Below are positions 1-64,000 of a DNA stretch of 64,000 nt, piece by piece (the stretch's first letter is position 1; each line of letters opens with the position of its first letter). Origin of the DNA: Pseudomonadota bacterium. Lineage in GTDB: Bacteria; Pseudomonadota; Gammaproteobacteria; Burkholderiales; Rhodocyclaceae. A program made the position numbers and the translations under genes. The stretch spans positions 186,001 through 250,000 of the forward strand of contig JAGTRS010000001.1 of NCBI GenBank assembly GCA_018262195.1, read 5' to 3'. The notes beneath the pieces are model-generated. The model searched no databases. It saw nothing but the letters and a program-made list of their open reading frames with translations, and had not been told where the DNA came from.

Positions 1-1
1 G

Positions 2-103
2 GACAGCAATGCCCTCGAAGTACACATCCACCACCTGCGCAAGAAGCTGGGCAGCGAGTTGATCCGCACCCTGCGCGGGGTCGGCTACACCATTCCAAAG
101 TGA
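2..103 (+). CDS. OmpR-family response regulator, C-terminal end (partial)
   Basis: The last 33 codons of a gene that starts before the window. The peptide reads [13 protein letters not shown] followed by [11 protein letters not shown], which is the recognition helix and C-terminal hairpin of the winged-helix DNA-binding domain of OmpR/PhoB-type response regulators. It ends 10 bases before the GTG of a sensor kinase, so the two form a two-component operon in the common regulator-then-kinase order. QseB/PmrA-like regulators end this way, but the signal cannot be told from this fragment. Confidence 0.85.
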
Positions 104-113
104 GCCATTCCCG

Positions 114-1463
114 GTGACAACCGTCTGGTTCTCGCTGCGCCGCCGCCTGTTCGGCCTGCTGCTCGGTGGCGTCGCTGCCGCCTGGCTGGTAACCATGGTG
201 TTCAGCTATATCGATGCGCATCACGAAGTCGATGAACTATTCGACGCCCAGCTTGCCCAGGCTGCCCAAACCCTGCTGGCACTGGCAACGCACGACCACG
301 ATCTTGATATTGAAGATTTCGGCAATACCGCCCACAAGTACCAGCGCCGTATACGCTTCCAGATCTGGCGGCTCGACGGCAAGCTTCTGATGCGTTCCGA
401 AAACGCCCCAGCCACACCGTTAACTGCAGCCGACAATTTTTCTGAAACCCGTGGCTCTGATGGCCACTGGCGCCATTTCAGCCAATGGAACGAAGCCCAC
501 ACCCTGCAGGTACAGGTCAGCGAAAACCACCATATCCGCGACGAGCTGATCGGTCACATTGCTTGGCGCCTGCTCTTTCCGGCGCTTTTCGGGCTACCAC
601 TGATCGGCCTCTGGGTCTGGCTCGCCACCCGGCACGGCTTTGCCTCGCTGGACGGCATCGCCCGCCAGATTGCCAGCCGCGACCCACAGCAACTGCAGCC
701 GGTGCATCCGCCGGCCGCCCCCGAAGAAATCCGCACCCTGCTTGAATCCCTGAATGGTTTGTTCCAGCGCGTCGAACATACGCTGGAAGCAGAACGTCGC
801 TTTACCGCCGATGCCGCCCATGAATTGCGCACGCCGCTCGCTGCACTGCAGGCGCAATTGCAGGTAGCCCAGCGCGCCCGCGACGACGACGAGCGCAACC
901 GCTCGATGAGCCAGTTGCAGAGTGGTCTGACCCGCGCCGCCCACCTCGTCGATCAGATGCTGCAACTCGCCCGCCTCGACCCGGAATCCGGCCTGCCCGA
1001 TCCGCAGCCTGTCAATCTATCCACGGTGGCCGAAGCCGTTTGTGCCGATCTCGGCCCTCAGATTCTGGCCAAGAACATTGATTTCGACCTCGAAGCGGAG
1101 CCCGAAGCCGTGGTCACCGGGCAAGCGGAATGGCTGCGGGTATTGATCCGCAACCTGGTCGATAACGCCGTTCGCTATACCCCTGAAGGCGGCCAGGTCC
1201 GAGTTGCCATCCGTTGCAACGCCAGTAGCATCGATCTTTCTGTCAGCGACAGCGGCCCCGGCATTCCGGTCGAAGAACGTGAATCCGTCCTCCGCCGCTT
1301 TCACCGCCTGAATCAGGGCAGCCAGCCGGGCAGCGGCCTGGGATTGGCCATTGTTGCCCGTATTGCCGAGCTGCATGGCGCGACATTATTTCTCGACGCT
1401 TCATCTATAACCAAAGGCCTAGATGTAGGAGTACAATTCGCCGGACGCTGCACCGCACCATGA
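114..1463 (+). CDS. Two-component sensor histidine kinase, QseC/PmrB-like
   Basis: Inner-membrane sensor kinase of 449 residues, partner of the regulator just upstream (10-base gap, GTG start). A first membrane segment lies at about residues 11-31 and a second at about 150-170, leaving a short periplasmic sensor of about 120 residues. A HAMP-like linker follows, then the dimerisation helix with the phosphorylated histidine in HELRTPLAAL (His236), the N box in NLVDNAVRYTPEGG, the G1 box DSGPGIP and the G2 box GSGLGLAIV. All catalytic boxes are intact. Length and layout match the QseC/PmrB/TctE group. The periplasmic part is too divergent to name a ligand. Confidence 0.9.
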   Translation: MTTVWFSLRRRLFGLLLGGVAAAWLVTMVFSYIDAHHEVDELFDAQLAQAAQTLLALATHDHDLDIEDFGNTAHKYQRRIRFQIWRLDGKLLMRSENAPATPLTAADNFSETRGSDGHWRHFSQWNEAHTLQVQVSENHHIRDELIGHIAWRLLFPALFGLPLIGLWVWLATRHGFASLDGIARQIASRDPQQLQPVHPPAAPEEIRTLLESLNGLFQRVEHTLEAERRFTADAAHELRTPLAALQAQLQVAQRARDDDERNRSMSQLQSGLTRAAHLVDQMLQLARLDPESGLPDPQPVNLSTVAEAVCADLGPQILAKNIDFDLEAEPEAVVTGQAEWLRVLIRNLVDNAVRYTPEGGQVRVAIRCNASSIDLSVSDSGPGIPVEERESVLRRFHRLNQGSQPGSGLGLAIVARIAELHGATLFLDASSITKGLDVGVQFAGRCTAP

Positions 1464-1532
1464 CTACGGCATTGCAGCAGGCGATCGGCAGCAACAGGCC
1501 GACCCTGATTCCAGCATCGGCGTAACACCAAT

Positions 1533-2501
1533 ATGAACACAGCTCAAACATTGGCATCCCACCCCATCGGTTCCGACACCCCGCCGGAAGGCACTCGCCG
1601 GATAATCGACGGGAAAGAACGTGTTTATTACGATGGCTACTGGATCAAAACCTATCCAGTACCGGCCGACTCGCTGGAAGCCAAGAAGAAACTGATCGAG
1701 GCGCTGACCCGACGGCTGTTCAACCACACCGAGCATGGCCTGAACATTCCCGGCACCCGGCTCAACGAAGCCCGCGAAAGCTACGAGAGCGAGACCGAAC
1801 CGTCCCGCAAGCGCGTCAAGGGAGCGATGCTGGCCGGAGCCCTGTTCAACCGCGCCGCTGACATTTTCCGCAAGCTGGTCGAACTGCAAAGCTGCGGTAT
1901 CGAAATCCTCAGCGACAACCCGCTGATGCGTGAATGCGGCAAATGCCTGCTCGACGCCATGGAGCTTGGTCGCTGCGTGCTGCACCGCAGCGGCGAAGAG
2001 GGGATCGACGAACTTTGGGGCGAGCCTTTCCGCGCCTTCTCGATCCCGCTCGAGGATTTCTACGAAAGCCGCTACATCAAGATCGGCCAGACCCTGCGCG
2101 ACATCGACAAGATCTCCAAGGTAATGATCGATACCTTCAGCGGCATTCCTGCCTTCTCTGAAATCGAGGGGCCGGTCTGCGACTTGGCCACCGCCGCCAA
2201 GATCAAGACCGAAACCCTGCGTACCGACAAAGACATTTTCGACGTCTGGGCGCGTATGGTGACCGCTGGCGAACGCCTGGCCGATATCGAATGGCACACT
2301 GCCCCAGGTGCCAACACGGTGCCGTTCACCTTCAACCTGCACGACGGCCTGCAACTGATCCGCCAGGGTCGCGACCTGATTTTCTACATTTCCCGGGCCC
2401 GTACGGCCATGCCGAAGAGCACGCGTGAATACGTCGAACGCTGCGCCAACTACCTGGCCACCGGCCGGGCACCACTGACACCATCCCACCTGCCAGTTTA
2501 G
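1533..2501 (+). CDS. Conserved hypothetical cytoplasmic protein
   Basis: A 322-residue soluble protein that I do not recognise. There is no signal peptide or membrane segment. The sequence is rich in charged helices (RESYESETEPSRKRVKG, KIKTETLRTDKDIFDVWARM) and looks globular and alpha-helical. The antisense strand is also open over almost the whole length (1464-2489), but that reading has the Gly/Val/Gln-rich look of a shadow, while this frame has normal composition. It starts 69 bases after the sensor kinase on the same strand and could be cotranscribed with it. No function is proposed. Confidence 0.7.
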   Translation: MNTAQTLASHPIGSDTPPEGTRRIIDGKERVYYDGYWIKTYPVPADSLEAKKKLIEALTRRLFNHTEHGLNIPGTRLNEARESYESETEPSRKRVKGAMLAGALFNRAADIFRKLVELQSCGIEILSDNPLMRECGKCLLDAMELGRCVLHRSGEEGIDELWGEPFRAFSIPLEDFYESRYIKIGQTLRDIDKISKVMIDTFSGIPAFSEIEGPVCDLATAAKIKTETLRTDKDIFDVWARMVTAGERLADIEWHTAPGANTVPFTFNLHDGLQLIRQGRDLIFYISRARTAMPKSTREYVERCANYLATGRAPLTPSHLPV

Positions 2502-2697
2502 ATCGCTTCAACACGCCCTGACCTTTCCTTTCGCCAGGAGGCAGGCAAGGTAGCGACGCCAGAGCACGCCTCCCACACACGGACTGACGACTGGAAGCCT
2601 GGCCAGGCAAACGCAAATGCCCCATGCGCATTTTTCGCCATAGTGCGGCGTTGGTGCGACAATCCGCCCGATTAAAAGCTACCGTTTGTCCCCGAAA

Positions 2698-3165
2698 ATG
2701 ATTGCGCAATACTTTCCCAACGGCCTGGAACGCTACCTGATCGGCGGCTTGCTGATTGGCAGCGGCGTTGCCCTGCTTTTCATGACCACCGGCCGTCAAG
2801 GCGGCGTCAGCACTTTCTTCAGCGCTGCCTGGTCATGGCTGGCCAGGACACCCTTCTTCCAGCAGGCTGCGTTTCGCGATACCCGTCAGTGGCGCCTGAT
2901 CTACAGTCTCGGCCTGGTTCTTGGCGGCAGCCTGTATCTCCTGCTGGGTCTGCCGCTCGAAGCCAGTCATTTACCCACCTGGAAACTGGTCGTCGGCGGC
3001 CTGCTCATTGGTTTCGGCGCCCGCCTTGGTGGCGGGTGTACCTCCGGCCACGGCATCTGCGGCATGGCCTCGCTGTCCGGCGGTTCGCTGCTCATGGTAT
3101 GCACCTTCCTCGGCACCGCGATCATCACGGCCATGAGCCTGGCAGCGATGGGAGTCACCCCATGA
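2698..3165 (+). CDS. YeeE/YedE family transporter half, first subunit
   Basis: Membrane protein of 155 residues from the YeeE/YedE (sulfur transport) family, in which small half-size proteins act in pairs. It has four or so hydrophobic segments and the family signature GGGCTSGHGICGMA, whose cysteines are thought to relay thiosulfate or other sulfur compounds across the membrane. I chose the ATG at 2698; a TTG four codons upstream is also in frame. Its stop overlaps the start of the second half by four bases (ATGA), which implies translational coupling and a shared complex. Confidence 0.85.
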   Translation: MIAQYFPNGLERYLIGGLLIGSGVALLFMTTGRQGGVSTFFSAAWSWLARTPFFQQAAFRDTRQWRLIYSLGLVLGGSLYLLLGLPLEASHLPTWKLVVGGLLIGFGARLGGGCTSGHGICGMASLSGGSLLMVCTFLGTAIITAMSLAAMGVTP

Positions 3166-3602
3166 ACCGGAAGGCCAGTTTTATCGATCACGTCGCCACG
3201 CTGGCCAGTGGCATTCTGTTCGGTTTCGGGCTGGCATGGTCAACGATGATTCGCCCGGAATCCGTGTTGGCGTTTTTGACCTTTCAGGATTTCGGCCTGT
3301 TGCTGGTACTTGGCTCGGCCGTCGGCCTCAACCTGCTGGTCTTCCAGATCTTCCCGAGAATCCGCAAGCAGGCGCTGCTCGGTGGCGCCTTCCAGCAACG
3401 TCCGTTCACGCTCGACCGGCAGAGCCTGACTGGTGGTGTGCTGTTCGGGCTGGGCTGGGGCATCTGCGGCATTTGTCCGGGGCCGGCACTGGCCGGGCTA
3501 GGTGCCGGCAACGCTGACTTGCTGATCGCCCTGGCCAGTATTTTCGCCGGAGCAGGAGCGCACGGTCTGTGGGCCGATCGCCAAAACAAGAAAGCAGCCT
3601 GA
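3162..3602 (+). CDS. YeeE/YedE family transporter half, second subunit
   Basis: Membrane protein of 146 residues, the second half of the split YeeE/YedE-type sulfur transporter. It carries the partner signature GWGICGICPGPALAGLG with conserved cysteines. The ATG at 3162 sits in an ATGA overlap with the first half, so I prefer it to the much longer upstream frame beginning at 2835, which lies on top of the first half. Known relatives take up thiosulfate or move sulfur for sulfur metabolism. No other sulfur genes are beside it here, so the exact substrate is open. Confidence 0.85.
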   Translation: MNRKASFIDHVATLASGILFGFGLAWSTMIRPESVLAFLTFQDFGLLLVLGSAVGLNLLVFQIFPRIRKQALLGGAFQQRPFTLDRQSLTGGVLFGLGWGICGICPGPALAGLGAGNADLLIALASIFAGAGAHGLWADRQNKKAA

Positions 3603-3841
3603 AACTTATCCGGCATGACGATCTGCTGCTGGCCAGACAGCGCTCTGTAGCGCCCTTCGATCTGCCACCAACATCTCAAACCGACAGAGCCTGCTTGAAC
3701 CCCCCCTTGCTGGACAATGCGGTTCAGTTAAGCAAGTGGTTTTTTCGCACCAATTAACTTTTTTGCCATTTTTTTTACACTTAGCATATATACTTTATAA
3801 GACCTTGGTAATACATTACAGGGGAATAACCGGAGAAAAAA

Positions 3842-5455
3842 ATGACCCTGTCCAAACGCATGCTGATTCTGATGTCCACTTCCGTCCTGGCCCTGATTCT
3901 CGTTGCCGGCCTGAACCTAGTGCAAATGGGGCGGGTTTTCAGCGCAGCAAATTTTGGTAATGAAAACGTCGTTCCCAGCATCCTTGTTCTGGATGAAGCC
4001 CTGCTAAAACTCAGCCAGGTGCGTATCCGGGTCTTTCGCCATATCCTCAACACTGACGACAAGGCCTATACAGCAATTGAAGCAACGATTGAAGAAAGCA
4101 AACAGGGTGTAGAGAAAGCACTCAAGGCTTATGACAATACTATATCCAACGAGGAAGACAAACGCCTGCTCGATGTAGAAAAGGCCCTCTTTGTCCAGTA
4201 TTCGGCAGCAATCAAGCCGCTCCTCGAACTATCCCGCGCCAATCGCCAGGCCGAAGCCAAGGCCATGACCGCTGAAGTCGGAAAAATTGCGCGGCACCTG
4301 AACGAAGCGCTCGAAGCACACATGAAATTCAACGCCGAACTCGGCAAGAAAACGGCTGATGATGCAGCCGCCACCAAACAGCTCGCCATCTGGCTCTCGC
4401 TGGGAATCTCCGGACTGGCCATCCTGATCGTTGGTGGCCTGGCGATGCAGATTCGTGCCAGCCTGACATCCCGCCTGCAGGAAGCCAATCATCTGGCCGC
4501 GGCGATCGCCTCCGGCGACCTCTCCAACCGCAATGCGCCGAAATCGGTTTCCGGCGACGAGGCCGGGCAACTCATCCAGGCCATGGAAAAAATGCGCCAG
4601 GATCTGGCGAGGACGGTTGGGCAGATCGTTGCCAGCAGCGACGAGCTCTCCTCGTCGGCCGCCCAGTTGTCGATCACGGCCCAGCAGGTTTCGGCCAGTA
4701 CCCAGAGTCAGTCCAGCGCCACGTCGGCTTCCGCAGCAGCCGTTGAACAACTGACCGTCAGCATCGATCATGTTGGCTCCAGCGCCGACGATGCCAGCCA
4801 CCAGGCTGGCGAAGCCGGCAAACTGGCTATTGAAAGCGGATCGGGCGTCGAAACGGCCACCATGGAAATCAACAAGGTAGCAGCCAGCGTTGATGAAACG
4901 GCACAAAAAATTCAGACCCTGTCGGAGCACGTCAAACAGATCGGCAACATCACCACCGTCATCCGCGACGTGGCCGACCAGACCAATCTGCTTGCCCTCA
5001 ACGCTGCGATCGAGGCGGCACGAGCGGGCGAACAGGGCCGCGGTTTTGCCGTGGTAGCTGATGAAGTGCGCAAGCTGGCGGAGCGTACCACCCTGTCCGT
5101 CCGGGAAATCAGCTCTGTTATCTCCACCATTCAGGCGGGGGTTTCGGACACGGTTTCCAGCATGCAGGAGAACTGCAAGCAGGTCGCCGATGTGGTCACC
5201 GCCTCGCAATCCGCCAGCAGTTCCATGTCAGGCATCCGCGATGCGACCGAGATGGTTCGCGATGCCATCACAGGCATCTCGGAAGCTATGCGCGAGCAGC
5301 GCAGCGCCTCGACCGAACTGTCACGCAACGTTGAATCGATCGCCCAGATGTCGGAAGAAAACTCGGCCGCCGTCGCTTCGGTGGCCAGTACGGCGAGTGC
5401 TCTGGTATCCGTGTCGGATCGCCTGAAATCGGCAGTATCCGGTTTCCGCGTCTGA
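3842..5455 (+). CDS. Methyl-accepting chemotaxis protein
   Basis: Chemoreceptor of 537 residues. A membrane helix at about residues 7-27 and another at about 180-202 flank a periplasmic four-helix-bundle-type sensor. A HAMP domain follows, and then a long coiled-coil signalling domain with the highly conserved hairpin tip [19 protein letters not shown] and [18 protein letters not shown], which contacts CheA and CheW. A clear ribosome site (ggag, seven bases before the ATG) fixes the start. No C-terminal CheR-binding pentapeptide is present (it ends SAVSGFRV). A strong terminator follows, so it is a single-gene unit. The ligand is unknown. Confidence 0.95.
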
Positions 5456-5468
5456 CGATTCGTTGAGC

Positions 5469-5520
5469 GGGAGCTTGCCGGGCAGAACTGGCCGGCAAGC
5501 TCCCGGCTAAATTTTTCTCT
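5469..5520 (+). terminator. Rho-independent terminator after the chemoreceptor
   Basis: A perfect 13-base stem (5469-5481 pairs with 5492-5504, arms GGGAGCTTGCCGG and its complement) with a 10-base loop, followed closely by a T-rich tract (TTTTTCTCTTTCTT). It lies directly after the stop of the chemoreceptor gene and before menE. Confidence 0.85.
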
Positions 5521-5575
5521 TTCTTGATTTGCCTCACCAGGAGGGAAACTCGCCGCTGCGTATAATCGGCGGCTT

Positions 5576-6853
5576 ATGAGCCCCCCCGCTTCACTCGCCG
5601 AGCACATCCAGCTTGCCGCCCGAAAAGCGCCAGCCAGCTTGGCTTTGTGCTATAGCGAGCAAACCTGGACCTACGCCGGTTGGCTGGCCGAAATAGAACT
5701 GCTGGCAAGCGCGCTTCCCGCTGCTAACGCCCCAATTGTGCTGTCGGGAAACAGTTTTGAACTCGCCCGCCACGCTGGCGCCTGCAGTTTCCGAAATCGG
5801 GCGTTTTTCCCGGTTGACCATACCGCATCCCTTCAGAAGACGACCTTCGAGATCGATCAGACGCTTCATGACGTCGCACTGATCATCTCGACCAGCGGCA
5901 GTGAGGGCAACCCACGCGCCGTTCTGCTCGGCAAGTCCCAACTCGATGCCGCAGCGGCCGCTTCGAATTCGCTGCTGTCGCTGGCTCCCGGCGATCTCTG
6001 GCTGAACTGCCTGCCGCTATACCATATCGGCGGCCAGTGCATCCTGTGGCGCTGTGCTCGCGCCGCTGCCGGGGTGCTGCTGCACGACGGCTTCGATGCT
6101 GCCAGAGTTGCCAGCGACCTTACCAAACAGCCGGTCAGCCACATATCGCTGGTCCCGGCCATGCTCGCCCGCCTGCTCGATCTCGGCATCCGGCCACCGC
6201 CTTCGCTGCGCGTCACGCTGATCGGTGGTGCTGCGCTGTCCCGCCCGCTGTACGAAAAGGCAATGGCTGCGGGCTGGCCGCTCTATCCCAGCTACGGCAT
6301 GAGCGAGACCGCCGCCCAGTGCGCCACCTTCGATCCGGCCGATGGTCCATGGCATGAAGGACTGGTCGGCAAGCCGATGCCCGGCCACGAAATCCGCATC
6401 GGTGACGACGGCAGAATCCGGATACGCGGCCCGCAAGTGATGCTCGGCTATCTTGACGGTAGCGGCCTCGATGGCGATGGCTGGCTGCTCACCGGCGATC
6501 TTGGCGAGATCGACACATGCGGCCGCCTGACCGTGCTCGGCCGCGCTGACGACATGCTGATCAGTGGCGGCCGCAACGTCCATCCGCAAGAAGTCGAATC
6601 CTGCCTCGCCGCCTGCCCGGGCGTCGAAGACATTGCCGTCACCGGCCTGCCCGATCCGGTCTGGGGAGATCTGATCGTCGCACTGGTGGTTGGCCCGGTT
6701 GCGCCGGAAAACCTGCTGGCCCACGCCCGGAATCACTTGCCATCAGCCGCCTTGCCGCGCCGGATACACCACTTCGCCCAGCTGCCGCGCAACGCTACCG
6801 GCAAGCTGGAACGTGCAGTGCTGCGGCGCCTCGCCGCCGAGGTCAGGCCATGA
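5576..6853 (+). CDS. menE: O-succinylbenzoate-CoA ligase-like AMP-forming enzyme (MenE)
   Basis: A 425-residue member of the acyl-adenylate-forming superfamily. The ATP-binding loop reads STSGSEGNPRAVLL (about residues 103-116), followed by LPLYHIGGQ typical of MenE, the adenylate motif YPSYGMSETAAQ and the hinge region LTGDLGEI with GRADDMLISGGRNVHPQEVE. The catalytic lysine lies near the C-terminus in RNATGKLER. MenE makes o-succinylbenzoyl-CoA in menaquinone synthesis. Its ATGA overlap with an isochorismate synthase supports this, but the same two activities also occur in salicylate or catechol siderophore pathways, so a 2,3-dihydroxybenzoate/salicylate-AMP ligase is the alternative. Confidence 0.7.
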   Translation: MSPPASLAEHIQLAARKAPASLALCYSEQTWTYAGWLAEIELLASALPAANAPIVLSGNSFELARHAGACSFRNRAFFPVDHTASLQKTTFEIDQTLHDVALIISTSGSEGNPRAVLLGKSQLDAAAAASNSLLSLAPGDLWLNCLPLYHIGGQCILWRCARAAAGVLLHDGFDAARVASDLTKQPVSHISLVPAMLARLLDLGIRPPPSLRVTLIGGAALSRPLYEKAMAAGWPLYPSYGMSETAAQCATFDPADGPWHEGLVGKPMPGHEIRIGDDGRIRIRGPQVMLGYLDGSGLDGDGWLLTGDLGEIDTCGRLTVLGRADDMLISGGRNVHPQEVESCLAACPGVEDIAVTGLPDPVWGDLIVALVVGPVAPENLLAHARNHLPSAALPRRIHHFAQLPRNATGKLERAVLRRLAAEVRP

Positions 6854-8184
6854 TCTACGCGCTGCGCAGTCGCCTGGCCTCGCCCGATATGCTGTCCAGA
6901 CTTGAGGCACTGGCCGAGGGCGCGCCCGCCTCGGCACCTGTCAGCCTGCGACTTGAACTTGGCCGTTCCAACACCGACTGGCTGCACCTCCTGCCCGGGC
7001 ATTTGCCCAGCTGGTATCGAGCCCGCCCGGACCATCAGGAATTTCGCTTGGGCATTGGTCACGCCTTGCAGGTTGCCACCGCCGGCCCCAACCGCTTTGC
7101 CGCGCTGGACAATGCCTTCAGCGGATTCTGCCAGCACTGGCGTCGCAACGGCCCGGCCCTGGCCTTTGCCGGCTTCGCCTTTGACGCCACCAACAACACC
7201 CCGCTACCCAACGCCCTGCTCTCCATTCCGGCCATCCTGCTCGAAAACGTCGCCGGCGACTGTTCGGTGACGCTGACCGGCGCTGCCGGGCGGCTCTCCC
7301 AGGCGGTGGCTGAATGGATGCATTGCCTGAATCCTTCGCCAGCCGTCGACACCCCACGCCTCTTGCCCAGCCGCCCCGAACCGCTCGCCGAGCGCGCCTG
7401 GATCGCCCGCGTCAACGGCGCCCTGCGCGACATCGCTGCGGGCAGCGTCGACAAGGTCGTGCTCAGTCGCAGCCGAAAATTCGAAGCGAACAGGCCATTT
7501 TCGCCCGCTGGCATCCTGGCCCGACTGATCGAGCAGCAACCGGCCGGCCTGATCTACGCCTATGGCAACGGCCAGCAGACTTTCCTTGGCGCCACACCGG
7601 AACGGCTGGTCCGCCGGCATGGCAGGCAAGTCGATGTCGACGCGCTGGCCGGCACCGCATGGCCCGGCTCACTCGCCCTCTCCGAAAGCAAGAACCGGCA
7701 CGAACAATCACTGGTCGTCCGGGCGATTTGCGATGCGCTTTCGCCGCTGTGCGAAGCGGCGCCCAGCGTCGGCCCGATCGAGGAACACATGGCTGGCCTG
7801 CTGGCCCATTGGCGCAACCGGATTTCAGCCGATATCCGACCCGGGACCAGCCTCTTCGATCTGGTTCGCACACTGCACCCCACCCCCGCCGTCGGCGGTT
7901 TCCCGCCTGCTGCCGCCGAAGGCTGGCTGGCCACCCATAACGAAGCGCGCAGCGGCTGGTACAGCGGCGGTTTCGGCATCCTGACCCCGGATGGCGACGG
8001 CGAATTCTCAGTGGCCCTGCGTTCGGCCCTGATCGACGGCAAGATAGCCGAGCTTCAGGCCGGCGCCGGCATTGTCCCCGGCTCCGATCCACGGCACGAA
8101 TTGGCTGAAACCGAGGCCAAACTGGGCACCCTGCTCGCTGCACTCGCCCCTGGCGAAAAAATGGACAATAGCCTCAGCGCCTGA
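6850..8184 (+). CDS. menF: Isochorismate synthase (MenF-like)
   Basis: A 444-residue chorismate-binding enzyme that converts chorismate to isochorismate. The C-terminal chorismate-binding domain is complete: KVVLSRSRKF, the strand FLGATPERLVRRHG, DALAGTAWPGS, the acidic SESKNRHEQ segment that binds magnesium, HPTPAVGGFP, and GAGIVPGSDPRHELAETEAK at the end. The N-terminal half is variable, as is usual. The start overlaps the menE stop (ATGA), so the two are coupled. Isochorismate feeds either menaquinone or siderophore synthesis; the MenE-like partner favours menaquinone. Remaining men genes are not in the window. Confidence 0.8.
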   Translation: MIYALRSRLASPDMLSRLEALAEGAPASAPVSLRLELGRSNTDWLHLLPGHLPSWYRARPDHQEFRLGIGHALQVATAGPNRFAALDNAFSGFCQHWRRNGPALAFAGFAFDATNNTPLPNALLSIPAILLENVAGDCSVTLTGAAGRLSQAVAEWMHCLNPSPAVDTPRLLPSRPEPLAERAWIARVNGALRDIAAGSVDKVVLSRSRKFEANRPFSPAGILARLIEQQPAGLIYAYGNGQQTFLGATPERLVRRHGRQVDVDALAGTAWPGSLALSESKNRHEQSLVVRAICDALSPLCEAAPSVGPIEEHMAGLLAHWRNRISADIRPGTSLFDLVRTLHPTPAVGGFPPAAAEGWLATHNEARSGWYSGGFGILTPDGDGEFSVALRSALIDGKIAELQAGAGIVPGSDPRHELAETEAKLGTLLAALAPGEKMDNSLSA

Positions 8185-8229
8185 AAGCTGCCGGGCATTA
8201 CCGCGTGGGCACCCCATCGGGTTGATTTT

Positions 8230-8247
8230 CTGTCATCCCGCTGCAAC
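8230..8247 (+). promoter_or_regulatory. Possible PhoB box before ppk1
   Basis: The sequence CTGTCAT, four bases, then CTGCAAC resembles the two direct 7-base half sites of a Pho box. The first half is perfect and the second is degenerate. It lies about 63 bases before the chosen ppk1 start. Phosphate control of polyphosphate kinase is known in other proteobacteria; here it is only suggested by this weak match. Confidence 0.3.
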
Positions 8248-8309
8248 ATTAGTGCAACAAAATGATGGTCTTAAAGCCTATACTTCAAGGATCACATGGA
8301 GCGCGCGCG

Positions 8310-10391
8310 ATGACCCATCCCCAACTAAAACCCCGCTTCCCGCCCGAGAACTATCTCAACCGCGAACTTGGCCTGCTGGCTTTCAATCGCCGTGTTCTCG
8401 CCCAAGCGCAAGATGAACGCATGCCCTTGCTCGAGCGACTGCGTTTCCTGTGCATCGTTTCCAGCAATCTCGACGAGTTCTTCGAGATCCGCATGGCGGG
8501 TCTGAAAGAACAGGTCAAGGCGCACGCCACCGTGGTCACCACCGATGGCAAGACTGCTCTTGAAGCCTACCGCCTGGTCTCGGCCGAGGCGCACGCCATG
8601 GTCACCGAGCAATACCAGCATCTGAACGAAGTCATCCTGCCAGCGCTGGCCGAAGAAGGCATCCGCTTTCTGCGCCGCTCGAGCTGGAATGAGGCGCAGC
8701 GCGAGTGGATTCGCACTTACTTCATCCGCGAAATGGTCCCGGTGCTGACCCCGATCGGACTAGATCCGTCACACCCCTTCCCGCGGGTGCTGAACAAGAG
8801 TCTCAATTTTGCTGTTGAACTCGAGGGCAAGGATGCCTTTGGCCGCAGTTCCAACGCCGCCATTGTCCAGGCGCCACGCGTCCTGCCGCGCGTTATCCGC
8901 CTGCCGGAAGAATTGGCCGGTTGCGAATATGGCTTCGTATTCCTGTCGTCCATCCTGCACGAGTTCGTCGGCGAACTGTTTACCGGCATGACCGTGCTCG
9001 GCTGCTACCAGTTCCGCGCCACACGCAACTCCGACCTGTTCGTCGACGAAGAAGAAGTCACCAATCTGCGCACCAAGTTGCAGGGCGAACTGCCGCAGCG
9101 CCACTTCGGCAATGCAGTACGACTCGAAGTCGCCAACAACTGTTCGGAGACGATGACCGAATTCCTGCTCGCCCAGTTCGACCTCAAGCCGGGCGACCTT
9201 TACCGCGTCAATGGTCCGGTGAATCTCGTCCGCCTGATGCAGGTTCCCGACTGGGTGGACCGCCCGGACATGAAATTCAGCCCCTTCGTTCCCGGCACGC
9301 CGAAAGGTCTGGCCAAGGGCGCGAACATTTTCGACAGTATCCGCAAGAACGACATTCTGCTGCACCACCCCTACCAGTCGTTTGCGCCGGTTATCGAGTT
9401 TCTCAGCCAGGCAGCAACCGATCCGAACGTCGTCGCGATCAAGATGACGGTTTACCGGACCGGCACCGACTCGGTACTGATGGAGTCGCTGATCCGTGCA
9501 GCCCAGAACGGCAAGGAAGTCACCGTCGTTGTCGAACTGATGGCCCGTTTCGATGAAGAAGCCAACATCAGCTGGGCGACCAAGCTGGAGCAGGTCGGCG
9601 CCCATGTCGTCTATGGCGTCGTCGGCTACAAAACCCACGCCAAGGCCCTGCTGATCGTACGCCGCGAGGAAGGCGGCCTGAAACGCTACGCCCACCTTGG
9701 CACCGGCAACTACCACCCACGCACAGCCCGCCTCTACACCGACTTTGGCTTGATGACTGCCAACGAGGAAGTGACGCACGACGTCGCCGAAGTGTTCAAG
9801 CAACTGACCGGACTGGGCAAGGCCCGAACCCTGAAGCATCTGTGGCAGGCCCCCTTCACCTTGCAACAGAACGTCGTTGCCGGCATCCAGGCAGAGGCAG
9901 AGATTGCCCGCAAGGGCGGCAAGGCGCGCATCGTTGCCAAGATGAATTCGCTGCTCGAGTCCGAAGTGATCGATGCACTGTACAAAGCCTCGCAGGCCGG
10001 CGTCGACATCGACCTGATCGTGCGCGGCGTCTGTGCCCTGCGGCCTGGCGTCCCCGGCCTTTCGGAAAACATTCGCGTCCGCTCGATCATCGGCCGCTTC
10101 CTCGAGCACCACCGGATCTTCTACTTCCTGGCCGGCGGCAAGGAAAACGTCTATCTGTCGAGCGCCGACTGGATGGAGCGCAATTTCTTCAAACGCATCG
10201 AGCTGGCCTTCCCCATTCTCGAGCCAAAGTTGAAGAAGCGCGTCATTACTGAAGGCCTGAAGTTCTACCTGGCCGATAACCAGCAGGGCTGGGAAATGAG
10301 TAGCCAAGGCGTGTACCAGCGTCGTCGCTCAAGTCGCAGCAAGCCGCACAATGCGCAAGGTGAACTGATGGTTACCGTGGGGAATAGCTGA
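8310..10391 (+). CDS. ppk: Polyphosphate kinase 1
   Basis: Makes long-chain polyphosphate from ATP, reversibly, at the inner face of the membrane. The full 693-residue enzyme is present: an N-terminal domain (LNRELGLLAFNRRVLAQA, SNLDEFFEIRM), the head domain, and two phospholipase-D-like catalytic domains. The autophosphorylated histidine is in YKTHAKALLIV (His443), with HLGTGNYHPRTARLYTD following. The ATG at 8310 has a GGAG eight bases upstream and the protein then begins just before the conserved PPK N-terminus; an ATG 48 bases earlier is in frame but less likely. It stands alone in its transcription unit. Confidence 0.95.
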   Translation: MTHPQLKPRFPPENYLNRELGLLAFNRRVLAQAQDERMPLLERLRFLCIVSSNLDEFFEIRMAGLKEQVKAHATVVTTDGKTALEAYRLVSAEAHAMVTEQYQHLNEVILPALAEEGIRFLRRSSWNEAQREWIRTYFIREMVPVLTPIGLDPSHPFPRVLNKSLNFAVELEGKDAFGRSSNAAIVQAPRVLPRVIRLPEELAGCEYGFVFLSSILHEFVGELFTGMTVLGCYQFRATRNSDLFVDEEEVTNLRTKLQGELPQRHFGNAVRLEVANNCSETMTEFLLAQFDLKPGDLYRVNGPVNLVRLMQVPDWVDRPDMKFSPFVPGTPKGLAKGANIFDSIRKNDILLHHPYQSFAPVIEFLSQAATDPNVVAIKMTVYRTGTDSVLMESLIRAAQNGKEVTVVVELMARFDEEANISWATKLEQVGAHVVYGVVGYKTHAKALLIVRREEGGLKRYAHLGTGNYHPRTARLYTDFGLMTANEEVTHDVAEVFKQLTGLGKARTLKHLWQAPFTLQQNVVAGIQAEAEIARKGGKARIVAKMNSLLESEVIDALYKASQAGVDIDLIVRGVCALRPGVPGLSENIRVRSIIGRFLEHHRIFYFLAGGKENVYLSSADWMERNFFKRIELAFPILEPKLKKRVITEGLKFYLADNQQGWEMSSQGVYQRRRSSRSKPHNAQGELMVTVGNS

Positions 10392-10394
10392 ACC

Positions 10395-10471
10395 GACCAA
10401 CCCAGCCTTTCCAGCGAAATGCGGTGTAGCAGGCAAAAACAACTGCCCGCATTTCGCTCTGTTGGTTGGTC
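10395..10471. repeat. Long imperfect inverted repeat after ppk1
   Basis: Two nested arms: 10395-10402 (GACCAACC) pairs with 10464-10471, and 10413-10424 (AGCGAAATGCGG) pairs perfectly with 10447-10458. It would form a long hairpin just downstream of the ppk1 stop. There is no T-run, so it is either a processing/termination structure that needs Rho or a small mobile-type palindrome. The remaining intergenic bases up to 10773 hold nothing I can name apart from an AT-rich stretch before the next gene. Confidence 0.5.
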
Positions 10472-10773
10472 ACTTGCCTGTGCACCAGGCATTTGGTTGT
10501 TGCCCATTTCACCCTCTCCCCTGCTTTCCACCTACGAAAAGCGGCGAGGTTAACGCCTCGCAACTGCCGCGTATCTGCAGTTCATAGCGCTACCGACCGC
10601 AAGCCGAAAACAAGTTGAAGCGCCCCACTGCCCTGCACGGAACCGGCGAGATGCCAGTATTTCATGCCAGGATTCTGACGCGTTCAATGGTCGTCGCCCC
10701 CCTTATTCCGCCTGCTCCGCTTCTATTTTTAGTAGAATTGGATTTAATGTCAAAAACACGCAAAGCAGAGTAG

Positions 10774-12417
10774 ATGAACCCCCTACGGATACTCTTGGCC
10801 GATGACAGCGTTGCCATGGGCAGTCTTATCGGCGAACAATTGCGGAGCAACGGACACACCGTCACTTTCGTGCAAAGTGGCGAAGAGGCAATCGCCGCAT
10901 TCCGGGAATCTCCCCCTGAGTTGATTCTGATGGATATCGATATGCCCGGCATGGGCGGCCTTGAAGCCATCAAGCAGATTCGAAGAATCCCCACTGCGGG
11001 TCGCGTACCGATCATTACCGTCACTGGCCACACTGACGAAGCCAGCCTGCTGAGCAGTTTCATGGCTGGTGCTGATGATTACATTACGAAGCCCGTTCAG
11101 CCACTCAGCCTCGATATCCGCATCCAGGCCATGATGCGGATCGTCGCTGTTCAGCGTTCGGCGGCAGCCACGATCGACCACATGATCGAAGGCGTCATCC
11201 GGATCGACCGCGTTGGCCGCATATCAGCCTTCAACAAGGCGGCCGAGAACATCTTCGGCTACACGGTAAGTGAGGTGATGGGCAAAAACGTGAACATGCT
11301 GATGCCTTCGCCTTATCGGGAAGGGCACGATGAATATCTCGGCAACTATGCGGCTACCGGCGAACGCAAGATCATCGGCATAGGACGCGAAGTAACCGGG
11401 TTGCGCAAGAATGGCGAGACTTTTCCGATGCAACTCGGAGTCACTGATGTCTCGACACCGGACGACCACTTTTTTGTCGGTCTGATTCGCGATCTGACTG
11501 TCGAAAACGACCTGCGCAAAAGGCTGTCTGAAAGTCGAAACTTCCTGGCTGACGTGATCGAGCACAGTGGTGCGGCCACCTATGTCAAGAATTGCGAAGG
11601 CCAATACCTGCTGGTGAACCGGCAATATGAAGACGTGACCGGCAAGTTACGGGAACAGACACTGGGCAAGACAGATGCTGAATTATTCCCGGAAGCCGTG
11701 GCAGAAGCTTATCGGCGTGTTGATCTCGAAGTCATGACAAGCGGCCAGACGATCGAAGCCGAAGAAATTTTGCATGATGAGCGAGGTGAATTTCATTTCC
11801 TCTCGGTCAAGTTCCCGACCAGGAACGGCGCCGGCGAAATCACCGGTATTTGTGGCATGTCGACCGACATCACGCAACTCAAGCGCAACCAGAAAGAACT
11901 GGAACGCCTGTCACAATACGACGCATTAACCAATCTGTTCAATCGACGCCACTTCTTCAGTCTCGCCCGGCATGAGCTAAGCCGCAGTGCACGCTATGAC
12001 AGCGATCTGTCGGTCATGATGATCGACATTGACCATTTCAAGAAGATCAACGATAGCTACGGTCACAAAGCAGGCGACGTTGTACTCGCCAAGGTTGCTC
12101 AACAAATAAGCGAAGCCTTACGGAAAACCGATCTGGCCGGCCGTCTGGGCGGTGAGGAATTTGCCATCCTGCTACCGGAGACCGATCTCGAACAAGCCAG
12201 GATCGTGGCAGAACGCCTGCGAACGCAAGTTGCCGAAACAGCACACTACCTTGGCGCTGGCAAAACACTGAGTTGCACACTGTCGATTGGCATCGCTGCC
12301 ATGACAGAAAAAAAGACCGATCTGGAGACTCTGCTACACCACGCGGATACTGCACTCTACGCGGCCAAGAACTCTGGCCGGAACAAGGTTACTGGCGCTG
12401 GCGATCTTCCGGCGTAA
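10774..12417 (+). CDS. Response regulator with two PAS domains and an active GGDEF domain
   Basis: A 547-residue soluble diguanylate cyclase. The receiver domain (about residues 1-125) has the acidic pocket in LLADDS, the phosphorylated aspartate in LILMDIDMPGMGG and the lysine in YITKPVQP. Two PAS domains follow (about 130-240, FGYTVSEVMGKNVNMLMPSPY, and about 255-370, ending GICGMSTDITQLKR). The C-terminal cyclase domain carries RLGGEEFAILLPETD, the active GGEEF form. It should make c-di-GMP when phosphorylated or when the PAS domains sense a signal. No kinase gene is adjacent. The 3' end overlaps a convergent small gene. Confidence 0.92.
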   Translation: MNPLRILLADDSVAMGSLIGEQLRSNGHTVTFVQSGEEAIAAFRESPPELILMDIDMPGMGGLEAIKQIRRIPTAGRVPIITVTGHTDEASLLSSFMAGADDYITKPVQPLSLDIRIQAMMRIVAVQRSAAATIDHMIEGVIRIDRVGRISAFNKAAENIFGYTVSEVMGKNVNMLMPSPYREGHDEYLGNYAATGERKIIGIGREVTGLRKNGETFPMQLGVTDVSTPDDHFFVGLIRDLTVENDLRKRLSESRNFLADVIEHSGAATYVKNCEGQYLLVNRQYEDVTGKLREQTLGKTDAELFPEAVAEAYRRVDLEVMTSGQTIEAEEILHDERGEFHFLSVKFPTRNGAGEITGICGMSTDITQLKRNQKELERLSQYDALTNLFNRRHFFSLARHELSRSARYDSDLSVMMIDIDHFKKINDSYGHKAGDVVLAKVAQQISEALRKTDLAGRLGGEEFAILLPETDLEQARIVAERLRTQVAETAHYLGAGKTLSCTLSIGIAAMTEKKTDLETLLHHADTALYAAKNSGRNKVTGAGDLPA

Positions 12418-12565
12418 AGAACAGGCCAATACCCAAGGCAATCAGCACCAGCGGCCACCACTTCCGGATCAGCGCTACCAGATCGAGCTCGAACAAATCG
12501 AGATTGACCCCCAGTGCCAAGGCACCGATCACGACCAGGGCTAGCGATACGAAATTGCCTTTCAT
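12389..12565 (-). CDS. Small membrane protein with two hydrophobic segments
   Basis: A 58-residue protein. It starts MKGNFVSLALVVIGALALG, continues with an acidic turn (LDLFELDLVALI), then a second hydrophobic segment after RKWWP (LVLIALGIGLFF), and ends TPEDRQRQ. The pattern of two helices around RKWWP resembles the LiaF/DUF5668-type transmembrane hairpin. The start has a good ribosome site (GGGAGAAAGA directly before the ATG). It overlaps the 3' end of the convergent GGDEF gene by 29 bases and precedes relA on the same strand. Function unknown. Confidence 0.65.
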   Translation of the reverse strand: MKGNFVSLALVVIGALALGVNLDLFELDLVALIRKWWPLVLIALGIGLFFTPEDRQRQ

Positions 12566-12590
12566 TCTTTCTCCCGAAGAGGACTGACGC

Positions 12591-14813
12591 TCAGGCGCGC
12601 CGCACGCCGACGACGCCTTCGACGTCGTGAACCAGCGTCAGCGTACGCTGCAATTGCTGCAGATTGGTGATTTCAACAGTAAAGCTCATGTGCGCCTTGC
12701 CCTGCTTGGACTGTGTATTGACGCCGACGACATTGAGCCTTTCGCGGGTAAATATTTCGGAAATATCGCGCAGTAAGCCCTGGCGATCATGCGCATCGAC
12801 GATGATATCGGCCGCAAAGACACCGGTAGTCTGCAAACCCCAGTCAGTCTCGATGACCCGCTCGGGATGCAGCGCGGCGAGATTGGCGAAGTTGGGGCAA
12901 TCCATGCGGTGGATCGAAATGCCCTTGCCCCGGGTAATGAAACCCTGGATTTCGTCCGGCGGTGCCGGCTTGCAGCAACGGGCAAGCTGGGTCAGCAGCT
13001 TGTCGACGCCAACGATCAGGATGCCCTGATTGCCGGCCACCGGCTTGCTCGGCTTGGCAATCACCTCATCGGGCAACTGCGTTTCCGCCAGCAGATCGCC
13101 ACCCTTGGCCACCGCCTGGAACTGCCGCTGGTTCAAGTCACCACGCGCCGCAGCAATGTACAGGTCATCCGCCTTGGCAAAGCCCAGCTTGTGCGACAGC
13201 TCCTCGATGTTCGCCCCGGTCTGCCCGGCGCGCTGCAATTCCTTGCCGATCAGGCTGCGCCCTTCGGACAGCGTTTCTTCCAGCGCCAGGTTGGAGAACC
13301 AGCCACGCACCTTGACCCGGGCACTCTTGGTATGGATATAGCCGAGGCCGGGGTTAAGCCAGTCGCGTGACGGCCCGCCCACCTTGGCAGTGACGATCTC
13401 GACTTCCTGCCCGGTTTCCAGCGATGTGTTGAGCGGCACCAGCTGGCCGCCCACCTTGGCGCCCCGGCAACGGTGGCCAAGATCGGTATGCACGCGATAG
13501 GCGAAATCGACCGGCGTCGAGCCGGCCGGCAGGTCGACGACCTTGCCCTGCGGGGTAATGACGTAAATCGTCTCGTCAAGCGCCGCTTGCTTGTAATGCT
13601 TGACCCAGTCCGAGCTGTCGGCGACTTCGTCCTTCCAGGTCAGCAGCTGGCGCAACCAGGCGATCTTTTCGTCGTAATCGTCCTCGCTCGTCCGCTTATT
13701 GCCTTCCTTGTAGCGCCAGTGCGCGGCCACGCCAAGTTCGGCATGTTTGTGCATCTCGACGGTACGAATCTGGATTTCCAGGCTGCGCCCATCCGGGCAG
13801 CGCACCGCCGTATGCAGCGAGCGATAGTAGTTGCCCTTGGGATTCGAGATGTAGTCGTCGAACTCCTTGGGAATCGGCTGCCACAGGTTGTGCACAATAC
13901 CGAGCGCCGTATAGCAGTCCTTCAGGTCATCGACGATGATGCGCAAGGCGCGCACGTCGTACACCTCGGAGAACTCGACGCCCTTCTTCCGCATCTTGTT
14001 CCAGATGCTGTAGATGTGCTTCGGCCGGCCATAGACCTCGGCCGACAGCACACCGGCCAGCGCCAGTTCGCCACGAACCCGTACCACGGCATCGACGATG
14101 AACTGCTCGCGCTCGCTGCGCTTCTCGTCCAGCATCTTGGCGATTTTCTTGTAGGTATCCGGGTGGATGAAGCGGAAGGACAAGTCTTCCAGTTCCCACT
14201 TCAGCTCCCAGACCCCGAGCCGGTTGGCGAGCGGCGAATAAAGCTCCAGCGTTTCCCGGGCCACCTGAACACGCAGGTCGTCCGGATGGGCGGCGTAGAA
14301 GCGCAGGGTTTGCGTCCGGCTGGCCAGGCGCAGCAACACGACGCGAATATCTTCAACCATCGCCAGCAGCATCTTGCGCAGCACTTCGATCTGCGCTTTC
14401 ATCTCGGCCGGATTGACCTCGCCAGCCTCGATGTTGGTGGCGACAAAACCCTTGGTGATCGGCCGCAACTTGTTCAGCCGGGAAATACCATGCACCAGGT
14501 GCGCCGCCGGCTTGCCGAAACGCGTTTCGATGCTGGCAACGCCATGCTCGTCATAGGCTGGAATGGCAAAGAGCACAGCGGCAATGCGCGATTCGACATC
14601 GAGCTTGAGGCCGGCAATGATGACCGCCATGCCCAAAGCATGGGACCAGATTCGCTCACCACTGCCCAGCATCCGATCGCCATAGACCTCCCAGGCGTAT
14701 TCGACGGCCTTTTTCAGGCGCTCGGCATCTGCAGGAGGAACCCCGTCAGACAGCGTGACGAGGAACTGTTCGAAGTCGCTCGTGGCGGCGACGGAATGGA
14801 CGACGGAAACCAT
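12591..14813 (-). CDS. relA: GTP pyrophosphokinase RelA (synthetase only)
   Basis: Long RSH enzyme of 740 residues that makes (p)ppGpp on stalled ribosomes. The N-terminal pseudo-hydrolase region lacks the HD motif: where SpoT has HDVIEDT this protein has LFAIPAYDEHG, so hydrolysis is not expected. The synthetase domain is intact (YSIWNKMRKKG, FDDYISNPKGNYYRSLHT, LEIQIRTVEMHKHAELG). TGS (VITPQGKVVDLPAGSTPVDFA), a Cys-rich zinc-finger region (ARCCKPAPPDEIQGF, RMDC) and a C-terminal ACT domain follow. This is the standard RelA layout of beta- and gammaproteobacteria; a separate SpoT would be expected elsewhere. Confidence 0.93.
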   Translation of the reverse strand: MVSVVHSVAATSDFEQFLVTLSDGVPPADAERLKKAVEYAWEVYGDRMLGSGERIWSHALGMAVIIAGLKLDVESRIAAVLFAIPAYDEHGVASIETRFGKPAAHLVHGISRLNKLRPITKGFVATNIEAGEVNPAEMKAQIEVLRKMLLAMVEDIRVVLLRLASRTQTLRFYAAHPDDLRVQVARETLELYSPLANRLGVWELKWELEDLSFRFIHPDTYKKIAKMLDEKRSEREQFIVDAVVRVRGELALAGVLSAEVYGRPKHIYSIWNKMRKKGVEFSEVYDVRALRIIVDDLKDCYTALGIVHNLWQPIPKEFDDYISNPKGNYYRSLHTAVRCPDGRSLEIQIRTVEMHKHAELGVAAHWRYKEGNKRTSEDDYDEKIAWLRQLLTWKDEVADSSDWVKHYKQAALDETIYVITPQGKVVDLPAGSTPVDFAYRVHTDLGHRCRGAKVGGQLVPLNTSLETGQEVEIVTAKVGGPSRDWLNPGLGYIHTKSARVKVRGWFSNLALEETLSEGRSLIGKELQRAGQTGANIEELSHKLGFAKADDLYIAAARGDLNQRQFQAVAKGGDLLAETQLPDEVIAKPSKPVAGNQGILIVGVDKLLTQLARCCKPAPPDEIQGFITRGKGISIHRMDCPNFANLAALHPERVIETDWGLQTTGVFAADIIVDAHDRQGLLRDISEIFTRERLNVVGVNTQSKQGKAHMSFTVEITNLQQLQRTLTLVHDVEGVVGVRRA

Positions 14814-14948
14814 AGGGCACGATTATAAAGCGGATCACCATCCGGCAAGCCTAGCTAAAACCATTGATCCGCCAGCAGGCCTTTATTTGGCAAGCTTGAT
14901 CAGTGATTGTTGATATATGATATTCATATTAATCAATGCGCGATCCTC

Positions 14949-17900
14949 ATGGATTGGACGATCTCGATCATTCGCCGTCACTTCTGGCTTCTGCTTGCCC
15001 TGGTCCTGACCGGAACAGCAGATGCAGGTGACGATCGAATTCAGTCAGTCCGGATCGGCGTCCTGGCCTACCGCGGCATCCCTCAGGCCGTTCAGGAATG
15101 GCAAGGCCATGCCGACTACCTCGGCGCAAAGCTCCCGGGCAAGCACTTCGAAATCGTTCCCTTGAGCTATGCCCAAATTGACGAAGCCGTTCGCAGGCGC
15201 TCAATCGAACTGCTGATCACCAATACCGGCCACTACACAGAACTCGAAACCACCGGCAATGTCTCGCGCATTGCCACCCGTTTAATTGCCAGTCCGAATG
15301 GGCCGCTGAAGAATTTTGGCGGCACCGCCATCGCTCTCGCCAGTCGCAGCGACATTGCGCACTATCGTGATCTGAAGGGCAAACGCCTGTTGATCCCCGA
15401 CACGTCGAGCCTGGGCGGCTGGCAGGTCCATCTCCGCGAAGCGCTGGGCCAGAATGTCAATCTGGAAAGTTCAGTCTCGGCGCTGATCGAAACCGCCAAC
15501 CACGAAAAGGTGGTGCTCGGCGTTCTGGCCGGCAATGCCGACGCCGGCTTCGTTCGCTCGGACCTGATCGAGGCGATGGTTGCCAAGGGCACACTGCAGC
15601 CAGGTGCCCTGAAGGTGATCGATGCCCGCAATACGCCGGGGTATCCCTACCTGCACAGCACGCGACTGTATCCGGAATGGCCCCTGGCCCGGGTCGGAGA
15701 CTTCCCGGAAGACATTACCAAGGCTGTTCTGGTCGCCCTGCTGGCCATGACTCCGGAAGATGCAGCAGCAAAGCAGGCGCATATCGCAGGCTGGACACTG
15801 CCACAAAATTACCAGCCGGTGCTGGACCTTTTCCGCGAAGCTCGCCTCGGCCCTTACGCCCAGCAGGACATTACATGGTCCGACATCATGGCCAGGCATG
15901 GCGTGGAATTGATGAGCGGTGCCATCGCTGCACTTCTTTCCCTCCTGCTCGCCCTGGTGCTGATGTTGCGCAGCAACCGGATACTGCATGACAGCGAAGC
16001 CTCGTCGCGCCTGTCAGCTGGTGTCTTCAAACACGCCGAGGAAGGCATCCTGATCACCGATGCAGCCGGCCATATCGTGCAGGCCAACGACAGTGTCGCC
16101 CGCATGACGGGCTACAGCCATGCTGAACTGATCGGCCAGACACCGCGTCTGTTCCGCTCGCCGCGCCAGAGCCGCGATTTTTACGATGAGCTGTGGAAAG
16201 TGCTGCTGGCCAATGGAGCCTGGCATGGTGAAATCTGGAACCAGCGCAAGGATGGGACGATTTACGCACAGCGGACCAGCATCTCGTCGATTCGCGATCG
16301 TGATGGAATGATTACCCATTTCATTGGTCTTTTTTACGACATTACCGAACTCAAGCAAAGCCAGGAACAGCTGGAAAAGCTGGCCTACTACGATGCACTG
16401 ACCGGCCTCCCCAATCGCCTGCTGCTAGCCGACCGCCTCAAGCAGGCCATCGCTCAAAGCAAGCGGCGGGGCGACCTGCTGGCCGTCTGTTATCTTGATC
16501 TGGACAACTTCAAGCCGATCAACGACCGCTGGGGGCATCAGGCTGGCGATCGGCTGCTGGTCGAAGTTGCCCGCCGACTGGCGCAATGTCTGCGCCAGCA
16601 TGACACGGTCAGCCGGCTGGGCGGCGACGAATTCGTGCTGCTGATCAGCGAACTGGCCAATTTTGCCGAATGCGAGCAGGCGCTGCAGCGGATCAGCGAT
16701 GCGGTGAACGTCCCGTTTACCATCGAGTCGGAACAGGCCAGCGTGACCGCCAGCTTTGGCGTCACGCTCTACCCGGCCGACAGCACCGACCCGGATACCC
16801 TGCTCCGTCATGCCGACCAGGCGATGTACGCTGCCAAGCAGGCCGGTCGGCATCGCTTCCAGCTCTATCACGAGCAAAGCGGATTTTCGGCAAGCCAGCA
16901 TCGCGAACACCTGAGCGAACTCAGACGCGGGCTGGAGAACAAGGAATTTCTGCTCCACTATCAGCCCAAGGCCGACATGCGCGCCGGCCGCATCATCGGC
17001 GCCGAAGCACTGTTGCGCTGGCAGCATCCCGACCAGGGCCTGCTCTACCCCGACAGCTTCCTGTTCATGTTCGACCAAACCGGCATGCACCTCGAACTGG
17101 GTGAATACGTCATCGACACCGCCCTGACCCAGATGGAGAACTGGGCACGCAACGACAACCTGCACCTCGCCATCAGCGTCAATATCGATGCCCAACACCT
17201 GCAACGCTCGGATTTTGCCTTCCATTTGCAGGACATACTGCAGCGGCATCCGACTATTTCGCCGCAACTGCTCGAACTGGAAGTCGTCGAAACTGCCGCA
17301 TTGCAGGACCTGTCCCAGGTTTCGGAGCGCATTTCGGAATGCCGCAAACTCGGTGTGCAGTTTGCCATCGATGATTTTGGCACCGGCTACTCCTCCCTTT
17401 CCTATCTAAAGCAACTGCCGATGCAGACGCTGAAGATCGACCGCTCGTTCGTTCATGACATGCTGGATGATCCGGACGACCTGGCGATCGTCGATGGCGT
17501 CGTCGGGCTGGCCTCGGCTTTCCGTCGACGCGTGATTGCCGAAGGCGTCGAAACGGTTGCCCATGGCACCCTGCTCCTGCATCTCGGTTGCGAATGGGGC
17601 CAGGGCTATGGAATTTCCCGGCCGATGCCAGCCAGCGACCTCCCAGCCTGGATAGAACAATGGCGAGCCCCGCCAGAGTGGCGGGACGCCATCCGCTGGC
17701 CACCCGAAGACTTGCCGCTATTGACGGTCGAAGTCGATCACATTCGCTGGGTGCGACAGTTCGAGACACTGATCAACGCCGACCCGGGAAGCGGCCTGCC
17801 GATCCCGCCACTTGATGCACACGCCTGCCGTTTCGGGCAATGGCTGGACAGCGACGATTTCCAGCGCTATGCCCATTTGCAGGCTTTTCAGGAAATCGTT

Positions 17901-18101
17901 CCCATACACGACCAGGTCCATCGCTGCGGTGCCGTGCTGGCGCAATTGCATGCTGACGATCCGCTGGCCGCGCGCCAGCGACTGGGTGAAATTTTCGTCC
18001 TTCGCGACACCCTTCTGGCTCGCCTGCGGACATTGAGACAGGCCGTCATACATCCCGGCAGCGGATCAATCAGCAGGAACTCGCCGGCAGCGACAGTTTA
18101 G
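14949..18101 (+). CDS. PhnD-like sensor, PAS, GGDEF, EAL and CZB protein
   Basis: A 1050-residue membrane protein for c-di-GMP turnover. The ATG at 14949 gives a proper signal/anchor (IIRRHFWLLLALVLTG); the longer frame from 14907 begins with TTG. A periplasmic phosphonate-binding (PhnD-like) solute-binding domain spans about residues 35-300, then a membrane helix (about 325-345), PAS (about 360-475, RMTGYSHAELIGQTPRLFRS), GGDEF with active RLGGDEFVLL, EAL with GAEALLRW and DDFGTGYSSL, and a C-terminal zinc-binding CZB domain (VDHIRWVRQFE, HACRFGQWL, IHDQVHRC). Both cyclase and phosphodiesterase motifs look intact, so net direction is not predictable. A CZB domain at the C-terminus is uncommon for such enzymes. 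Confidence 0.9.
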   Translation: MDWTISIIRRHFWLLLALVLTGTADAGDDRIQSVRIGVLAYRGIPQAVQEWQGHADYLGAKLPGKHFEIVPLSYAQIDEAVRRRSIELLITNTGHYTELETTGNVSRIATRLIASPNGPLKNFGGTAIALASRSDIAHYRDLKGKRLLIPDTSSLGGWQVHLREALGQNVNLESSVSALIETANHEKVVLGVLAGNADAGFVRSDLIEAMVAKGTLQPGALKVIDARNTPGYPYLHSTRLYPEWPLARVGDFPEDITKAVLVALLAMTPEDAAAKQAHIAGWTLPQNYQPVLDLFREARLGPYAQQDITWSDIMARHGVELMSGAIAALLSLLLALVLMLRSNRILHDSEASSRLSAGVFKHAEEGILITDAAGHIVQANDSVARMTGYSHAELIGQTPRLFRSPRQSRDFYDELWKVLLANGAWHGEIWNQRKDGTIYAQRTSISSIRDRDGMITHFIGLFYDITELKQSQEQLEKLAYYDALTGLPNRLLLADRLKQAIAQSKRRGDLLAVCYLDLDNFKPINDRWGHQAGDRLLVEVARRLAQCLRQHDTVSRLGGDEFVLLISELANFAECEQALQRISDAVNVPFTIESEQASVTASFGVTLYPADSTDPDTLLRHADQAMYAAKQAGRHRFQLYHEQSGFSASQHREHLSELRRGLENKEFLLHYQPKADMRAGRIIGAEALLRWQHPDQGLLYPDSFLFMFDQTGMHLELGEYVIDTALTQMENWARNDNLHLAISVNIDAQHLQRSDFAFHLQDILQRHPTISPQLLELEVVETAALQDLSQVSERISECRKLGVQFAIDDFGTGYSSLSYLKQLPMQTLKIDRSFVHDMLDDPDDLAIVDGVVGLASAFRRRVIAEGVETVAHGTLLLHLGCEWGQGYGISRPMPASDLPAWIEQWRAPPEWRDAIRWPPEDLPLLTVEVDHIRWVRQFETLINADPGSGLPIPPLDAHACRFGQWLDSDDFQRYAHLQAFQEIVPIHDQVHRCGAVLAQLHADDPLAARQRLGEIFVLRDTLLARLRTLRQAVIHPGSGSISRNSPAATV

Positions 18102-18150
18102 GGAAAGCCACAGCAGCAAGCACGACGCCTTCAGGCATAATCCGGCGACG

Positions 18151-19035
18151 ATGAAAAAACTGTTCGCCAACCCCTATCTGCTGCTGATCCTGACCGTCCT
18201 GTTCTGGTCCGGGAACATGGTGGTCGGCCGCGGCATCCGAGGGGACATTCCACCGCTGACCATGGCCTTCTGGCGCTGGTTCGTCGCCCTTGCGCTCATC
18301 CTGCCGCTCGCCCTGCCGCACTTGAAAACCCAGTGGCCCCTGCTGAAAAAAGGCTGGAAGCCGCTGCTCGTGCTCGGCCTGCTTGGTGTTGGCGGCTACA
18401 ACACCTTTGCCTACATCGCGCTCCAGAACACCAGCGCAACCAATGCCGCGCTGCTCAACTCCTTCGTTCCGATTGCCACCATCGCCATTTCGTGGGCATT
18501 TCTCGGCAAGCACTTGCGCCGGATCGAGGGCATCGGCGTCGTCGTCTCGCTTTGTGGTGCGATGACCATCATCTCGCGAGGCGACATTGCCGTACTGGCC
18601 CACCTCAATCTCAACATCGGCGACGTCTGGATGCTGGTCGCGGTGCTTGACTGGGCCATCTATACGGTCGCGCTGGCCTGGCGCCCGGCAGGCGTACACC
18701 CGATGCTGATGCTCGGCGCGACGACCGCGATCGGCCTCGCTGCGCTGGCCCCGGCCTATGCCTGGGAACTGTCCCAGGGGCGGTTCATCAACATAAACCT
18801 GGGCTCGCTTTCTGCACTGGCTTACGTCGGCATTTTCCCCAGCTTCCTTGGCTACATTTTCTACAACAAGGGCGTGGCGGAAGTCGGCCCCAACAAGGCC
18901 AGCCTGTTCATCCACCTGATGCCGGTCTTCGGCACCCTGCTCTCCTTCCTGTTCCTCGGCGAAATACCATTCTGGTACCACTATTTGGGCATCGGACTGA
19001 TTTTCACAGGCATCTGGCTGACCACGAAAAAATGA
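18151..19035 (+). CDS. EamA/DMT family exporter
   Basis: A 294-residue inner-membrane protein with ten predicted membrane segments in two EamA repeats (about residues 8-135 and 150-290). Family features include LFWSGNMVVGRG near the N-terminus, ALQNTSATNAALLNSFVPI and FLGYIFYNKGVAEVGPNKAS. Such proteins export small metabolites or amino acids; the substrate cannot be read from sequence. Its stop overlaps the start of mtfA (ATGA), so the two are cotranscribed. Confidence 0.88.
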   Translation: MKKLFANPYLLLILTVLFWSGNMVVGRGIRGDIPPLTMAFWRWFVALALILPLALPHLKTQWPLLKKGWKPLLVLGLLGVGGYNTFAYIALQNTSATNAALLNSFVPIATIAISWAFLGKHLRRIEGIGVVVSLCGAMTIISRGDIAVLAHLNLNIGDVWMLVAVLDWAIYTVALAWRPAGVHPMLMLGATTAIGLAALAPAYAWELSQGRFININLGSLSALAYVGIFPSFLGYIFYNKGVAEVGPNKASLFIHLMPVFGTLLSFLFLGEIPFWYHYLGIGLIFTGIWLTTKK

Positions 19036-19817
19036 GAGATCTGCTCGACCGGCTACGCGGCAAGACGCAAACGCTGATTCCAGAAACGCTGTGGGCGGTC
19101 ACTGTCACCTCTTTGCCCTTTCTCGATGTCCTGACGGTCGACGAGCAGAAACAGCTGAAAGCACTGGCCGAAGCCTTTCTTGCCGAGAAGGAGTTCAGCA
19201 CTGCCGGCGGACTGGAGTTGTCTGATGAAATCTGCGTCTCCATTGCCGCCCAAGGCTGTTTGCCTATCCTCAAGCTCGGTCTCACCGCTTACCGCGACTG
19301 GATAGGGATCGTGGTTTATCCGGACGAGTTCGTCGTGCCACGCCGCATTGAGGATGAATCCGGCGTGGTCCACGAATACGACGACGTACTTTCCGGTGAA
19401 GCCTGGGAAGGCGGACCGCTGATCGTGTCGTGGCACGATGTACAGATGGCTGGTGACGGCTACAACGTGGTCATCCACGAGTTCGCCCACAAGCTGGACA
19501 TGCTGAACGGCGACGCCGACGGCATTCCGGCCATGCACAGCGGCATGGCTGAAGCCGAATGGGAGGAAATCTTTTTCGCGGCCTACGAGGATTTTTGCCA
19601 GCGCGTCGACAGCGGTGAGGAAACCACCATCGACCCCTACGCCAGCGAAGCACCGGCCGAATTCTTCGCCGTGCTCTCGGAGAGCTTCTTCGAAATTCCG
19701 GATGTCGTTGCCGAGGAATACCCGGCGCTCTACGAAATGCTTTGCCGCTACTACCGGCAGGACCCGCTGGCCCGGCTGATGAAAGCCGCCAGCGCATCAA
19801 GGACCAGCGCTTCCTGA
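19032..19817 (+). CDS. mtfA: MtfA family zinc peptidase
   Basis: A 261-residue soluble zinc aminopeptidase-like protein of the MtfA/YeeI family (in E. coli MtfA binds the glucose repressor Mlc). The zinc-binding motif is VIHEFAHKLDMLNGDADG, with the downstream conserved YASEAPAEFFAVLSESFFEIP supplying the third ligand. It is coupled to the EamA gene by a four-base overlap. The 3' end overlaps the convergent hydrolase gene by 67 bases. Confidence 0.9.
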   Translation: MRDLLDRLRGKTQTLIPETLWAVTVTSLPFLDVLTVDEQKQLKALAEAFLAEKEFSTAGGLELSDEICVSIAAQGCLPILKLGLTAYRDWIGIVVYPDEFVVPRRIEDESGVVHEYDDVLSGEAWEGGPLIVSWHDVQMAGDGYNVVIHEFAHKLDMLNGDADGIPAMHSGMAEAEWEEIFFAAYEDFCQRVDSGEETTIDPYASEAPAEFFAVLSESFFEIPDVVAEEYPALYEMLCRYYRQDPLARLMKAASASRTSAS

Positions 19818-20524
19818 TCGCGCTGCGGCGAATGGCCGCATTTCGCCAGCTTCAGCAACTCCGTTCCCGGCACCTGCTCGGCAATCACCTCGATCTGGCG
19901 CATCGTCGCGTACTCGTCATCCTCGCCCTGAATGGCCTGCACCGGGCAGCGGATTTTCGGCAGGTATTCCTCGATGTTCCAGTCGCGAAATGGCGGTGAC
20001 AGCCAGCAGTCATTCCAGTCGCTGAACACCCTTGGTGCATCGTGATGGTAGCGGGCCAGCTTGTGAGGCCAGTCGGTATCGTCCCAAACCTTGCGGGCGG
20101 CGCGTATACCAGCCAATGTTTCTTCTTCGACAAACTCATGCGGGGCCATGACGGCAACGCCCAGCGGGACCTCGGGGAAGGCTCCGGCGAAAATCAGGGC
20201 AATACTGCCACCATCGCTGTGCCCGATCAGGATCGGCCGCTCGATCTTTAGGGCATCCATCAAGGCGGGCAGCATTTCCTCGCCCTCACGGTGCATGTAG
20301 CGCACCGTACGGGTATCCGGATAGGGATCCGAACCTCCATAGCCAGCCCGTGACCAGACGATCAGCCGGCAACCGGTTGCCGCCGCCAGCTTTTCCGGAA
20401 AATGCCGCCACATGCTGACGCAACCCAGGCCTTCATGGAGCAGCAGCAAGGTCGGCCGCCCTTCGGCGGTAGCCGGGTAATCGCGATATTCGAGTTTCAG
20501 ACCTTTGACAGTAACGTGTTTCAT
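19751..20524 (-). CDS. Alpha/beta hydrolase
   Basis: A 257-residue alpha/beta-hydrolase fold enzyme. The oxyanion segment is LLLHEGLGCVSMWR, the nucleophile elbow is IGHSDGGSIAL (serine nucleophile), and the late acid/histidine parts are IQGEDDEYATMRQ and LAKCGHSPQRDQ. The catalytic triad is complete. It forms a pair with another alpha/beta hydrolase upstream, whose stop overlaps this start by four bases. Substrate unknown; the two may act in one ester- or ring-cleavage pathway. Confidence 0.88.
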   Translation of the reverse strand: MKHVTVKGLKLEYRDYPATAEGRPTLLLLHEGLGCVSMWRHFPEKLAAATGCRLIVWSRAGYGGSDPYPDTRTVRYMHREGEEMLPALMDALKIERPILIGHSDGGSIALIFAGAFPEVPLGVAVMAPHEFVEEETLAGIRAARKVWDDTDWPHKLARYHHDAPRVFSDWNDCWLSPPFRDWNIEEYLPKIRCPVQAIQGEDDEYATMRQIEVIAEQVPGTELLKLAKCGHSPQRDQEALVLDALAAFISRASGSCR

Positions 20525-21375
20525 GCGCTCAAAAGAAAATCTCGGACGACGCCAATCTGGTCATCCGACTGGAACATGGGGGCATGGCCGACGCCGGCGA
20601 TTTCCGCCAGTTTGGCGCGCGGTCCACAGGACGACATCTTTTGCCAGGTCTCGCGGGTCAGCAGATCGGATTCGGCACCGCGAATAGCCAGCGTCGGACA
20701 GGCGATCTGCTCGTAGACCGGCCACAGGTCGATATCCTTGTCGACGAAAGCTGCCTTGAACGGCTCGGCAATACGCGGATCATAACGGAAGGCCCATCGA
20801 CCATCGGCGCGCTGGGTGACACTGGTCTCGGTCAGATGATGCCACTGGGCTTCGGTCAGCGCGCCGAACGGAGCACTGACCAGCTTGACGAAAGCCAGAG
20901 CCTCGTCAAAAGTCGGCCAGACCGGATCGACTCCAACATATGTCGCAATGCGCTGCAATGACTCGACGGTGATCATTGGCCCGACATCGTTCAGCACAAG
21001 CTTGCGGATCGGTGTGCCCTCTTGCGCCGCCAGTGCCATGCCGATTAATCCGCCCATCGAGGTACCCACCCAGTGCACCGTTTCGACATTGAGACGAGCA
21101 ATCAGGGTCACCATGTCTGCCACGTATTGCGGGATGCCATAAGCGGCCGGATCGCGTAAATGACCGCTCCGTCCACGCCCGACCACATCCGGGCAGATCA
21201 CCCGGTAATGGGCTGACATGGCCTCGGCCAGCGCGTCGAAATCCCGGCCATTGCGCGTCAGGCCATGGACACAAACCAGCACCCGCGGATCATCGCGGGC
21301 GCCCCATTCGGTATAGGCCATCCGGTGCAAACCCGCTGGACCAATACACTGCACGGTATGTTGTTTGAATTTCAT
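20521..21375 (-). CDS. Alpha/beta hydrolase
   Basis: An alpha/beta-hydrolase of 284 residues. I chose the start MKFKQHTV because a strong ribosome site (GGGGAGGAG) lies just upstream; the frame is open a further 21 codons. Motifs: VCVHGLTRNGRDFD (oxyanion hole), WVGTSMGGLIGMALA (nucleophile serine), RGAESDLLT (acid) and VGHAPMFQSDDQI (histidine). The triad is complete. It sits between comEC and the second hydrolase on the same strand; the comEC stop lies 24 bases before this start. Confidence 0.88.
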   Translation of the reverse strand: MKFKQHTVQCIGPAGLHRMAYTEWGARDDPRVLVCVHGLTRNGRDFDALAEAMSAHYRVICPDVVGRGRSGHLRDPAAYGIPQYVADMVTLIARLNVETVHWVGTSMGGLIGMALAAQEGTPIRKLVLNDVGPMITVESLQRIATYVGVDPVWPTFDEALAFVKLVSAPFGALTEAQWHHLTETSVTQRADGRWAFRYDPRIAEPFKAAFVDKDIDLWPVYEQIACPTLAIRGAESDLLTRETWQKMSSCGPRAKLAEIAGVGHAPMFQSDDQIGVVRDFLLSA

Positions 21376-21398
21376 ATTGTCTCCTCCCCGCCAATGTA

Positions 21399-23018
21399 TC
21401 ACTGGCCGAACCAATATCGACGACGCTCTTGCCGCCACGCCGCCATGGCCACACCCCGCTCGCCCAAAAACACCTGCACGGCACCATCGCGATCCGTCCG
21501 CCAGATTCGGCTACCGATCGCCTCGTGACGTGCCACCACCTCTGCCTTGGGATGCCCGAAGCGACTGCGATAGCCGACCGGAATGACCGCCTCACTGGCC
21601 CCGACTGCCTGCAGAAAAGCGGGTGTCGACGACGTTTTCGAGCCGTGGTGCGGCATCAGCAGAACATCTGCCTGCAACGTATCCGGATAACGTTTGAGCA
21701 ACTCGGCCTCATCGGGCGCCTCGATATCCGAAGTCAAAAGCATCCGTCTGCCACCGGCTTCAACCCGCAGCACACAGGACAGATGATTCGATTTCATATC
21801 ACCCGAATAGGCCTCCGCAGCCGGATGAAGCACTTCGAAAGCCACACCATCCCAAACCCAGCGCTGGCCAGCCACGCAGCGCGCCCCCTCCAGGCCGGCC
21901 ACCGAGGAGCGAACCTCGCCCACGGACAGTGCCGCGCGAACCGATGCCGTTCCGCCGGAGTGGTCGCTATCGCGGTGGGTCACCATCAACATATCGACCT
22001 TGTCGATCCCCAAAAATCGCAGATATGGCACGACTACCCGCTGACCGGCATCCGATTCGGCACTGTAGAGCGGCCCCGGATCGTAGATCAGCGTGTGCTC
22101 ATGCGTCCTGATCACCGTCGCCAGCCCTTGTCCAACATCGAGGACGCTGATCCAGGCTTCGCCTTCCGGTGGTTTCTCCATCGGCCAGAACAACACAGGC
22201 AGCATCAGATACACACCCAACCAGCGTCCCGGCACGCCTCGCGGCAAAAGACAGACCGCCACGCCAATGCCGGCTGTTACGACAAGCCACAGAGGCGGGG
22301 CCGGCACTTGCCAGACCGGCCAAGTTGCACACCAATCCAGAAAAACCATCAACCAGTCCATGACCTGATGGGCCAAACCGAGAATCGGCCACCATGGCAC
22401 TACGGCACCAAGCAGAGCGAGCGGCGTGACAACAAAACTGATCACCGGGATGGCAAGCGCATTGGCGAGTGGGGAAACAAGCGAAAACTGCTGAAAGATG
22501 AGCAGCAAAATGGGCAGTGAAGCCAGCGTCGCGACCCATTGAACGATGCCCCAGGAGCGCACCCGCGCGCGCCAGCCCTGCGCTTCGCCGATCTGGGCTG
22601 AACCCACATAGAGCAATGCCGCGACAGCACCGAACGACAGCCAGAACCCCGCTGCCAGCACGGCCCATGGATCAACCAACAGCACGACGAGCAGCGCCAG
22701 GGCCAGTGTCCGGCTGGGCGCCACGATCCGCCCTGACAACATGGCCGCCGCCGCGACCAGCAGCATGTAGAGCGTCCGCTGTGCCGGCACGGCAAACCCG
22801 GCCAGCAAGGCATAGCCAAATGCGGCAAGGCAGGCGGCCAGCAAGCCGGCTTTTTGCGCTGGCAGACGCAGAACCAAAGCAGGAACCCGTCGCCAGCCGA
22901 ACGACACCAGCCAGCCAAACAAGGCAGCAACCATCGTCACATGCAAGCCCGAAATGGACATCAGATGGGTCGTTCCGGTCCGATTGAAGATCGTCCATAA
23001 CTCACCGTTGGTTCTTTA
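21399..23018 (-). pseudogene. comEC: comEC, 3' part, cut off by the transposon
   Basis: ComEC/Rec2 forms the inner-membrane channel through which single-stranded DNA enters during natural transformation. Here only the C-terminal part is present: from ELWTIFNRTGTTHL just inside the left transposon boundary, through MSISGLHVTMVAALFGWL (competence domain, many membrane helices), to the C-terminal metallo-beta-lactamase-like domain (SVLDVGQGLATVI, VTHRDSDHSGG, LLMPHHGSKTS). Upstream the frame runs into a TAA at 23016-23018 inside the transposon end. The missing N-terminal part is at 63624-64000. A peptide from the internal ATG at 22961 could still be made, but the channel should be non-functional. 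Confidence 0.93.
23003..23010. repeat. Target duplication, left copy
   Basis: CACCGTTG at the left junction matches 63632-63639 at the right junction. Joining the flanks on this sequence restores an uninterrupted comEC frame (GDQRAING followed by ELWTIFNRTGT). Tn7-like elements duplicate 5 bases; because the shared run is 8 bases, the exact five (for example ACCGT or CCGTT) cannot be decided. Confidence 0.8.
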
Positions 23019-23339
23019 AAAATGAAAGCTGCGCTGTTAATAATTAAGTTGCGCTTAAAAATTTAGCTGCGCTGGTGTGCTCAGGCACGCAATCTCGCAT
23101 TAGCACAACATCATCCATACAGCTGTCGGTCCCTTACGCCGCAGCCGATTCCTCCTGCGCAACTTTCATTTTTAAACCAATCCGCATGATAACCATAGCC
23201 TCCTGCCATCAGTCTGAGAGCCAGCACATCCGACCCCAAACTGACTTGCACCATCAACCTGCTCAAACTCTAGGCAAATCGGCCAGTTTTTAAATAGTTA
23301 GTTGCGCTGCAAAATTCAACTTGAAAATTTAGTTGCGCT
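23009..23339 (+). repeat. Left transposon end: terminal repeat and six TnsB-type sites
   Basis: Repeats with an A/T-rich half and the core (G/C)(T/C)TGCGCT: 23015-23035, 23036-23055 and 23056-23073 are head-to-tail at 18-20 base pitch; 23157-23176 is inverted; 23287-23308 and 23322-23339 are direct. The outermost one is part of the terminal inverted repeat (23009-23035). Closely packed sites of this kind are typical of the right end of Tn7. Confidence 0.85.
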
Positions 23340-23563
23340 GACGGTTTGCGTATCAATAGCCCAGTGCTCCAGCCCTTTCGGTGTTGCTGCCAGTGACAAG
23401 TTGGTATTCCCTAGTAACGGGATGTGACTTCAGCAAAATAGCTGCGTAGGCTGCCAATATATTGGCAGGAAAGACCGGATGCAGAGGTCCTCTGGTCGCT
23501 CGTAGCGATTGAAGCTGAGCTACGTCCTGTCAGCAAAACCAGACCGTCGAGAATTGAACCACC
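23340..23563. other. Non-coding stretch inside the left transposon end
   Basis: About 220 bases between the last TnsB-type site and the first possible gene. I see no gene, no clear promoter and no further copy of the end repeat. A short palindrome (TGCCAATATATTGGCA, 23453-23468) is the only structure noted. Confidence 0.5.
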
Positions 23564-23890
23564 ATGGGACCCATTGGTAACGCATTAAACGCACTACTGT
23601 TAAGTGGTGACAACTTACGAGAAGAGTTCGCTGCACAAGGTTTGACCAACTCGGAGTGCTGCGCCGGCCTGCATGCGATTGAATCAAGTGTGAAGGAAAA
23701 CGAATTAGTGCTTGATGTTGCCTTGGAGTTAGGCGCGACTTTTGATGTTCTCCAGAACAGGGCCGTCTGCCACATTCAAGGTGTTTCTCGAGATGGCGGT
23801 AGCTACACCCACGCTGCCCTAAACACCATGCTCACTTTACTGAAACAGCGCTCCCAAAGGTGCCAACGAATTTCCTGGAGCAAGCCGTAG
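23564..23890 (+). CDS. Hypothetical small protein
   Basis: A possible 108-residue soluble protein of unknown function. It has normal amino acid composition with an acidic central part (ENELVLDVALELGATFDVL) and no membrane segment. There is no good ribosome site before the ATG, and the frame ends shortly before the YedK-like gene, so the start or even the gene may be wrong. A gene remnant is an alternative. Confidence 0.4.
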   Translation: MGPIGNALNALLLSGDNLREEFAAQGLTNSECCAGLHAIESSVKENELVLDVALELGATFDVLQNRAVCHIQGVSRDGGSYTHAALNTMLTLLKQRSQRCQRISWSKP

Positions 23891-23991
23891 CTCCCGCCTC
23901 CCCCTCGACGTCCAAATTCCAGGCCCAAAGGTTAAAAAGCCCCCCCTTCATTCGTGTAGATATTCTGCGAGGTTTTGCTATTCTGGGTGCC

Positions 23992-24654
23992 ATGTGCTCT
24001 CACTACGACCCGCAAACTGACCCAGCCCGGCTTCGCACCTATTTTGGTGTCGAGGACCTGCCATTGGGTTTGAAACCCAGTCTGTGGCCTGGTTATCACG
24101 GCCCCTTTGTCCGCAAGCATGAGTTCTCCGATGTTGGTGATGAAGCCGTCCCGTTCAGAGAGCTGTTGGTGGGGTCGTTTGGCCTGATTCCACGCTGGTC
24201 AGATGATGCCAGCATCGCCCGGCGGACCTATAACGCCCGGTCAGAAACGGTTCATGAGAAGCCCAGCTTCAAAGAGTCATGGAGGTTATCCCGGCATTGC
24301 ATCATTCCAGCAGAAGCTATCTATGAGCCTGATTGGCGCTCCGGGAAAGCGGTGGCAACTCGTATCACCCGTGCCGACGGCAAACCGATGGGCATTGCCG
24401 GGCTGTGGTCATATCGTGAGGAGCCAACCGGTTCCGTAACGCACAGTTTCACGATGCTGACCATCAACGCTGACGACCACCCATTCATGCGGCAGTACCA
24501 CAAGCCTGATGACGAAAAGCGGATGATTGTCATCCTGGATGAAAGTGATTACGACGACTGGCTGGCTGCTCCAGCTAGCCATAGCAGGAATTTTCTACGC
24601 CAGTTCCCTGCTGACAATTTAATTGGCCAGCAGCCGCAACAATCACTGCAGTAG
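23992..24654 (+). CDS. HMCES/YedK family abasic-site shield protein
   Basis: A 220-residue SOS-response-associated peptidase (SRAP) protein, which crosslinks to abasic sites in single-stranded DNA through Cys2. The frame is open upstream to 23860, but the start at 23992 places the catalytic cysteine at position 2 (MCSHYDP), as the family requires after Met removal. Other signatures are FGLIPRW, TYNARSETVHEKPSF, CIIPAEAIYEPDW and the histidine in HPFMRQYH. It protects DNA at stalled forks. It fits the DNA-damage theme of the left cargo (UmuDC nearby), though I see no LexA box directly upstream. Confidence 0.88.
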   Translation: MCSHYDPQTDPARLRTYFGVEDLPLGLKPSLWPGYHGPFVRKHEFSDVGDEAVPFRELLVGSFGLIPRWSDDASIARRTYNARSETVHEKPSFKESWRLSRHCIIPAEAIYEPDWRSGKAVATRITRADGKPMGIAGLWSYREEPTGSVTHSFTMLTINADDHPFMRQYHKPDDEKRMIVILDESDYDDWLAAPASHSRNFLRQFPADNLIGQQPQQSLQ

Positions 24655-24711
24655 AGCTTCAATTCGCTGGCAACATCCAGCTTGCAGCCTTTCCGTAAAC
24701 CAACGTCTCTC

Positions 24712-25161
24712 TTACAGCAGAATACTGGACAGCCCACTGAAGACCTCAGTTGTCGGAGGAAAAGTCCGCCCCGTCTTCTCGCAGAACGCATCGAACTCCG
24801 CTGCCGGTATATGGGTCATCCAGGATGTCAGTTCGGACTCCCATTCACCACCGACGCGATGAAGCTCTTCCGAAGGAAACGGCCCGCTACCTCCGCCAGA
24901 GCTTTCAAAATGGCGCATCGGTGAAGGATGCTGGACTCCGACCAAGTTGAAGCGCCCATCAGGTAGTGGAGACACCACCAAGTAGTCGCCGTAAAGCAAC
25001 CGGAAATCTTCCAGAATGCCCGAAGAGCTTACAACGACAGCCGTGTCGAGACCGATGAACTGAACGGAAAGCCGCTGGTTGTGGCTCTCAAACTCGCCGT
25101 CCAGTTCATACTCTGTGACCAGCTCGATTCGACGAATCGTGGATTGGGTCGATGCCGACAT
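24712..25161 (-). CDS. Hypothetical protein
   Basis: A 149-residue soluble protein that I do not recognise. It begins MSASTQSTIRRIELVTEYEL, is predominantly beta-strand-like and acidic, and has no signal peptide or known catalytic motif. It follows the nitroreductase gene on the same strand with a 52-base gap, so it may be in its operon. Confidence 0.6.
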   Translation of the reverse strand: MSASTQSTIRRIELVTEYELDGEFESHNQRLSVQFIGLDTAVVVSSSGILEDFRLLYGDYLVVSPLPDGRFNLVGVQHPSPMRHFESSGGGSGPFPSEELHRVGGEWESELTSWMTHIPAAEFDAFCEKTGRTFPPTTEVFSGLSSILL

Positions 25162-25213
25162 TACGGCGCATCCTTGTTTGAGGGAGTGCTCGTGCCTAAA
25201 AGTGGCCGACGGG

Positions 25214-25906
25214 TCAGTCCTTGAACTGCACCCACTCGGTCAGCGGGGCGCGCTCTGTTCTCAAGGCATTCTCCGGGGCATCCGGATTGCCGAAACCAAG
25301 CGACATGCCACAAACAACGGTCTCGTTCTCTGGCAAGCCCACTTCCTCGCGGATGATACGGTGGAACTGAACAAAGGCCGCTTGCGGGCAGGTATCCAAG
25401 CCACGTGCTTTGGCAGCCAGCATAACGTTCTGAACGAACATGCCGTAATCCAGCCAACTGCCTTGTTCCATCACCGTATCAACAGTAAATATCAGGCCAA
25501 CGGGTGCATCGAAGAACTGGAAATTGCGGGCGTGCTGCTTGTGCATCCGCTCTGCATCGCCTTTCTGGATGCCTAGCAGCTCGTACAAGCCGAGACCAAC
25601 CTTGCGCCGACGCTCTATGTAGGGCGATATCCACTTTCGCGGGTAGTACGGGTAGGACTCAGCGTGCGTAGCGGCTTCTTCAGGGTCGTCGAATGCTGCG
25701 ATTACCCGCTCGCTAAGCCTGGCTTTGCTTTCCCCGGTCAGCACCCACACTTTCCAGGGTTGAATGTTGGTGCCGGATGGAGCTCTGGAGGCGATGGCCA
25801 AAATATCTTCTATGACGGACCTAGGTACCTCTGTGGGCAGATAAGCGCGACAGGAATATCGGCTTTTCATAACTTCATCGACGGCGGCTTGAATTGGGGT
25901 TTTCAT
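25214..25906 (-). CDS. Nitroreductase family FMN enzyme
   Basis: A 230-residue flavin-dependent NAD(P)H oxidoreductase. FMN-binding elements are SRYSCRAYLP near the N-terminus and SRAPSGTNIQPWKVWVLTG; the later GLDTCPQAAFVQF and CGMSLGFGNPD segments also match the family. I chose the start MKTPIQAAV; an ATG six codons upstream is in frame. Such enzymes reduce nitroaromatics or quinones; the natural substrate is unknown. Probably first gene of an operon with the hypothetical gene downstream. Confidence 0.88.
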   Translation of the reverse strand: MKTPIQAAVDEVMKSRYSCRAYLPTEVPRSVIEDILAIASRAPSGTNIQPWKVWVLTGESKARLSERVIAAFDDPEEAATHAESYPYYPRKWISPYIERRRKVGLGLYELLGIQKGDAERMHKQHARNFQFFDAPVGLIFTVDTVMEQGSWLDYGMFVQNVMLAAKARGLDTCPQAAFVQFHRIIREEVGLPENETVVCGMSLGFGNPDAPENALRTERAPLTEWVQFKD

Positions 25907-26079
25907 AGTTCTTATGTGGTTCAACTATCGTTGTAAGAAAATCGGGAGAGCGGGCTTAAAGTGGTATTAGGCCCGATACGATATCGACAGTCATCAGGGT
26001 GCAGCATATTTATCCTCATTTTCTGTGGATAACGCTGTGAGTCCCACCTGAATCTGGAAGCCAACCACTTGATGCACAG

Positions 26080-26628
26080 ATGATTTCGAGTCACTGCCTA
26101 CAACTTAAGCACACACTGTCAGTCTTGGCATGTTCCGTTTGGATTTCCGTGGCTATCGCGAAGCCCGGACCCCATCCCCCCTTTGAAACTACGGGAGTAG
26201 TCACGGCCAACCATGATGGCGACACCCTCAAGCTACAGACGGCCGACCGTGGGCTTCTGGTGGTCCGGCTATCTGCTGCTGATACACCGGAGACCGGTCA
26301 AGCCTACTGGAGGGCTGCGCGCGGCCACCTAAGACAACTTGTATCAGGAAAGCAAACGACGGTGTGGTGCTACAAACGTGACAGGAATGAGCGCGAGGTC
26401 TGTCACGTGAAGGTTGACACTCAAGATGTTTCTGAAGCGCTTATTCGCCAGGGTTATGCCTGGTATGCGCACATGTTTGGTAACGAGTTCTCCCCTGAAC
26501 AACGTGAGGTCTATGCACAAGTGGAAAAGGATGCCCGAGCCCAACGTTTGAGGCTCTGGAGCGACCCCGACCCCATGCCACCTTGGGAATGCCGCAAACT
26601 GAGGAAAGCACACCAGAAGTGCCGCTAG
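26080..26628 (+). CDS. Secreted staphylococcal-nuclease-like protein
   Basis: A 182-residue SNase-fold (thermonuclease) protein with an N-terminal signal peptide (about residues 12-28, LSVLACSVWISVAIAKP). Fold signatures: VTANHDGDTLKLQ, VVRLSAADTPETGQ and ARGHLRQLV, giving the acidic and arginine residues of the nuclease site, although the first arginine region is less standard. C-terminal YAHMFGNEFSPEQREVY is typical of the YncB/thermonuclease group. It likely acts on extracellular or periplasmic nucleic acids. Confidence 0.85.
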   Translation: MISSHCLQLKHTLSVLACSVWISVAIAKPGPHPPFETTGVVTANHDGDTLKLQTADRGLLVVRLSAADTPETGQAYWRAARGHLRQLVSGKQTTVWCYKRDRNEREVCHVKVDTQDVSEALIRQGYAWYAHMFGNEFSPEQREVYAQVEKDARAQRLRLWSDPDPMPPWECRKLRKAHQKCR

Positions 26629-26651
26629 GCCTCTCTGTGGAAGGGTGAAGC

Positions 26652-27938
26652 CTATCTAGCCCGAACCTGTGGGATTTCATCCCAAGCCGTTGTGAATCGG
26701 GGAGATAAGTGACCTCTTCGCATCCGCCATTGGTTGTTAATACCCTCAGCTGCTAGTTTTAAGGTCCCGCGCCCGTATCGTTTGTTGATGCTATCCATCG
26801 CGTCCATGAGCGATTCGCTGCGAGCGCTTACGAGACCGGTGGGGGCGAGCAAGGAGAATTGCTGATTTGCCCGGGGAACAATGTCCATCAACGCGATTCC
26901 CGCTTTATGGTAACCATAGCCCGGCCTGTAGATGCGACGTAGCACCCTTAAGCCCCAAGCCGTCAGGGTGCGACTGTCGGCCGTCGCTTCGGGCAGCGGG
27001 ACCGTGACCGACTTTTGGTATTGAGGCGCTTCTGGATTGAAAATATTCGTCCGGATGTAGACTTGGAGTGCGCCCGCAAGGGATTCCTGCCCTCGGAGTT
27101 TTTCTGCCGCCCTACTGATGTAGGCGGCCACAGCCTCCTCGAGGTCTGAGCGGTCATAGACCAGCTGACCAAAGGAGCGACTGCTCATGATTTGCTGGCG
27201 AGCAGGAGCCACCTCCTCGAGATTGAGGCACGACAGTCCGCGCAGTTCTCTCACTGTGCGCTCCAGCACTACGGAGAACTGACTCCGAATGGATTCGGCA
27301 TCGGAGTCGCGCAACTGCCGGACGGTCTGAATCTTCATTTCGGCAAGGCGCATGGAAATCTTCCGGCCAACGCCCCAAACCTCGCCAACATCAATACGCT
27401 CGAACAGATGAGTGAGACTCTCCATGTCCATAGTGGTGAAGTCGCAGACCCCATCCATCCCCGCCAGCTGCTTCTTGGCGCAATGGTTTGCAAGCTTCGC
27501 GAGCGTCTTTGTCGCGCCGATGCCCACGCAGACCGCCAGGCCCAACCAGTCAGCCACCCGCTGGCGTATCTCGATGCCGTGAGAGGTGTAACCGATGCGC
27601 TCAAAGCCGGAGAATTCCAGGAATGACTCGTCGATTGAGTAGACCTCGACGTTGGGGGAGAACTGACTCAGCACTTCGACTACGCGGTTGCTGAGGTCCG
27701 CGTAGAGGGAGTAGTTCGAGCTGAACGCTACGATGCCATGGCGTTTGGCTTCCTCCTGGATTTTGAACCACGGGACACCCATAGGAATTCCCAGGGCCTT
27801 AACCTCGGCACTACGGGCGACTACACAACCGTCGTTATTCGAAAGGACGACAACCGGTATATTTTGGAGGGCCGGATTGAACAGCTTTTCACAAGACGCG
27901 TAGAAGTTGTTGCAATCCACCAAGGCGAATACGGGCAT
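26652..27938 (-). CDS. umuC: Error-prone DNA polymerase V catalytic subunit UmuC
   Basis: A full-length (428-residue) Y-family DNA polymerase. Catalytic carboxylates are in MPVFALVDCNNFYASCE (Asp8) and VYSIDESFLEF. The little-finger region and a C-terminal tail (YGRGTLKLAAEG, RGHLSPRFTTAWDEIPQVRA) match UmuC. It performs translesion synthesis with UmuD' and RecA. It is the last gene of a LexA-box-controlled cassette; umuD ends six bases before it. Mobile umuDC copies on plasmids and transposons (rumAB, mucAB) are known, so cargo status is not surprising. Confidence 0.95.
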   Translation of the reverse strand: MPVFALVDCNNFYASCEKLFNPALQNIPVVVLSNNDGCVVARSAEVKALGIPMGVPWFKIQEEAKRHGIVAFSSNYSLYADLSNRVVEVLSQFSPNVEVYSIDESFLEFSGFERIGYTSHGIEIRQRVADWLGLAVCVGIGATKTLAKLANHCAKKQLAGMDGVCDFTTMDMESLTHLFERIDVGEVWGVGRKISMRLAEMKIQTVRQLRDSDAESIRSQFSVVLERTVRELRGLSCLNLEEVAPARQQIMSSRSFGQLVYDRSDLEEAVAAYISRAAEKLRGQESLAGALQVYIRTNIFNPEAPQYQKSVTVPLPEATADSRTLTAWGLRVLRRIYRPGYGYHKAGIALMDIVPRANQQFSLLAPTGLVSARSESLMDAMDSINKRYGRGTLKLAAEGINNQWRMRRGHLSPRFTTAWDEIPQVRAR

Positions 27939-27944
27939 CCAGGG

Positions 27945-28409
27945 TCAGGCTCCCAATCGCTTGAATTTGCCGACTACGACTCCCCAGACAACCATCTCCT
28001 GTTCTTCGCGGATATCTAGTGCAGGGTAGCTTGGATTCTCGGCAATCAAGGCAACTCGACCATTCCGGCGGTAGAGGCGCTTCACTAGCCGTTCCCCGTC
28101 GACGAAGGCGACCACGATGTGTCCGTGCCGAGGCCGAACGCTCTTGTCGACGACCAGGATATCCCCGTCAAAAATCTCGGCTCCTTGCATTGAATCCCCT
28201 TCCACCGCGAAGAAGAAAGTCGCGACTGGGTTACGCACTAGATATTCGTTAATATCTAGTCGCGCCTCCTCGTAGTCAGCGGCTGGGCTGGGAAAGCCCG
28301 CAGAAACTTTCACTCCTCCGAGGGGAAGCGCTAATTTAGGGGCACCTGGTAACGGAACGAAGACTCCTTGGGAGCTGTTCATTCCCTTGGTAATACTGAG
28401 CTCAGGCAT
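27945..28409 (-). CDS. umuD: UmuD, self-cleaving subunit of DNA polymerase V
   Basis: A 154-residue S24/LexA-type serine protease fold protein. The cleavage site is Ala37-Gly38 (AGFPSPA), the nucleophile is Ser73 in VEGDSMQGA and the general base is Lys110 in LVKRLYRR. The spacings (35 and 37 residues) equal those of E. coli UmuD. RecA-stimulated cleavage gives UmuD', which activates UmuC. The start overlaps the zinc-ribbon gene stop by eight bases. Confidence 0.95.
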   Translation of the reverse strand: MPELSITKGMNSSQGVFVPLPGAPKLALPLGGVKVSAGFPSPAADYEEARLDINEYLVRNPVATFFFAVEGDSMQGAEIFDGDILVVDKSVRPRHGHIVVAFVDGERLVKRLYRRNGRVALIAENPSYPALDIREEQEMVVWGVVVGKFKRLGA

Positions 28410-28590
28410 GGACTACGCGAGACTCGGCAAAGTGCTCTTCCAGCGAGTGGTATTCCGGTTCAGCGTGCTCTGAGACAAGAACAGCGGAGCATTCTGGGCA
28501 GAGTAGGCTTAGTTGGCCAGCAATGGTTGCCTGCTCGAGTTCAGCGGCAGCCAGGGGGGCATGGCAGTGCGGGCATACGATTCGGACCAT
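28402..28590 (-). CDS. Small zinc-ribbon protein leading the umuDC cassette
   Basis: A 62-residue protein beginning MVRIVCPHCHAPLAAAELEQ, with a second pair CPEC at about residues 36-39, so a four-cysteine zinc ribbon. The start is fixed by AAGGAGAGC just before the ATG; the frame is open further up to 28641 but that stretch overlaps the LexA box. It is the first gene under the SOS promoter and overlaps umuD. It may bind zinc and nucleic acid or act as a regulator of the polymerase; that is inference. Confidence 0.7.
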   Translation of the reverse strand: MVRIVCPHCHAPLAAAELEQATIAGQLSLLCPECSAVLVSEHAEPEYHSLEEHFAESRVVHA

Positions 28591-28606
28591 ATTGCTCTCC
28601 TTGAAA

Positions 28607-28626
28607 TACTGTAATTTTATACAGTA
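28607..28626. promoter_or_regulatory. LexA (SOS) box before the zinc-ribbon-umuD-umuC cassette
   Basis: TACTGTAATTTTATACAGTA is a perfect CTGT-N8-ACAG palindrome, the LexA operator form of beta- and gammaproteobacteria. It ends 16 bases before the zinc-ribbon ATG (minus strand), consistent with direct SOS control. A second half-type site (CTGT at 28644) lies nearby. Confidence 0.9.
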
Positions 28627-28718
28627 AACAAGGAGGCGCAATACTGTATGCAGAACCCCCTAGATTGAGCAGCTACACGTCTTGGCTATTCTCGGACAAG
28701 AAAGCCTTGTGGTGAAAA

Positions 28719-30173
28719 CTACCTACTTTTTACGAAACGCCGAGTCGCATCGGTTTTCATTAGATGGACCGCAAGCCATGGGCCGCCATCCATCGCCCGT
28801 ACATCTTTTATCAAGCTTCGTCCGACCAGGAATGCGATTGCGGCATTCAGCCGACGTGGTCCCCAACCAACAATGGCGTCGATTTCGGAGGGCTCACAGG
28901 GAAAGTTCTCATCGTTCACCAATCCAGATGCGACACGAAGCGCATCTTCTGCTGGGTCCCATCCCATCCAGAATTTGTCGAAGCGGACAAAAAGCTCTTC
29001 CTCTGGGTAAATCAATTCAAGCTGATGCTTCGTAACCAGGCCCTTCAACTCGAATACGGCATCCTCGACGTCTTCCTCAGATAGCGACAGCTTGCTAGCG
29101 AGCTCATCGAGCTCGATACACGGGTCAAGTTTTCTTGCCTCTTTTGTAGTCTCGACAAAAAATTTAGCCAGTGCGGTATCAGCGCCGGCAAATTTCAAGC
29201 GAAAGTTTTTGTCGCTAAGCATTAAGTGAGGCCTAGTTTGGTAGACATATGCAAACGACCCTACCAGGTCAGCGGACCCGCTTGCCCGTGTTACTAACAC
29301 ATCTCCAGGCTTCACCTCTAGTTCAGGCAGTGGCGCGAGAGAAGCAGGAAGCGCTTTGTGTTCAGTCTCTCGATAGATGCCTCCATTTGCCGCCCCTGCC
29401 TTCAAGACGCCCCATTCATCGTCATCGGTCAATCGAGCCTCGCACTCGGGACTCCAGCCTTGTTCAATACCAGCTATCAAATGTTTGAGGCGAGCGCAGC
29501 GCCATCCAGCCGGCAACACTGGAATCCAAGCATTCCCCGTAGATTCAGTAGCGCTTACCCCACCGAAACAAATTCGAGCGAACTCAGCTGAGCGCCATTC
29601 CTCCAGCGTGCTTTGAAGCTTTTCTTTCTCTGCAATCAAGGCATCAATGCGCACCGTTTTTCCGTCTAGGAAGTTTGCAATGCGTATCTGCTCGCTTAGA
29701 CAAGGGACTCTTAGTGGCGTCATTCCAAGGTCGTTAATACTCAGGGCGTATCGACTGATACCTGTGGCTGCGGTGGAGTAATAATCATGAACCTCCGCCG
29801 ATTGAAGCGCCCAATGCAGAAAAGCGCCATGTATTTTTTCGGCAAACGGGCGTAGCAGTGCTAAGTGGTAGCCGCAGACAACCCCCGGAAGGGCCTCCGG
29901 CACATACGCAGGAATACCGATGTCTGTTGGTTCTTCGGAGTCCTTTGTAACGATAACGTCATCAGCGCAGAGTGTGAAGCGTGCTATTTGTGCATCGGAA
30001 GCAGTAGCAACCATGAAATCCAATTCATTGGTTACGCGTTCATTCCGATACACGTCAACGTAGTTGCAGAGACGAACGACCTGTTCCTCGTCAACGCTAT
30101 GTTTGTCGACGTTGCTCGGCATTACCTCGGCAAATCGCTTAAGGGGTGCCAAGGTCCAAGTGGAAGTGCTCAT
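28719..30173 (-). CDS. hsdS: Type I restriction specificity protein HsdS, fused to an unrelated C-terminal tail
   Basis: A 484-residue chimera. Residues about 1-180 are a first DNA-recognition domain of HsdS with the conserved helix end (PCLSEQIRIANFLDGKTVRIDALIAEKEKLQ). A second recognition domain begins with WIPVLPAGWRCARLKHL but stops at about residue 350 (DKNFRLKFAGAD...TTKEARKLDP). The last 133 residues (from about base 29120 downward) look like a winged-helix protein (LASKLSLSEEDVEDAVFELK, FDKFWMGWDPAEDALRVA) and have no counterpart in HsdS. The second domain lacks its closing helix. With hsdM truncated and no hsdR, it should not work as a restriction system. Confidence 0.7.
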   Translation of the reverse strand: MSTSTWTLAPLKRFAEVMPSNVDKHSVDEEQVVRLCNYVDVYRNERVTNELDFMVATASDAQIARFTLCADDVIVTKDSEEPTDIGIPAYVPEALPGVVCGYHLALLRPFAEKIHGAFLHWALQSAEVHDYYSTAATGISRYALSINDLGMTPLRVPCLSEQIRIANFLDGKTVRIDALIAEKEKLQSTLEEWRSAEFARICFGGVSATESTGNAWIPVLPAGWRCARLKHLIAGIEQGWSPECEARLTDDDEWGVLKAGAANGGIYRETEHKALPASLAPLPELEVKPGDVLVTRASGSADLVGSFAYVYQTRPHLMLSDKNFRLKFAGADTALAKFFVETTKEARKLDPCIELDELASKLSLSEEDVEDAVFELKGLVTKHQLELIYPEEELFVRFDKFWMGWDPAEDALRVASGLVNDENFPCEPSEIDAIVGWGPRRLNAAIAFLVGRSLIKDVRAMDGGPWLAVHLMKTDATRRFVKSR

Positions 30174-30435
30174 TACGCTACAACTCCCTTCATCAACTCG
30201 ACGAAGCGTTTCTCCATGTCGCGAATTTCTGCGGCTATAACCTCCGGTTTCCGTGATGGCTTATAAACGTAGAAATAGCGATTGAAGTTGATTTCGTAAC
30301 CGACCTTGCCTGGCAGGCCATCCTTCTCATCTTTGATGGTTTCATTTATCCAAGCCTCAGGCGCATGAGGCAGAACTTCGCGCTTCACGTACTCCCCAAT
30401 GTCTTCAGATACGGGACTCGCCTTCGATGAATCGT
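30173..30435 (-). pseudogene. hsdM: hsdM 3' remnant (type I methyltransferase)
   Basis: The last 87 or so codons of a type I adenine methyltransferase: SPVSEDIGEYVKREVLPHAP, then KVGYEINFNRYFYVYKPSRKPEVI and a closing coiled coil. A TAG (about 30436-30438) interrupts the frame directly upstream and beyond it the sequence becomes repeat DNA, so the catalytic N-terminal region is gone. It touches the hsdS start, as in an intact hsdM-hsdS operon. Confidence 0.8.
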
Positions 30436-30514
30436 TTCCTTCCTACCTACGTACATGAATTAACGCACCACACCTCTGTTTGGAGTGCACAGCTGAGGAG
30501 TTTTCACACAGCCT

Positions 30515-30626
30515 CGGTCGAGACACGACGGCCCACTTTTCAACTTCGCTGCCGGAAAGCGGTCGTTGAAGTTTCGACTCTCCGAAGTAGCCATTCGTCA
30601 CTGAGTGCTGACGCCCCGTTGCTGTC
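30515..30626 (+). repeat. Dispersed intergenic repeat, family A, copy 1
   Basis: About 110 bases related to copies at 48704-48832 (inverted) and 51985-52096 (direct). Shared blocks include CCCACTTTTCAACTTCGCTG, TGTTGAAGTTTCG-like and GAGTGCTG. It lies between the broken hsdM and the next gene. No protein seems to be encoded. Confidence 0.75.
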
Positions 30627-30832
30627 ATTCGACAAGCCCATTATTAACGTCTGTTTCCTGGCCAAAAGCTGACTACAGCCGCTCACCCTTACGCCAATTG
30701 CAACTATTTGTTGCGACGCCGGATATATCTGTAATAGCGGCTATAACTGAAGTGACGGGATGGAAGAACACCTCGCCACTTTCATCAGAGGTATTGCACA
30801 GCACGGATGGATTAGTCTTTTGGGAGAGAAAA

Positions 30833-31180
30833 ATGACCAAGAACACCTTGAAAATTACCCTGTCTGCTATCGCACTGGGTTTGATGGCATCTGCTGCTTC
30901 CTTTGCCGCTGATGCCCCGATTTACGGCAGCCAACTGATGACCAATCAGGAACGCATTGAGCATCGCAACAACATCCAGGCCGCTAAAACTGCTGAAGAG
31001 CGTGAGCAAGTCCGGCTGCAACATCATGAACAGATGCAATTGCGCGCCAAGCAACAAGGCGTGACCTTGCCGGATACGCCGCCTACTCAAGGAGGCGGAC
31101 AAGGTCGCGGCATGGGGCCGGGCGGTGGCATGGGTGGAATGGGGCCCGGTGGAGGGATGGGGCCGGGACCGAACCGCTAG
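30833..31180 (+). CDS. Secreted small protein with Gly/Met/Pro-rich tail
   Basis: A 115-residue protein. The start at 30833 follows a good ribosome site (GGGAGAG) and gives a clean signal peptide (KITLSAIALGLMASAASFAA, cleavage after about residue 26). The mature part begins APIYGSQLMTNQERIEHR, followed by a charged helix, and ends in repeats of GGGMGP/GMGGMGP. Methionine-rich tails of this sort can bind soft metals such as copper, but that is only a guess. The ORF extends upstream to 30605 without a plausible start. Confidence 0.75.
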   Translation: MTKNTLKITLSAIALGLMASAASFAADAPIYGSQLMTNQERIEHRNNIQAAKTAEEREQVRLQHHEQMQLRAKQQGVTLPDTPPTQGGGQGRGMGPGGGMGGMGPGGGMGPGPNR

Positions 31181-31230
31181 GCGTCAATCACGGGCATCGG
31201 TAGCAACCGGTGTCCTTTGTATTTCATGAC

Positions 31231-31815
31231 TCAAGCCATCGGCCGCTGGGCCAGCAACCCAAAGTGGTAGGGTGCGCTTGGCCCCAGGTCCACATGAACC
31301 ACTGAATCAAACCCAGTCTCGGATAGCCAGGAAGCACATTGTTCGGGCTTCGGCCGAATAGCCAGTGGTGGCCCGCGAGGCGTTTCGATGTCGCTTCGCC
31401 AGTGAATCACGGAGAGAATGGCACCCGGTCGAAGCGTTCGATAAGCTTCACGCAGGAGGGCCAGCGGGTCTTCGATGTGCAGAAGATTGAAGAGCATGGC
31501 GTGTCCCTGTGAGCAGTCGGATACGCCTGTACCATGCTCAACAAAGTCACGTAATTCGGTTCGCACATTGAGCAGGCCATCCGCCCTGGCTCGTTCAGCC
31601 ACCAACTCGACCATCACAGGCTCGATGTCCAGTGCTGTTACCTTGCCCCGAGTGCGCTTTGCCGCTGGAAGGCTGAACGTGCCGTAGCCACAGCCGAATT
31701 CGACCACGTTGTAGCAGCCGCCCTGGCTAACCAGCAGTCGGTCGAGAATGCCTTCTGGCTGAAAGAACGAGTCCCAGTAGGCCTCGTCCGGCATGCCGCT
31801 TTCACGTCCCTTCAT
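31231..31815 (-). CDS. Class I SAM-dependent methyltransferase
   Basis: A 194-residue Rossmann-fold methyltransferase. Motif I is VVEFGCGYGTFSLPAA (SAM-binding glycine loop), motif II has TALDIEPVMVELV, and the later FNLLHIEDPLALLREAYRTLRPGG-like segment (here LRPGAILSVIHW) closes the fold. It begins two bases after the stop of the DsrE-like gene, so it is the last gene of the ArsR-rhodanese operon. Substrate unknown; a thiol or metalloid compound would fit the neighbours. Confidence 0.85.
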   Translation of the reverse strand: MKGRESGMPDEAYWDSFFQPEGILDRLLVSQGGCYNVVEFGCGYGTFSLPAAKRTRGKVTALDIEPVMVELVAERARADGLLNVRTELRDFVEHGTGVSDCSQGHAMLFNLLHIEDPLALLREAYRTLRPGAILSVIHWRSDIETPRGPPLAIRPKPEQCASWLSETGFDSVVHVDLGPSAPYHFGLLAQRPMA

Positions 31816-31817
31816 AC

Positions 31818-32159
31818 TCAGAACACCAGCACCTTGTCAGCGGCTGCCGTCCATTCGGCCAGTTCCTTCAGGGTGCTGCGCCGAGCCCCTTCGACTACCT
31901 GCTCAACACCCATGCCCCGGGCGTCCATGCAGGTGCCGCAGAGACCGACCTCGCCACCCACCATGCGCACCATGTCTCCGGCGTTGTAATAGCCCTCAGG
32001 CACCTTCTGGCCGCTCTTGGCGCAGGCCACTGCGTCGCCCATCAGGAAGACGCGTACCGTCTGACCTTCAGTCTTGCCGAGCTGGCGAGCCAGGCGCAGG
32101 GCGTTGTAGCTGCGTTCCGTTCCGTAAGGTCCATCGTTGAGAATGAATAAGGTGTTCAT
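31818..32159 (-). CDS. DsrE/DsrF-like sulfur-handling protein
   Basis: A 113-residue DsrE-fold protein: LFILNDGPYGTERSYNALRLA, RVFLMGDAVACAKSGQ and GGEVGLCGTCMDARG, where a CxxC pair could carry persulfide. Proteins of this family move sulfane sulfur between partners. It lies in an operon with a rhodanese-containing regulator, which strengthens a role in persulfide or sulfide handling. Confidence 0.85.
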   Translation of the reverse strand: MNTLFILNDGPYGTERSYNALRLARQLGKTEGQTVRVFLMGDAVACAKSGQKVPEGYYNAGDMVRMVGGEVGLCGTCMDARGMGVEQVVEGARRSTLKELAEWTAAADKVLVF

Positions 32160-32188
32160 GGTTGGCTCCCTATGCGTGGTTGAGAAAG

Positions 32189-32629
32189 CTACTTGCCCCC
32201 GGCCTTGATGGTGGCCTTCAGGGCATCGAAATCCTTGCGTACGCCGTCCTGGAAGAGCAGCCCCGATTTGGCCTGCTTCGGGACGCTCTCCATGTCGAGG
32301 ACGTCAGCAACGATTTGGTAGCTGGCGGCCCCGTTGAAGTCTTTGCCATCGGCGACGATGAGCTGGGTACCGTAGAAGACGGCCGGCGCCGGTAGTCCGG
32401 GAGCCAGGCTGGAAGGCAGCAACTGAATCGGAACACGGTAGGTATTGGCGACTTCAGCCGCGACCTGGAGATTGCCGTTACAGCGCTGGCCCGGTGGGTC
32501 CTTGGCGATGAAGGTAAGTACCTTCTGGCCATTGGCAGTTTGGGCACCGGGAACGGCCATCGATACATCGGCTGCCATGGCCGAGAAGACCAGGGTGCCG
32601 CACAGGGCGAAGATGGATAGATGCTTCAC
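32189..32629 (-). CDS. Predicted periplasmic protein in the sulfur cluster
   Basis: A 146-residue protein. I start it at the GTG 32629 (VKHLSIFALCGTLVFSAMAA), preceded by GAGGAG, which gives a signal peptide; the longer frame overlaps the upstream gene. The mature part (VLTFIAKDPPGQRCNGNLQVA, YRVPIQLLPSSLAPGLPAPAV) has a single cysteine and a thioredoxin-like feel but no CxxC. Function unknown; its operon suggests an exported sulfur- or redox-related role. Confidence 0.7.
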   Translation of the reverse strand: MKHLSIFALCGTLVFSAMAADVSMAVPGAQTANGQKVLTFIAKDPPGQRCNGNLQVAAEVANTYRVPIQLLPSSLAPGLPAPAVFYGTQLIVADGKDFNGAASYQIVADVLDMESVPKQAKSGLLFQDGVRKDFDALKATIKAGGK

Positions 32630-32657
32630 GAGTTGTCTCCTCTGTTGTGGTTTGACT

Positions 32658-33317
32658 TCAGTTCTCGATGGGTTGCCCGCCAGCACGCCATTCGCTGACG
32701 CCATCGGTAATCTTGTGGGCGGTGTAGCCGCGCTGGCGCAGCAACTTCACCGCCTCGTCGGACATCAGGCAGAAGGGGCCGCGGCAGTAGGCAACGATTT
32801 CCTTGTCGGTCGGCAGGTCTGCCAGTCGCTTCTCCAATTCCGCCAGGGGGAGCGAACGGGCGAACGGCAGATGACCGGCGACGTATTCCGCTTCAGGGCG
32901 AACGTCGATGACCACGATGTCGCCGCTACGCGCTTTGGTCAGCAGGCTCTCACGGCTTTCTGACGACAGGGCGTCAGGAGAGGCCGCCATCTGGTCGAGC
33001 GCTACGCGCAGTTCAACGAGGTGCTCCTCAGCCACTTCCCGGACATTGACCCACAACTGGGCAACATCCGGGCCGCTCAGGCGATAGTGAATGAACTTGC
33101 CCTGGCGGCGGGTTTCGACCAGACGGGCTTCGCGGAGAGCGCGCAAATGCGCACTGGCCAGACGCATGTCGATACGAGCTTGTTCGGCCAGGGTTTCGAC
33201 AGTCTTCTCGCCTTGCGCGAGCAGTTCGATGAGTTCCAGGCGCTTGGGGCTGGAAATCGCCTTGCCGATACGGGCAACGTGTTCGTAGAGGTAGGACTTG
33301 GTAATGGTCGGTTTCAT
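32658..33317 (-). CDS. ArsR-type regulator with C-terminal rhodanese domain
   Basis: A 219-residue protein. Residues about 10-95 form an ArsR winged helix (SSPKRLELIELLAQGEKTVE, MRLASAHLRALREARLVETRR). Residues about 125-215 form a rhodanese domain with the active-site loop AYCRGPFCLMS. Such fusions act as persulfide or thiosulfate-responsive switches or sulfur transferases. It is the first gene of a four-gene operon (regulator, periplasmic protein, DsrE-like, methyltransferase), which it probably controls. Confidence 0.9.
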   Translation of the reverse strand: MKPTITKSYLYEHVARIGKAISSPKRLELIELLAQGEKTVETLAEQARIDMRLASAHLRALREARLVETRRQGKFIHYRLSGPDVAQLWVNVREVAEEHLVELRVALDQMAASPDALSSESRESLLTKARSGDIVVIDVRPEAEYVAGHLPFARSLPLAELEKRLADLPTDKEIVAYCRGPFCLMSDEAVKLLRQRGYTAHKITDGVSEWRAGGQPIEN

Positions 33318-33423
33318 GATTACAATCTAACGATTATTGGATTATTTGTAAACATCGATGCTCAGTTGGAAATATTTCGCGGAATCAACCATGCATGGCA
33401 CAGCCTGAAACGGTGGCGTGCAT

Positions 33424-34269
33424 ATGAAGTTGAGCATCCCGCTCCTGCTGTCGCTGGCGCTGCATGCCCTCCTGGTCGCAGGATGGCAGCTCGACGCATT
33501 GAAGAGTGCAAAGAACCCTGAAACCATCGAAATCCGGATTGCCACCCAAGTTCGGGAGGACGTTCAGGAGTTACCCGCACCACCTCCGCCGAAGCCTGCG
33601 AAACTCAGTGCATCTGCGCCACGAACTACGACACCGCCACGTGAGGCAAACCCGGTACCGGCACCAGAGGTATTAGCCATCCCATCAGCCAAGACTCCGG
33701 CTTCACTGGAGGCACCGCCACCACCGAGTGCGGAAGAGTGGCAATTGGCCTCGACCTACAAGCTCAAGAACAGCAAGCGCTATCGCAACAATTGGGGACA
33801 GCTGGTGCGCAGCATGATGGGCACGGCAGTCGAGGGGCCTGGTCAGGGGATGGTTCGTTTCCGTATCGAGATTGCCCCGGACGGTTCGCTCGCGAACGTC
33901 AAGGAGCTTTGGTCCACTTCCGAAAATGCGTCGAAACTGGCCTGGAAGGCCATCAAATCGCTGCCACCGCTACCACCGACGCCAACCGGGCAGCCCCTGA
34001 TATTTGAGCGGACGATTTCATTCCAGCCCTATGAGACTGGCTGGCCGCCGAGCTATACCCTGGACTGCCTGCCGGACCCGCCGGCGTTCAAGAATCCATT
34101 TGCCTGGGATGGCAAATCGCCGCAGGAACAGGTAAAGCACCAGGCACCGAAGCGTGCTCCGGCCGATGCTTCCCAGGAAAAATGCGTAACGGACTCGACA
34201 GCCGACACCATTGAGCAGGAAGAGGGCGAAATGAAACGCCAGATGGAAATTTATCGCTGGGGACGATGA
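33424..34269 (+). CDS. TonB-like energy transducer
   Basis: A 281-residue protein with an N-terminal membrane anchor (LSIPLLLSLALHALLVAGW), a proline-rich periplasmic stretch (about residues 50-105, PAPPPPKPAK), and a TonB C-terminal-type domain (about 125-200, GMVRFRIEIAPDGSLANVKEL, AWKAIKSLPPLP). It then has an extra C-terminal extension with two cysteines that ordinary TonB lacks. No exbB/exbD or outer-membrane receptor gene is nearby. It is transcribed away from the ArsR-rhodanese operon. Confidence 0.72.
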   Translation: MKLSIPLLLSLALHALLVAGWQLDALKSAKNPETIEIRIATQVREDVQELPAPPPPKPAKLSASAPRTTTPPREANPVPAPEVLAIPSAKTPASLEAPPPPSAEEWQLASTYKLKNSKRYRNNWGQLVRSMMGTAVEGPGQGMVRFRIEIAPDGSLANVKELWSTSENASKLAWKAIKSLPPLPPTPTGQPLIFERTISFQPYETGWPPSYTLDCLPDPPAFKNPFAWDGKSPQEQVKHQAPKRAPADASQEKCVTDSTADTIEQEEGEMKRQMEIYRWGR

Positions 34270-34462
34270 CTGCTACCTGACGGTTTGCGGTCATTTGCCG
34301 TAGGCAGGGGAGCAGCCTGCTCTTGGCCGACCGTTACCTGATAAAGCGCCCGGTCAAGGCCATGGTTTCCTTTGGTCAGGGAGGACAGGGAGATTGGGTG
34401 GTCAAATCAGTGGGGATTTCGAAATTTCCACCTAAAAACAACGAAGCTGGTCACTAGGCGAC

Positions 34463-34489
34463 AAAAAAGGCACCCAAAAACTGGGTACC
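34463..34489 (-). terminator. Rho-independent terminator of the HTH gene
   Basis: Read on the minus strand, GGTACCCA pairs with TGGGTGCC across a short loop (34482-34489 with 34469-34476) and is followed by TTTTTT (34463-34468). It directly follows the stop at 34496. Confidence 0.75.
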
Positions 34490-34495
34490 CAAAAA

Positions 34496-35050
34496 TCACG
34501 ACGTCTTGTTCAAACGCAACTCGAACAAAGGGTCGGGCCGACTCAAGACATACAGTTGATTCAAACTTACGCGAGGCAACAAACTCACTTGCTCAGCCCG
34601 CTCATAAAGCACAACCAAGAGCTGTGAAACTGGCAATGGCAAGTCCTCCAACATTGAAACCCCAACTCCGGTTGCCATAGCAATCGGTGATTCGGAAATC
34701 TGCCGGATGGCCAACCGAAGCTTAACCTCCAAATCAGAGGCCTTATCCAAGAAATCGCCAAATACCAGCTTCCCTGCTAAAACATAAGCCAGTACCAGCG
34801 GTAACTCCAAGTAATCTGCGCACGCGCGCAAAATCTCGTCGTCCATCGCCGAGATTGGCTTCACCCCTCGCAAAAGCTGAGACAAATAGCTGCGTCCCAC
34901 CTTAAGCCGAACGGCCAACCTGGCAACGTTCAAGCCGTCAGTTCGCATCCGAGCTAACAATAAAGTAGCTAATGGGCGACCTACAAAATCAACTGCACTC
35001 ACAATATTCTCCAAGCAAGAAATGTCCTGCTTGGTATAGCGATATCGCAC
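34496..35050 (-). CDS. Helix-turn-helix protein next to the tns operon
   Basis: A 184-residue protein with an XRE/Cro-like helix-turn-helix at about residues 40-80 (LNVARLAVRLKVGRSYLSQLLRGVKPI). The C-terminal half is leucine-rich and helical with no recognised domain. It starts with GTG and ends in its own terminator. It is transcribed away from the transposition genes together with the next small gene, so it may regulate them; that is inference. Confidence 0.7.
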   Translation of the reverse strand: MRYRYTKQDISCLENIVSAVDFVGRPLATLLLARMRTDGLNVARLAVRLKVGRSYLSQLLRGVKPISAMDDEILRACADYLELPLVLAYVLAGKLVFGDFLDKASDLEVKLRLAIRQISESPIAMATGVGVSMLEDLPLPVSQLLVVLYERAEQVSLLPRVSLNQLYVLSRPDPLFELRLNKTS

Positions 35051-35222
35051 CGATAAATAGTCACCTTTGCCCGTGATTCAGGCAAATCCCGTTACTGCCA
35101 GCCACGCCAAGTCACCACTGGTAACCACATTTGCACAATATTCACCGCGGCGTAGCCTGCCCTCCATCTCACTACCCGCTATGGTTCAAATGAATGCCGC
35201 CCCGGCTTACCTAGGGACGCCC

Positions 35223-35498
35223 CTACTCCAACGTAGGCATTGCGTCACCCGCCGCGCCGACTGCCCCCGGGTCCTTCCTCAACTGAAAGCGCACATCTTC
35301 AACACCCAGGGCAACCATGCAATGCAAGAAGAACGAAAAGGAAAAGGTGCCACGGTTGATTTTGTTACGCAGCGGTGCCTCGTTCTCAGAGACGCCTAAT
35401 CGCTCCAGGCGCCTGGCAAGCTCTTTGTACGTAACCCCATATCGAGCCAGCAGCCCTTTCAAAATCAAAGCCGACTCTGAAGTCAAAAACTCCTGCAT
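35223..35498 (-). CDS. DUF6471-like small protein
   Basis: A 91-residue protein starting MQEFLTSESALILKGLLAR, with a very strong ribosome site (AGGAGG five bases before the ATG). The core KELARRLERLGVSENEAPLRNKINRGTFS-type sequence resembles DUF6471 proteins, which look like small HTH proteins. It is divergent from tnsA (150 bases apart) and may repress the tns promoter or itself. Confidence 0.75.
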   Translation of the reverse strand: MQEFLTSESALILKGLLARYGVTYKELARRLERLGVSENEAPLRNKINRGTFSFSFFLHCMVALGVEDVRFQLRKDPGAVGAAGDAMPTLE

Positions 35499-35547
35499 GC
35501 CACCTCCTGACCTAAGCAACTATTGAGAAAATTATTTGAACCTTAAG

Positions 35548-35566
35548 AAGATACGAAACATATCTT
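35548..35566. promoter_or_regulatory. Palindrome between the small HTH gene and tnsA
   Basis: AAGATA, seven bases, TATCTT lies in the AT-rich divergent promoter region, about 85 bases before tnsA. It is a candidate operator for one of the neighbouring HTH proteins. Only symmetry and position support it. Confidence 0.4.
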
Positions 35567-35650
35567 TATTGATGCGAACCGACAATACGCCATCTTTTCT
35601 CGTTTTCGGGTCGCTAGACATCGCTCGCATCTCAATAGGAAACCAGCATT

Positions 35651-36493
35651 GTGGCTAGGTATGCAAAGTGGTCAGAAGCAACGATTTCGAGGTTTGAAGC
35701 CGAGGGCCGCGGAAAAGGCACTGGTGCCAGCTATATCCCATGGGTTCAGGTTAGCGACTTCTCCTCTTCAGGTGATTCTCGGCGGGTGTTCAGCCCAAAA
35801 ACGGGACGAGTCCATCACCTCATGTCGACCATCGAGTGGCACATCTTCCTGCTTCTGGAACACGATGAAAAGGTGGCCGATATTCGCGAGCAATTTCCCC
35901 TGGACCGCGGGACAACCCAGTCAGTTGCCGTCGAACTCGGCATCAAGCACCCAACTTACCCCGGGACAAACATCCCGTGTGTCATGACCGGCGATTTCTT
36001 GGTAACCCTGCAACGCCCTCAAACGAATAGCCTGACGATGGTGGATGCCAAAAGCACGAGGGAGGCCGAAGACATCCGCTCTATGGAAAAGCTGGAAATT
36101 ACTCGTACCTTTGGCGACGGCTGCGGTATCCCCCACCACCTGGTTTTCGACTCCATGCTCCCGCAAAACAAGGTCCGGTTCCTCGAATGGATTCGTGCGG
36201 CAGCCCTTACCCAAGAGGAAGAGCAGGAACACGGCGACTTCTATGCAACACACAAGGAGCGCCTGCTCTACGACCTGACGACCTATCGGCGAACCGGCAG
36301 CCTCAGCCAATATTGTGAGAAGTACGATATCCAAACAGGTTCTCGTGACGGCACCGGCCTGCGCGCTGTACGGATGTTGCTGCAAGAACACAAACTGCTT
36401 ACCGACCTGAGCCAGCCGAACCCGACCTCAATCCCCGTTTCGATGTTGAAGCCACGTATCACCCAGGGCCTAACTTTAGTGGCGGGTGCGTGA
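35651..36493 (+). CDS. tnsA: TnsA transposon endonuclease
   Basis: A 280-residue protein (GTG start) that cuts the 5' strand at transposon ends together with TnsB, giving cut-and-paste movement. The restriction-endonuclease-like core has Glu62 (IEWHIFLLLE), Asp115 (VMTGDFLV) and Lys134 (VDAKST), almost the same positions as Tn7 TnsA (E63, D114, K132). The C-terminal part (about 170-280) is the TnsC-interacting helical domain. It overlaps tnsB by eight bases and is the first gene of the operon. Confidence 0.93.
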   Translation: MARYAKWSEATISRFEAEGRGKGTGASYIPWVQVSDFSSSGDSRRVFSPKTGRVHHLMSTIEWHIFLLLEHDEKVADIREQFPLDRGTTQSVAVELGIKHPTYPGTNIPCVMTGDFLVTLQRPQTNSLTMVDAKSTREAEDIRSMEKLEITRTFGDGCGIPHHLVFDSMLPQNKVRFLEWIRAAALTQEEEQEHGDFYATHKERLLYDLTTYRRTGSLSQYCEKYDIQTGSRDGTGLRAVRMLLQEHKLLTDLSQPNPTSIPVSMLKPRITQGLTLVAGA

Positions 36494-38615
36494 CATGCTG
36501 TACCGCAACGACATCATCGTAAATCCGACAACCCAGGTTCGGGTCCGTGTCATCCATTTGGACTTTGCCGAGAACGAAGCATGGTTGTTCAACCTGGCAG
36601 GTGACAACCCGCTACCGAAACTTGTGCCCCTCGACCAACTGGAGCTGGCGCTACATAGCCAGGAACTGGTTCTGGAACAAAGTCAGGGCAAACCAGTTCG
36701 CCTCTCGACTTCTGAGGCTGCGAAGAAAGCCCGGAACCAGGCCTATGAGCAAATCCGGCCGCTGGTCGAGACAACCGACATCCTGATACCCAAGCTACGT
36801 AATGCACTTATCAACCAGCGTGCAGAAGAAACCGGCGCGTCTGCGCGTACCCTAATCCGGCAACTGCGGCAATGGTGGGCCAACGGACAATCACCAGACG
36901 CTTTGCTGCCTGCGTTCCATCGGCGCGGCAGCACAGGAGGTGAAACCGCCAACCGTGGCCGCCCTCCTAAATACGAGGACCGGCCCATCTACCAGGTTAC
37001 TGGTGATGACTTGGAACTCTTTAAGAAAGTGGCCGAAACGCAATATTTGGACAGTGAAGTCCATACGCTCGCAGGTGCCCACAACTATTTGCTCGACGAA
37101 TATTTCACCCGAGTCGATGGCGAAGGGAAAAAGTTCACTCTCCCTGATGGCGAGTTTCCTACCTACATGCAGTTTCGGCGAGCAGTGCTAGCGGCTTTCC
37201 CCCTTGAAACCATTATCCGCAAACGTAAGGGTGACTCTGAATATGAGCTTAACGACCGCCCCGTGTTGGGCAGTCTCCATGCCGAGACATACACCGTCGG
37301 CGATGTGTTTGAAATTGACGCCACCATAGCCGACGTTTTCCTGGTTTCCAGCAAAAACCGGGCGAAGATTATCGGAAAGCCGACGCTGTACCTGATTGTT
37401 GACCGCAAGTCATGGCTTATTGTCGGCTTCTATGTAGGCCTTGAGTCTGCTTCGTGGTGGGCCGCGCTACAAGCCATCCTGTCCATTGCCGAAGACAAAA
37501 GTGCGCTATGCCAGCGCTACGGTGTTCAGTACGACCCTGACGACTGGCCAGCCCATGGCGTCCTCCCCAAAGAGTTCGTTGCCGACCGAGGCGAGTTGCT
37601 CTCCAAGAACAGCACGGCTATATGTGAAGGCCTGGAAACCAATGTTCGGAACTTGCCCAGGAAACGAGCAGACCACAAACCGTTCGTGGAATGTAGCTTC
37701 AAGTTGATACATCAGCCTATTTCGCAAGCTGTCCCTGGGTATGAGCCGCCTAGAAACGTTACAAAGCGACAAGGGAAGCACTACGAGCAGGACGCCTGTT
37801 TGACTCTCAACGAGTTCATCAAGGTCATCCTGCAGGCCATCATTCGCCACAACCGTAGTCCGCGAAGTGTGGACCGCTTGAGTGCAGAACAAGTCCTTGA
37901 GGGAAACCTATTACCGATTCCCGTAGACATCTGGAACATCGAAATCCGCCAGCGTGCTGGAGCCCTTTCACGCGTAAGTGAAGAACGGATGCGCTTTGCA
38001 CTGCTCCCCGAAGGCAAAGCCATAGTTAGCCGTGAAGGTATTCAGCTGGGAAGTTGCTACTACAGCTGTCCAGAGGCAATGCAACGAGGCTGGCACGATA
38101 TCGCCGCTCGCGGCGTTTTCGAGGTCACGGTGTCATACGACCGACGCCTCGTTGACAGTATTTTCGTCCATGACCCGCTGAATCCAGAGGCCTTTTTTAC
38201 AGCGACGCTACTCGACAAGTGCAAGGACTACCGCGGGTTGTCGTTTGCCGAAGTCGAAGCAATTGACTACTACCGAGCAAGCCTGAAAGTACAAGGACAG
38301 AAGGTCAAACGACAAGCTGACCTTGATTTCAACCAAGTGGTCAAGCCGCTGTCAGCGCAGGCCCATGCAAAAGCTAAGGGAGCCTCAAAGGGCAAGTCGC
38401 GCACAGGCCGGAAAGCTGACATCGTGGATGACCGTAAAGAGGAGCTACAACGCGAGCGCCAGTCACGGGCTAAGGCAGCGTCCCCCGTCCCCCGACAGCC
38501 TAGCGCCGAAGTTATCGCACTACCGGTCGCCTCCTCCATCAATACCCCTCCGCCGGCAGATACGCCTGAGTCCCGTCGGCAAGCAATGTTCATGAAGATG
38601 CTAAATGGTTACTAA
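36486..38615 (+). CDS. tnsB: TnsB transposase (DDE)
   Basis: A 709-residue retroviral-integrase-type transposase that binds the end repeats and joins 3' ends to target DNA. N-terminal DNA-binding helices precede the catalytic core with Asp278 (VFEIDATIADV), Asp367 (FVADRGELL) and Glu402 (FVECSFKLI), 34 residues between the last two. A C-terminal tail rich in basic and Pro residues (from about 620) ends with a short hydrophobic segment (QAMFMKMLNGY), as expected for TnsC contact. A GTG at 36486 or the ATG at 36495 may be the start; both overlap or abut tnsA. It overlaps tnsC by 11 bases. Confidence 0.94.
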   Translation: MRDMLYRNDIIVNPTTQVRVRVIHLDFAENEAWLFNLAGDNPLPKLVPLDQLELALHSQELVLEQSQGKPVRLSTSEAAKKARNQAYEQIRPLVETTDILIPKLRNALINQRAEETGASARTLIRQLRQWWANGQSPDALLPAFHRRGSTGGETANRGRPPKYEDRPIYQVTGDDLELFKKVAETQYLDSEVHTLAGAHNYLLDEYFTRVDGEGKKFTLPDGEFPTYMQFRRAVLAAFPLETIIRKRKGDSEYELNDRPVLGSLHAETYTVGDVFEIDATIADVFLVSSKNRAKIIGKPTLYLIVDRKSWLIVGFYVGLESASWWAALQAILSIAEDKSALCQRYGVQYDPDDWPAHGVLPKEFVADRGELLSKNSTAICEGLETNVRNLPRKRADHKPFVECSFKLIHQPISQAVPGYEPPRNVTKRQGKHYEQDACLTLNEFIKVILQAIIRHNRSPRSVDRLSAEQVLEGNLLPIPVDIWNIEIRQRAGALSRVSEERMRFALLPEGKAIVSREGIQLGSCYYSCPEAMQRGWHDIAARGVFEVTVSYDRRLVDSIFVHDPLNPEAFFTATLLDKCKDYRGLSFAEVEAIDYYRASLKVQGQKVKRQADLDFNQVVKPLSAQAHAKAKGASKGKSRTGRKADIVDDRKEELQRERQSRAKAASPVPRQPSAEVIALPVASSINTPPPADTPESRRQAMFMKMLNGY

Positions 38616-40248
38616 CACACTCGCCCCGCACTACGCTACGGCAACCTATACGGAACAACGCCTCCCTCAATACCAGGGAAACCCGCTGATTGCAGCAATT
38701 CCCCCTTGCGGCACAGAGGAGGAGGTCATGAAAAAGCTGCTCTCCTTACCCCACTTCGCACCAGAGCAACGGGAGTGGTCTGACGCCGAACGTATTCAGA
38801 TGATTGTTCAGCTCGCGAGCTTCATGGTGCCCATGAGTCGTCACGTTCAGCTCGCGTATGCCGTCGACGCCATGATGCGCCACGGCTATGTCGGTCGTAT
38901 TCCTCATACCGTCACCTCCACGGCCCTCTTTCGAAAACTGCATGAGCAGCAGGCGCAAGGCAAAACGTTTCCGACAAACGGCGCCATCACCGCACAGATT
39001 TCGTCAGCACTCATCGGGATGTCCGGGACCGGCAAAACTACGACTATCAAGCGCTTGTTTTCCCATATACCCGAGGTTATTCATCACCCTGATTACGGTA
39101 TCTACCAGGTTCCATACCTGCACATTGAAATGCCTTACGACGGTGCCAGCGTTACAGGTCTGGCATTTTCGATATTCCGGAAGCTTGACCTGCTTTTTCC
39201 GGAGGCGAACTACTCCGAGCAGTTTGCAAAAGGCTCTCGCTTGGGGGCAGAAACGCTGATGAACCACGCAGCGCGTTTGCTACTCATGCATAGCGTTGGC
39301 ATCCTGGTGGTTGATGAGGTCCAGAACCTAGAAAATTCGCCCTCGAACCGTAAAGGGCTGATGACGTTGCTTGTGTCGGCCTCGAACGAGCTTGGCGTAC
39401 CAATCCTCTTTGTCGGAACCAGCAAAGCGCGCAATCTGCTGTCCATGAGTTTCCGGCAAGCACGCCGCTCATGTGGCTACGGTATCCCGGTATGGGAAAA
39501 CCTAACCAAGGGAACCCCTCAAGCACCTGGGGATTGGGAGATGTTCGCTCAAGCCCTTCTAACCTTCCAGTGGGTCAGAAATCCAGTTCCGGTAACCCCT
39601 TATCTGATGGACCAGCTGTATTTCCACTCCCAAGGAATCATGGACGTTGCTATCCAGTTGGTAGCCACGGCCCAAGTCCGCGCAATCATGGACGGCTCCG
39701 AGACATTAACGGCTGAACTTATCGAAAGTGTGGCCAAAACAGAGCTATCTATGCTGGCTCCCATGATTGAAGCACTGCGCAAGGGAGAGCCCGAAGCGTT
39801 GCTGCAACTTGGCGATATCGAGCCGCTCTCGCTGGCCGAGACGATTCGGATGACCCAGCTCCAATATGAGGGCCGAAAGGTTGATGGAATCAACGCTCGA
39901 CCAGGCGATGCAAGCTTCAAAAACATGATGTCGAATGCGCTGGAAGCATTGGGATTCTCGCCGGCCAAGGCAGAGCAACTGACCCAATCGGTTGCAGATG
40001 CCGGTGTGCCGAATGCTCTGGAAGGAGTTAAAGAAGCAATTGTGACCGCGACCAAGGGCAAGAAAAGGAGCAAGGGAAAAAAAGTCGCGAATAACGTTAG
40101 CGCAAACGAAAACCCAGACGCCGAAGCAGTGAATCTCCGCCCGGGAGATTACCGAAACGCGTTTCATCGCCCGGAAGGGGTAAGCATCTTCGAGCAGCTG
40201 GGCAACCTGGGAATGCTTCCCGATATGGATGTGCTTTTCTCGGTATAA
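38605..40248 (+). CDS. tnsC: TnsC AAA+ ATPase
   Basis: A 547-residue AAA+ regulator that links target selection (TniQ/TnsD) to TnsA/TnsB. Walker A is GMSGTGKTTTIKRLF (Lys144) and Walker B is VGILVVDEVQNL (Asp237), followed by sensor-type FVGTSKARNLL and the basic segment FRQARRSCGYG. The C-terminal 150 residues are lysine-rich and variable. The length is similar to Tn7 TnsC (555). The following gene begins four bases after the stop. Confidence 0.94.
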   Translation: MVTNTLAPHYATATYTEQRLPQYQGNPLIAAIPPCGTEEEVMKKLLSLPHFAPEQREWSDAERIQMIVQLASFMVPMSRHVQLAYAVDAMMRHGYVGRIPHTVTSTALFRKLHEQQAQGKTFPTNGAITAQISSALIGMSGTGKTTTIKRLFSHIPEVIHHPDYGIYQVPYLHIEMPYDGASVTGLAFSIFRKLDLLFPEANYSEQFAKGSRLGAETLMNHAARLLLMHSVGILVVDEVQNLENSPSNRKGLMTLLVSASNELGVPILFVGTSKARNLLSMSFRQARRSCGYGIPVWENLTKGTPQAPGDWEMFAQALLTFQWVRNPVPVTPYLMDQLYFHSQGIMDVAIQLVATAQVRAIMDGSETLTAELIESVAKTELSMLAPMIEALRKGEPEALLQLGDIEPLSLAETIRMTQLQYEGRKVDGINARPGDASFKNMMSNALEALGFSPAKAEQLTQSVADAGVPNALEGVKEAIVTATKGKKRSKGKKVANNVSANENPDAEAVNLRPGDYRNAFHRPEGVSIFEQLGNLGMLPDMDVLFSV

Positions 40249-40251
40249 CGG

Positions 40252-41424
40252 TTGGCCAGGTTTTACTATCTGCCGCGTCCGTACCCTGATGAGTTGATTG
40301 GTAGTGTCCTCATCAGGGCGGCACGCCATCGAGGGCAGTCTCACAAACAGTTCGCCCATCAACTAACAGGAACAATGACCTCACACTGGCCGTTGTTTCT
40401 ATCTGCGCACCTGGCCAAACTGGGGCTAAGCATGAGCATCAGCCCCAAGGAGCTACTGTACGGTCACACGGTTTTTCCCTACTCGACAGCTCGTATGGGG
40501 CGCATAGAAACCGAACGACTGGCCAGGAACATTATCGAGCGAGAGGGTAAAAGTCTAACTGTTCTCGTGCAATCGTCTTCGGTTGGAAGGGGGACGCCGA
40601 AATTCTGCCAATCTTGTGTCATTGATGACCTTAAACAACTTGGCGAGACCTATTGGCATCGCCGGCACAACCTGCCTTTCATTCAGCGATGCAGCGTTCA
40701 CGGGGAGCTACTTCTTGCCCTTCCATTGAGGAATACGCCCAAGGGAATCTCGGTGACCAAGTTGCCTGAGGAGTGCACAGGTGAAGAAGTCTACAAGTGG
40801 CTACCTGAGTCACTGAGCTCTGCTTTGATGCAGTTGAGCTTTGATTGCCTTGACGGTCGAGCTAGACAAGATGAGCTTGCCTGGCGTCGGGAGTATCGAC
40901 GAATAGCGGAAGCACACGGATTTCCTCGGCAAGGCACGGGACTCTCCAGTTCTAGCGTCCTGGCTAGCTTTAAGTCGTTTTACGGTGAGGAGTTCCTCAC
41001 CTCAGCCGGCTTGAACTTTGACCCATTAGCCGCTGGTGCCTGGCCTATCTTGCTTTTACGGAGCGGATACGAGATTTCCACCTCGACGCCCAGGCATTTG
41101 CTGCTACATGCCTTTCTTGAGAATTCGAGCGCCCCGTCACCAATACGAGCTAACCAACCTGGTAGAAAGCCAAAAAGCCTTCCGAAAGCAGATGAACTAC
41201 TCGCCAGGAGAGTCCGAGAAGTGATTGCAGGGCTTCCACTCGGGAGCCGTATTACGGTCACAGAGCTCCTGACACGCGCGGGGGGCTGGGCTGTATTTAG
41301 ACACAAGCGCGTTGTGATGCCGAGGACTAGCAAGGTGGTTCAAGACTTCCGGCAGACTGAATTCTCGGAGAGACAGGCTGGCCGGCGCCCCTACTGGAGG
41401 AAGCGACTGGGACTTGAAAAATAA
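40252..41424 (+). CDS. tniQ: TniQ/TnsD family target-selection protein
   Basis: A 390-residue TniQ-domain protein (TTG start, three bases after tnsC). N-terminal part: LPRPYPDELIGSVLIRAARH. Zinc-binding residues lie in KFCQSCVIDDL and after it in YWHRRHNLPFIQRCSVHGE, the TniQ zinc-finger pattern. The C-terminal 200 residues contain further HTH-like helices (VREVIAGLPLGSRITVTELLTRAGGW) and a basic end (RRPYWRKRLG). It is shorter than Tn7 TnsD (508) but longer than the small TniQ of CRISPR-associated elements. Because the element sits in comEC, this protein most likely recognises comEC sequence. Confidence 0.9.
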   Translation: MARFYYLPRPYPDELIGSVLIRAARHRGQSHKQFAHQLTGTMTSHWPLFLSAHLAKLGLSMSISPKELLYGHTVFPYSTARMGRIETERLARNIIEREGKSLTVLVQSSSVGRGTPKFCQSCVIDDLKQLGETYWHRRHNLPFIQRCSVHGELLLALPLRNTPKGISVTKLPEECTGEEVYKWLPESLSSALMQLSFDCLDGRARQDELAWRREYRRIAEAHGFPRQGTGLSSSSVLASFKSFYGEEFLTSAGLNFDPLAAGAWPILLLRSGYEISTSTPRHLLLHAFLENSSAPSPIRANQPGRKPKSLPKADELLARRVREVIAGLPLGSRITVTELLTRAGGWAVFRHKRVVMPRTSKVVQDFRQTEFSERQAGRRPYWRKRLGLEK

Positions 41425-41597
41425 CTGACAACAGAACGAGTCCCCGCTCCGTCTCTGAGAGGACTCTCCTCAGTGATAGACATGGGCTTTTGTCTCACAC
41501 GAAAAGGACCTACTTCTACAAACGTTATCTCGCTTTTCCGGTAAACATGAGCAAATAAAGGATAGTCTTACCTAAATTTCGAAGAGTAGTGCCTATA

Positions 41598-41621
41598 CAT
41601 CCCAGTTCAACAACTGGGATG
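41598..41621 (+). promoter_or_regulatory. Perfect hairpin just before the fifth tns-region gene
   Basis: CATCCCAGTT, loop CAAC, AACTGGGATG: a perfect 10-base stem ending six bases before the ATG at 41627, where a ribosome site would be expected. No Shine-Dalgarno is visible. The reading frame is open through the hairpin back to about 41576, so a non-standard upstream start is also possible. The 200 bases between tniQ and this gene show nothing else. Confidence 0.6.
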
Positions 41622-41626
41622 TTCCC

Positions 41627-42676
41627 ATGCAAGGCATCGAAAAGCTCTCCTGGACCGGCAGTTCCTACGCGATTGAAACCTGCACCACTCAAGGTAAAAA
41701 CCCACAACTCACTGTTGCCTCACTTCCAGACCTTCTGTGCGAAAGAGAAATCGGAGACCGGCAACTCTCATTCAACGGAACAACTTCGTTCCAGGCCTGG
41801 CTGCAGCTCAGCAACCATGAGCTCAGGGCTGTTCATGATGCATTAGGTCTAGCACCTAAAAACTTCGGCCAATCCTTCTATCAATTCACGGACGAAAACC
41901 AGAATTTCGTCATCCCAATCGGGGTGGCCATGTGTTCCATGTTTCGTCCATTCCCCGGAATGTCCCGTTTTCTACTCAGCCCACAAGGCCTGGAAAACCT
42001 GTTGCTCCCTTCCGAGAACATCTCGAAACCTGCCATCCAGTTCTATGGAGGCGCCCGCGGCAATACGGGCATACAGCCGGACAAGGCAGAAGGCATTTTG
42101 AACAGCCTTTCCTGGATGTATTGCTTCCCCTCTGCTCGGCGCGCCTGGAATAGCGTTCTTGAACATGCTCGCCAAGGTCGCCTCGACATGACCCTACCTA
42201 TCGGGTCGTTTTCGTTCTCTGGTCGTGGCCTGCCTGTCGGCGACGAAATCCTTATCACCGAACTCCAGGTCAAACTACTGGAGACAATAGAGGAGCCGTT
42301 TCCAGCATTCTCGGCGCACACCAAGGTAATCGAGTTCCAGCGCATCCTACACAGTGAACGTCGAATGACCGGAGGCGCCAAAAAGGAACAAGCGTTGCCA
42401 AGCCGGGCCGGAGATGATGGCTACCAACTTACAGACGAAGAGTGGCAACAACTCATGCCGCTCGTTGAGAAGGCAAGCAATATCCCAAGGCAATTCTCGC
42501 TACGCGATGTCATCAACGGGATACTGCTAAAGCTCGCTAACGGGATACCGTGGTCAGAGGTGCCTGGGCTGCCGTTTAGCAATGCGTTACTTCCTCGGTC
42601 CTACAGCCGGATGCAAAAGGATGGACGCTGGGAGACGGTGATGAACTATCTGAAGCAACAGCGCTCGGTCGCTTAA
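41627..42676 (+). CDS. Fifth gene of the tns region, with a transposase-like HTH at its C-terminus
   Basis: A 349-residue protein in the position of tnsE (Tn7) or tniE (Tn6022-type elements). I cannot align it to TnsE by eye. Residues about 1-255 are of unknown fold (YGGARGNTGIQPDKAEGILNSL, LPIGSFSFSGRGLPVGDE). Residues about 262-345 look like the N-terminal HTH of IS5-type transposases (LTDEEWQQLMPLV, RDVINGILLKLANGIPWSEVPG, SYSRMQKDGRWETVMNYL). So it is a unique domain joined to a transposase DNA-binding domain without the catalytic part. It may be a second target selector or an accessory DNA-binding factor. Confidence 0.75.
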   Translation: MQGIEKLSWTGSSYAIETCTTQGKNPQLTVASLPDLLCEREIGDRQLSFNGTTSFQAWLQLSNHELRAVHDALGLAPKNFGQSFYQFTDENQNFVIPIGVAMCSMFRPFPGMSRFLLSPQGLENLLLPSENISKPAIQFYGGARGNTGIQPDKAEGILNSLSWMYCFPSARRAWNSVLEHARQGRLDMTLPIGSFSFSGRGLPVGDEILITELQVKLLETIEEPFPAFSAHTKVIEFQRILHSERRMTGGAKKEQALPSRAGDDGYQLTDEEWQQLMPLVEKASNIPRQFSLRDVINGILLKLANGIPWSEVPGLPFSNALLPRSYSRMQKDGRWETVMNYLKQQRSVA

Positions 42677-42747
42677 CCGAAGCCCAGGCTCAGGTCATCG
42701 CGTTTACGAACGTCATCTGGCAGCAACGGGGCGTCACCTGCCCCATG

Positions 42748-42868
42748 GGTTACCGTAGTGGTTTTCCGATAGTTACCAGTCAGCCCAAATCTGCTTCTTC
42801 GAACGGGACTGCCAAAAAGCCGCCGTTGGTGACCTCACCCTTCCGGCCATGAGCGGACGGTCGCCTGT
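42748..42868 (+). repeat. Dispersed intergenic repeat, family B, copy 1
   Basis: About 120 bases matching 54762-54890 in inverted orientation. Shared blocks include GGACTGCCA.AAAGC.GCCG, GACCTCACCC and CCGGCCATGAGC. It fills part of the non-coding gap 42677-43147 after the fifth tns-region gene; the rest of that gap is AT-rich and shows no gene. Confidence 0.7.
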
Positions 42869-43147
42869 CTTTATCAGCAGCCATTTGAATAACTGGTTAG
42901 CGCTGATACTCGCCGCAAAGCCTACACGACAAACTCCGATACATCAGTTCTTTAAGCATCGCTCAGTACATAACAATAATTGAAAGAATAGCCAATATGG
43001 GTATTGCCAAGGATGCTTAAACTTGGGCTGAGAATATCTTCGGCTGGCGGACTCAATAAGTAACGGAAACCTGTCTTGGCTTTAAGCTTGCGTTAAGATT
43101 AGTTGACTATATTAGTTAGGTATTGCACCCATGAAATAGGAGACCCG

Positions 43148-43630
43148 ATGAAAACCATATTCGCTGTAGTTCTGACTGCCATTGCGCTTGGAGCTTCGCC
43201 CAATATCCTCGCAGCCGAAAGTGCCGCACACAGCCACAGCCATGGGAGTGTCGAACCGACAAAGCTCCACCTTAACGCTGGAAAGAAATGGGCAACTGAT
43301 GAGCCGCTGCGTCAGGCTATGAACGACATTAATCAAGCGATGGCGAAGGCAATACCGGCGATTCACAAGAATCAATATGGCAACGACGACTATCAAGCAT
43401 TAGCGACGACAATCAGTGAAAAGGTGGCTTATGCAATACAGAATTGCAAACTCGAGCCCCAGGCTGATGCGATGCTTCACTTGGTTATTGCAGACCTGAT
43501 GGAAGGCGCCGAGACCATGAGAGGAAAAACTTCAAAGTCGCGACACGATGGCGCGGTGCAAGCACTTGAAGCTCTGAAGGCATATGGGAAATATTTCCAG
43601 CATACGGGTTGGAAAACCGCCAAAGGCTGA
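43148..43630 (+). CDS. DnrO-like periplasmic helical protein
   Basis: A 160-residue exported protein. The ATG at 43148 gives a signal peptide (MKTIFAVVLTAIALGASPNILA). A histidine-rich start of the mature part (HSHSHG) is followed by a mostly helical domain (LRQAMNDINQAMAKAIPAI, SEKVAYAIQNCKLEPQADAMLHLVIADLMEGAETM) that resembles DnrO-type or cytochrome b562-like four-helix proteins. Its location near a Dnr-type regulator fits a nitric-oxide or metal-stress role. No FNR/DNR box is seen before it. Confidence 0.65.
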   Translation: MKTIFAVVLTAIALGASPNILAAESAAHSHSHGSVEPTKLHLNAGKKWATDEPLRQAMNDINQAMAKAIPAIHKNQYGNDDYQALATTISEKVAYAIQNCKLEPQADAMLHLVIADLMEGAETMRGKTSKSRHDGAVQALEALKAYGKYFQHTGWKTAKG

Positions 43631-43780
43631 AAAATCATGGTGCACCAGGGATGAACTCTGATTGACCAGACTTCTGCAAATAGTTAGCCACCAATACTTG
43701 CAGCCAGGAGAGGCGGGTAAAACGAACGCCGCATCTGATTTCGCTTGAAATAAGGCATTGTCTGCCCACCTATCTAAGAC

Positions 43781-44485
43781 TCAGCTCAGCGCCTGGCCTT
43801 TTTCTTCAAAGGTTTTGCCATCTCGTATGTGGTAAATCCGCTTGAAGGTAGGAATGATTTTCTCATCGTGGGTCACCACGATGATGGCGGTATTGAACTG
43901 CTGCGCCATCTGGTTGAGGATGCGCACGACACTCAGGGCGCGTTCGCTATCCAAGGGAGCGGTCGGCTCATCGGCGAGAATAACGGGCGGCTGATTCGCT
44001 AGGGCTCGGGCAATTGCGACGCGTTGTTGCTCCCCGCCCGACAGTTGCGATGGCTGGGCTTTGGCGCGGTGCCCGACATCCAGCGCTTCAAGCAACTCTA
44101 GCGCGCGCTTTCTCGATTCACCATTCGGTCTGCCTGCCAGCATGGGTAACAAGGCCACGTTGTCGATAACATCGAGAAATGGAATCAGGTACGGAGCCTG
44201 AAATACGAACCCAATCCGGTCGCGGCGCAAGGCGCGCAGGTCGGGAATTTTCCAGCCATTGTCGTAGATGACCTCATCACCCAAGGTCATCTTGCCGGTA
44301 GTCGGTTCTATCACCGCGCCCAGGCACTTGAGCAGGGTACTTTTTCCGGAGCCTGAGGGGCCAATCAAGCCCACCACCTCTCCGGGAGCGACGGTCATAT
44401 TGACGTCTTTCAAGGCGTCGACTGCGGTATCGCCCTCACCGTAGCGCTTACTCAAACCTTCGATGCGAATGCCGAAACCGTCCAT
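43781..44485 (-). CDS. ABC transporter ATPase (MacB/LolD-like)
   Basis: A 234-residue ATPase starting MDGFGIRIEGLSKRYGEGD (the frame is open further upstream into the permease gene). Walker A is GLIGPSGSGKSTLLKCLG, the signature is QLSGGEQQRVAIARALAN and Walker B is VILADEPTAPLDSE. It drives the FtsX-type permease encoded directly upstream; its ATG follows the permease stop by one base. It is the last gene of the exporter operon. Confidence 0.93.
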   Translation of the reverse strand: MDGFGIRIEGLSKRYGEGDTAVDALKDVNMTVAPGEVVGLIGPSGSGKSTLLKCLGAVIEPTTGKMTLGDEVIYDNGWKIPDLRALRRDRIGFVFQAPYLIPFLDVIDNVALLPMLAGRPNGESRKRALELLEALDVGHRAKAQPSQLSGGEQQRVAIARALANQPPVILADEPTAPLDSERALSVVRILNQMAQQFNTAIIVVTHDEKIIPTFKRIYHIRDGKTFEEKGQALS

Positions 44486-44486
44486 C

Positions 44487-45680
44487 TCATCCTCCAATGG
44501 CGGTGGCCGGGTCGACACGCAGGGCAGCCCGAATCGCCAGCGTGCTGGCCAGCGCACAAATGACCATCACCACGACAAAACCGCGCACTGCATCGCCTGG
44601 CTCGAGCAGAACATACTTGGGAAAGAATGGCGCCCATACCGTTGCCGAAACCTTGCCAACCAGAAAGCCGATAAGCCCCAGGCCCAGCGCCTGCTGAAGA
44701 ATCATGCCGGCAATGGTCCGGTTACGCGTGCCTATCAACTTCAACACGGCAATCTCACGAATTTTGCCCAAGGTCATCGTGTAAATGATGAAAGCGACGA
44801 TGGCCGCGCTGACCACCGCGAGAATGACCAGAAACATCGCGATTTGTTTGGCAGAAGTAGCAATCAGCTTGGACACCAGAATTTCTTCCATTTGAACCCG
44901 GGTGAAAGCCTGCAGATGCTTCCAGCGCCTGACTTCATTGGCGACCGTCTCGGGCTGGCTTCCTGGAGACACCTGAACCAGCACGGCATTGACGTTGCGA
45001 TTCGCGTTCTGCGATGCCTGGATGGCCTCGAGCAGCCCCGGCACGCCCGGGCGATTCAACGTCGGATTGGCCGCTGTTCTGGCCCGCTCATTGAGGATGG
45101 CATCGTTGTCCTTCAGGAACTGGGCTTCCTGAGCATCCTTGAGCGGAATGAAGACCATGGGGTCGCCGCCGGACGAAACCATGCGTTTGGTCAGGCCGAC
45201 GACCCGGTAGTCGTGCCGACGAATCCGAATGCTATCGCCCAGCTGGAACCCGGTTTTAATGTCAGCCACAGCTTCGTAATGGTTACGGGTAATGTGACGT
45301 CCGGCAATCAGGTAGCCGGGCTCTCCCGGCTGGCCCGGTTCGAAGCCAACGACCATGGCACGCACATCGGTATTGTCCAGACGAACCTGCATGGTCAGAT
45401 ACGTCACGTTGGCGGCACGGGCCACGCCAGAGAGGCTGAGCAAGGAGCGGTACACGTCGTCATGGATGCTCGAGGACTCCGCATACGGCCCCTGCGTGTC
45501 CTGCTGCACAACCCACAGGTCAGCACCACTGTTATTGAGCAGCGCCTTGGCATCATCGACCATGCCGCGATACACGCCGGCCATGGTCAGCGTCACGCCA
45601 ATCAGCAAGCCAAGACCGATTCCGGTCAACACGAACTTCGACCAGGAATGCAGAATGTCGCGCCCGGCCAGACTTATCAC
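44487..45680 (-). CDS. ABC transporter permease, FtsX/MacB type
   Basis: A 397-residue membrane protein. An N-terminal helix (WSKFVLTGIGLGLLIGVTLTMAG) is followed by a large periplasmic MacB-type core (about residues 45-265), then three membrane helices (about 270-390, AMFLVILAVVSAAIVAFIIYTM, MILQQALGLGLIGFLVG). This is the topology of DevC/MacB-like permeases that work with an HlyD-type adaptor. The start overlaps the adaptor stop by four bases. Confidence 0.9.
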   Translation of the reverse strand: MISLAGRDILHSWSKFVLTGIGLGLLIGVTLTMAGVYRGMVDDAKALLNNSGADLWVVQQDTQGPYAESSSIHDDVYRSLLSLSGVARAANVTYLTMQVRLDNTDVRAMVVGFEPGQPGEPGYLIAGRHITRNHYEAVADIKTGFQLGDSIRIRRHDYRVVGLTKRMVSSGGDPMVFIPLKDAQEAQFLKDNDAILNERARTAANPTLNRPGVPGLLEAIQASQNANRNVNAVLVQVSPGSQPETVANEVRRWKHLQAFTRVQMEEILVSKLIATSAKQIAMFLVILAVVSAAIVAFIIYTMTLGKIREIAVLKLIGTRNRTIAGMILQQALGLGLIGFLVGKVSATVWAPFFPKYVLLEPGDAVRGFVVVMVICALASTLAIRAALRVDPATAIGG

Positions 45681-46867
45681 TGGCGTTGTCCTGCCAGTTG
45701 TTCGACAATTTTGACGCGGCTACCTTCAGACAGCTCGCGCTCGCTGAAAACGATGATTTCGTCATCTGCGCCAAGTCCTTCCAGTACCTGCACCGAACCA
45801 TCCAGGGTGCTGGTGCCTAGTTTGATGGCGACAAAGGCGGGCTTGCCATCGCGTAGTTTCCAGACACCAGAACCCTTAGGCGTTTGTTTGATGGCTGCAT
45901 TGGGTAGCGTCAGGCCTGATTGATTGGCTGCCGTTTGCACGGTCACCTCGGCCATCTCGCCAATACTGAGGCCAGGCCGAATCTGGTCGAAGGTAATCAG
46001 GGTGATGCGCTCCTCGGTCACGCTGTCACTGACCGGTTCAATCCTGACAACCTTGCCGGTTAAAAGCATTCCCGGATTGCTGCGCAGGGCAATGCTTGCG
46101 GCTTGTCCTTCAGCCAGCCCGCGGGACCGCCCCTGGTCCAGCCGGACCTTGACCCAGAGACTGCTGGGCTCTATCAACTTGAGCACCGACTGGCCGGCAA
46201 TTACCGTCGAGCCGGCTTCCGCGTCACGACTGGTCAGCACGCCGTCAACGGGCGCGACCAAGAGCAGGTTATTCCGTTGCTGCCGCAAAGCATCCTGGTC
46301 AGCCTTCAGGCGGACGACCTCCTGCCGGGCGCTTTGCAGGTTGGCTTCGCTTGCATCGACGGCTGCCTGAGCCGATGTCAGTTCCTGTTGTTTGCTTTCA
46401 ACAGCGCTCGGGCTGACGAAATGTTTGTCGCCGAGGTCGCGGTAGCGCTTTGCATTCAAGCCGGCAACCGTCTGGCGGGCCAGAACATCCTTGCGCTGAG
46501 CGTCAGCCGCCAAAACCGCGCTGGATGCCCGGGCGTATGAGGCTTCAAGTGAACGCAGTCGTTCGTCCAGGTCGACTGGGTCGATTTCTGCCAGCAGTTG
46601 CCCGGCCTTGACCTGTTCACCCACATCGACATGAACTGCTTTGATGCGGCCAGCAGCGGTTGGGCCAATAAAATAGCTGCGTCGCGCTTCGACCGTGCCA
46701 ATACCGAACAGGGATGACGACAGGCTCCCGGTTTCGACCCGAGTGATGGTGACCTTGGTTGGCGCCAGTGGGCCTGACCGGGCGACGACAAAACCAAATC
46801 CGAGCAGAAGAAGCACGGCAAAAGCCACCAGGCCAAACTTGCGGCTGAGAAAACCATTTAGTTTCAT
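45677..46867 (-). CDS. HlyD-family periplasmic adaptor of the ABC exporter
   Basis: A 396-residue adaptor with an N-terminal anchor (FGLVAFAVLLLLGFGFVVA), barrel-sandwich and coiled-coil parts (TAAGRIKAVHVDVGEQVKAG, LRSLEASYARASSAVLAAD, QQELTSAQAAVDASEANLQ) and a C-terminal beta-barrel. It would link the permease to an outer-membrane TolC-type channel, not encoded here. Overlap with tetR (four bases) and the permease gene shows one transcript. Confidence 0.92.
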   Translation of the reverse strand: MKLNGFLSRKFGLVAFAVLLLLGFGFVVARSGPLAPTKVTITRVETGSLSSSLFGIGTVEARRSYFIGPTAAGRIKAVHVDVGEQVKAGQLLAEIDPVDLDERLRSLEASYARASSAVLAADAQRKDVLARQTVAGLNAKRYRDLGDKHFVSPSAVESKQQELTSAQAAVDASEANLQSARQEVVRLKADQDALRQQRNNLLLVAPVDGVLTSRDAEAGSTVIAGQSVLKLIEPSSLWVKVRLDQGRSRGLAEGQAASIALRSNPGMLLTGKVVRIEPVSDSVTEERITLITFDQIRPGLSIGEMAEVTVQTAANQSGLTLPNAAIKQTPKGSGVWKLRDGKPAFVAIKLGTSTLDGSVQVLEGLGADDEIIVFSERELSEGSRVKIVEQLAGQRQ

Positions 46868-47469
46868 GACTTGACCCCAAGGGCGGCAAGATAAAGGTCC
46901 AGAACGCCGACCGCCTGTAGCTCCATCTGCTCAGTGTGTCCGCTGAGCATGGATTGAATGACCAAGCCCTGAATGGCCCCAAGGAACAGGGCTGCCGCCG
47001 CTGCGCAATCGGCATCGGCGCGAATCAACTTCGCCTCAATAGCCGCGGCCAGGGTTTGGGAAAGGGTTTGCCGATAGCGCTGCATGATTTGCTGAACCCG
47101 CTGCTTGACGGGGGATGAAGCAGGTTGCTGAAGCTCGCCAAAAATGAGGCGAGGCGCTCCGGGGTGTGCTTTGGCAAAGCCGACGTGAGCCATGAACATG
47201 GCCTTGAGGGCAGTCAGCGCATCAGGGGAGCGCTCCTTGGCAGCCAGTAGTTCGAACATCAAATGCTCATCTATCCATTCGACCACGGCCAGGCGGATAG
47301 CTTCCTTGGTGGCGAAGTGCCGAAAAAGTGCTCCCTGACTAACCCCCATGGCTTTGGCAATGTCCGTAGTCGTTATTTCAGCAGGGCTGCGCTCGGCCGA
47401 GAGCCGAACCATGGTGGCGATGATTTCTGCCTGGCGTGACTCGGTGGATTGACGAGGGTTGATAGACAT
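46864..47469 (-). CDS. TetR-family regulator of the exporter operon
   Basis: A 201-residue repressor. The HTH is ITTTDIAKAMGVSQGALFRHFATKEAI (about residues 28-54). The ligand-binding C-terminal part is of the TetR_C group (VFLG-type end AALFLGAIQGLVIQSML). It leads the adaptor-permease-ATPase operon. I chose ATG 47469; a GTG two codons earlier is possible. A perfect-arm inverted repeat lies immediately upstream. Confidence 0.92.
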   Translation of the reverse strand: MSINPRQSTESRQAEIIATMVRLSAERSPAEITTTDIAKAMGVSQGALFRHFATKEAIRLAVVEWIDEHLMFELLAAKERSPDALTALKAMFMAHVGFAKAHPGAPRLIFGELQQPASSPVKQRVQQIMQRYRQTLSQTLAAAIEAKLIRADADCAAAAALFLGAIQGLVIQSMLSGHTEQMELQAVGVLDLYLAALGVKS

Positions 47470-47477
47470 GGGCACTT

Positions 47478-47497
47478 GTAAGTATTAAATTACTTAC
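47478..47497. promoter_or_regulatory. Likely TetR operator
   Basis: GTAAGTA, six bases (TTAAAT), TACTTAC: perfect 7-base inverted arms ending eight bases before the regulator ATG. Position and symmetry fit autorepression of the tetR-adaptor-permease-ATPase operon. Confidence 0.75.
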
Positions 47498-47660
47498 CAG
47501 TATAAGCGTCTAATTCATATTTTCCTAATATGCTTCACGTAGCGTGCAACCCAAGGTGACCTATCGCTTACCTGGATTTGTTGACATGGCACCAGCGCAT
47601 CAAGCTAATTCAAGAGTGCACGTCAAAGTGTTACCAGAAAATCGTACGCCAGTTCCAGTT

Positions 47661-47674
47661 TTGATTCAAATCAA
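47661..47674. promoter_or_regulatory. Perfect FNR/DNR box
   Basis: TTGATTCAAATCAA matches the consensus TTGAT-N4-ATCAA exactly. It lies 39 bases before the ATG of the Crp/Fnr-type regulator gene, so that gene is probably controlled by FNR or by its own product. Confidence 0.85.
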
Positions 47675-47712
47675 ACTATGATGGGCGCATTGTCATTTGC
47701 CTCGGGACGAAT

Positions 47713-48414
47713 ATGCGCGACCACAAGTCAATCAGCATCGAAAACCACCTGGCTCACTTGCCCCTGTTTGCTGGCATGGCTACCAGCGATATCGAACACA
47801 TTGCCAGTTGCTCCAAGCTTATCCACGCGCAAAAAGGCGATGTACTCTTTCGTGCCGGAGATGCTTGTACGGGCTTTCATCTTCTGGTTTTCGGCCAGGT
47901 CAAACTAGCATTCACATCATCTCAGGGCAACGAGAAGATTGTGGAAATAATTCAGCAGGGTCAAAGCTTTGGCGAAGCCATTATGTTTTTGGACCGGACC
48001 TACATTGTCTTTGCTCAAGCGCTGCAGGATTCGATGCTGATTCATGTCCCCAAGGCAGCCATCATGAATGAGTTGGAACACGACTACGAATTCACTAAGA
48101 AGATGTTGGCCGGGCTGGCAAAACGCACTCACGACTTGATGACGGACGTCGAAGGCTACTCGTTGCAGTCAGCCAAGCAGAGAATTATCGGATATTTGAT
48201 GATAGATGTGCCTCAGGCAGCAATAGACTCAGACCAACTGGAGTTTGAGCTCACAGTGGGCAAAGGGGTCATTGCCTCACGCCTCAACATCACTCAGGAA
48301 CACTTCTCCAGGGTTTTGCACGACCTGTCGGATAGCGGGCTGCTCGAGGTACATGGCAAGAAAATTCGGATTCCGAGCGTGTCCAAACTCCTCAAAACTC
48401 AAGACAATCCGTAG
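47713..48414 (+). CDS. Crp/Fnr-family regulator, Dnr-like
   Basis: A 233-residue regulator. A cyclic-nucleotide-binding-type beta barrel (about residues 15-130, GDVLFRAGDACTGFHLLVFGQVKLAF), a long dimerisation helix, and a C-terminal winged helix (GKGVIASRLNITQEHFSRVLHDL, about 178-200). The cysteine cluster of FNR is absent (no CxxC near the N-terminus), so it is closer to the haem/NO-sensing Dnr/NnrR group. HTH residues E and R in ITQEHFSRVL are those that read TTGAT. With the DNR box upstream, autoregulation is likely. Confidence 0.88.
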   Translation: MRDHKSISIENHLAHLPLFAGMATSDIEHIASCSKLIHAQKGDVLFRAGDACTGFHLLVFGQVKLAFTSSQGNEKIVEIIQQGQSFGEAIMFLDRTYIVFAQALQDSMLIHVPKAAIMNELEHDYEFTKKMLAGLAKRTHDLMTDVEGYSLQSAKQRIIGYLMIDVPQAAIDSDQLEFELTVGKGVIASRLNITQEHFSRVLHDLSDSGLLEVHGKKIRIPSVSKLLKTQDNP

Positions 48415-48703
48415 CGGTGAGAGCATCGTTAGTAACGACTGAAGGCTCTTCAGCGTCGAGGACTGGCCATCGTACGGCAACTAATTGGTGTCCGTTAGGT
48501 GAGCGGACCCGGAACTGCCGGTGAGCTATGTACGGTGGGGTGACTGCCTCAAGCAAACAACGGACATCGTCCTACCCCGTTAAGACGGTGGCAGCGCAAA
48601 GAGAATTAGGCTACGTCGATTCATCGCACTAATTGTAGCTGTCTAGCCAAGCTTGAATAACTGGTCTGTACTTGATTGCAGCCGTGCTGTCTGAGAAGTG
48701 TAA
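48415..48703. other. Non-coding stretch after the Dnr-like gene
   Basis: No gene is seen. The region 48490-48600 is rich in short complementary runs (for example GTCCG/CGGAC near 48491-48497 and 48561-48565) and could be structured RNA or degenerate repeat DNA; nothing definite can be assigned. Confidence 0.35.
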
Positions 48704-48832
48704 CCAGCTGAAATGGGTCGCCAGCACTCGGTGATGGCTGGCCGCTTACGGGAAGCGGAATTTCATTGACCGCTTTCCGGCGATGAATTCGAAGCGAGAA
48801 CTGTCGCAATCCGACCCTTTGCGGTCGGTCAG
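48704..48832 (-). repeat. Dispersed intergenic repeat, family A, copy 2 (inverted)
   Basis: Reverse-complement relative of the copies at 30515 and 51985. Shared blocks are GGGTCGCCAGCACTC, a central purine-rich hairpin-like part (GAAGCGGAA.TTCA..GACCGCTTTC) and CCGACCC near the end. The bases from 48833 to 49022 show no gene. Confidence 0.7.
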
Positions 48833-49022
48833 CTTTTCCTATAGCCGCCGTTCGACTGACCCCAATCACTTCGCAATGGAATGCTCCGAAGCGGCCTTTG
48901 GCGACCCACCCAATCGGCCAGATGCTGACCTTCGCATTCACTAATTCCATAGCCCGTAAACTGCTGCATAACTCCCTTCAACAAGCTCAACATTGGGCTT
49001 TGTTTGCTTACCAGTAACGAAC

Positions 49023-51251
49023 TCAACTGAATTCACTGTTCGTAGCGCATTCGTGGCCAGATTGGAAACGGGCTGTAATCCAGAATCGACTACCTTTATT
49101 GGGTTCGCTTTCCCCTCCAATTTGACCACCCATAAGCTTGGCTAGCTCTCGTACGTTTGCCAATCCGAGGCCCAGACCGCCGTAGTTTCTGGCTACCTTG
49201 TCATCCAATTGGCGGAACCGCTGCGACTCTGAGAGTAGCTCCTTGAGTTCATCTGCGGAGATACCAATCCCTGTATCAGACACTTCAAAACGAATCAGCA
49301 ATCCATCAGCACTCTTCGATAGCAGCTTAGTCGATAGGGAAATTTCGCCTGATTCGGTGAATTTGATGGCGTTGTCGAGTAGGTTATAGAGCGCTTGCGA
49401 CACGCGAACCGGTGCGCCAAATAAAAACTCAGGTACTTCAGGGGCCACGCTGAGAACAATTGGCAACTGCTTTGCCTCCGCGCGGAGCGATAGCATCAGC
49501 CGGACTTCTTCCAGTAATTGGCTCGGCGAAAAAGCTGCATTTTCCAGCTTCATTCGCCCTGCGGCAATGTGGGTTAAATCGAGAATTTCTGACACCATTC
49601 GCATCAAATCGCTGGATGCATTGTGCATGATGGTTAGCCAGTGCCGTTGCTTAGGGTCCATTGCTCCCCTCGATACAATGTCGCCAGCTGCCATGATATG
49701 GTTAAGCGGGGTCCGTAATTCGTGGGATATAGTGCGCATAAAAGCATCTTTGGCACGCGTGGCCACCTCTGCGTCGACTGCACGCTTTTCAAGTTGTATA
49801 TTCAATAGTTCAACTTGCTGCGCCCTCTCCGCCAGAAGCGATTCTGCATGTTTGCGGTCCGTAATGTCAGTAACGACCCCCTCCATATGTCCTACCCTGC
49901 CATCGTCGTCACAGAAGAACCGGCCTTGGGAAGCAATCCAGCGGATGCTGCCATCTGCGGTGACCGTCCTGTACTGGATATTAAGGTCCCGCATTTCCGC
50001 CAATGCGTGGCAAACCGCAGTTTTTGCTGCCTCTTGGTCGTCCGGATGTAGGCTGGCAAACCAGAATTCGTAGCTGGGTTCAATACTGCTATCGATGCGC
50101 ATAACGCGGCGGTAGGTATCCGTCCAGGTAATTTTTCCTGTCGGCAAATCCCAGTGATAGGCCCCCATGCCAGCGCCATCAAGTGCAAGCGACAGCCGCT
50201 CTGCCATGGTCTTGATTTCCGCATCGGCCATTCTATGCTCTGCCAGTTTCTCAGCAGCAAGTTCGGCAAATGCCCTCTGGCGGCGTTGATAGAGGGTTAA
50301 TAACAGAACAGAAATTGCAGCGAAACCTAGGAATAAGACAACGCGCAATGCCAGCTCATTTCGCCAAGGAGCGTACAAAGCTTTTTTATCCAATAAAGCG
50401 GAAAACACGAGAGGCTTGTCGACTTGGGAAGAGTCAGGTCTGACTTGTATCATCTGTCCAAGCAGTTCTTTCCTCGTAACGCTGGAGGCACTATCAAGAA
50501 ACAAGGCCTGCTCCCCTGTGTTGACGAACTGGGTGAAAAGTGAATTCGGATGCTGGCTCAGGTCTTTGCCTGTTAAACCATCTGGGTCCGGTAGTCTTAA
50601 GATTACTTCGCCATCTCCATGAATTAGCGTCGCGCTCATATCTTTCGTGTAGAGCACTGAGCGCATCAGGGTTTCGAAATGCGCTGGGTCGAGTATGGCT
50701 AAGACATAGCCGTTAAACTTTCCATTTGCATTGGGAATCATTTTTCCCACGCTGATGACACGTACATTCAGCGGAGAAATATACGCCCGAGAAATGTGAA
50801 GAATATTGGGGTTCTCAGCGGTTCGAATTGTTTTGTAACGCTCCGAGTCTCGAAACTCTTGGCCAATGAGCTCAGCGCGGTTACTAGCGATGACTTCTCC
50901 ATCGCTATTCACGACGACAAGTGTTCGCAGTCCAGTCATCGAGGCTGCCAATATCTTTAGCTGGCGGCTTATGTGTTTCACTCCTGCCGGTTGAATGATT
51001 CGTTCGGATACGTCTTCCCGAATTGCATCAATCGCATTGCTAGTCGCTTGGAGTTGCCGACTTAAGCTGTCCTTTACTATTTGAGCTTGGTATGTGAGAT
51101 GTGATTTCGCTTCAAGACGGATATTTTGATAATCGAAGTACAAGTCGTACCCAATGGTGACCGCGATGGCCAACAGCATTAGAACAAGTCCAGTCCAAGG
51201 CGCACGTGGGCGGACATAGCTAATAGTGGGTAACGTGTGTTGCTCTAGCAT
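49023..51251 (-). CDS. Cache-PAS sensor histidine kinase
   Basis: A 742-residue membrane kinase. A first helix (about residues 20-38), a large periplasmic double-Cache-type sensor (about 45-295, TLVVVNSDGEVIASNRAELIG, NGYVLAILDPAHFETLMRSVL), a second helix (about 302-325), a PAS domain with PAC tail (about 345-470, ending HMEGVVTDITDRKHA), then the kinase core: His in FMRTISHELRTPLNHI, N box LYNLLDNAIKFTESG, G1 DTGIGIS and G2 GGLGLGLANV. No receiver domain is attached and no regulator gene is adjacent. The sensor domain is related to that of the diguanylate cyclase at 52225-54462. Confidence 0.92.
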   Translation of the reverse strand: MLEQHTLPTISYVRPRAPWTGLVLMLLAIAVTIGYDLYFDYQNIRLEAKSHLTYQAQIVKDSLSRQLQATSNAIDAIREDVSERIIQPAGVKHISRQLKILAASMTGLRTLVVVNSDGEVIASNRAELIGQEFRDSERYKTIRTAENPNILHISRAYISPLNVRVISVGKMIPNANGKFNGYVLAILDPAHFETLMRSVLYTKDMSATLIHGDGEVILRLPDPDGLTGKDLSQHPNSLFTQFVNTGEQALFLDSASSVTRKELLGQMIQVRPDSSQVDKPLVFSALLDKKALYAPWRNELALRVVLFLGFAAISVLLLTLYQRRQRAFAELAAEKLAEHRMADAEIKTMAERLSLALDGAGMGAYHWDLPTGKITWTDTYRRVMRIDSSIEPSYEFWFASLHPDDQEAAKTAVCHALAEMRDLNIQYRTVTADGSIRWIASQGRFFCDDDGRVGHMEGVVTDITDRKHAESLLAERAQQVELLNIQLEKRAVDAEVATRAKDAFMRTISHELRTPLNHIMAAGDIVSRGAMDPKQRHWLTIMHNASSDLMRMVSEILDLTHIAAGRMKLENAAFSPSQLLEEVRLMLSLRAEAKQLPIVLSVAPEVPEFLFGAPVRVSQALYNLLDNAIKFTESGEISLSTKLLSKSADGLLIRFEVSDTGIGISADELKELLSESQRFRQLDDKVARNYGGLGLGLANVRELAKLMGGQIGGESEPNKGSRFWITARFQSGHECATNSEFS

Positions 51252-51418
51252 CGTCGTCCATCACTTTTTAGGTGCTACATGAAATGACATTCGGTGAGGT
51301 GCGACTTGACTCATACCGGCAGATACTGAACTCAGATTGCACTTAATTTTTGCGACGCAATATATCATTCGGCCTACTATTTGCATATACAACCATTGAC
51401 GTATTCCAGCTGCCGTTC

Positions 51419-51859
51419 ATGAAATTGAGTACCCCTATTCCTGCAAATTGCACCCATTTCAAAATTCGACGTTTGATGCGGGCCGTGAGCAAGGGCTATG
51501 ACCGCGAGTTGGCCAAGGTCGGGCTGGTCACTACCCAATTTTCGCTGCTCACGGTGATTGCGCTTCGTGGCCCCTTACCGCTAGGGGTTCTTGCGACAAG
51601 GGTTGGATTGAACGCATCAACACTGACCCGTAATCTGAAACCACTTCTAAAAGCGGGCTGGGTGCAACTTGAGACTGCCGGTGATGCCCGACGGCGAATT
51701 GCACGCATCACTATCGAAGGAGCAGCGATGCAGACTGCGGCTGAGCCCTATTGGCGAACTGCGCAACTTGAGTTGGATGCAATGCTTGGTCCGATTCTCA
51801 ACGAAGGCCTTCATGAAGTATTGGATGCGGCTCTGAACAAGCTACTTACGATTGATTGA
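51419..51859 (+). CDS. MarR-family regulator
   Basis: A 146-residue winged-helix regulator. The start MKLSTPIPANCTHFKIRR is chosen because the frame upstream (to 51350) lacks family similarity. HTH and wing: PLPLGVLATRVGLNASTLTRNLKPLLKAGWVQLETAGDAR-type pattern at about residues 50-90, followed by a C-terminal dimerisation helix. It lies between two membrane sensor proteins that read the other way; its target may be one of them. Confidence 0.88.
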   Translation: MKLSTPIPANCTHFKIRRLMRAVSKGYDRELAKVGLVTTQFSLLTVIALRGPLPLGVLATRVGLNASTLTRNLKPLLKAGWVQLETAGDARRRIARITIEGAAMQTAAEPYWRTAQLELDAMLGPILNEGLHEVLDAALNKLLTID

Positions 51860-51984
51860 GTAGCGCCGCCCTTGTGGAATTGACAGTGATGAAGTTACAC
51901 CAATTTGCAATATTTTCTTCCACGGCACATCAGCACGGACTCCCGAAGTATTCACCTATAAGGAAACCGCTTAACGGCCGCTTT

Positions 51985-52096
51985 GGGTCGGGACACGGCA
52001 GCCCACTTTTCAACTTCGCTGCCTGAAAGCGGATGTTGAAGTTTCGCTTCTCCGAAGCAGACGCTCGTCACGGAGTGCTGGCGACCCACTGCTGAC
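51985..52096 (+). repeat. Dispersed intergenic repeat, family A, copy 3
   Basis: About 110 bases, about four in five matching the copy at 30515-30626 (same orientation), including CCCACTTTTCAACTTCGCTG. The rest of the gap 51860-52224 shows no gene. Confidence 0.75.
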
Positions 52097-52224
52097 CTTG
52101 GTTCCGACTAATACAGTCAGTCCGCTTCACTTCCAATTGCAGCCCTTGCCGAGCATCATTCATGCTGTAAGAAGAGAAACACAGTTGGCGACAAGGTCTC
52201 CGGTCAACTCATGCAGTTACGTAC

Positions 52225-54462
52225 CTAGCCAGAAGCCAGTCGATACGTGTTCTTGCCTTCATGTTTGGCTCGATACATGGCATCGTCGGCGTTCTTTAGC
52301 AAATCCGAGGATGAACGGCCGTGTTCCGGGTACATCGCAATACCGATGGAGGTGCCTACCTTGGCTACGGCGCCGCTAAGCTCCACAGGCTCGTTAATAG
52401 AAGCAATGATGCGGTCGGCAATATTTTCGACTTCTTCTTGATTTTGGGGGCTATCAAGAAGGACAACAAACTCGTCACCACCCAAACGGGCCACCGTATC
52501 GGTCTGGCGTACCAAGCCCTGTAGTTTGTTAGCCACCGCTTTTAGCAATTCGTCACCGATTGCATGGCCCAGCGTATCGTTAACCCGCTTGAAACCGTCG
52601 AGGTCGAGGAACAACACGGCCAGACAGCGAGGCTGGCGCTCGCTCATGACAATCTGGCGCTCAAGCCGCTCCAGCAACAAGGTGCGATTGGGCAGGTCGG
52701 TTAAGGCATCGTGAAAAGCCAGGTGCTGGGTCCGCTCGTTCTTGCGCCAAACATCAGTGATGTCGTGAAAGACAGAAATGTAGCGCCTCAATCCGCTGCC
52801 CTTTTCAGCAACCCGTCTGATTGTCTGCCTCATTGGGAAGATTTCCCCGTTTTTCCGGCGATTCCAGATTTCCCCTTTCCACTCTCCCTGTTCAGTGATT
52901 TGCTGCCAAACGGCGGCATGAAACTCCGGGGCGTGGTGATTAGAGCGGAGCAATCGGGGGGTCTGGCCGACCGCCTCATGGGCCGGGTATCCCGTAATTT
53001 CTGTGAAGGCGTCATTGACGGACAAAATGACTCCGTTCTCGTCAGCCACCATGATGCCATCCGCGGTGTTCTCGAAAACAGTTTCGGCCACCTTGAGGTC
53101 CGCTTCGGCCATCCGAAGCGCCTTGATGTCGGTCACCAGGAGATTGAAACCGATAACGTCCCCGCTCTCGTCGAAATCAGGGATGTAGTTCGCCAAAACA
53201 TGGCCAACGCTACCGTCGCGCTTGGTAAGAAAACGCTCGAACTGCTGCGACTCGCCGGCAAGCACCCCGTCAATATAGGGCTTGTTCTTGGCAAATAGCG
53301 ACTCCCCTAGCAACTCCAAAAGGGTTATTCCGCTCATGGCTTCCGAAGTCATTTGATACCAATCCAGATAGGCTTGATTGGCGAAACAACAGCGCAAACT
53401 CCGGTCGAAGTAAGCAACCAAGCCAGGCATCGCGTCCGTAATGGTTCTTATAAAGCGCTCGCTCCTGGCGATGGCGTCTGCCTGTTTGTTCGTTTCTTCT
53501 TCTTGGAGTACCAGTCGTTGATAGGCGGCATGCCGTCGAGAATATGCAAGGTATCCAAGGCACACGGTGAGGACGATGCCCAAATACAAGCCAGCCGTAT
53601 TTATTGCCGACGTTTTCCAAGGGCCAAGAACTGCTGAAGCATCCCGGCTAACCGCGACTACCAGCTCTTTGTCAGCAACGATTGATGCAGGCCATACCGA
53701 ATGGAAAGCAACATAACGAAGGTCATTTGTTGAGGCAATTCGGTCAATGACGAAGCTGGCCGGCCCTCCGCTTGCTTTGTGATGATTGAATAAGGATTGG
53801 GGATTGCTACTCAGGTCGAGTCCCCGGATGTCGGGCGTAGATTGCGTACTGTAGATGACCTTGCCGTCGCCGTGAGTAACGGAAAGACGCATGTCAGGAG
53901 CGTACAGCAAGGACTTCATCAGCACGCCGAAATAGTCCGGCGCGAGAATTGCCAGTAGATAACCGTCAAATTCGCCTTGGGTATTCACGATAGCTCTCCC
54001 TAAGCTAATCGTGTAAGCACCCAGCGGGGTGGTAAATGGCGCTGAGATATATAGCTTTGCCGGGTCAGGCCCTTCGCTTATGGTCGTGTAGCGCTCACTT
54101 CCAGAAAAGCCAAGACCAACCAGTTCTGAACGATTACTGGAAACGACAATTCCGTTGGCGTTCACAAGAATAATGGTGCGGATGCCTGTGACCGATTCGC
54201 TCAACAAGCTCATTCGCGTATTTAATCGAGCGACGCCCTCTGGTTCACTAAGCAGCGTTGGGGCAGTATGGGTCAGCACCCCAAGCATTGCCGACGAAGC
54301 GCGAAGCTGCTCGCCCATGTTCGCGTTGAAAGCGGAAGCAAGCGAGACGAGACGCTGCTGCTCCTGTGACGAGATGTCGGAATAATCGTCGTACAGTTGA
54401 TAACCGAGTAATCCCCCGAGGCCCACTAGGGTGAAGAAAATGGTGAGCCAAGGTCGAGCCAT
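52225..54462 (-). CDS. Cache-PAS-PAS diguanylate cyclase
   Basis: A 745-residue membrane protein. A first helix (about residues 5-22), a periplasmic Cache-type sensor (about 35-290, TIILVNANGIVVSSNRSELVG, DGYLLAILAPDYFGVLMKSLL), a second helix (about 295-312), two PAS domains (about 340-455 and 465-580, EITGYPAHEAVGQTPRLLRS), and a GGDEF domain with active ARLGGDEFVVLL. It should make c-di-GMP in response to the periplasmic signal. The sensor closely parallels that of the kinase at 49023-51251, so the pair probably arose by sensor duplication. Confidence 0.92.
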   Translation of the reverse strand: MARPWLTIFFTLVGLGGLLGYQLYDDYSDISSQEQQRLVSLASAFNANMGEQLRASSAMLGVLTHTAPTLLSEPEGVARLNTRMSLLSESVTGIRTIILVNANGIVVSSNRSELVGLGFSGSERYTTISEGPDPAKLYISAPFTTPLGAYTISLGRAIVNTQGEFDGYLLAILAPDYFGVLMKSLLYAPDMRLSVTHGDGKVIYSTQSTPDIRGLDLSSNPQSLFNHHKASGGPASFVIDRIASTNDLRYVAFHSVWPASIVADKELVVAVSRDASAVLGPWKTSAINTAGLYLGIVLTVCLGYLAYSRRHAAYQRLVLQEEETNKQADAIARSERFIRTITDAMPGLVAYFDRSLRCCFANQAYLDWYQMTSEAMSGITLLELLGESLFAKNKPYIDGVLAGESQQFERFLTKRDGSVGHVLANYIPDFDESGDVIGFNLLVTDIKALRMAEADLKVAETVFENTADGIMVADENGVILSVNDAFTEITGYPAHEAVGQTPRLLRSNHHAPEFHAAVWQQITEQGEWKGEIWNRRKNGEIFPMRQTIRRVAEKGSGLRRYISVFHDITDVWRKNERTQHLAFHDALTDLPNRTLLLERLERQIVMSERQPRCLAVLFLDLDGFKRVNDTLGHAIGDELLKAVANKLQGLVRQTDTVARLGGDEFVVLLDSPQNQEEVENIADRIIASINEPVELSGAVAKVGTSIGIAMYPEHGRSSSDLLKNADDAMYRAKHEGKNTYRLASG

Positions 54463-54604
54463 GGATTACGCCTCTTGTTCTGAATTCCCGGTCCAGTAGC
54501 CCTGCGTTCTATATTTATATCGGTCGTGGCGACGTGGACAAACAGGGTAAATTTCTTGCGACAGCTTACGCTTACGTAGTTGCCTAATAAAGCGAATATT
54601 TGCA

Positions 54605-54890
54605 TTGGTCGATTCGGAGCTACAAGCAGACATTGCTAAGTCTGCTTTCCAGAATGTGACAAATTCTGCTATTGGCCGAGTAGAGGCAGTGAGTGCCCCA
54701 ATTCGCTCGCCGAATACCGGCCATTCGCCAAGGGCCATTGATGCCAAACTATTGAAATTGGATAGCTATCCCGACCGGCGGCTCATGGCCGGTTGGGTGA
54801 GGTCGCCATCGGCAGCTTTGTGGCAGTCCAGCTCGAAAAACCCGGGTCCGGGTGACTGGCCGCTATCGGCAAACCGCTACGGCAGCTTTG
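54605..54890 (-). repeat. Dispersed intergenic repeat, family B, copy 2, with adjoining repeat-like DNA
   Basis: 54762-54890 matches 42748-42868 in inverted orientation. The bases before it (54605-54760) are open in several frames but have the look of degenerate intergenic repeat, not of a gene. The whole gap 54463-54936 is therefore taken as non-coding. Confidence 0.6.
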
Positions 54891-54936
54891 GGTCGGCATC
54901 CGACTTAGCCTTCTTCAGTTTTTGACCTAAACCAGG

Positions 54937-55206
54937 TCAGAGTTGCCTCTCCTGGCTGTCCTTGCTCACGACGAAGGTCAAACTGGCCGGACTCATGCAA
55001 GACCTGGCGCCAACTACTGCAGCCATCTTCCGCTCGGTCTCCGCAACAAGGCTTTTCACCAAGCGCTCGTACTGTTGAAGAATAAAAACCGCACGACCGA
55101 ATTTTCGCTGAACCTCACGCTGCAGCGTCTGAAGCGCATCCTGGTCATCGGAAGTCGAGGCTTCCCCATCCTGTGGAGCGAGAATTTCAGTTGTTGTTTC
55201 TTCCAT
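54937..55206 (-). CDS. Small helical protein, probably 3'-truncated
   Basis: An 89-residue protein starting MEETTTEILAPQDGEAS. The core LQREVQRKFGRAVFILQQYERLVKSLVAE is a charged amphipathic helix that I recall from larger proteins of unknown function; here the sequence changes character soon after and stops next to the family B repeat. It starts 77 bases after the BI-1 gene on the same strand. Likely a gene that has lost its 3' part. Confidence 0.45.
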   Translation of the reverse strand: MEETTTEILAPQDGEASTSDDQDALQTLQREVQRKFGRAVFILQQYERLVKSLVAETERKMAAVVGARSCMSPASLTFVVSKDSQERQL

Positions 55207-55283
55207 GCCGCTTAGCTTACTGCAGTACAAATAAATACGGCCCACCACTTGGCAGGCCGCAGCATTTTTGAAGCTATTCGCTA

Positions 55284-55958
55284 TCAATCGTCGATAGAGA
55301 TGCCCAACAGTTGCAAGAGTGACAAGAAGAGGTTCAACACGTTCAGGTACATGCTCACAGCTGCCATAACGTAGTTGTCTTCCTCACCACGCACCAAACG
55401 GCTGGTGTCGTACAGGATGAAGCCCGAGAACAGCAGCGCAGCCACTGCAGAGACGCCCGCGTGCATTGCAGGGATGAACATCGCAGCGATGCTGGCCAGC
55501 AGGACCACAATCAAGCCAGCAAAAAGGAAACCGCCCATGCGGGTGAAGTCTTTGCCTGTCTTGTGGACGTAGGCCGTCAAGGCAAGCGTGACCGCAGTTG
55601 TGAGAACCGCAGCGGTCAGCACTGTGCTACTACCACCAGGCATGTTTATGTAGTGGCTTAAAGTCGGGCCGAGGCCAAGACCACTCAATCCAGTAAAGGT
55701 GAGCATCGCGGGCACAGCTGCCGCGGTGTTCCGCTTCTTGTGCAGGTAGAACAAAGGAACCAAGCCAAGCAGCGTGAACAGGATGCCGGCCAAAGGACCA
55801 AACCCCGCCAACATGCTGATACCAGCACCAACGCCTGCGACCCCAGTCGAGAGGGCGAGCAGTTGGTAGGTATTGCGGATAACGCGGTTCGTATCGGGTG
55901 CAGCGTAGGTGCCGTACTCGGTTTTGCTAAGGTCAATAACGCGGGCTTCAGTGCTCAT
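55284..55958 (-). CDS. Bax inhibitor-1/YccA family membrane protein
   Basis: A 224-residue protein with seven predicted membrane segments. N-terminal VIRNTYQLLALSTGVAGVGA is typical of YccA/YbhL-type proteins, as are the later GFILYDTSRLVRGEEDNYVMAA and the C-terminal VLNLFLSLLQLLG. YccA modulates the FtsH protease in E. coli; BI-1 homologues can also be ion channels. A good ribosome site (AGGAGGTTATGAACT) lies before the ATG. Confidence 0.9.
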   Translation of the reverse strand: MSTEARVIDLSKTEYGTYAAPDTNRVIRNTYQLLALSTGVAGVGAGISMLAGFGPLAGILFTLLGLVPLFYLHKKRNTAAAVPAMLTFTGLSGLGLGPTLSHYINMPGGSSTVLTAAVLTTAVTLALTAYVHKTGKDFTRMGGFLFAGLIVVLLASIAAMFIPAMHAGVSAVAALLFSGFILYDTSRLVRGEEDNYVMAAVSMYLNVLNLFLSLLQLLGISIDD

Positions 55959-56131
55959 AGTAGTTCATAACCTCCTTTAGGTCGTGGCGTGACTTTATGT
56001 GGTGACGCCATCCCAATAAACCAAGTCATGCAAGAGTTATTGTTCGGTTTTTTCTGAGCATTACTCCAACTCAGCGTATCAAAACCTGAGCTACGATACA
56101 TCATCGTTTGACCCATTGGAGGAAAAGGCAG

Positions 56132-56341
56132 ATGAAGAAAGTGCAAACTTCAATTCAACGCGGTGCTGAATACGTCTGTACCAAGATTGGAGATGTCGTC
56201 ACGGCCATTGAGCAAGTCGCCGTGGTTAAAGGTCTCCCAATGTGGGAAGTTGAGCGCAGGATTGGAGCAGGTATCCGGAAACGCCTCATCGTATCGGCGC
56301 GCTCATTGATGCCATTGCAGGCACTTCCAACTTCAGCCTAA
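56132..56341 (+). CDS. Small hypothetical protein
   Basis: A 69-residue protein starting MKKVQTSIQRGAEYVCTKIGD, preceded by a strong ribosome site (GGAGGAAAAGG). It is slightly basic with no membrane segment. The good start signal argues that it is real. Function unknown. Confidence 0.55.
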   Translation: MKKVQTSIQRGAEYVCTKIGDVVTAIEQVAVVKGLPMWEVERRIGAGIRKRLIVSARSLMPLQALPTSA

Positions 56342-56352
56342 GTTCAAGGCCA

Positions 56353-56379
56353 GCAGCGGGCGGAGACCTCCCCCGCTGC
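56353..56379. terminator. GC-rich hairpin between convergent genes
   Basis: GCAGCGGG (56353-56360) pairs perfectly with CCCGCTGC (56372-56379). It sits between the ends of two convergent genes and may end transcription from both sides, although no T-run follows on either strand. Confidence 0.45.
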
Positions 56380-56392
56380 AATACAACCTGCG

Positions 56393-56725
56393 TTAGGCCG
56401 TCAGACTGGCGTACCAAGCATCGGTGAGTCCATGGACCTTAACCGAAGCCAACTCCGAACGTGTTTCGAGCCATTCTTGGACGGCATGACGGTCTTCTTC
56501 CGTTGCAGAACCGCCCCCGGCTTTGCAAACGTACCCACAAGACACGCCACCGCCAAAGATTAGCCCACGCGGTTCGATAACGCCCTCGATAAAGGCAATC
56601 AACAGCGCTTCCTCTGCATCACCTACCAGAGGCGCCTTGAGCTCAGTTTCGATATCGAATCCTAGTTCTTGGAACTCACCAAGGTGAAGTTTCTTGCGGA
56701 GACGTGGGGAGCGGGACTTGGCCAT
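56393..56725 (-). CDS. yggL: YggL family ribosome-associated protein
   Basis: A 110-residue protein of the YggL (DUF469) family, which binds the 50S ribosomal subunit in E. coli. It begins MAKSRSPRLRKKLHLGEFQELGF, as usual for the family, and contains the conserved glycine-rich GLIFGGGVSCGYVC and the closing LTDAWYA. It starts 156 bases after the end of the helicase operon on the same strand. Confidence 0.92.
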   Translation of the reverse strand: MAKSRSPRLRKKLHLGEFQELGFDIETELKAPLVGDAEEALLIAFIEGVIEPRGLIFGGGVSCGYVCKAGGGSATEEDRHAVQEWLETRSELASVKVHGLTDAWYASLTA

Positions 56726-56881
56726 TTGCGTTGCTCGTAGAAATTAAGGAGGCCGGAAGGTATCACACCTCAGACGAGTCAACTCTTGGTAGCCGGTTTC
56801 GGTTGAATGAGGTGATGGAAAACCTAATTCACATCACCGAGCGCAATTCCAGGCCACTCCCACTCGCCGAAACATATCGAC

Positions 56882-58843
56882 TCAGTGCTCCCCACCTTGG
56901 TAGCGCCAATACCAACTGGGAAGCTTTCCATAGCCGCCACCCTGCCCTTGGCGCCGCTTACTGCGGAGATGATTGTCCACGGCAGCAATCCATGGCGAAA
57001 GTATCTGTTCAGCGTGGCTGTACTCGGTGAAAAGCTCAGGTAACCGGTAGCCAAACCAACGATAAGCAGCAAGGAGTCGCACAGTCGTTTCCGCTTCAGC
57101 AAGTAACGATTTTTCGGGGTTCTTTGGCAGGAAAGCGAGCGTTATGTTTTGGTTCTTGTGGGCAGCAAAAGCCCAGCTCTGCCACGCGCCGTCCATGACG
57201 TCATCACGAGACGACATCGGCGCCATCGAGAAGATGTGCTTCAAACCTAGCGGCATGCCTTTGAAGCGGTCAAGGATGGCCGCTCGGGCCAGTTGCTCTT
57301 CCGGAATGAAGGGCGTAAAGAATCCATCCCCTGCATCGGCATGGAGTTGGAAAAGAGACAGAAGCGCCTCCAACCGGTCATCGCCTGCCATTGCAGCAAT
57401 CTGCTCAAGATACGTTGTGCCTGCTGTTATCTGGAAGCCACGACTCGGAATGGGCCATTGCTTGACGCCCATGCAGTGAGCTACGAGCCGGTGCTCAACT
57501 GACGTCAGGCCACAAACGACCCCCGCTTCAGCCACATGACCATATCGCCCTGCACGTCCGGCAATCTGCTGCAAAAGCGGGACCGGTAGGTCGCCTCGAC
57601 TTTCGCCATCGAATTTCTGCACGCTTGTAAAAATAATCCGAGTGACCGGCAAATTGAGTCCCAGGCCAATCGCGTCAGTGGCAACGATGATGTCCGCGTC
57701 GCCATTCGAAAAACGGCGAGCTTCACGTTCACGCACCTCCGGAGAGAGCGCTCCATAAACGCACGCTACAGACTTGCCTTGAGCAAGGAGGTCATCCCGC
57801 AGGTTAAGGGCATCCCTTCGGGAAAACACGATGAAGGCGTCACCCGGCTTGGACTTTTTCAGTGCAACGGCGGGATGGTTTGCAAGCGGCTCCCCCACAA
57901 CTAAGGGATGCTTGCGTTCCTTTCGATGGATTTCGAGGGGCAGCCCAAGGCGTTCAGCCAAGGCCTTGATAGCATCCTCTGCCGAAGGAGCACCCAACAA
58001 CCAGACCTCGTCAGCGTTGGCGCCTACGATAGCCTGGGTCCATGCCCAACCGCGGTCAGGGTCATTGAGCATCTGGATTTCATCAACGACAGCAACCTCA
58101 CAGTCTTGGGTGGGGTCTAGCATCTCAATCGTTGAGGCCGTGACACGACTACCTTCAACAAGCCGGCGCTCTTCGCCCGTGATGAGCGAAGCTGTTACCC
58201 CAAATTCTTCGTTGAGCCGGGTGAACGCCTCGAGAGCCAGCAAGCGGAGTGGACCGAGGTAGATACCTGATTTCGCAGTCGCAAGGCGCTCAAAAGCTGA
58301 ATAGGTCTTTCCGCTGTTCGTCCCACCGAGAACTGCAATGAGGCGGCGCTGCTTACGCCGAGCGGGAAAGATGTCCGGATAATCGGAGAGCTTTACCGAG
58401 CGCCCGATTTGAGCCGCCAGTTGCTTGTGTCGTTCTTTGTCACGAAGGTCGGCCAATGACTGGGTAAGGGCCTTTGGGATGACAGAAAGGTCCGTTTCAC
58501 CATTGCGCCAGCGTATCTTGAGGGTTTGCAGCTTTGGTTTGAGACCTTCGGTTTCGCAAGTCGAGAGGAACTCGGTAATGGCTTTTGCCGCATTATCGAG
58601 AGCCGCAACAAGCCGACTCTCTTCTCGCTGCCTTAGCGCTAGTTCTTTCGCTTCACGAACTTCAGACGGAAATTTCTTCCACTGAGCCCTCGGACCAAGC
58701 AAGGTCTCTTTCACATATCCGCGAAGAGGGAAGGTACCGGACACCGTCTTCACGTCACAGCCGGCACAGAGATAAAGCTTCTGGTCGAGAGGAACCTGGG
58801 TGAATCTCAGGTCTGTTCGCGGCGACTCAGCAACATTCGTCAT
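56882..58843 (-). CDS. Suv3-like superfamily 2 helicase
   Basis: A 653-residue helicase. An N-terminal region (about residues 1-160) includes an LCAGC motif and charged helices. The motor has Walker A LGGTNSGKTYSAFE, motif II VVDEIQML, motif III-like LLGAPSAED, and motif VI QQIAGRAGRYG. Motif spacing and TNSGKT are those of Suv3/SUPV3L1, the RNA helicase of mitochondrial degradosomes, which is rare in bacterial operons. The last gene of the seven-gene operon; its ATG overlaps the upstream stop by one base (TAATG). Confidence 0.88.
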   Translation of the reverse strand: MTNVAESPRTDLRFTQVPLDQKLYLCAGCDVKTVSGTFPLRGYVKETLLGPRAQWKKFPSEVREAKELALRQREESRLVAALDNAAKAITEFLSTCETEGLKPKLQTLKIRWRNGETDLSVIPKALTQSLADLRDKERHKQLAAQIGRSVKLSDYPDIFPARRKQRRLIAVLGGTNSGKTYSAFERLATAKSGIYLGPLRLLALEAFTRLNEEFGVTASLITGEERRLVEGSRVTASTIEMLDPTQDCEVAVVDEIQMLNDPDRGWAWTQAIVGANADEVWLLGAPSAEDAIKALAERLGLPLEIHRKERKHPLVVGEPLANHPAVALKKSKPGDAFIVFSRRDALNLRDDLLAQGKSVACVYGALSPEVREREARRFSNGDADIIVATDAIGLGLNLPVTRIIFTSVQKFDGESRGDLPVPLLQQIAGRAGRYGHVAEAGVVCGLTSVEHRLVAHCMGVKQWPIPSRGFQITAGTTYLEQIAAMAGDDRLEALLSLFQLHADAGDGFFTPFIPEEQLARAAILDRFKGMPLGLKHIFSMAPMSSRDDVMDGAWQSWAFAAHKNQNITLAFLPKNPEKSLLAEAETTVRLLAAYRWFGYRLPELFTEYSHAEQILSPWIAAVDNHLRSKRRQGQGGGYGKLPSWYWRYQGGEH

Positions 58844-59436
58844 TACTTATCCGCAACCTCAAACGCATCACCCGTTGCAAAGAAATTGCCGCCTGCGATG
58901 TAGTGGATGGTTTTCAGACCCTCGTCTTCAAATACCCAGCGCCCATCCTTGAAGGCTCTCGGGTCCGCCCAGGCTGCCACCACTTCCCCGAGGAACAGGT
59001 CATAGCGCTTCTCGTTGTGGGGCTCCGGTATCACCTTACACTCGAGCCATGCCACACAACCATCGATGAGCGGAGCTTTGACCTTGCTCGCCGGGATAGT
59101 CCCGACACCGAGAGCAGCGAACTTGTCTAACTCGCGTCCGCTCTGGCTGCCAACGGCGAGAACCTGGCTGGCAATTGCTCTTGAGGGAATACTCAGGACG
59201 AACTCGCCGCTAGCTTCGATGAGCTCCCGTGTGTAAGACCGACTATCAACGACCACGGCGACCTTGGGTGGTGAAAAATCGAGAGGCATCGCCCAAGACG
59301 CTGCCATCACATTTCGACGCTCTCCATGTGCGCTGGAAACCAGCGTCACAGGCCCATGATTCATGAGCAGATAGGACTTTGTGAGTTCAACAGGTTCAAT
59401 ACGTACGGCAGATAGCTCGTTTGAAATGCTGCGCAT
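58843..59436 (-). CDS. Flavin reductase family protein
   Basis: A 197-residue FMN-binding split-barrel protein (DIM6/NTAB type). It starts MRSISNELSAVRIEPVELTKSYLL, four bases after the previous gene; the frame is open further upstream inside that gene. Family signatures: HGPVTLVSSAHG, NVMAASWAMPLDFSPPKVAVVVD, FVLSIPSR and the late HYIAGGNFFATGD. It would hold FMN and supply reduced flavin. Its place between a helicase and a DsbA-like protein is unexpected. Confidence 0.85.
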   Translation of the reverse strand: MRSISNELSAVRIEPVELTKSYLLMNHGPVTLVSSAHGERRNVMAASWAMPLDFSPPKVAVVVDSRSYTRELIEASGEFVLSIPSRAIASQVLAVGSQSGRELDKFAALGVGTIPASKVKAPLIDGCVAWLECKVIPEPHNEKRYDLFLGEVVAAWADPRAFKDGRWVFEDEGLKTIHYIAGGNFFATGDAFEVADK

Positions 59437-59440
59437 CAGG

Positions 59441-60106
59441 TCAATTTCCAGATGAGGCAATGGCCTGCTTGATTCCATCAGCGAGCACCCTGGGGTCCTC
59501 TGCCCCTTGGATTCCTGACTTGCGGTCGAATACAAAGGTAGGCACTGAGCTCACGCCCCACGTCCTCGACTCGTGCTCCATCTGCTGAATGAGGGAAACG
59601 TCTTCGTCCGAATCAAGGTATCTGAGCACTTCTGCCTGGTCGTAGCCGCGGGCTACAGCCACATTTGCGAGCACCATACGGTCACTCACGTTTTCACCCC
59701 GTTCAAACTGCGCTTTGAATAAGCCCTCCACCACCCCGGAGGCATCTCCTTGTTGCTGAGCCCAGTGAATGAGGCGATGCGCCATAAGGGTGTTGGCGCG
59801 TACCTGAATCCTCTCGAACTGATAGTCGATGCCAAGCGATGCCCCAACTTCTTGGATACGCCGCCAAATCTCTTCCACACGCTCACGACCACCGAACTTT
59901 TGCACGAGAAACGGCAAGTACGGCTCGCCCTCTGGCGGCGTATCGGGGTTCAAAAAGAACGGTCTCCAACGTACAACGTACAGGAAGTCGGGCTGCTCTT
60001 CTCGAACAAGAGAAATCGCCCGCTCAAGCCGGCGCAGGCCAACGAAGCACCAAGGACATACAACGTCGGAGACGATTTCGATAGTTAGAGGTTTCTGAGT
60101 ATTCAT
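59441..60106 (-). CDS. FrnE/DsbA-family thiol oxidoreductase
   Basis: A 221-residue thioredoxin-fold protein with an inserted helical domain. The active site is VVCPWCFVGLRRLERA (CPWC, about residues 18-21), and the cis-proline region is GVSSVPTFVFDRKSGIQGAEDP. There is no signal peptide, so it acts in the cytoplasm, like FrnE and 2-hydroxychromene-2-carboxylate isomerase relatives. The ATG overlaps the HD gene stop (ATGA). Confidence 0.88.
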   Translation of the reverse strand: MNTQKPLTIEIVSDVVCPWCFVGLRRLERAISLVREEQPDFLYVVRWRPFFLNPDTPPEGEPYLPFLVQKFGGRERVEEIWRRIQEVGASLGIDYQFERIQVRANTLMAHRLIHWAQQQGDASGVVEGLFKAQFERGENVSDRMVLANVAVARGYDQAEVLRYLDSDEDVSLIQQMEHESRTWGVSSVPTFVFDRKSGIQGAEDPRVLADGIKQAIASSGN

Positions 60107-60759
60107 TCTGTGCCCCATTCATCAAGGAAACGTCTGACATACTCTTGCATAAATTGGTGCCGCTCTTCAGCTAACGCCAAACCTGTCGGTGTATTCATGC
60201 GGTCCTTCAGAAGGAAGAGTTTCTCGTAGAAGTGATTAAGGCTGTGCCCCTTTGAAGCTTTGTACGCCTCGGCCGTGGCATGCATGACAGGCGGCTCATT
60301 CGGGTCGTACATCAGTCGGCCCGCATGACCACCGTACGCGAAGCATCTGGCGATTCCGATGGCGCCAATGGCATCTAAGCGGTCAGCATCTTGGACGCAG
60401 TTTCCTTCAAGTGTCCGCATGGCAGTCTGCACACCGGCTCCCTTGAAAGAGATGGTTGCAACAATGTCGACGACCTGTTCGATGACGTCGGGTGCAGCCC
60501 CTTCTTTTTGTAGGAGCCGCTCCGCCTCGCGTGGCCCCACGCTGTCATCGCCATCGTGGAATTTCCAGTCAGCGATGTCGTGCACCAATGCTCCCAGTTC
60601 GGCGACTTCCAGGCTGGCACCTTCCTTTTCAGCAATCTGACGCGCAAGGTGCCACACCCGATTGATGTGATACCAGTCATGCCCTGAGCTCTCGGCTTGG
60701 AATTTAGCCTTTATGTGCGCGGCCACGCGACTGACCAACTCAGATGAGGCAGCAGCCAT
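60103..60759 (-). CDS. HD-domain phosphohydrolase (YedJ-like)
   Basis: A 218-residue HD-fold hydrolase. Metal ligands: His in SGHDWYHINRVWHLA, the HD pair in GALVHDIADWKF, and Asp in VQDADRLDAIGAIGIAR. The length and FAYGGHAGRLMYDP segment match the YedJ group of uncharacterised nucleotide or phosphate-ester hydrolases. It overlaps xseB by one base and the FrnE gene by four. Confidence 0.88.
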   Translation of the reverse strand: MAAASSELVSRVAAHIKAKFQAESSGHDWYHINRVWHLARQIAEKEGASLEVAELGALVHDIADWKFHDGDDSVGPREAERLLQKEGAAPDVIEQVVDIVATISFKGAGVQTAMRTLEGNCVQDADRLDAIGAIGIARCFAYGGHAGRLMYDPNEPPVMHATAEAYKASKGHSLNHFYEKLFLLKDRMNTPTGLALAEERHQFMQEYVRRFLDEWGTE

Positions 60760-61052
60760 CAGAAGGGGATGTCCAAAAATGCGGGGTGCGTCGTCATGCC
60801 CTCATCCGGTGGTGGCTCCCCATGCTTTTCGTCCGATTGGACAACATCGGCATTGCTGACCTCAGCCCCACTTAGCGCTTGTTCCAACGCCTTCTCAACC
60901 GCATCAATGCGCTCCTTGCAGACCTTGTAGGCATCGACCGACTCGGTAACGATGGTCAGTAAGTCGTCGATGTTGGGCTCCTGTTGATTACGCAAGGTCT
61001 CAGCGTGTTTTTGCAGTACGCCATAGGCCTGCTTGAAGTTCTTCTCTGCCAT
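60759..61052 (-). CDS. xseB: Exonuclease VII small-subunit-like protein
   Basis: A 97-residue coiled-coil protein: NFKQAYGVLQKHAETL, then PNIDDLLTIVTESVDAYKVCKERIDAVEKALEQAL. This fits the XseB two-helix fold, including the long second helix that wraps the large subunit, plus an acidic tail. It begins 10 bases after xseA. It is more divergent from chromosomal XseB than a housekeeping copy would be. Confidence 0.82.
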   Translation of the reverse strand: MAEKNFKQAYGVLQKHAETLRNQQEPNIDDLLTIVTESVDAYKVCKERIDAVEKALEQALSGAEVSNADVVQSDEKHGEPPPDEGMTTHPAFLDIPF

Positions 61053-61062
61053 ATCTCAATTC

Positions 61063-62790
61063 CTATTTCACTTGGGCAGCCACACGGCCATCCCTATATT
61101 CAATTTCCAATTCAGCTCCCGGCTTCGCGCCGGCTGCCGAGGTCATTGGCTTTCCTTGCGCGTCTCGAACGATGGCAAAGCCTCGCCCCAAGGTTTTTTC
61201 TGGGCCTTGACCTGCCACCTCGAGGAACAAGGCTTTCGATGATTGCTTGGCATCGGCGATGGCCCGGTATGCGGATGTGGTCACGGCATGGAAACCTTGC
61301 TTCACCGATTCCCGGCTGCGCAGCACATCGACGGCGGCACGGTCACGAATAGCCTCCAGCCGCGTCGATGCAAGGGCACGGGCCGTTTTTACAACATTGC
61401 CAGCCTCCACCCGGATTTCCGAGAACAAGGCCGGTACATCGCGCTTCGCTTCTGAAAGCTGTTGATGCGCTTCGTGCCGAATCTCGCCGACCAAGGCTTG
61501 GGCATCCTGTTTGGCCGAATGCACAGTCCTTGTTGCCTCAAGCTGAAGTTCGTTCATCGTTTCAGAGGTGCTCTGCCTGGCTATTGCCAGTTGGCATATG
61601 GCGCCGGATTGAATGGCGGCGAAGTTTCTATCGACGCGACCATGGGCTGCATTCACAGCCCGGTTGGCGAAGTTGGCCAGGAGTTCAAAGCTTGCCTTGA
61701 CCTCCTCGACCCGCCGCTTGATGACTTGCTCGATGCCGGCAGCTACCTTGCTCGGTGTATCAAAGCGAACGTTGGCGACTTCATCAAGGATGGTGTTGTC
61801 GCGCTCGTGGCCGATGCCGGTGAGAACGGGAACCTTCAGCGTGCAGATAGTCTTGGCTAGTTCATAGTCATTGAGCCAGGCGAGGTCATTGACCGCCCCG
61901 CCCCCGCGGATGATGACTACCGCGTCCGGCGCCGGCAGACCCGAATCCTGCCATTGCTGAAGGGCAGCCAAGAGCGCCTGCTTGATTTCGATTGCGGCGC
62001 CACCCCCTTGGAATCGACTAGCCGCATAGATAAAGCGACAGATACCGAAGCGCTCAAGACGCATTGCCTCTGCCTGGAAATCGCCGAGGCCCGCAGCCCC
62101 CTGCGGGGCGACGACGAGTACAACATTGAAATCCCATGGCGCCGGTAGTTTCTTGTTGGCATCAAAGATGCCTTCCTGCTTCAGGCGTGTGCGGATTTCG
62201 CGCTTACGAGCCTCAAGGTCACCCAGGGTGTACTCGGGGTCAATGGCATCTATTTCGATAGTGAAACCGTACTGCGGCTTGAAGACAGGCTTGGCCCGCA
62301 CGAGGAGCTTGATTCCCGGGGCGATGGCGGCTCCCGTCGCCCGCTCGAACTCGGGCAGAATTTTGTTGGCCGTGCTCGCCCAAAGAGTCGCTTTTGCCGT
62401 GGCCAGCACATTACCCTCAGGCGTACGCTCAGCGAGTTCAAGGTAGACGTGACCATTCTTGGTCCGTGCCTCCACGACCTCGACCATGGTCCAGACACCC
62501 GACTTGAAAGCCTGCGCCACGGCCTGGGCAACACCCGCCAGCAATTGCGAGAGTGTCATGCCCTTCTTGGTTAAGGTGAGGTCTTGCCCAGTGCTCTCGA
62601 CAGGAATGAGTTCCTTGGTGGGCGCAGGTACTGGCGCGGTAATTCGAGCGCCTGCAGGCAACCAGGCTTTGAAGGGAGCCAGGTCCAGACCATCGGGCAC
62701 ATACCATTTCTTGGCAGGGCCATCCCAGCGAGCACCGAGGGCTTTCGCCTGGTCCTTCTCTTTGAATTGGACATCAAGGAAGGTTGGCAT
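61063..62790 (-). CDS. xseA: Exonuclease VII large subunit with an N-terminal DUF5710-like domain
   Basis: A 575-residue nuclease subunit. Residues about 1-47 form an added domain (FLDVQFKEKDQAKALGARWD, KKWYVPDGLDL) of DUF5710 type, found in plasmid primases and other mobile proteins. Then an OB-fold (about 70-180) and the catalytic domain: VVIIRGGGAVNDLAWLNDYE, PVLTGIGHERDNTILDEVAN, with the conserved His and Asp. A long coiled coil follows, and the C-terminal segment TLGRGFAIVRDAQGKPM matches the end of ordinary XseA. It should cut single-stranded DNA with the adjacent XseB. The gene starts three bases after the alarmone hydrolase gene. Confidence 0.9.
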   Translation of the reverse strand: MPTFLDVQFKEKDQAKALGARWDGPAKKWYVPDGLDLAPFKAWLPAGARITAPVPAPTKELIPVESTGQDLTLTKKGMTLSQLLAGVAQAVAQAFKSGVWTMVEVVEARTKNGHVYLELAERTPEGNVLATAKATLWASTANKILPEFERATGAAIAPGIKLLVRAKPVFKPQYGFTIEIDAIDPEYTLGDLEARKREIRTRLKQEGIFDANKKLPAPWDFNVVLVVAPQGAAGLGDFQAEAMRLERFGICRFIYAASRFQGGGAAIEIKQALLAALQQWQDSGLPAPDAVVIIRGGGAVNDLAWLNDYELAKTICTLKVPVLTGIGHERDNTILDEVANVRFDTPSKVAAGIEQVIKRRVEEVKASFELLANFANRAVNAAHGRVDRNFAAIQSGAICQLAIARQSTSETMNELQLEATRTVHSAKQDAQALVGEIRHEAHQQLSEAKRDVPALFSEIRVEAGNVVKTARALASTRLEAIRDRAAVDVLRSRESVKQGFHAVTTSAYRAIADAKQSSKALFLEVAGQGPEKTLGRGFAIVRDAQGKPMTSAAGAKPGAELEIEYRDGRVAAQVK

Positions 62791-62793
62791 GGG

Positions 62794-63312
62794 TCAGGGA
62801 CGCAGCTTGTAGGTTTCGTCGAAAATGTGTTCGAGCGCCGGATGCACACCACGCAACCCATCAACCACGGCTTTGGCCCAATCGAAATACTCCTGCTTCC
62901 GCCCAAGAGACCAGTCCGCTGGCGGACTATTGGCGATGTCGCGCAGGTTGCAGATTTTATCGGCCAACTTCACGACTTTAGCTCGCCTGCTGATGGTGCC
63001 AGCATGTTCAATCTGGAGCCGCTTGCGGTCAGCTTTGGACAGCGTTTTGTCGTCGGTCACTTCCATCACGATGTCTGTGACTTCTTTGCCGAACTCACGG
63101 ACGAGCTCTAGCTCGGTCGTCTCCGTGTCCTCAATGGTGTCATGAAGGACAGCAGCAATCAGGACGCGCTCATCCTCAATACCGGCTTCGTTGGCCAGTA
63201 CGTTTGCCAGCCCTATGGGATGGTTGATGTACGGGGAAGCCACGAGGTCCTTGCGTCTTTGGTCGCGATGTTTGTGGGCGGCAAAGGCGATGGCCGAGAG
63301 GAGACGATTCAT
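62794..63312 (-). CDS. Mesh1-like small alarmone hydrolase (HD)
   Basis: A 172-residue protein made only of an RSH-type HD hydrolase domain. Motifs: SPYINHPIGLANVLA (His31), AAVLHDTIEDTETT (His57-Asp58 and the catalytic Glu61-Asp62), and VKLADKICNLRDI (Asp118). It has no synthetase, so it fits the small alarmone hydrolases that degrade (p)ppGpp or (p)ppApp. It is the first gene of the seven-gene operon at the right transposon end. Confidence 0.9.
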   Translation of the reverse strand: MNRLLSAIAFAAHKHRDQRRKDLVASPYINHPIGLANVLANEAGIEDERVLIAAVLHDTIEDTETTELELVREFGKEVTDIVMEVTDDKTLSKADRKRLQIEHAGTISRRAKVVKLADKICNLRDIANSPPADWSLGRKQEYFDWAKAVVDGLRGVHPALEHIFDETYKLRP

Positions 63313-63484
63313 GGATTCATGCGCGACTGATGCAAAGAAGCATTTTGCCTGAAGCGCCAGCCGCCAACCAGCAGCAGTATCCCGCTAGCCGAGCTGCAGT
63401 TTGAATGCTGAATATTAAAGAGGAAGCACCTTCGCGCCCCGAAGCACTGAGTTCTTGTTCATCTAACTATGACTATACCAACTC
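63313..63484. promoter_or_regulatory. Upstream region of the right-end operon
   Basis: The promoter of the leftward seven-gene operon must lie here. I see no LexA box, FNR box or strong palindrome. An A/T-rich patch (TGAATATTAAAGAGG, 63408-63422) is the best place for a -10 element but no clear -35 partner is visible. Confidence 0.4.
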
Positions 63485-63633
63485 AGCGCAACTTAATTTT
63501 TAAACCGTAGAACGGCGAGTGATGATGCCAGCGCAGGTTACATTTTTAAATGCCAAAAGAACAGTTTGACACATTCCAATAAAAACAATAAGTTGGCCGA
63601 CCAGCCAGCGCAACTTTCTATTTTCAAGCACCA
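63485..63633 (-). repeat. Right transposon end: terminal repeat and three TnsB-type sites
   Basis: Inverted copies of the end repeat: 63485-63504, 63530-63550 (core AGCGCAGG, one deviation) and 63607-63627. The last belongs to the terminal inverted repeat 63607-63633, the mirror of 23009-23035 with 22 of 27 bases equal. Spacing is loose (45 and 77 bases), as in the left end of Tn7. Confidence 0.85.
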
Positions 63634-64000
63634 CCGTTGATCGCCCTCTGATCGCCAATGACCAGCGCGACCAGAACACCCGCCCATGGATAACTCGCCT
63701 CCGGCAACATGCGGCTGAAAGACGAACGTATTGAATAGCGCAAACGTTCGATGGCGTAATCGGCTTGCCAGACCATTTCGACCTGGCGTTGAGCAGGATT
63801 GGGCCGGACGTAGCCGCTGGCCCGGATATTTCGCTCCAGCAACCAGGCCTCATAATCGAAGCCACCAGGATTGGCATTGCCATGGGGGCGTTTCAGGCGA
63901 ACGGTCATGCGCCATTGTTCGCCGGGACGAACCGGCATGCGCTCGAATTGCTCTTCATCGCGCCGACCCTGATACCAGGAGAGCATGATTTTCTGCGGGA
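63624..64000 (-). pseudogene. comEC: comEC, 5' part, cut off by the transposon (runs past the window)
   Basis: The N-terminal region of ComEC (DUF4131 part): PGEQWRMTVRLKRPHGNANP, GGFDYEAWLLERNIRASGYV and YPWAGVLVALVIGDQRAING. After ING the frame enters transposon DNA, adds GA and stops at TGA (63624-63626). The missing continuation ELWTIFNRTGTTHLMSISGLH is at 22961-23003. The start codon lies beyond base 64000. Confidence 0.93.
63632..63639. repeat. Target duplication, right copy
   Basis: CACCGTTG, equal to 23003-23010. Beyond it comEC continues as ATCGCCCTCTGATCGCC on the plus strand (reverse of GDQRAI codons). Confidence 0.8.

Follow-up and report, generated by a model that had tools for sequence, protein, structure and literature searches.

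The Interrupted comEC Locus

In the 64,000-nt stretch of DNA analysed here (the window), comEC is cut into two collinear pieces, both on the minus strand, by an element of 40,625 bp (Table 1). The insertion point corresponds to codon 238 of the joined comEC frame and falls between the N-terminal domain and the membrane channel. As the earlier note had claimed from the letters alone, joining the two flanks at the duplication restores a single open reading frame, which is 772 codons long and, over 772 residues, 87% identical without a gap to the intact, empty comEC of a genome of the same genus (G322). An intact second comEC would have counted against this reading; none was found when the entire genome (completeness 99.78%, contamination 9.95%) was searched by domain, PF03772 and DUF4131 each matching only once. 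The host also encodes DprA and PilQ.

Table 1. Features of the interrupted comEC locus and of the inserted element (positions in the window).
Feature	Position	Strand	Evidence or remark
comEC 3′ part (Competence membrane domain onward)	21399..23008	-	PF03772 HMM 11-267; one 4-bp duplication copy 23005-23008
Tn7-like transposon, 40,625 bp, ends TGG...CCA	23009..63633	.	end and junction reading
Left end, upstream of tnsA, facing comEC 3′ half with ISGLH codons	23009..23352	.	repeated 20-32-nt motifs resembling TnsB sites
Left cargo region	23860..34269	.	domain search
SRAP	23860-24654	+	left cargo
Nitroreductase	25214-25924	-	left cargo
SNase	26080-26628	+	left cargo
UmuC/UmuD	26652-28409	-	left cargo
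Type I specificity-subunit-like	28719-30173	-	left cargo
Methyltransferase	31231-31815	-	left cargo
ArsR-rhodanese	32658-33317	-	left cargo
Weakly TonB-like	33418-34269	+	left cargo
tnsA	35651..36493	+	PF08722 1.6e-10
tnsB	36486..38615	+	7pik_A E 1.7e-81
tnsC	38605..40248	+	8glu_G E 2.1e-57
tniQ/tnsD, putative target selector	40252..41424	+	PF06527 5e-17; Tn7 TnsD alignment 9.4e-34; fold match 8glw 4.1e-11
ORF5, conserved fifth gene, C-terminal DUF4096	41627..42676	+	in 9/10 fully read elements
Right cargo region, including unknown ORFs	43103..63312	.	domain search
HlyD/TetR	45677-47475	-	right cargo
Crp-like	47713-48414	+	right cargo
Histidine kinase, GGDEF, Bax1-I, YggL, Suv3-like helicase, flavin reductase	43103..63312		further right cargo
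DsbA, HD protein, XseA-like with DUF5710, HD_4	43103..63312		further right cargo
Right end	63482..63633	.	three 24-nt motifs resembling TnsB sites
comEC 5′ part (DUF4131 region)	63634..64000, on to C9:250346 beyond the window	-	duplication copy 63634-63637

The inserted DNA carries the complete gene set of the Tn7-like superfamily, i.e., a TnsA endonuclease, a TnsB DDE transposase, a TnsC AAA+ protein and a TniQ/TnsD protein. Pfam searches confirmed the tnsA-tnsB-tnsC-tniQ operon and the position proposed for tniQ. By sequence, the closest solved structures of TnsB, TnsC, and TniQ are Tn7 proteins, and the D, D, and E of TnsB, which we take to be the catalytic residues, align with Tn7 TnsB. 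Several repeats resembling TnsB sites and a terminal TG...CA satisfy another superfamily feature, and the matched end repeats and 40.6-kb size described previously held up. The 8-bp target duplication proposed alongside them, CACCGTTG, was rejected: the duplication is 4 bp, ACGG in the comEC sense and CCGT on the plus strand. Among 15 related elements that could be read at both ends, 11 have an exact 4-bp duplication, and the others have none (G309 and G310), 3 bp (G311), or 5 bp (G308). The 4-bp duplications are local comEC sequence and vary between elements; the extra matching bases past them in the window are fortuitous and in part belong to the transposon end. The termini of these elements are TG...CA, mostly TGG...CCA, and the ends were chosen with both this dinucleotide pair and the duplication in view, for which reason the binomial probability calculated for the duplications is too small and is left aside.

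Close Relatives and Their Insertion Sites

Close relatives of the TniQ were assembled from 19 genomes, comprising the window, 17 loci from a scan of 84,980 species, and one further genome (G238). The element lies inside comEC in 17 of them, and 16 of these insertions agree in position to within 6 nt, which bears out the proposal that comEC is the attachment gene of the family and meets the superfamily feature of a fixed attachment site and orientation. The seventeenth insertion (G314) lies near codon 71, off the common site; its candidacy as an exception with an intact comEC was rejected, the frame in question being 725 aa long without the comEC start and the element being split over contigs C57 and C10. 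The two genomes outside the count are one with a decayed, unplaced element (G313) and Crenobacter oryzisoli (G302), in which the element is intergenic and comEC is intact. The ends of the Crenobacter element were located by a degenerate repeat scan and not by exact-repeat searches. Because this one genome of 19 bears the element at an unrelated site, targeting of comEC is strong and not absolute. The Crenobacter TnsABC proteins are the second-closest to those of the window (49, 52, and 56% identity) and its TniQ is sister to the window clade in an unrooted tree, so a close TniQ is no guarantee of a comEC location. No outgroup rows were kept in that tree, which, like its alignment, leaves out G313 (decayed), G316 (fragment), and G238 (truncated TniQ); the TnsB tree lacks G301, which has no full TnsB.

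In all 12 of the 12 loci that hold TniQ and a comEC half on one contig, the two genes are antisense to each other, and the same is true of the window and G238. In G308 and G316 TniQ does not share a contig with the comEC halves. Only the 5′ half of comEC was seen in G305 and G315, which have no PF03772 match, and in G316, which lay outside that search. Where there is a match to this domain, it begins at HMM positions 9-13 in 13 of 16 family genomes vs. none of 52 others (Fisher 1.8e-11), 22 of the latter belonging to the genus of the window and lying outside the TniQ scan. The hosts of the comEC-inserted family span several betaproteobacterial families, and environmental carriers include Derxia gummosa and Acidovorax sp. 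Leaf160. A class-wide search matched 7 of 369 genomes: besides the window (2e-147), six gave hits at 1.5e-31 to 2e-16, with unchecked insertion sites. Viral contigs gave no match, and none of the 169 plasmid records matched by TniQ covered 80% of the query, the best 20 of the 169 having 24-31% identity. Comparison of these sequences shows the family inserted at a single comEC site, constant to within 6 nt across many hosts, with a uniform orientation and mostly 4-bp duplications of local sequence.

Conserved DNA beside the Site and a Proposed Mechanism

Conservation along comEC was read from 37 loci kept of 46 fetched (frame over 650 aa and both GDQ and ISGLH motifs), in all of which these motifs lie 24 codons apart. 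Among 764 segments of 36 nt, the one encoding HLMSISGLHVTM ranks first (1.37 bits), although two segments of the WAVLAAGFWLSF block have the same value at two-decimal precision. Its codons begin at about +37 from the insertion point, which itself lies in a poorly conserved patch of comEC. For comparison, the binding site of Tn7 TnsD is the final 36 bp of glmS, and insertion of Tn7 takes place about 25 bp from there (PMC2918618, available in excerpt).

The mechanism that we propose is that TniQ/TnsD would direct TnsABC to one attachment site within comEC, most likely by reading the highly conserved DNA that encodes HLMSISGLHVTM. TnsC would then recruit the transposase and the element would land about 37 nt from this block on its 5′ side, where the end that lies upstream of tnsA would face the block and 4 bp of the target would be duplicated. 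The insertion severs comEC between the N-terminal domain and the membrane channel, and import of DNA by natural transformation should be lost. The assignment of site reading to TniQ, whether unaided or together with ORF5, is an inference made without binding or transposition data. The TniQ is about 390 aa long, and for proteins of this size the portion of PMC10293859 available leaves it uncertain whether they read DNA directly; ORF5 could take part. As a whole, we hold this explanation with good confidence: a Tn7-type transposon directed by TniQ/TnsD to a comEC site, which should disrupt DNA import by its host.

Inferred Loss of Transformation and Its Possible Benefit

In natural transformation, DNA enters through the ComEC channel. 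The loss of transformation by the host is inferred from this role and has not been shown; since comEC is cut between the N-terminal domain and the membrane channel, DNA import should be abolished. As nearly all close relatives sit in comEC, the comEC-inserted elements probably switch off DNA uptake by their hosts. Because ComEC is the channel itself, its interruption should block transformation more completely than an insertion in comM, which is described as reducing transformation in the excerpt of PMC11472951, where a comEC deletion serves as the non-transformable control in A. baumannii.

Whether the elements gain from this effect is a separate question. Homing to comEC could be the neutral choice of a conserved anchor, without benefit from blocked transformation, a reading that we find unlikely and still worth keeping in mind. 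The insertion site adjoins the top-ranked conserved DNA of comEC, as Tn7 uses glmS, and fits such a choice; against it, Tn6022 and Tsy home to a different transformation gene, comM (PMC10293859, partial text), and comEC is interrupted within the same block by a serine-recombinase element as well, although conservation alone could still explain the latter case. The fuller reading opposed to a neutral anchor remains tentative, and we lean slightly away from asserting it whole: selection would have favoured, on at least two occasions (comM by TnsF; comEC), homing by Tn7-like elements that shuts off transformation, the ISGLH block would be a convergent attachment site shared with the unrelated serine-recombinase element, and ORF5 would be a new fifth core protein acting in target choice or control.

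ORF5, Ancestry, and Chance

It is also conceivable, if rather improbable, that ORF5 reads comEC and TniQ is only an adaptor, as TnsF reads comM for Tn6022. The near-constant presence of ORF5 speaks for this (Table 1; the tenth element, in G301, is a deletion derivative), as do its detection in 13 of 16 loci by a first blast of loci with 10-kb flanks and the DUF4096 match, at E up to 1, of 13 of 14 aligned members. Longer stretches added G312 to the carriers of ORF5 and showed that G301 keeps remnants of TnsB/TnsC. Furthermore, Faure et al. state, in the part of PMC10293859 available, that direct binding of the attachment site is hard to tell from need of a partner for some TniQ/TnsD proteins. 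However, G301 occupies the common site without ORF5 (later loss is possible), ORF5 diverges more (18-30% identity to the window outside D. hortensis) than TniQ (29-40%) despite the constant site, and the Crenobacter element, outside comEC, carries ORF5 too. DUF4096 is the only Pfam match of ORF5, and a fold search returned no solved structure at E 0.001.

A single ancient insertion, spread by recombination of the interrupted comEC and not by repeated transposition, would account for the near-identical site in 16 genomes and for the 57-69% identity between the TnsABC proteins of D. hortensis and the window; it is very improbable given that the duplications vary and match local comEC sequence, that element sizes differ widely across relatives, the smallest being about 22 kb and the largest over 50 kb, and that whole comECs are common in the genus of the window. 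The idea that comEC is nothing more than an expendable site for landing, with wide insertion and survivors seen where harmless, draws on unrelated elements that also hit comEC in the same genus and on distinct transposable elements at non-identical positions in Piscirickettsia comEC (PMC12955456, excerpt), and it scarcely survives 16 insertions within 6 nt of each other, in one orientation in the 14 judgeable on one contig, and a whole comEC in all 16 genomes with distant TniQ hits only and a comEC match.

Comparison with Known Systems

The comEC-homing elements form a real Tn7-like family, apparently undescribed: in the literature searched, no paper linking comEC to Tn7-like insertion was found, the nearest precedent being Tn6022 (TnsF, comM). 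A family that picks comEC in hosts of several betaproteobacterial families makes a direct test case for the view that mobile elements knock out an uptake system able to eliminate them. As a site-specific integration system, it brings a new anchor, target duplications of mostly 4 bp, and a core gene that is uncharacterised.

The element resembles Tn7 in its TnsA, TnsB, TnsC, and TniQ/TnsD, the last three nearest to the solved Tn7 structures, in the conserved coding DNA tens of nucleotides to one side of the insertion, and in its single orientation. Unlike Tn7, whose target lies downstream of glmS, it targets comEC and destroys the gene. The target duplication of Tn7 is 5 bp, whereas it is 4 bp in the window and in 11 of the 15 related elements and 5 bp in only one. 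The tns operon of the window is internal, with cargo on both sides, and no Pfam match to TnsE was found among 30 ORFs of the element, ORF5 standing in its place; a TnsE yardstick was sought in two loci (L197 and L198) and none was found. Cas families were likewise absent from these 30 ORFs by Pfam, CRISPR arrays being outside the search.

The comparison with Tn6022/AbaR drawn in the earlier note is apt in that both are Tn7-like elements with a fixed, conserved insertion site in a gene for natural transformation, which they split, and it does not extend to membership: Tn6022 targets comM with TnsF, an inactivated tyrosine recombinase (PMC10293859, as far as available), whereas the present target is comEC and no TnsF or tyrosine-recombinase family was detected among the 30 ORFs scanned with Pfam, smaller ORFs being outside the scan. 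Tsy also has the competence gene comM as attachment site (same excerpt), but it is mobilized by a tyrosine recombinase, with other recombination chemistry, and is no Tn7 transposon. Finally, the large serine-recombinase element of G318 and G333 differs in its recombinase and in cutting within the SISGLH codons, and no Tns families were found in the 10 ORFs scanned in G318; yet it lies in comEC, at the same conserved block and in the same genus, and in G318 it carries related SRAP and UmuCD cargo.

Interruption of comEC in the window

The comEC gene of the source genome (G000; 4.2 Mb in 89 contigs) lies on the minus strand as two collinear pieces, separated by an element with a G+C content of 54% (left flank, 60%). 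When the two flanks are fused at the duplication, a single frame of 772 amino acids results, with the insertion point in codon 238. Compared, as an earlier note on this DNA had proposed, with the unbroken comEC of a relative from the same genus (G322), this frame aligns over 772 residues at 87% identity and without a gap, which bears out that note's claim that comEC is split. An intact second copy, which the note held would refute its reading, was not found in the assembly (99.78% completeness, 9.95% contamination), since the Competence membrane domain (PF03772) and the N-terminal domain (DUF4131) each match only once in the genome.

Features and loci. Positions refer to the window unless a contig (C) or fetched locus (L) is named; G, genome.
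Feature	Position	Context	Remark
Window	G000:C9:186001-250000
Tn7-like element	23009-63633	within comEC	40,625 bp
PF03772 match	22239-23006	comEC
DUF4131 match	C9:249798-250286	comEC
tniQ	40252-41424	element
ORF5, fifth gene	41627-42676	after tniQ	C-terminal 70 residues match DUF4096
SRAP and UmuC/UmuD cargo	23860-28409	element
Type I restriction specificity-subunit-like gene	28719-30173	element
HlyD-TetR-Crp block	43103-48414	element
Two other TniQ-like matches	G000:C70:42129-44585	L032, L180, L182
Dechloromonas MAG element	G301:C1:178001-204000	L128/L129
SRAP of the same MAG element	L129:9208-9894
Crenobacter element	G302:C27:16732-50343	intergenic
Serine-recombinase element, G318	L115:1335-4033 + L116	G318:C33:109608-143311	~33.7 kb
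Large serine recombinase	L115:2237-4033	G318
Serine-recombinase element, G333	G333:C8 ~1086371-1114276		~28 kb
Second break in comEC, G333	G333:C8:1065001-1086371	L148/L117	~20 kb between pieces
comEC cut, G334	G334:C72 end	L119	element unseen
comEC match broken, G323	G323:C10/C17	same genus	HMM 91/93, with stop
comEC match broken, G321	G321:C159	same genus	at contig end

Location of related elements

A search of the order gave any TniQ match in 22 of 300 genomes, window included; besides the window, strong matches were seen in G267, G204 and G058 and, over 155 residues, in G238. A scan of 84,980 species returned 17 loci, three of which were taken as the same genomes as G267, G204 and G058, and the family set therefore comprises 19 distinct genomes (17 scan loci, the window and G238). 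In eight genomes TniQ lies between the two comEC halves on a single contig, namely the window, Dechloromonas hortensis (G300), a Dechloromonas MAG (G301), Malikia (G307), Acidovorax (G309), two Derxia (G310 and G311) and a Comamonas MAG (G312); G238, a genome of one contig, shows the same arrangement. Five further genomes have one half on the TniQ contig (G303, G304, G305, G306 and G315), no 3′ half having been found in G305 or G315. In G308 and G316, an element-like end terminates a comEC half and TniQ lies on a different contig; the TniQ of G316 is a fragment, and its location call rests on the 5′ half alone.

In these 16 genomes the element starts 18–24 nt past the first nucleotide of the GDQ codons, an offset computed for ten and counted by eye for six (G305, G309, G310, G315, G316 and G238); in G305, G315 and G316 only one end was available and the boundary was set at TGG. 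The duplication starts 47–62 nt ahead of the ISGLH codons in the ten computed elements. The element of G314 sits in comEC near codon 71. Thus, the search suggested by the earlier note places the element in comEC in 17/19 genomes, and at the common site in 16/19. Its inference that comEC is the attachment gene of the family holds for these 17, with two reservations: in Crenobacter oryzisoli (G302) the element is intergenic, between an FMN-reductase-like and an AraC-type gene, and comEC is intact, and in the decayed genome G313 the element is unplaced, TniQ being broken and adjacent comEC pieces lying on another contig.

Comparison genomes point to the same association. PF03772 matches starting at HMM position 9–13 occur in 13 of 16 matching family genomes (exceptions G302, G313 and G314) vs. 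none of 52 others (Fisher 1.8e-11), 22 of the latter being same-genus genomes outside the TniQ search of the order. Within the first comEC control set, PF03772 matched in 17 of 19 genomes and not in G078 or G315. Of the 17, only G238 has a split gene; the other 16, with only distant TniQ matches, start at HMM 1 in frames of at least 748 aa. In the second comEC control set (matches in 37/41 genomes), only the window starts at HMM 9–13, and five others are broken elsewhere in comEC (G318, G333, G334, G323 and G321). Across 369 genomes of the class, a profile search matched seven, the window (2e-147) and, far more weakly, six others (1.5e-31 to 2e-16; sites unchecked).

Other interruptions of comEC in the same genus

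An unrelated element cuts comEC inside the SISGLH codons in G318 and G333, and its large serine recombinase is 92.6% identical between the two. The comEC of G334 is interrupted within almost the same codon. Three relatives of this recombinase (35–41%) were detected in 199 family genomes, their insertion sites being unchecked. The 3′ comEC half of G333 is broken again near residue 480.

Anatomy of the element

Several 20–32-nt repeats lie at each end of the window element, in inverted orientation between ends, and tnsA, tnsB, tnsC and tniQ follow one another in this order, so that the end repeats and internal operon first noticed from the sequence are both confirmed. Among solved structures, the closest in sequence are Tn7 TnsB (1.7e-81), Tn7 TnsC (2.1e-57) and, with the TniQ alignment as query, Tn7 TnsD (9.4e-34); the best fold match of a predicted TniQ model (mean pLDDT 84.7) is Tn7 TnsD 1-318 (E 4.1e-11). 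The D, D and E positions of TnsB, presumably the catalytic residues, align with those of Tn7 TnsB.

ORF5 is an uncharacterised fifth gene of this comEC-targeting Tn7-like family: no part outside its C-terminus matches Pfam, and its model (pLDDT 78) gave no fold match at E 0.001. It is present in nine of ten fully read elements (window, D. hortensis, Crenobacter, Malikia, Acidovorax, both Derxia, the Comamonas MAG and G238), all of which also carry TnsA, TnsB and TnsC, TniQ and ORF5 being truncated and TnsC shorter in G238. The tenth, from the Dechloromonas MAG, lacks ORF5 and retains TniQ, which adjoins the right end, with TnsB and TnsC reduced to remnants; this element may no longer move, or may depend on transposition in trans.

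Its HlyD-TetR-Crp block is 95–99% identical to that of the window element despite a TniQ identity of just 41%, which points to recent cargo exchange. The SRAP and UmuC/UmuD cargo of the window is 76–81% identical to that of the serine-recombinase element of G318, and SRAP also occurs in the MAG element (85%). Among the 30 element ORFs scanned, Pfam gave no HsdM or HsdR family to accompany the gene resembling a type I restriction specificity subunit. Elsewhere in the genome, the two other TniQ-like matches on contig C70 suggest another Tn7-like element.

Evolution and consequence for the host

All hosts with a family name in the TniQ tree belong to betaproteobacterial families. The aligned TniQ proteins are just 29–67% identical to that of the window, and the comEC site has therefore been kept over long divergence. 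Crenobacter is sister to the window, D. hortensis and the Dechloromonas MAG (100/99 support for all four), which suggests a target change or an off-target insertion, the tree being unrooted. The duplications vary between hosts and match the comEC sequence around each insertion, which speaks for repeated insertion, as judged without a comparison of host phylogeny and element phylogeny.

The 5′ half of the interrupted gene would stop after a few foreign codons (GDQRAINGGA-stop), and the 3′ half is without the N-terminal domain. As ComEC is described as provider of the DNA channel (PMC8579336), a comEC deletion is reported as a non-transformable control (PMC11472951), and the host has DprA and PilQ, loss of transformation is likely, albeit not shown, the earlier transformability of the host being unknown.

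Relation to known elements

The window element belongs to a family of Tn7-like transposons whose attachment gene is comEC, whose duplications are mostly of 4 bp and whose fifth gene is uncharacterised; the finding of the earlier note is real and its interpretation largely right. The note knew of no described comEC-targeting family, and none was found in the literature searched, most subscription papers being outside its scope, so an earlier report remains possible. The search returned no paper combining comEC and TniQ, and comEC is absent from the main texts, supplements aside, of Benler 2021 (PMC8649781) and Faure 2023 (PMC10293859). A single paper, PMC11472951, was found to mention both comEC and a Tn7-like element, and in its available text that element is the one in comM. 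Croucher 2016 describes elements in comM, comYC and radC, one of two mentions of comEC in its available text being as the pore (PMC4774983), and in Piscirickettsia various transposable elements are reported to interrupt comEC, at positions that are not identical (PMC12955456).

Both ends were read in 15 elements, and 11 of these, among them the intergenic one of G302 and that of G314, have a duplication of exactly 4 bp; its length is 5 bp in G308 and 3 bp in G311, and G309 and G310 have none. Because TG...CA and the duplication guided the choice of the ends, the chance probability computed for these duplications is too small and is not relied on. In 37 comEC loci kept from 46 fetched from the two control sets (frame >650 aa, both motifs present), the GDQ–ISGLH spacing is invariably 24 codons (37/37). 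Of 764 segments of 36 nt, HLMSISGLHVTM is the most conserved, although two segments of the WAVLAAGFWLSF block equal it to two decimals. HLMSISGLHVTM begins ~37 nt from the insertion point, itself in a poorly conserved patch, and in the window element it is faced by the end upstream of tnsA, which we take to correspond to the right end of Tn7. In Tn7, TnsD is described as binding the last 36 bp of glmS, with insertion ~25 bp away (PMC2918618).
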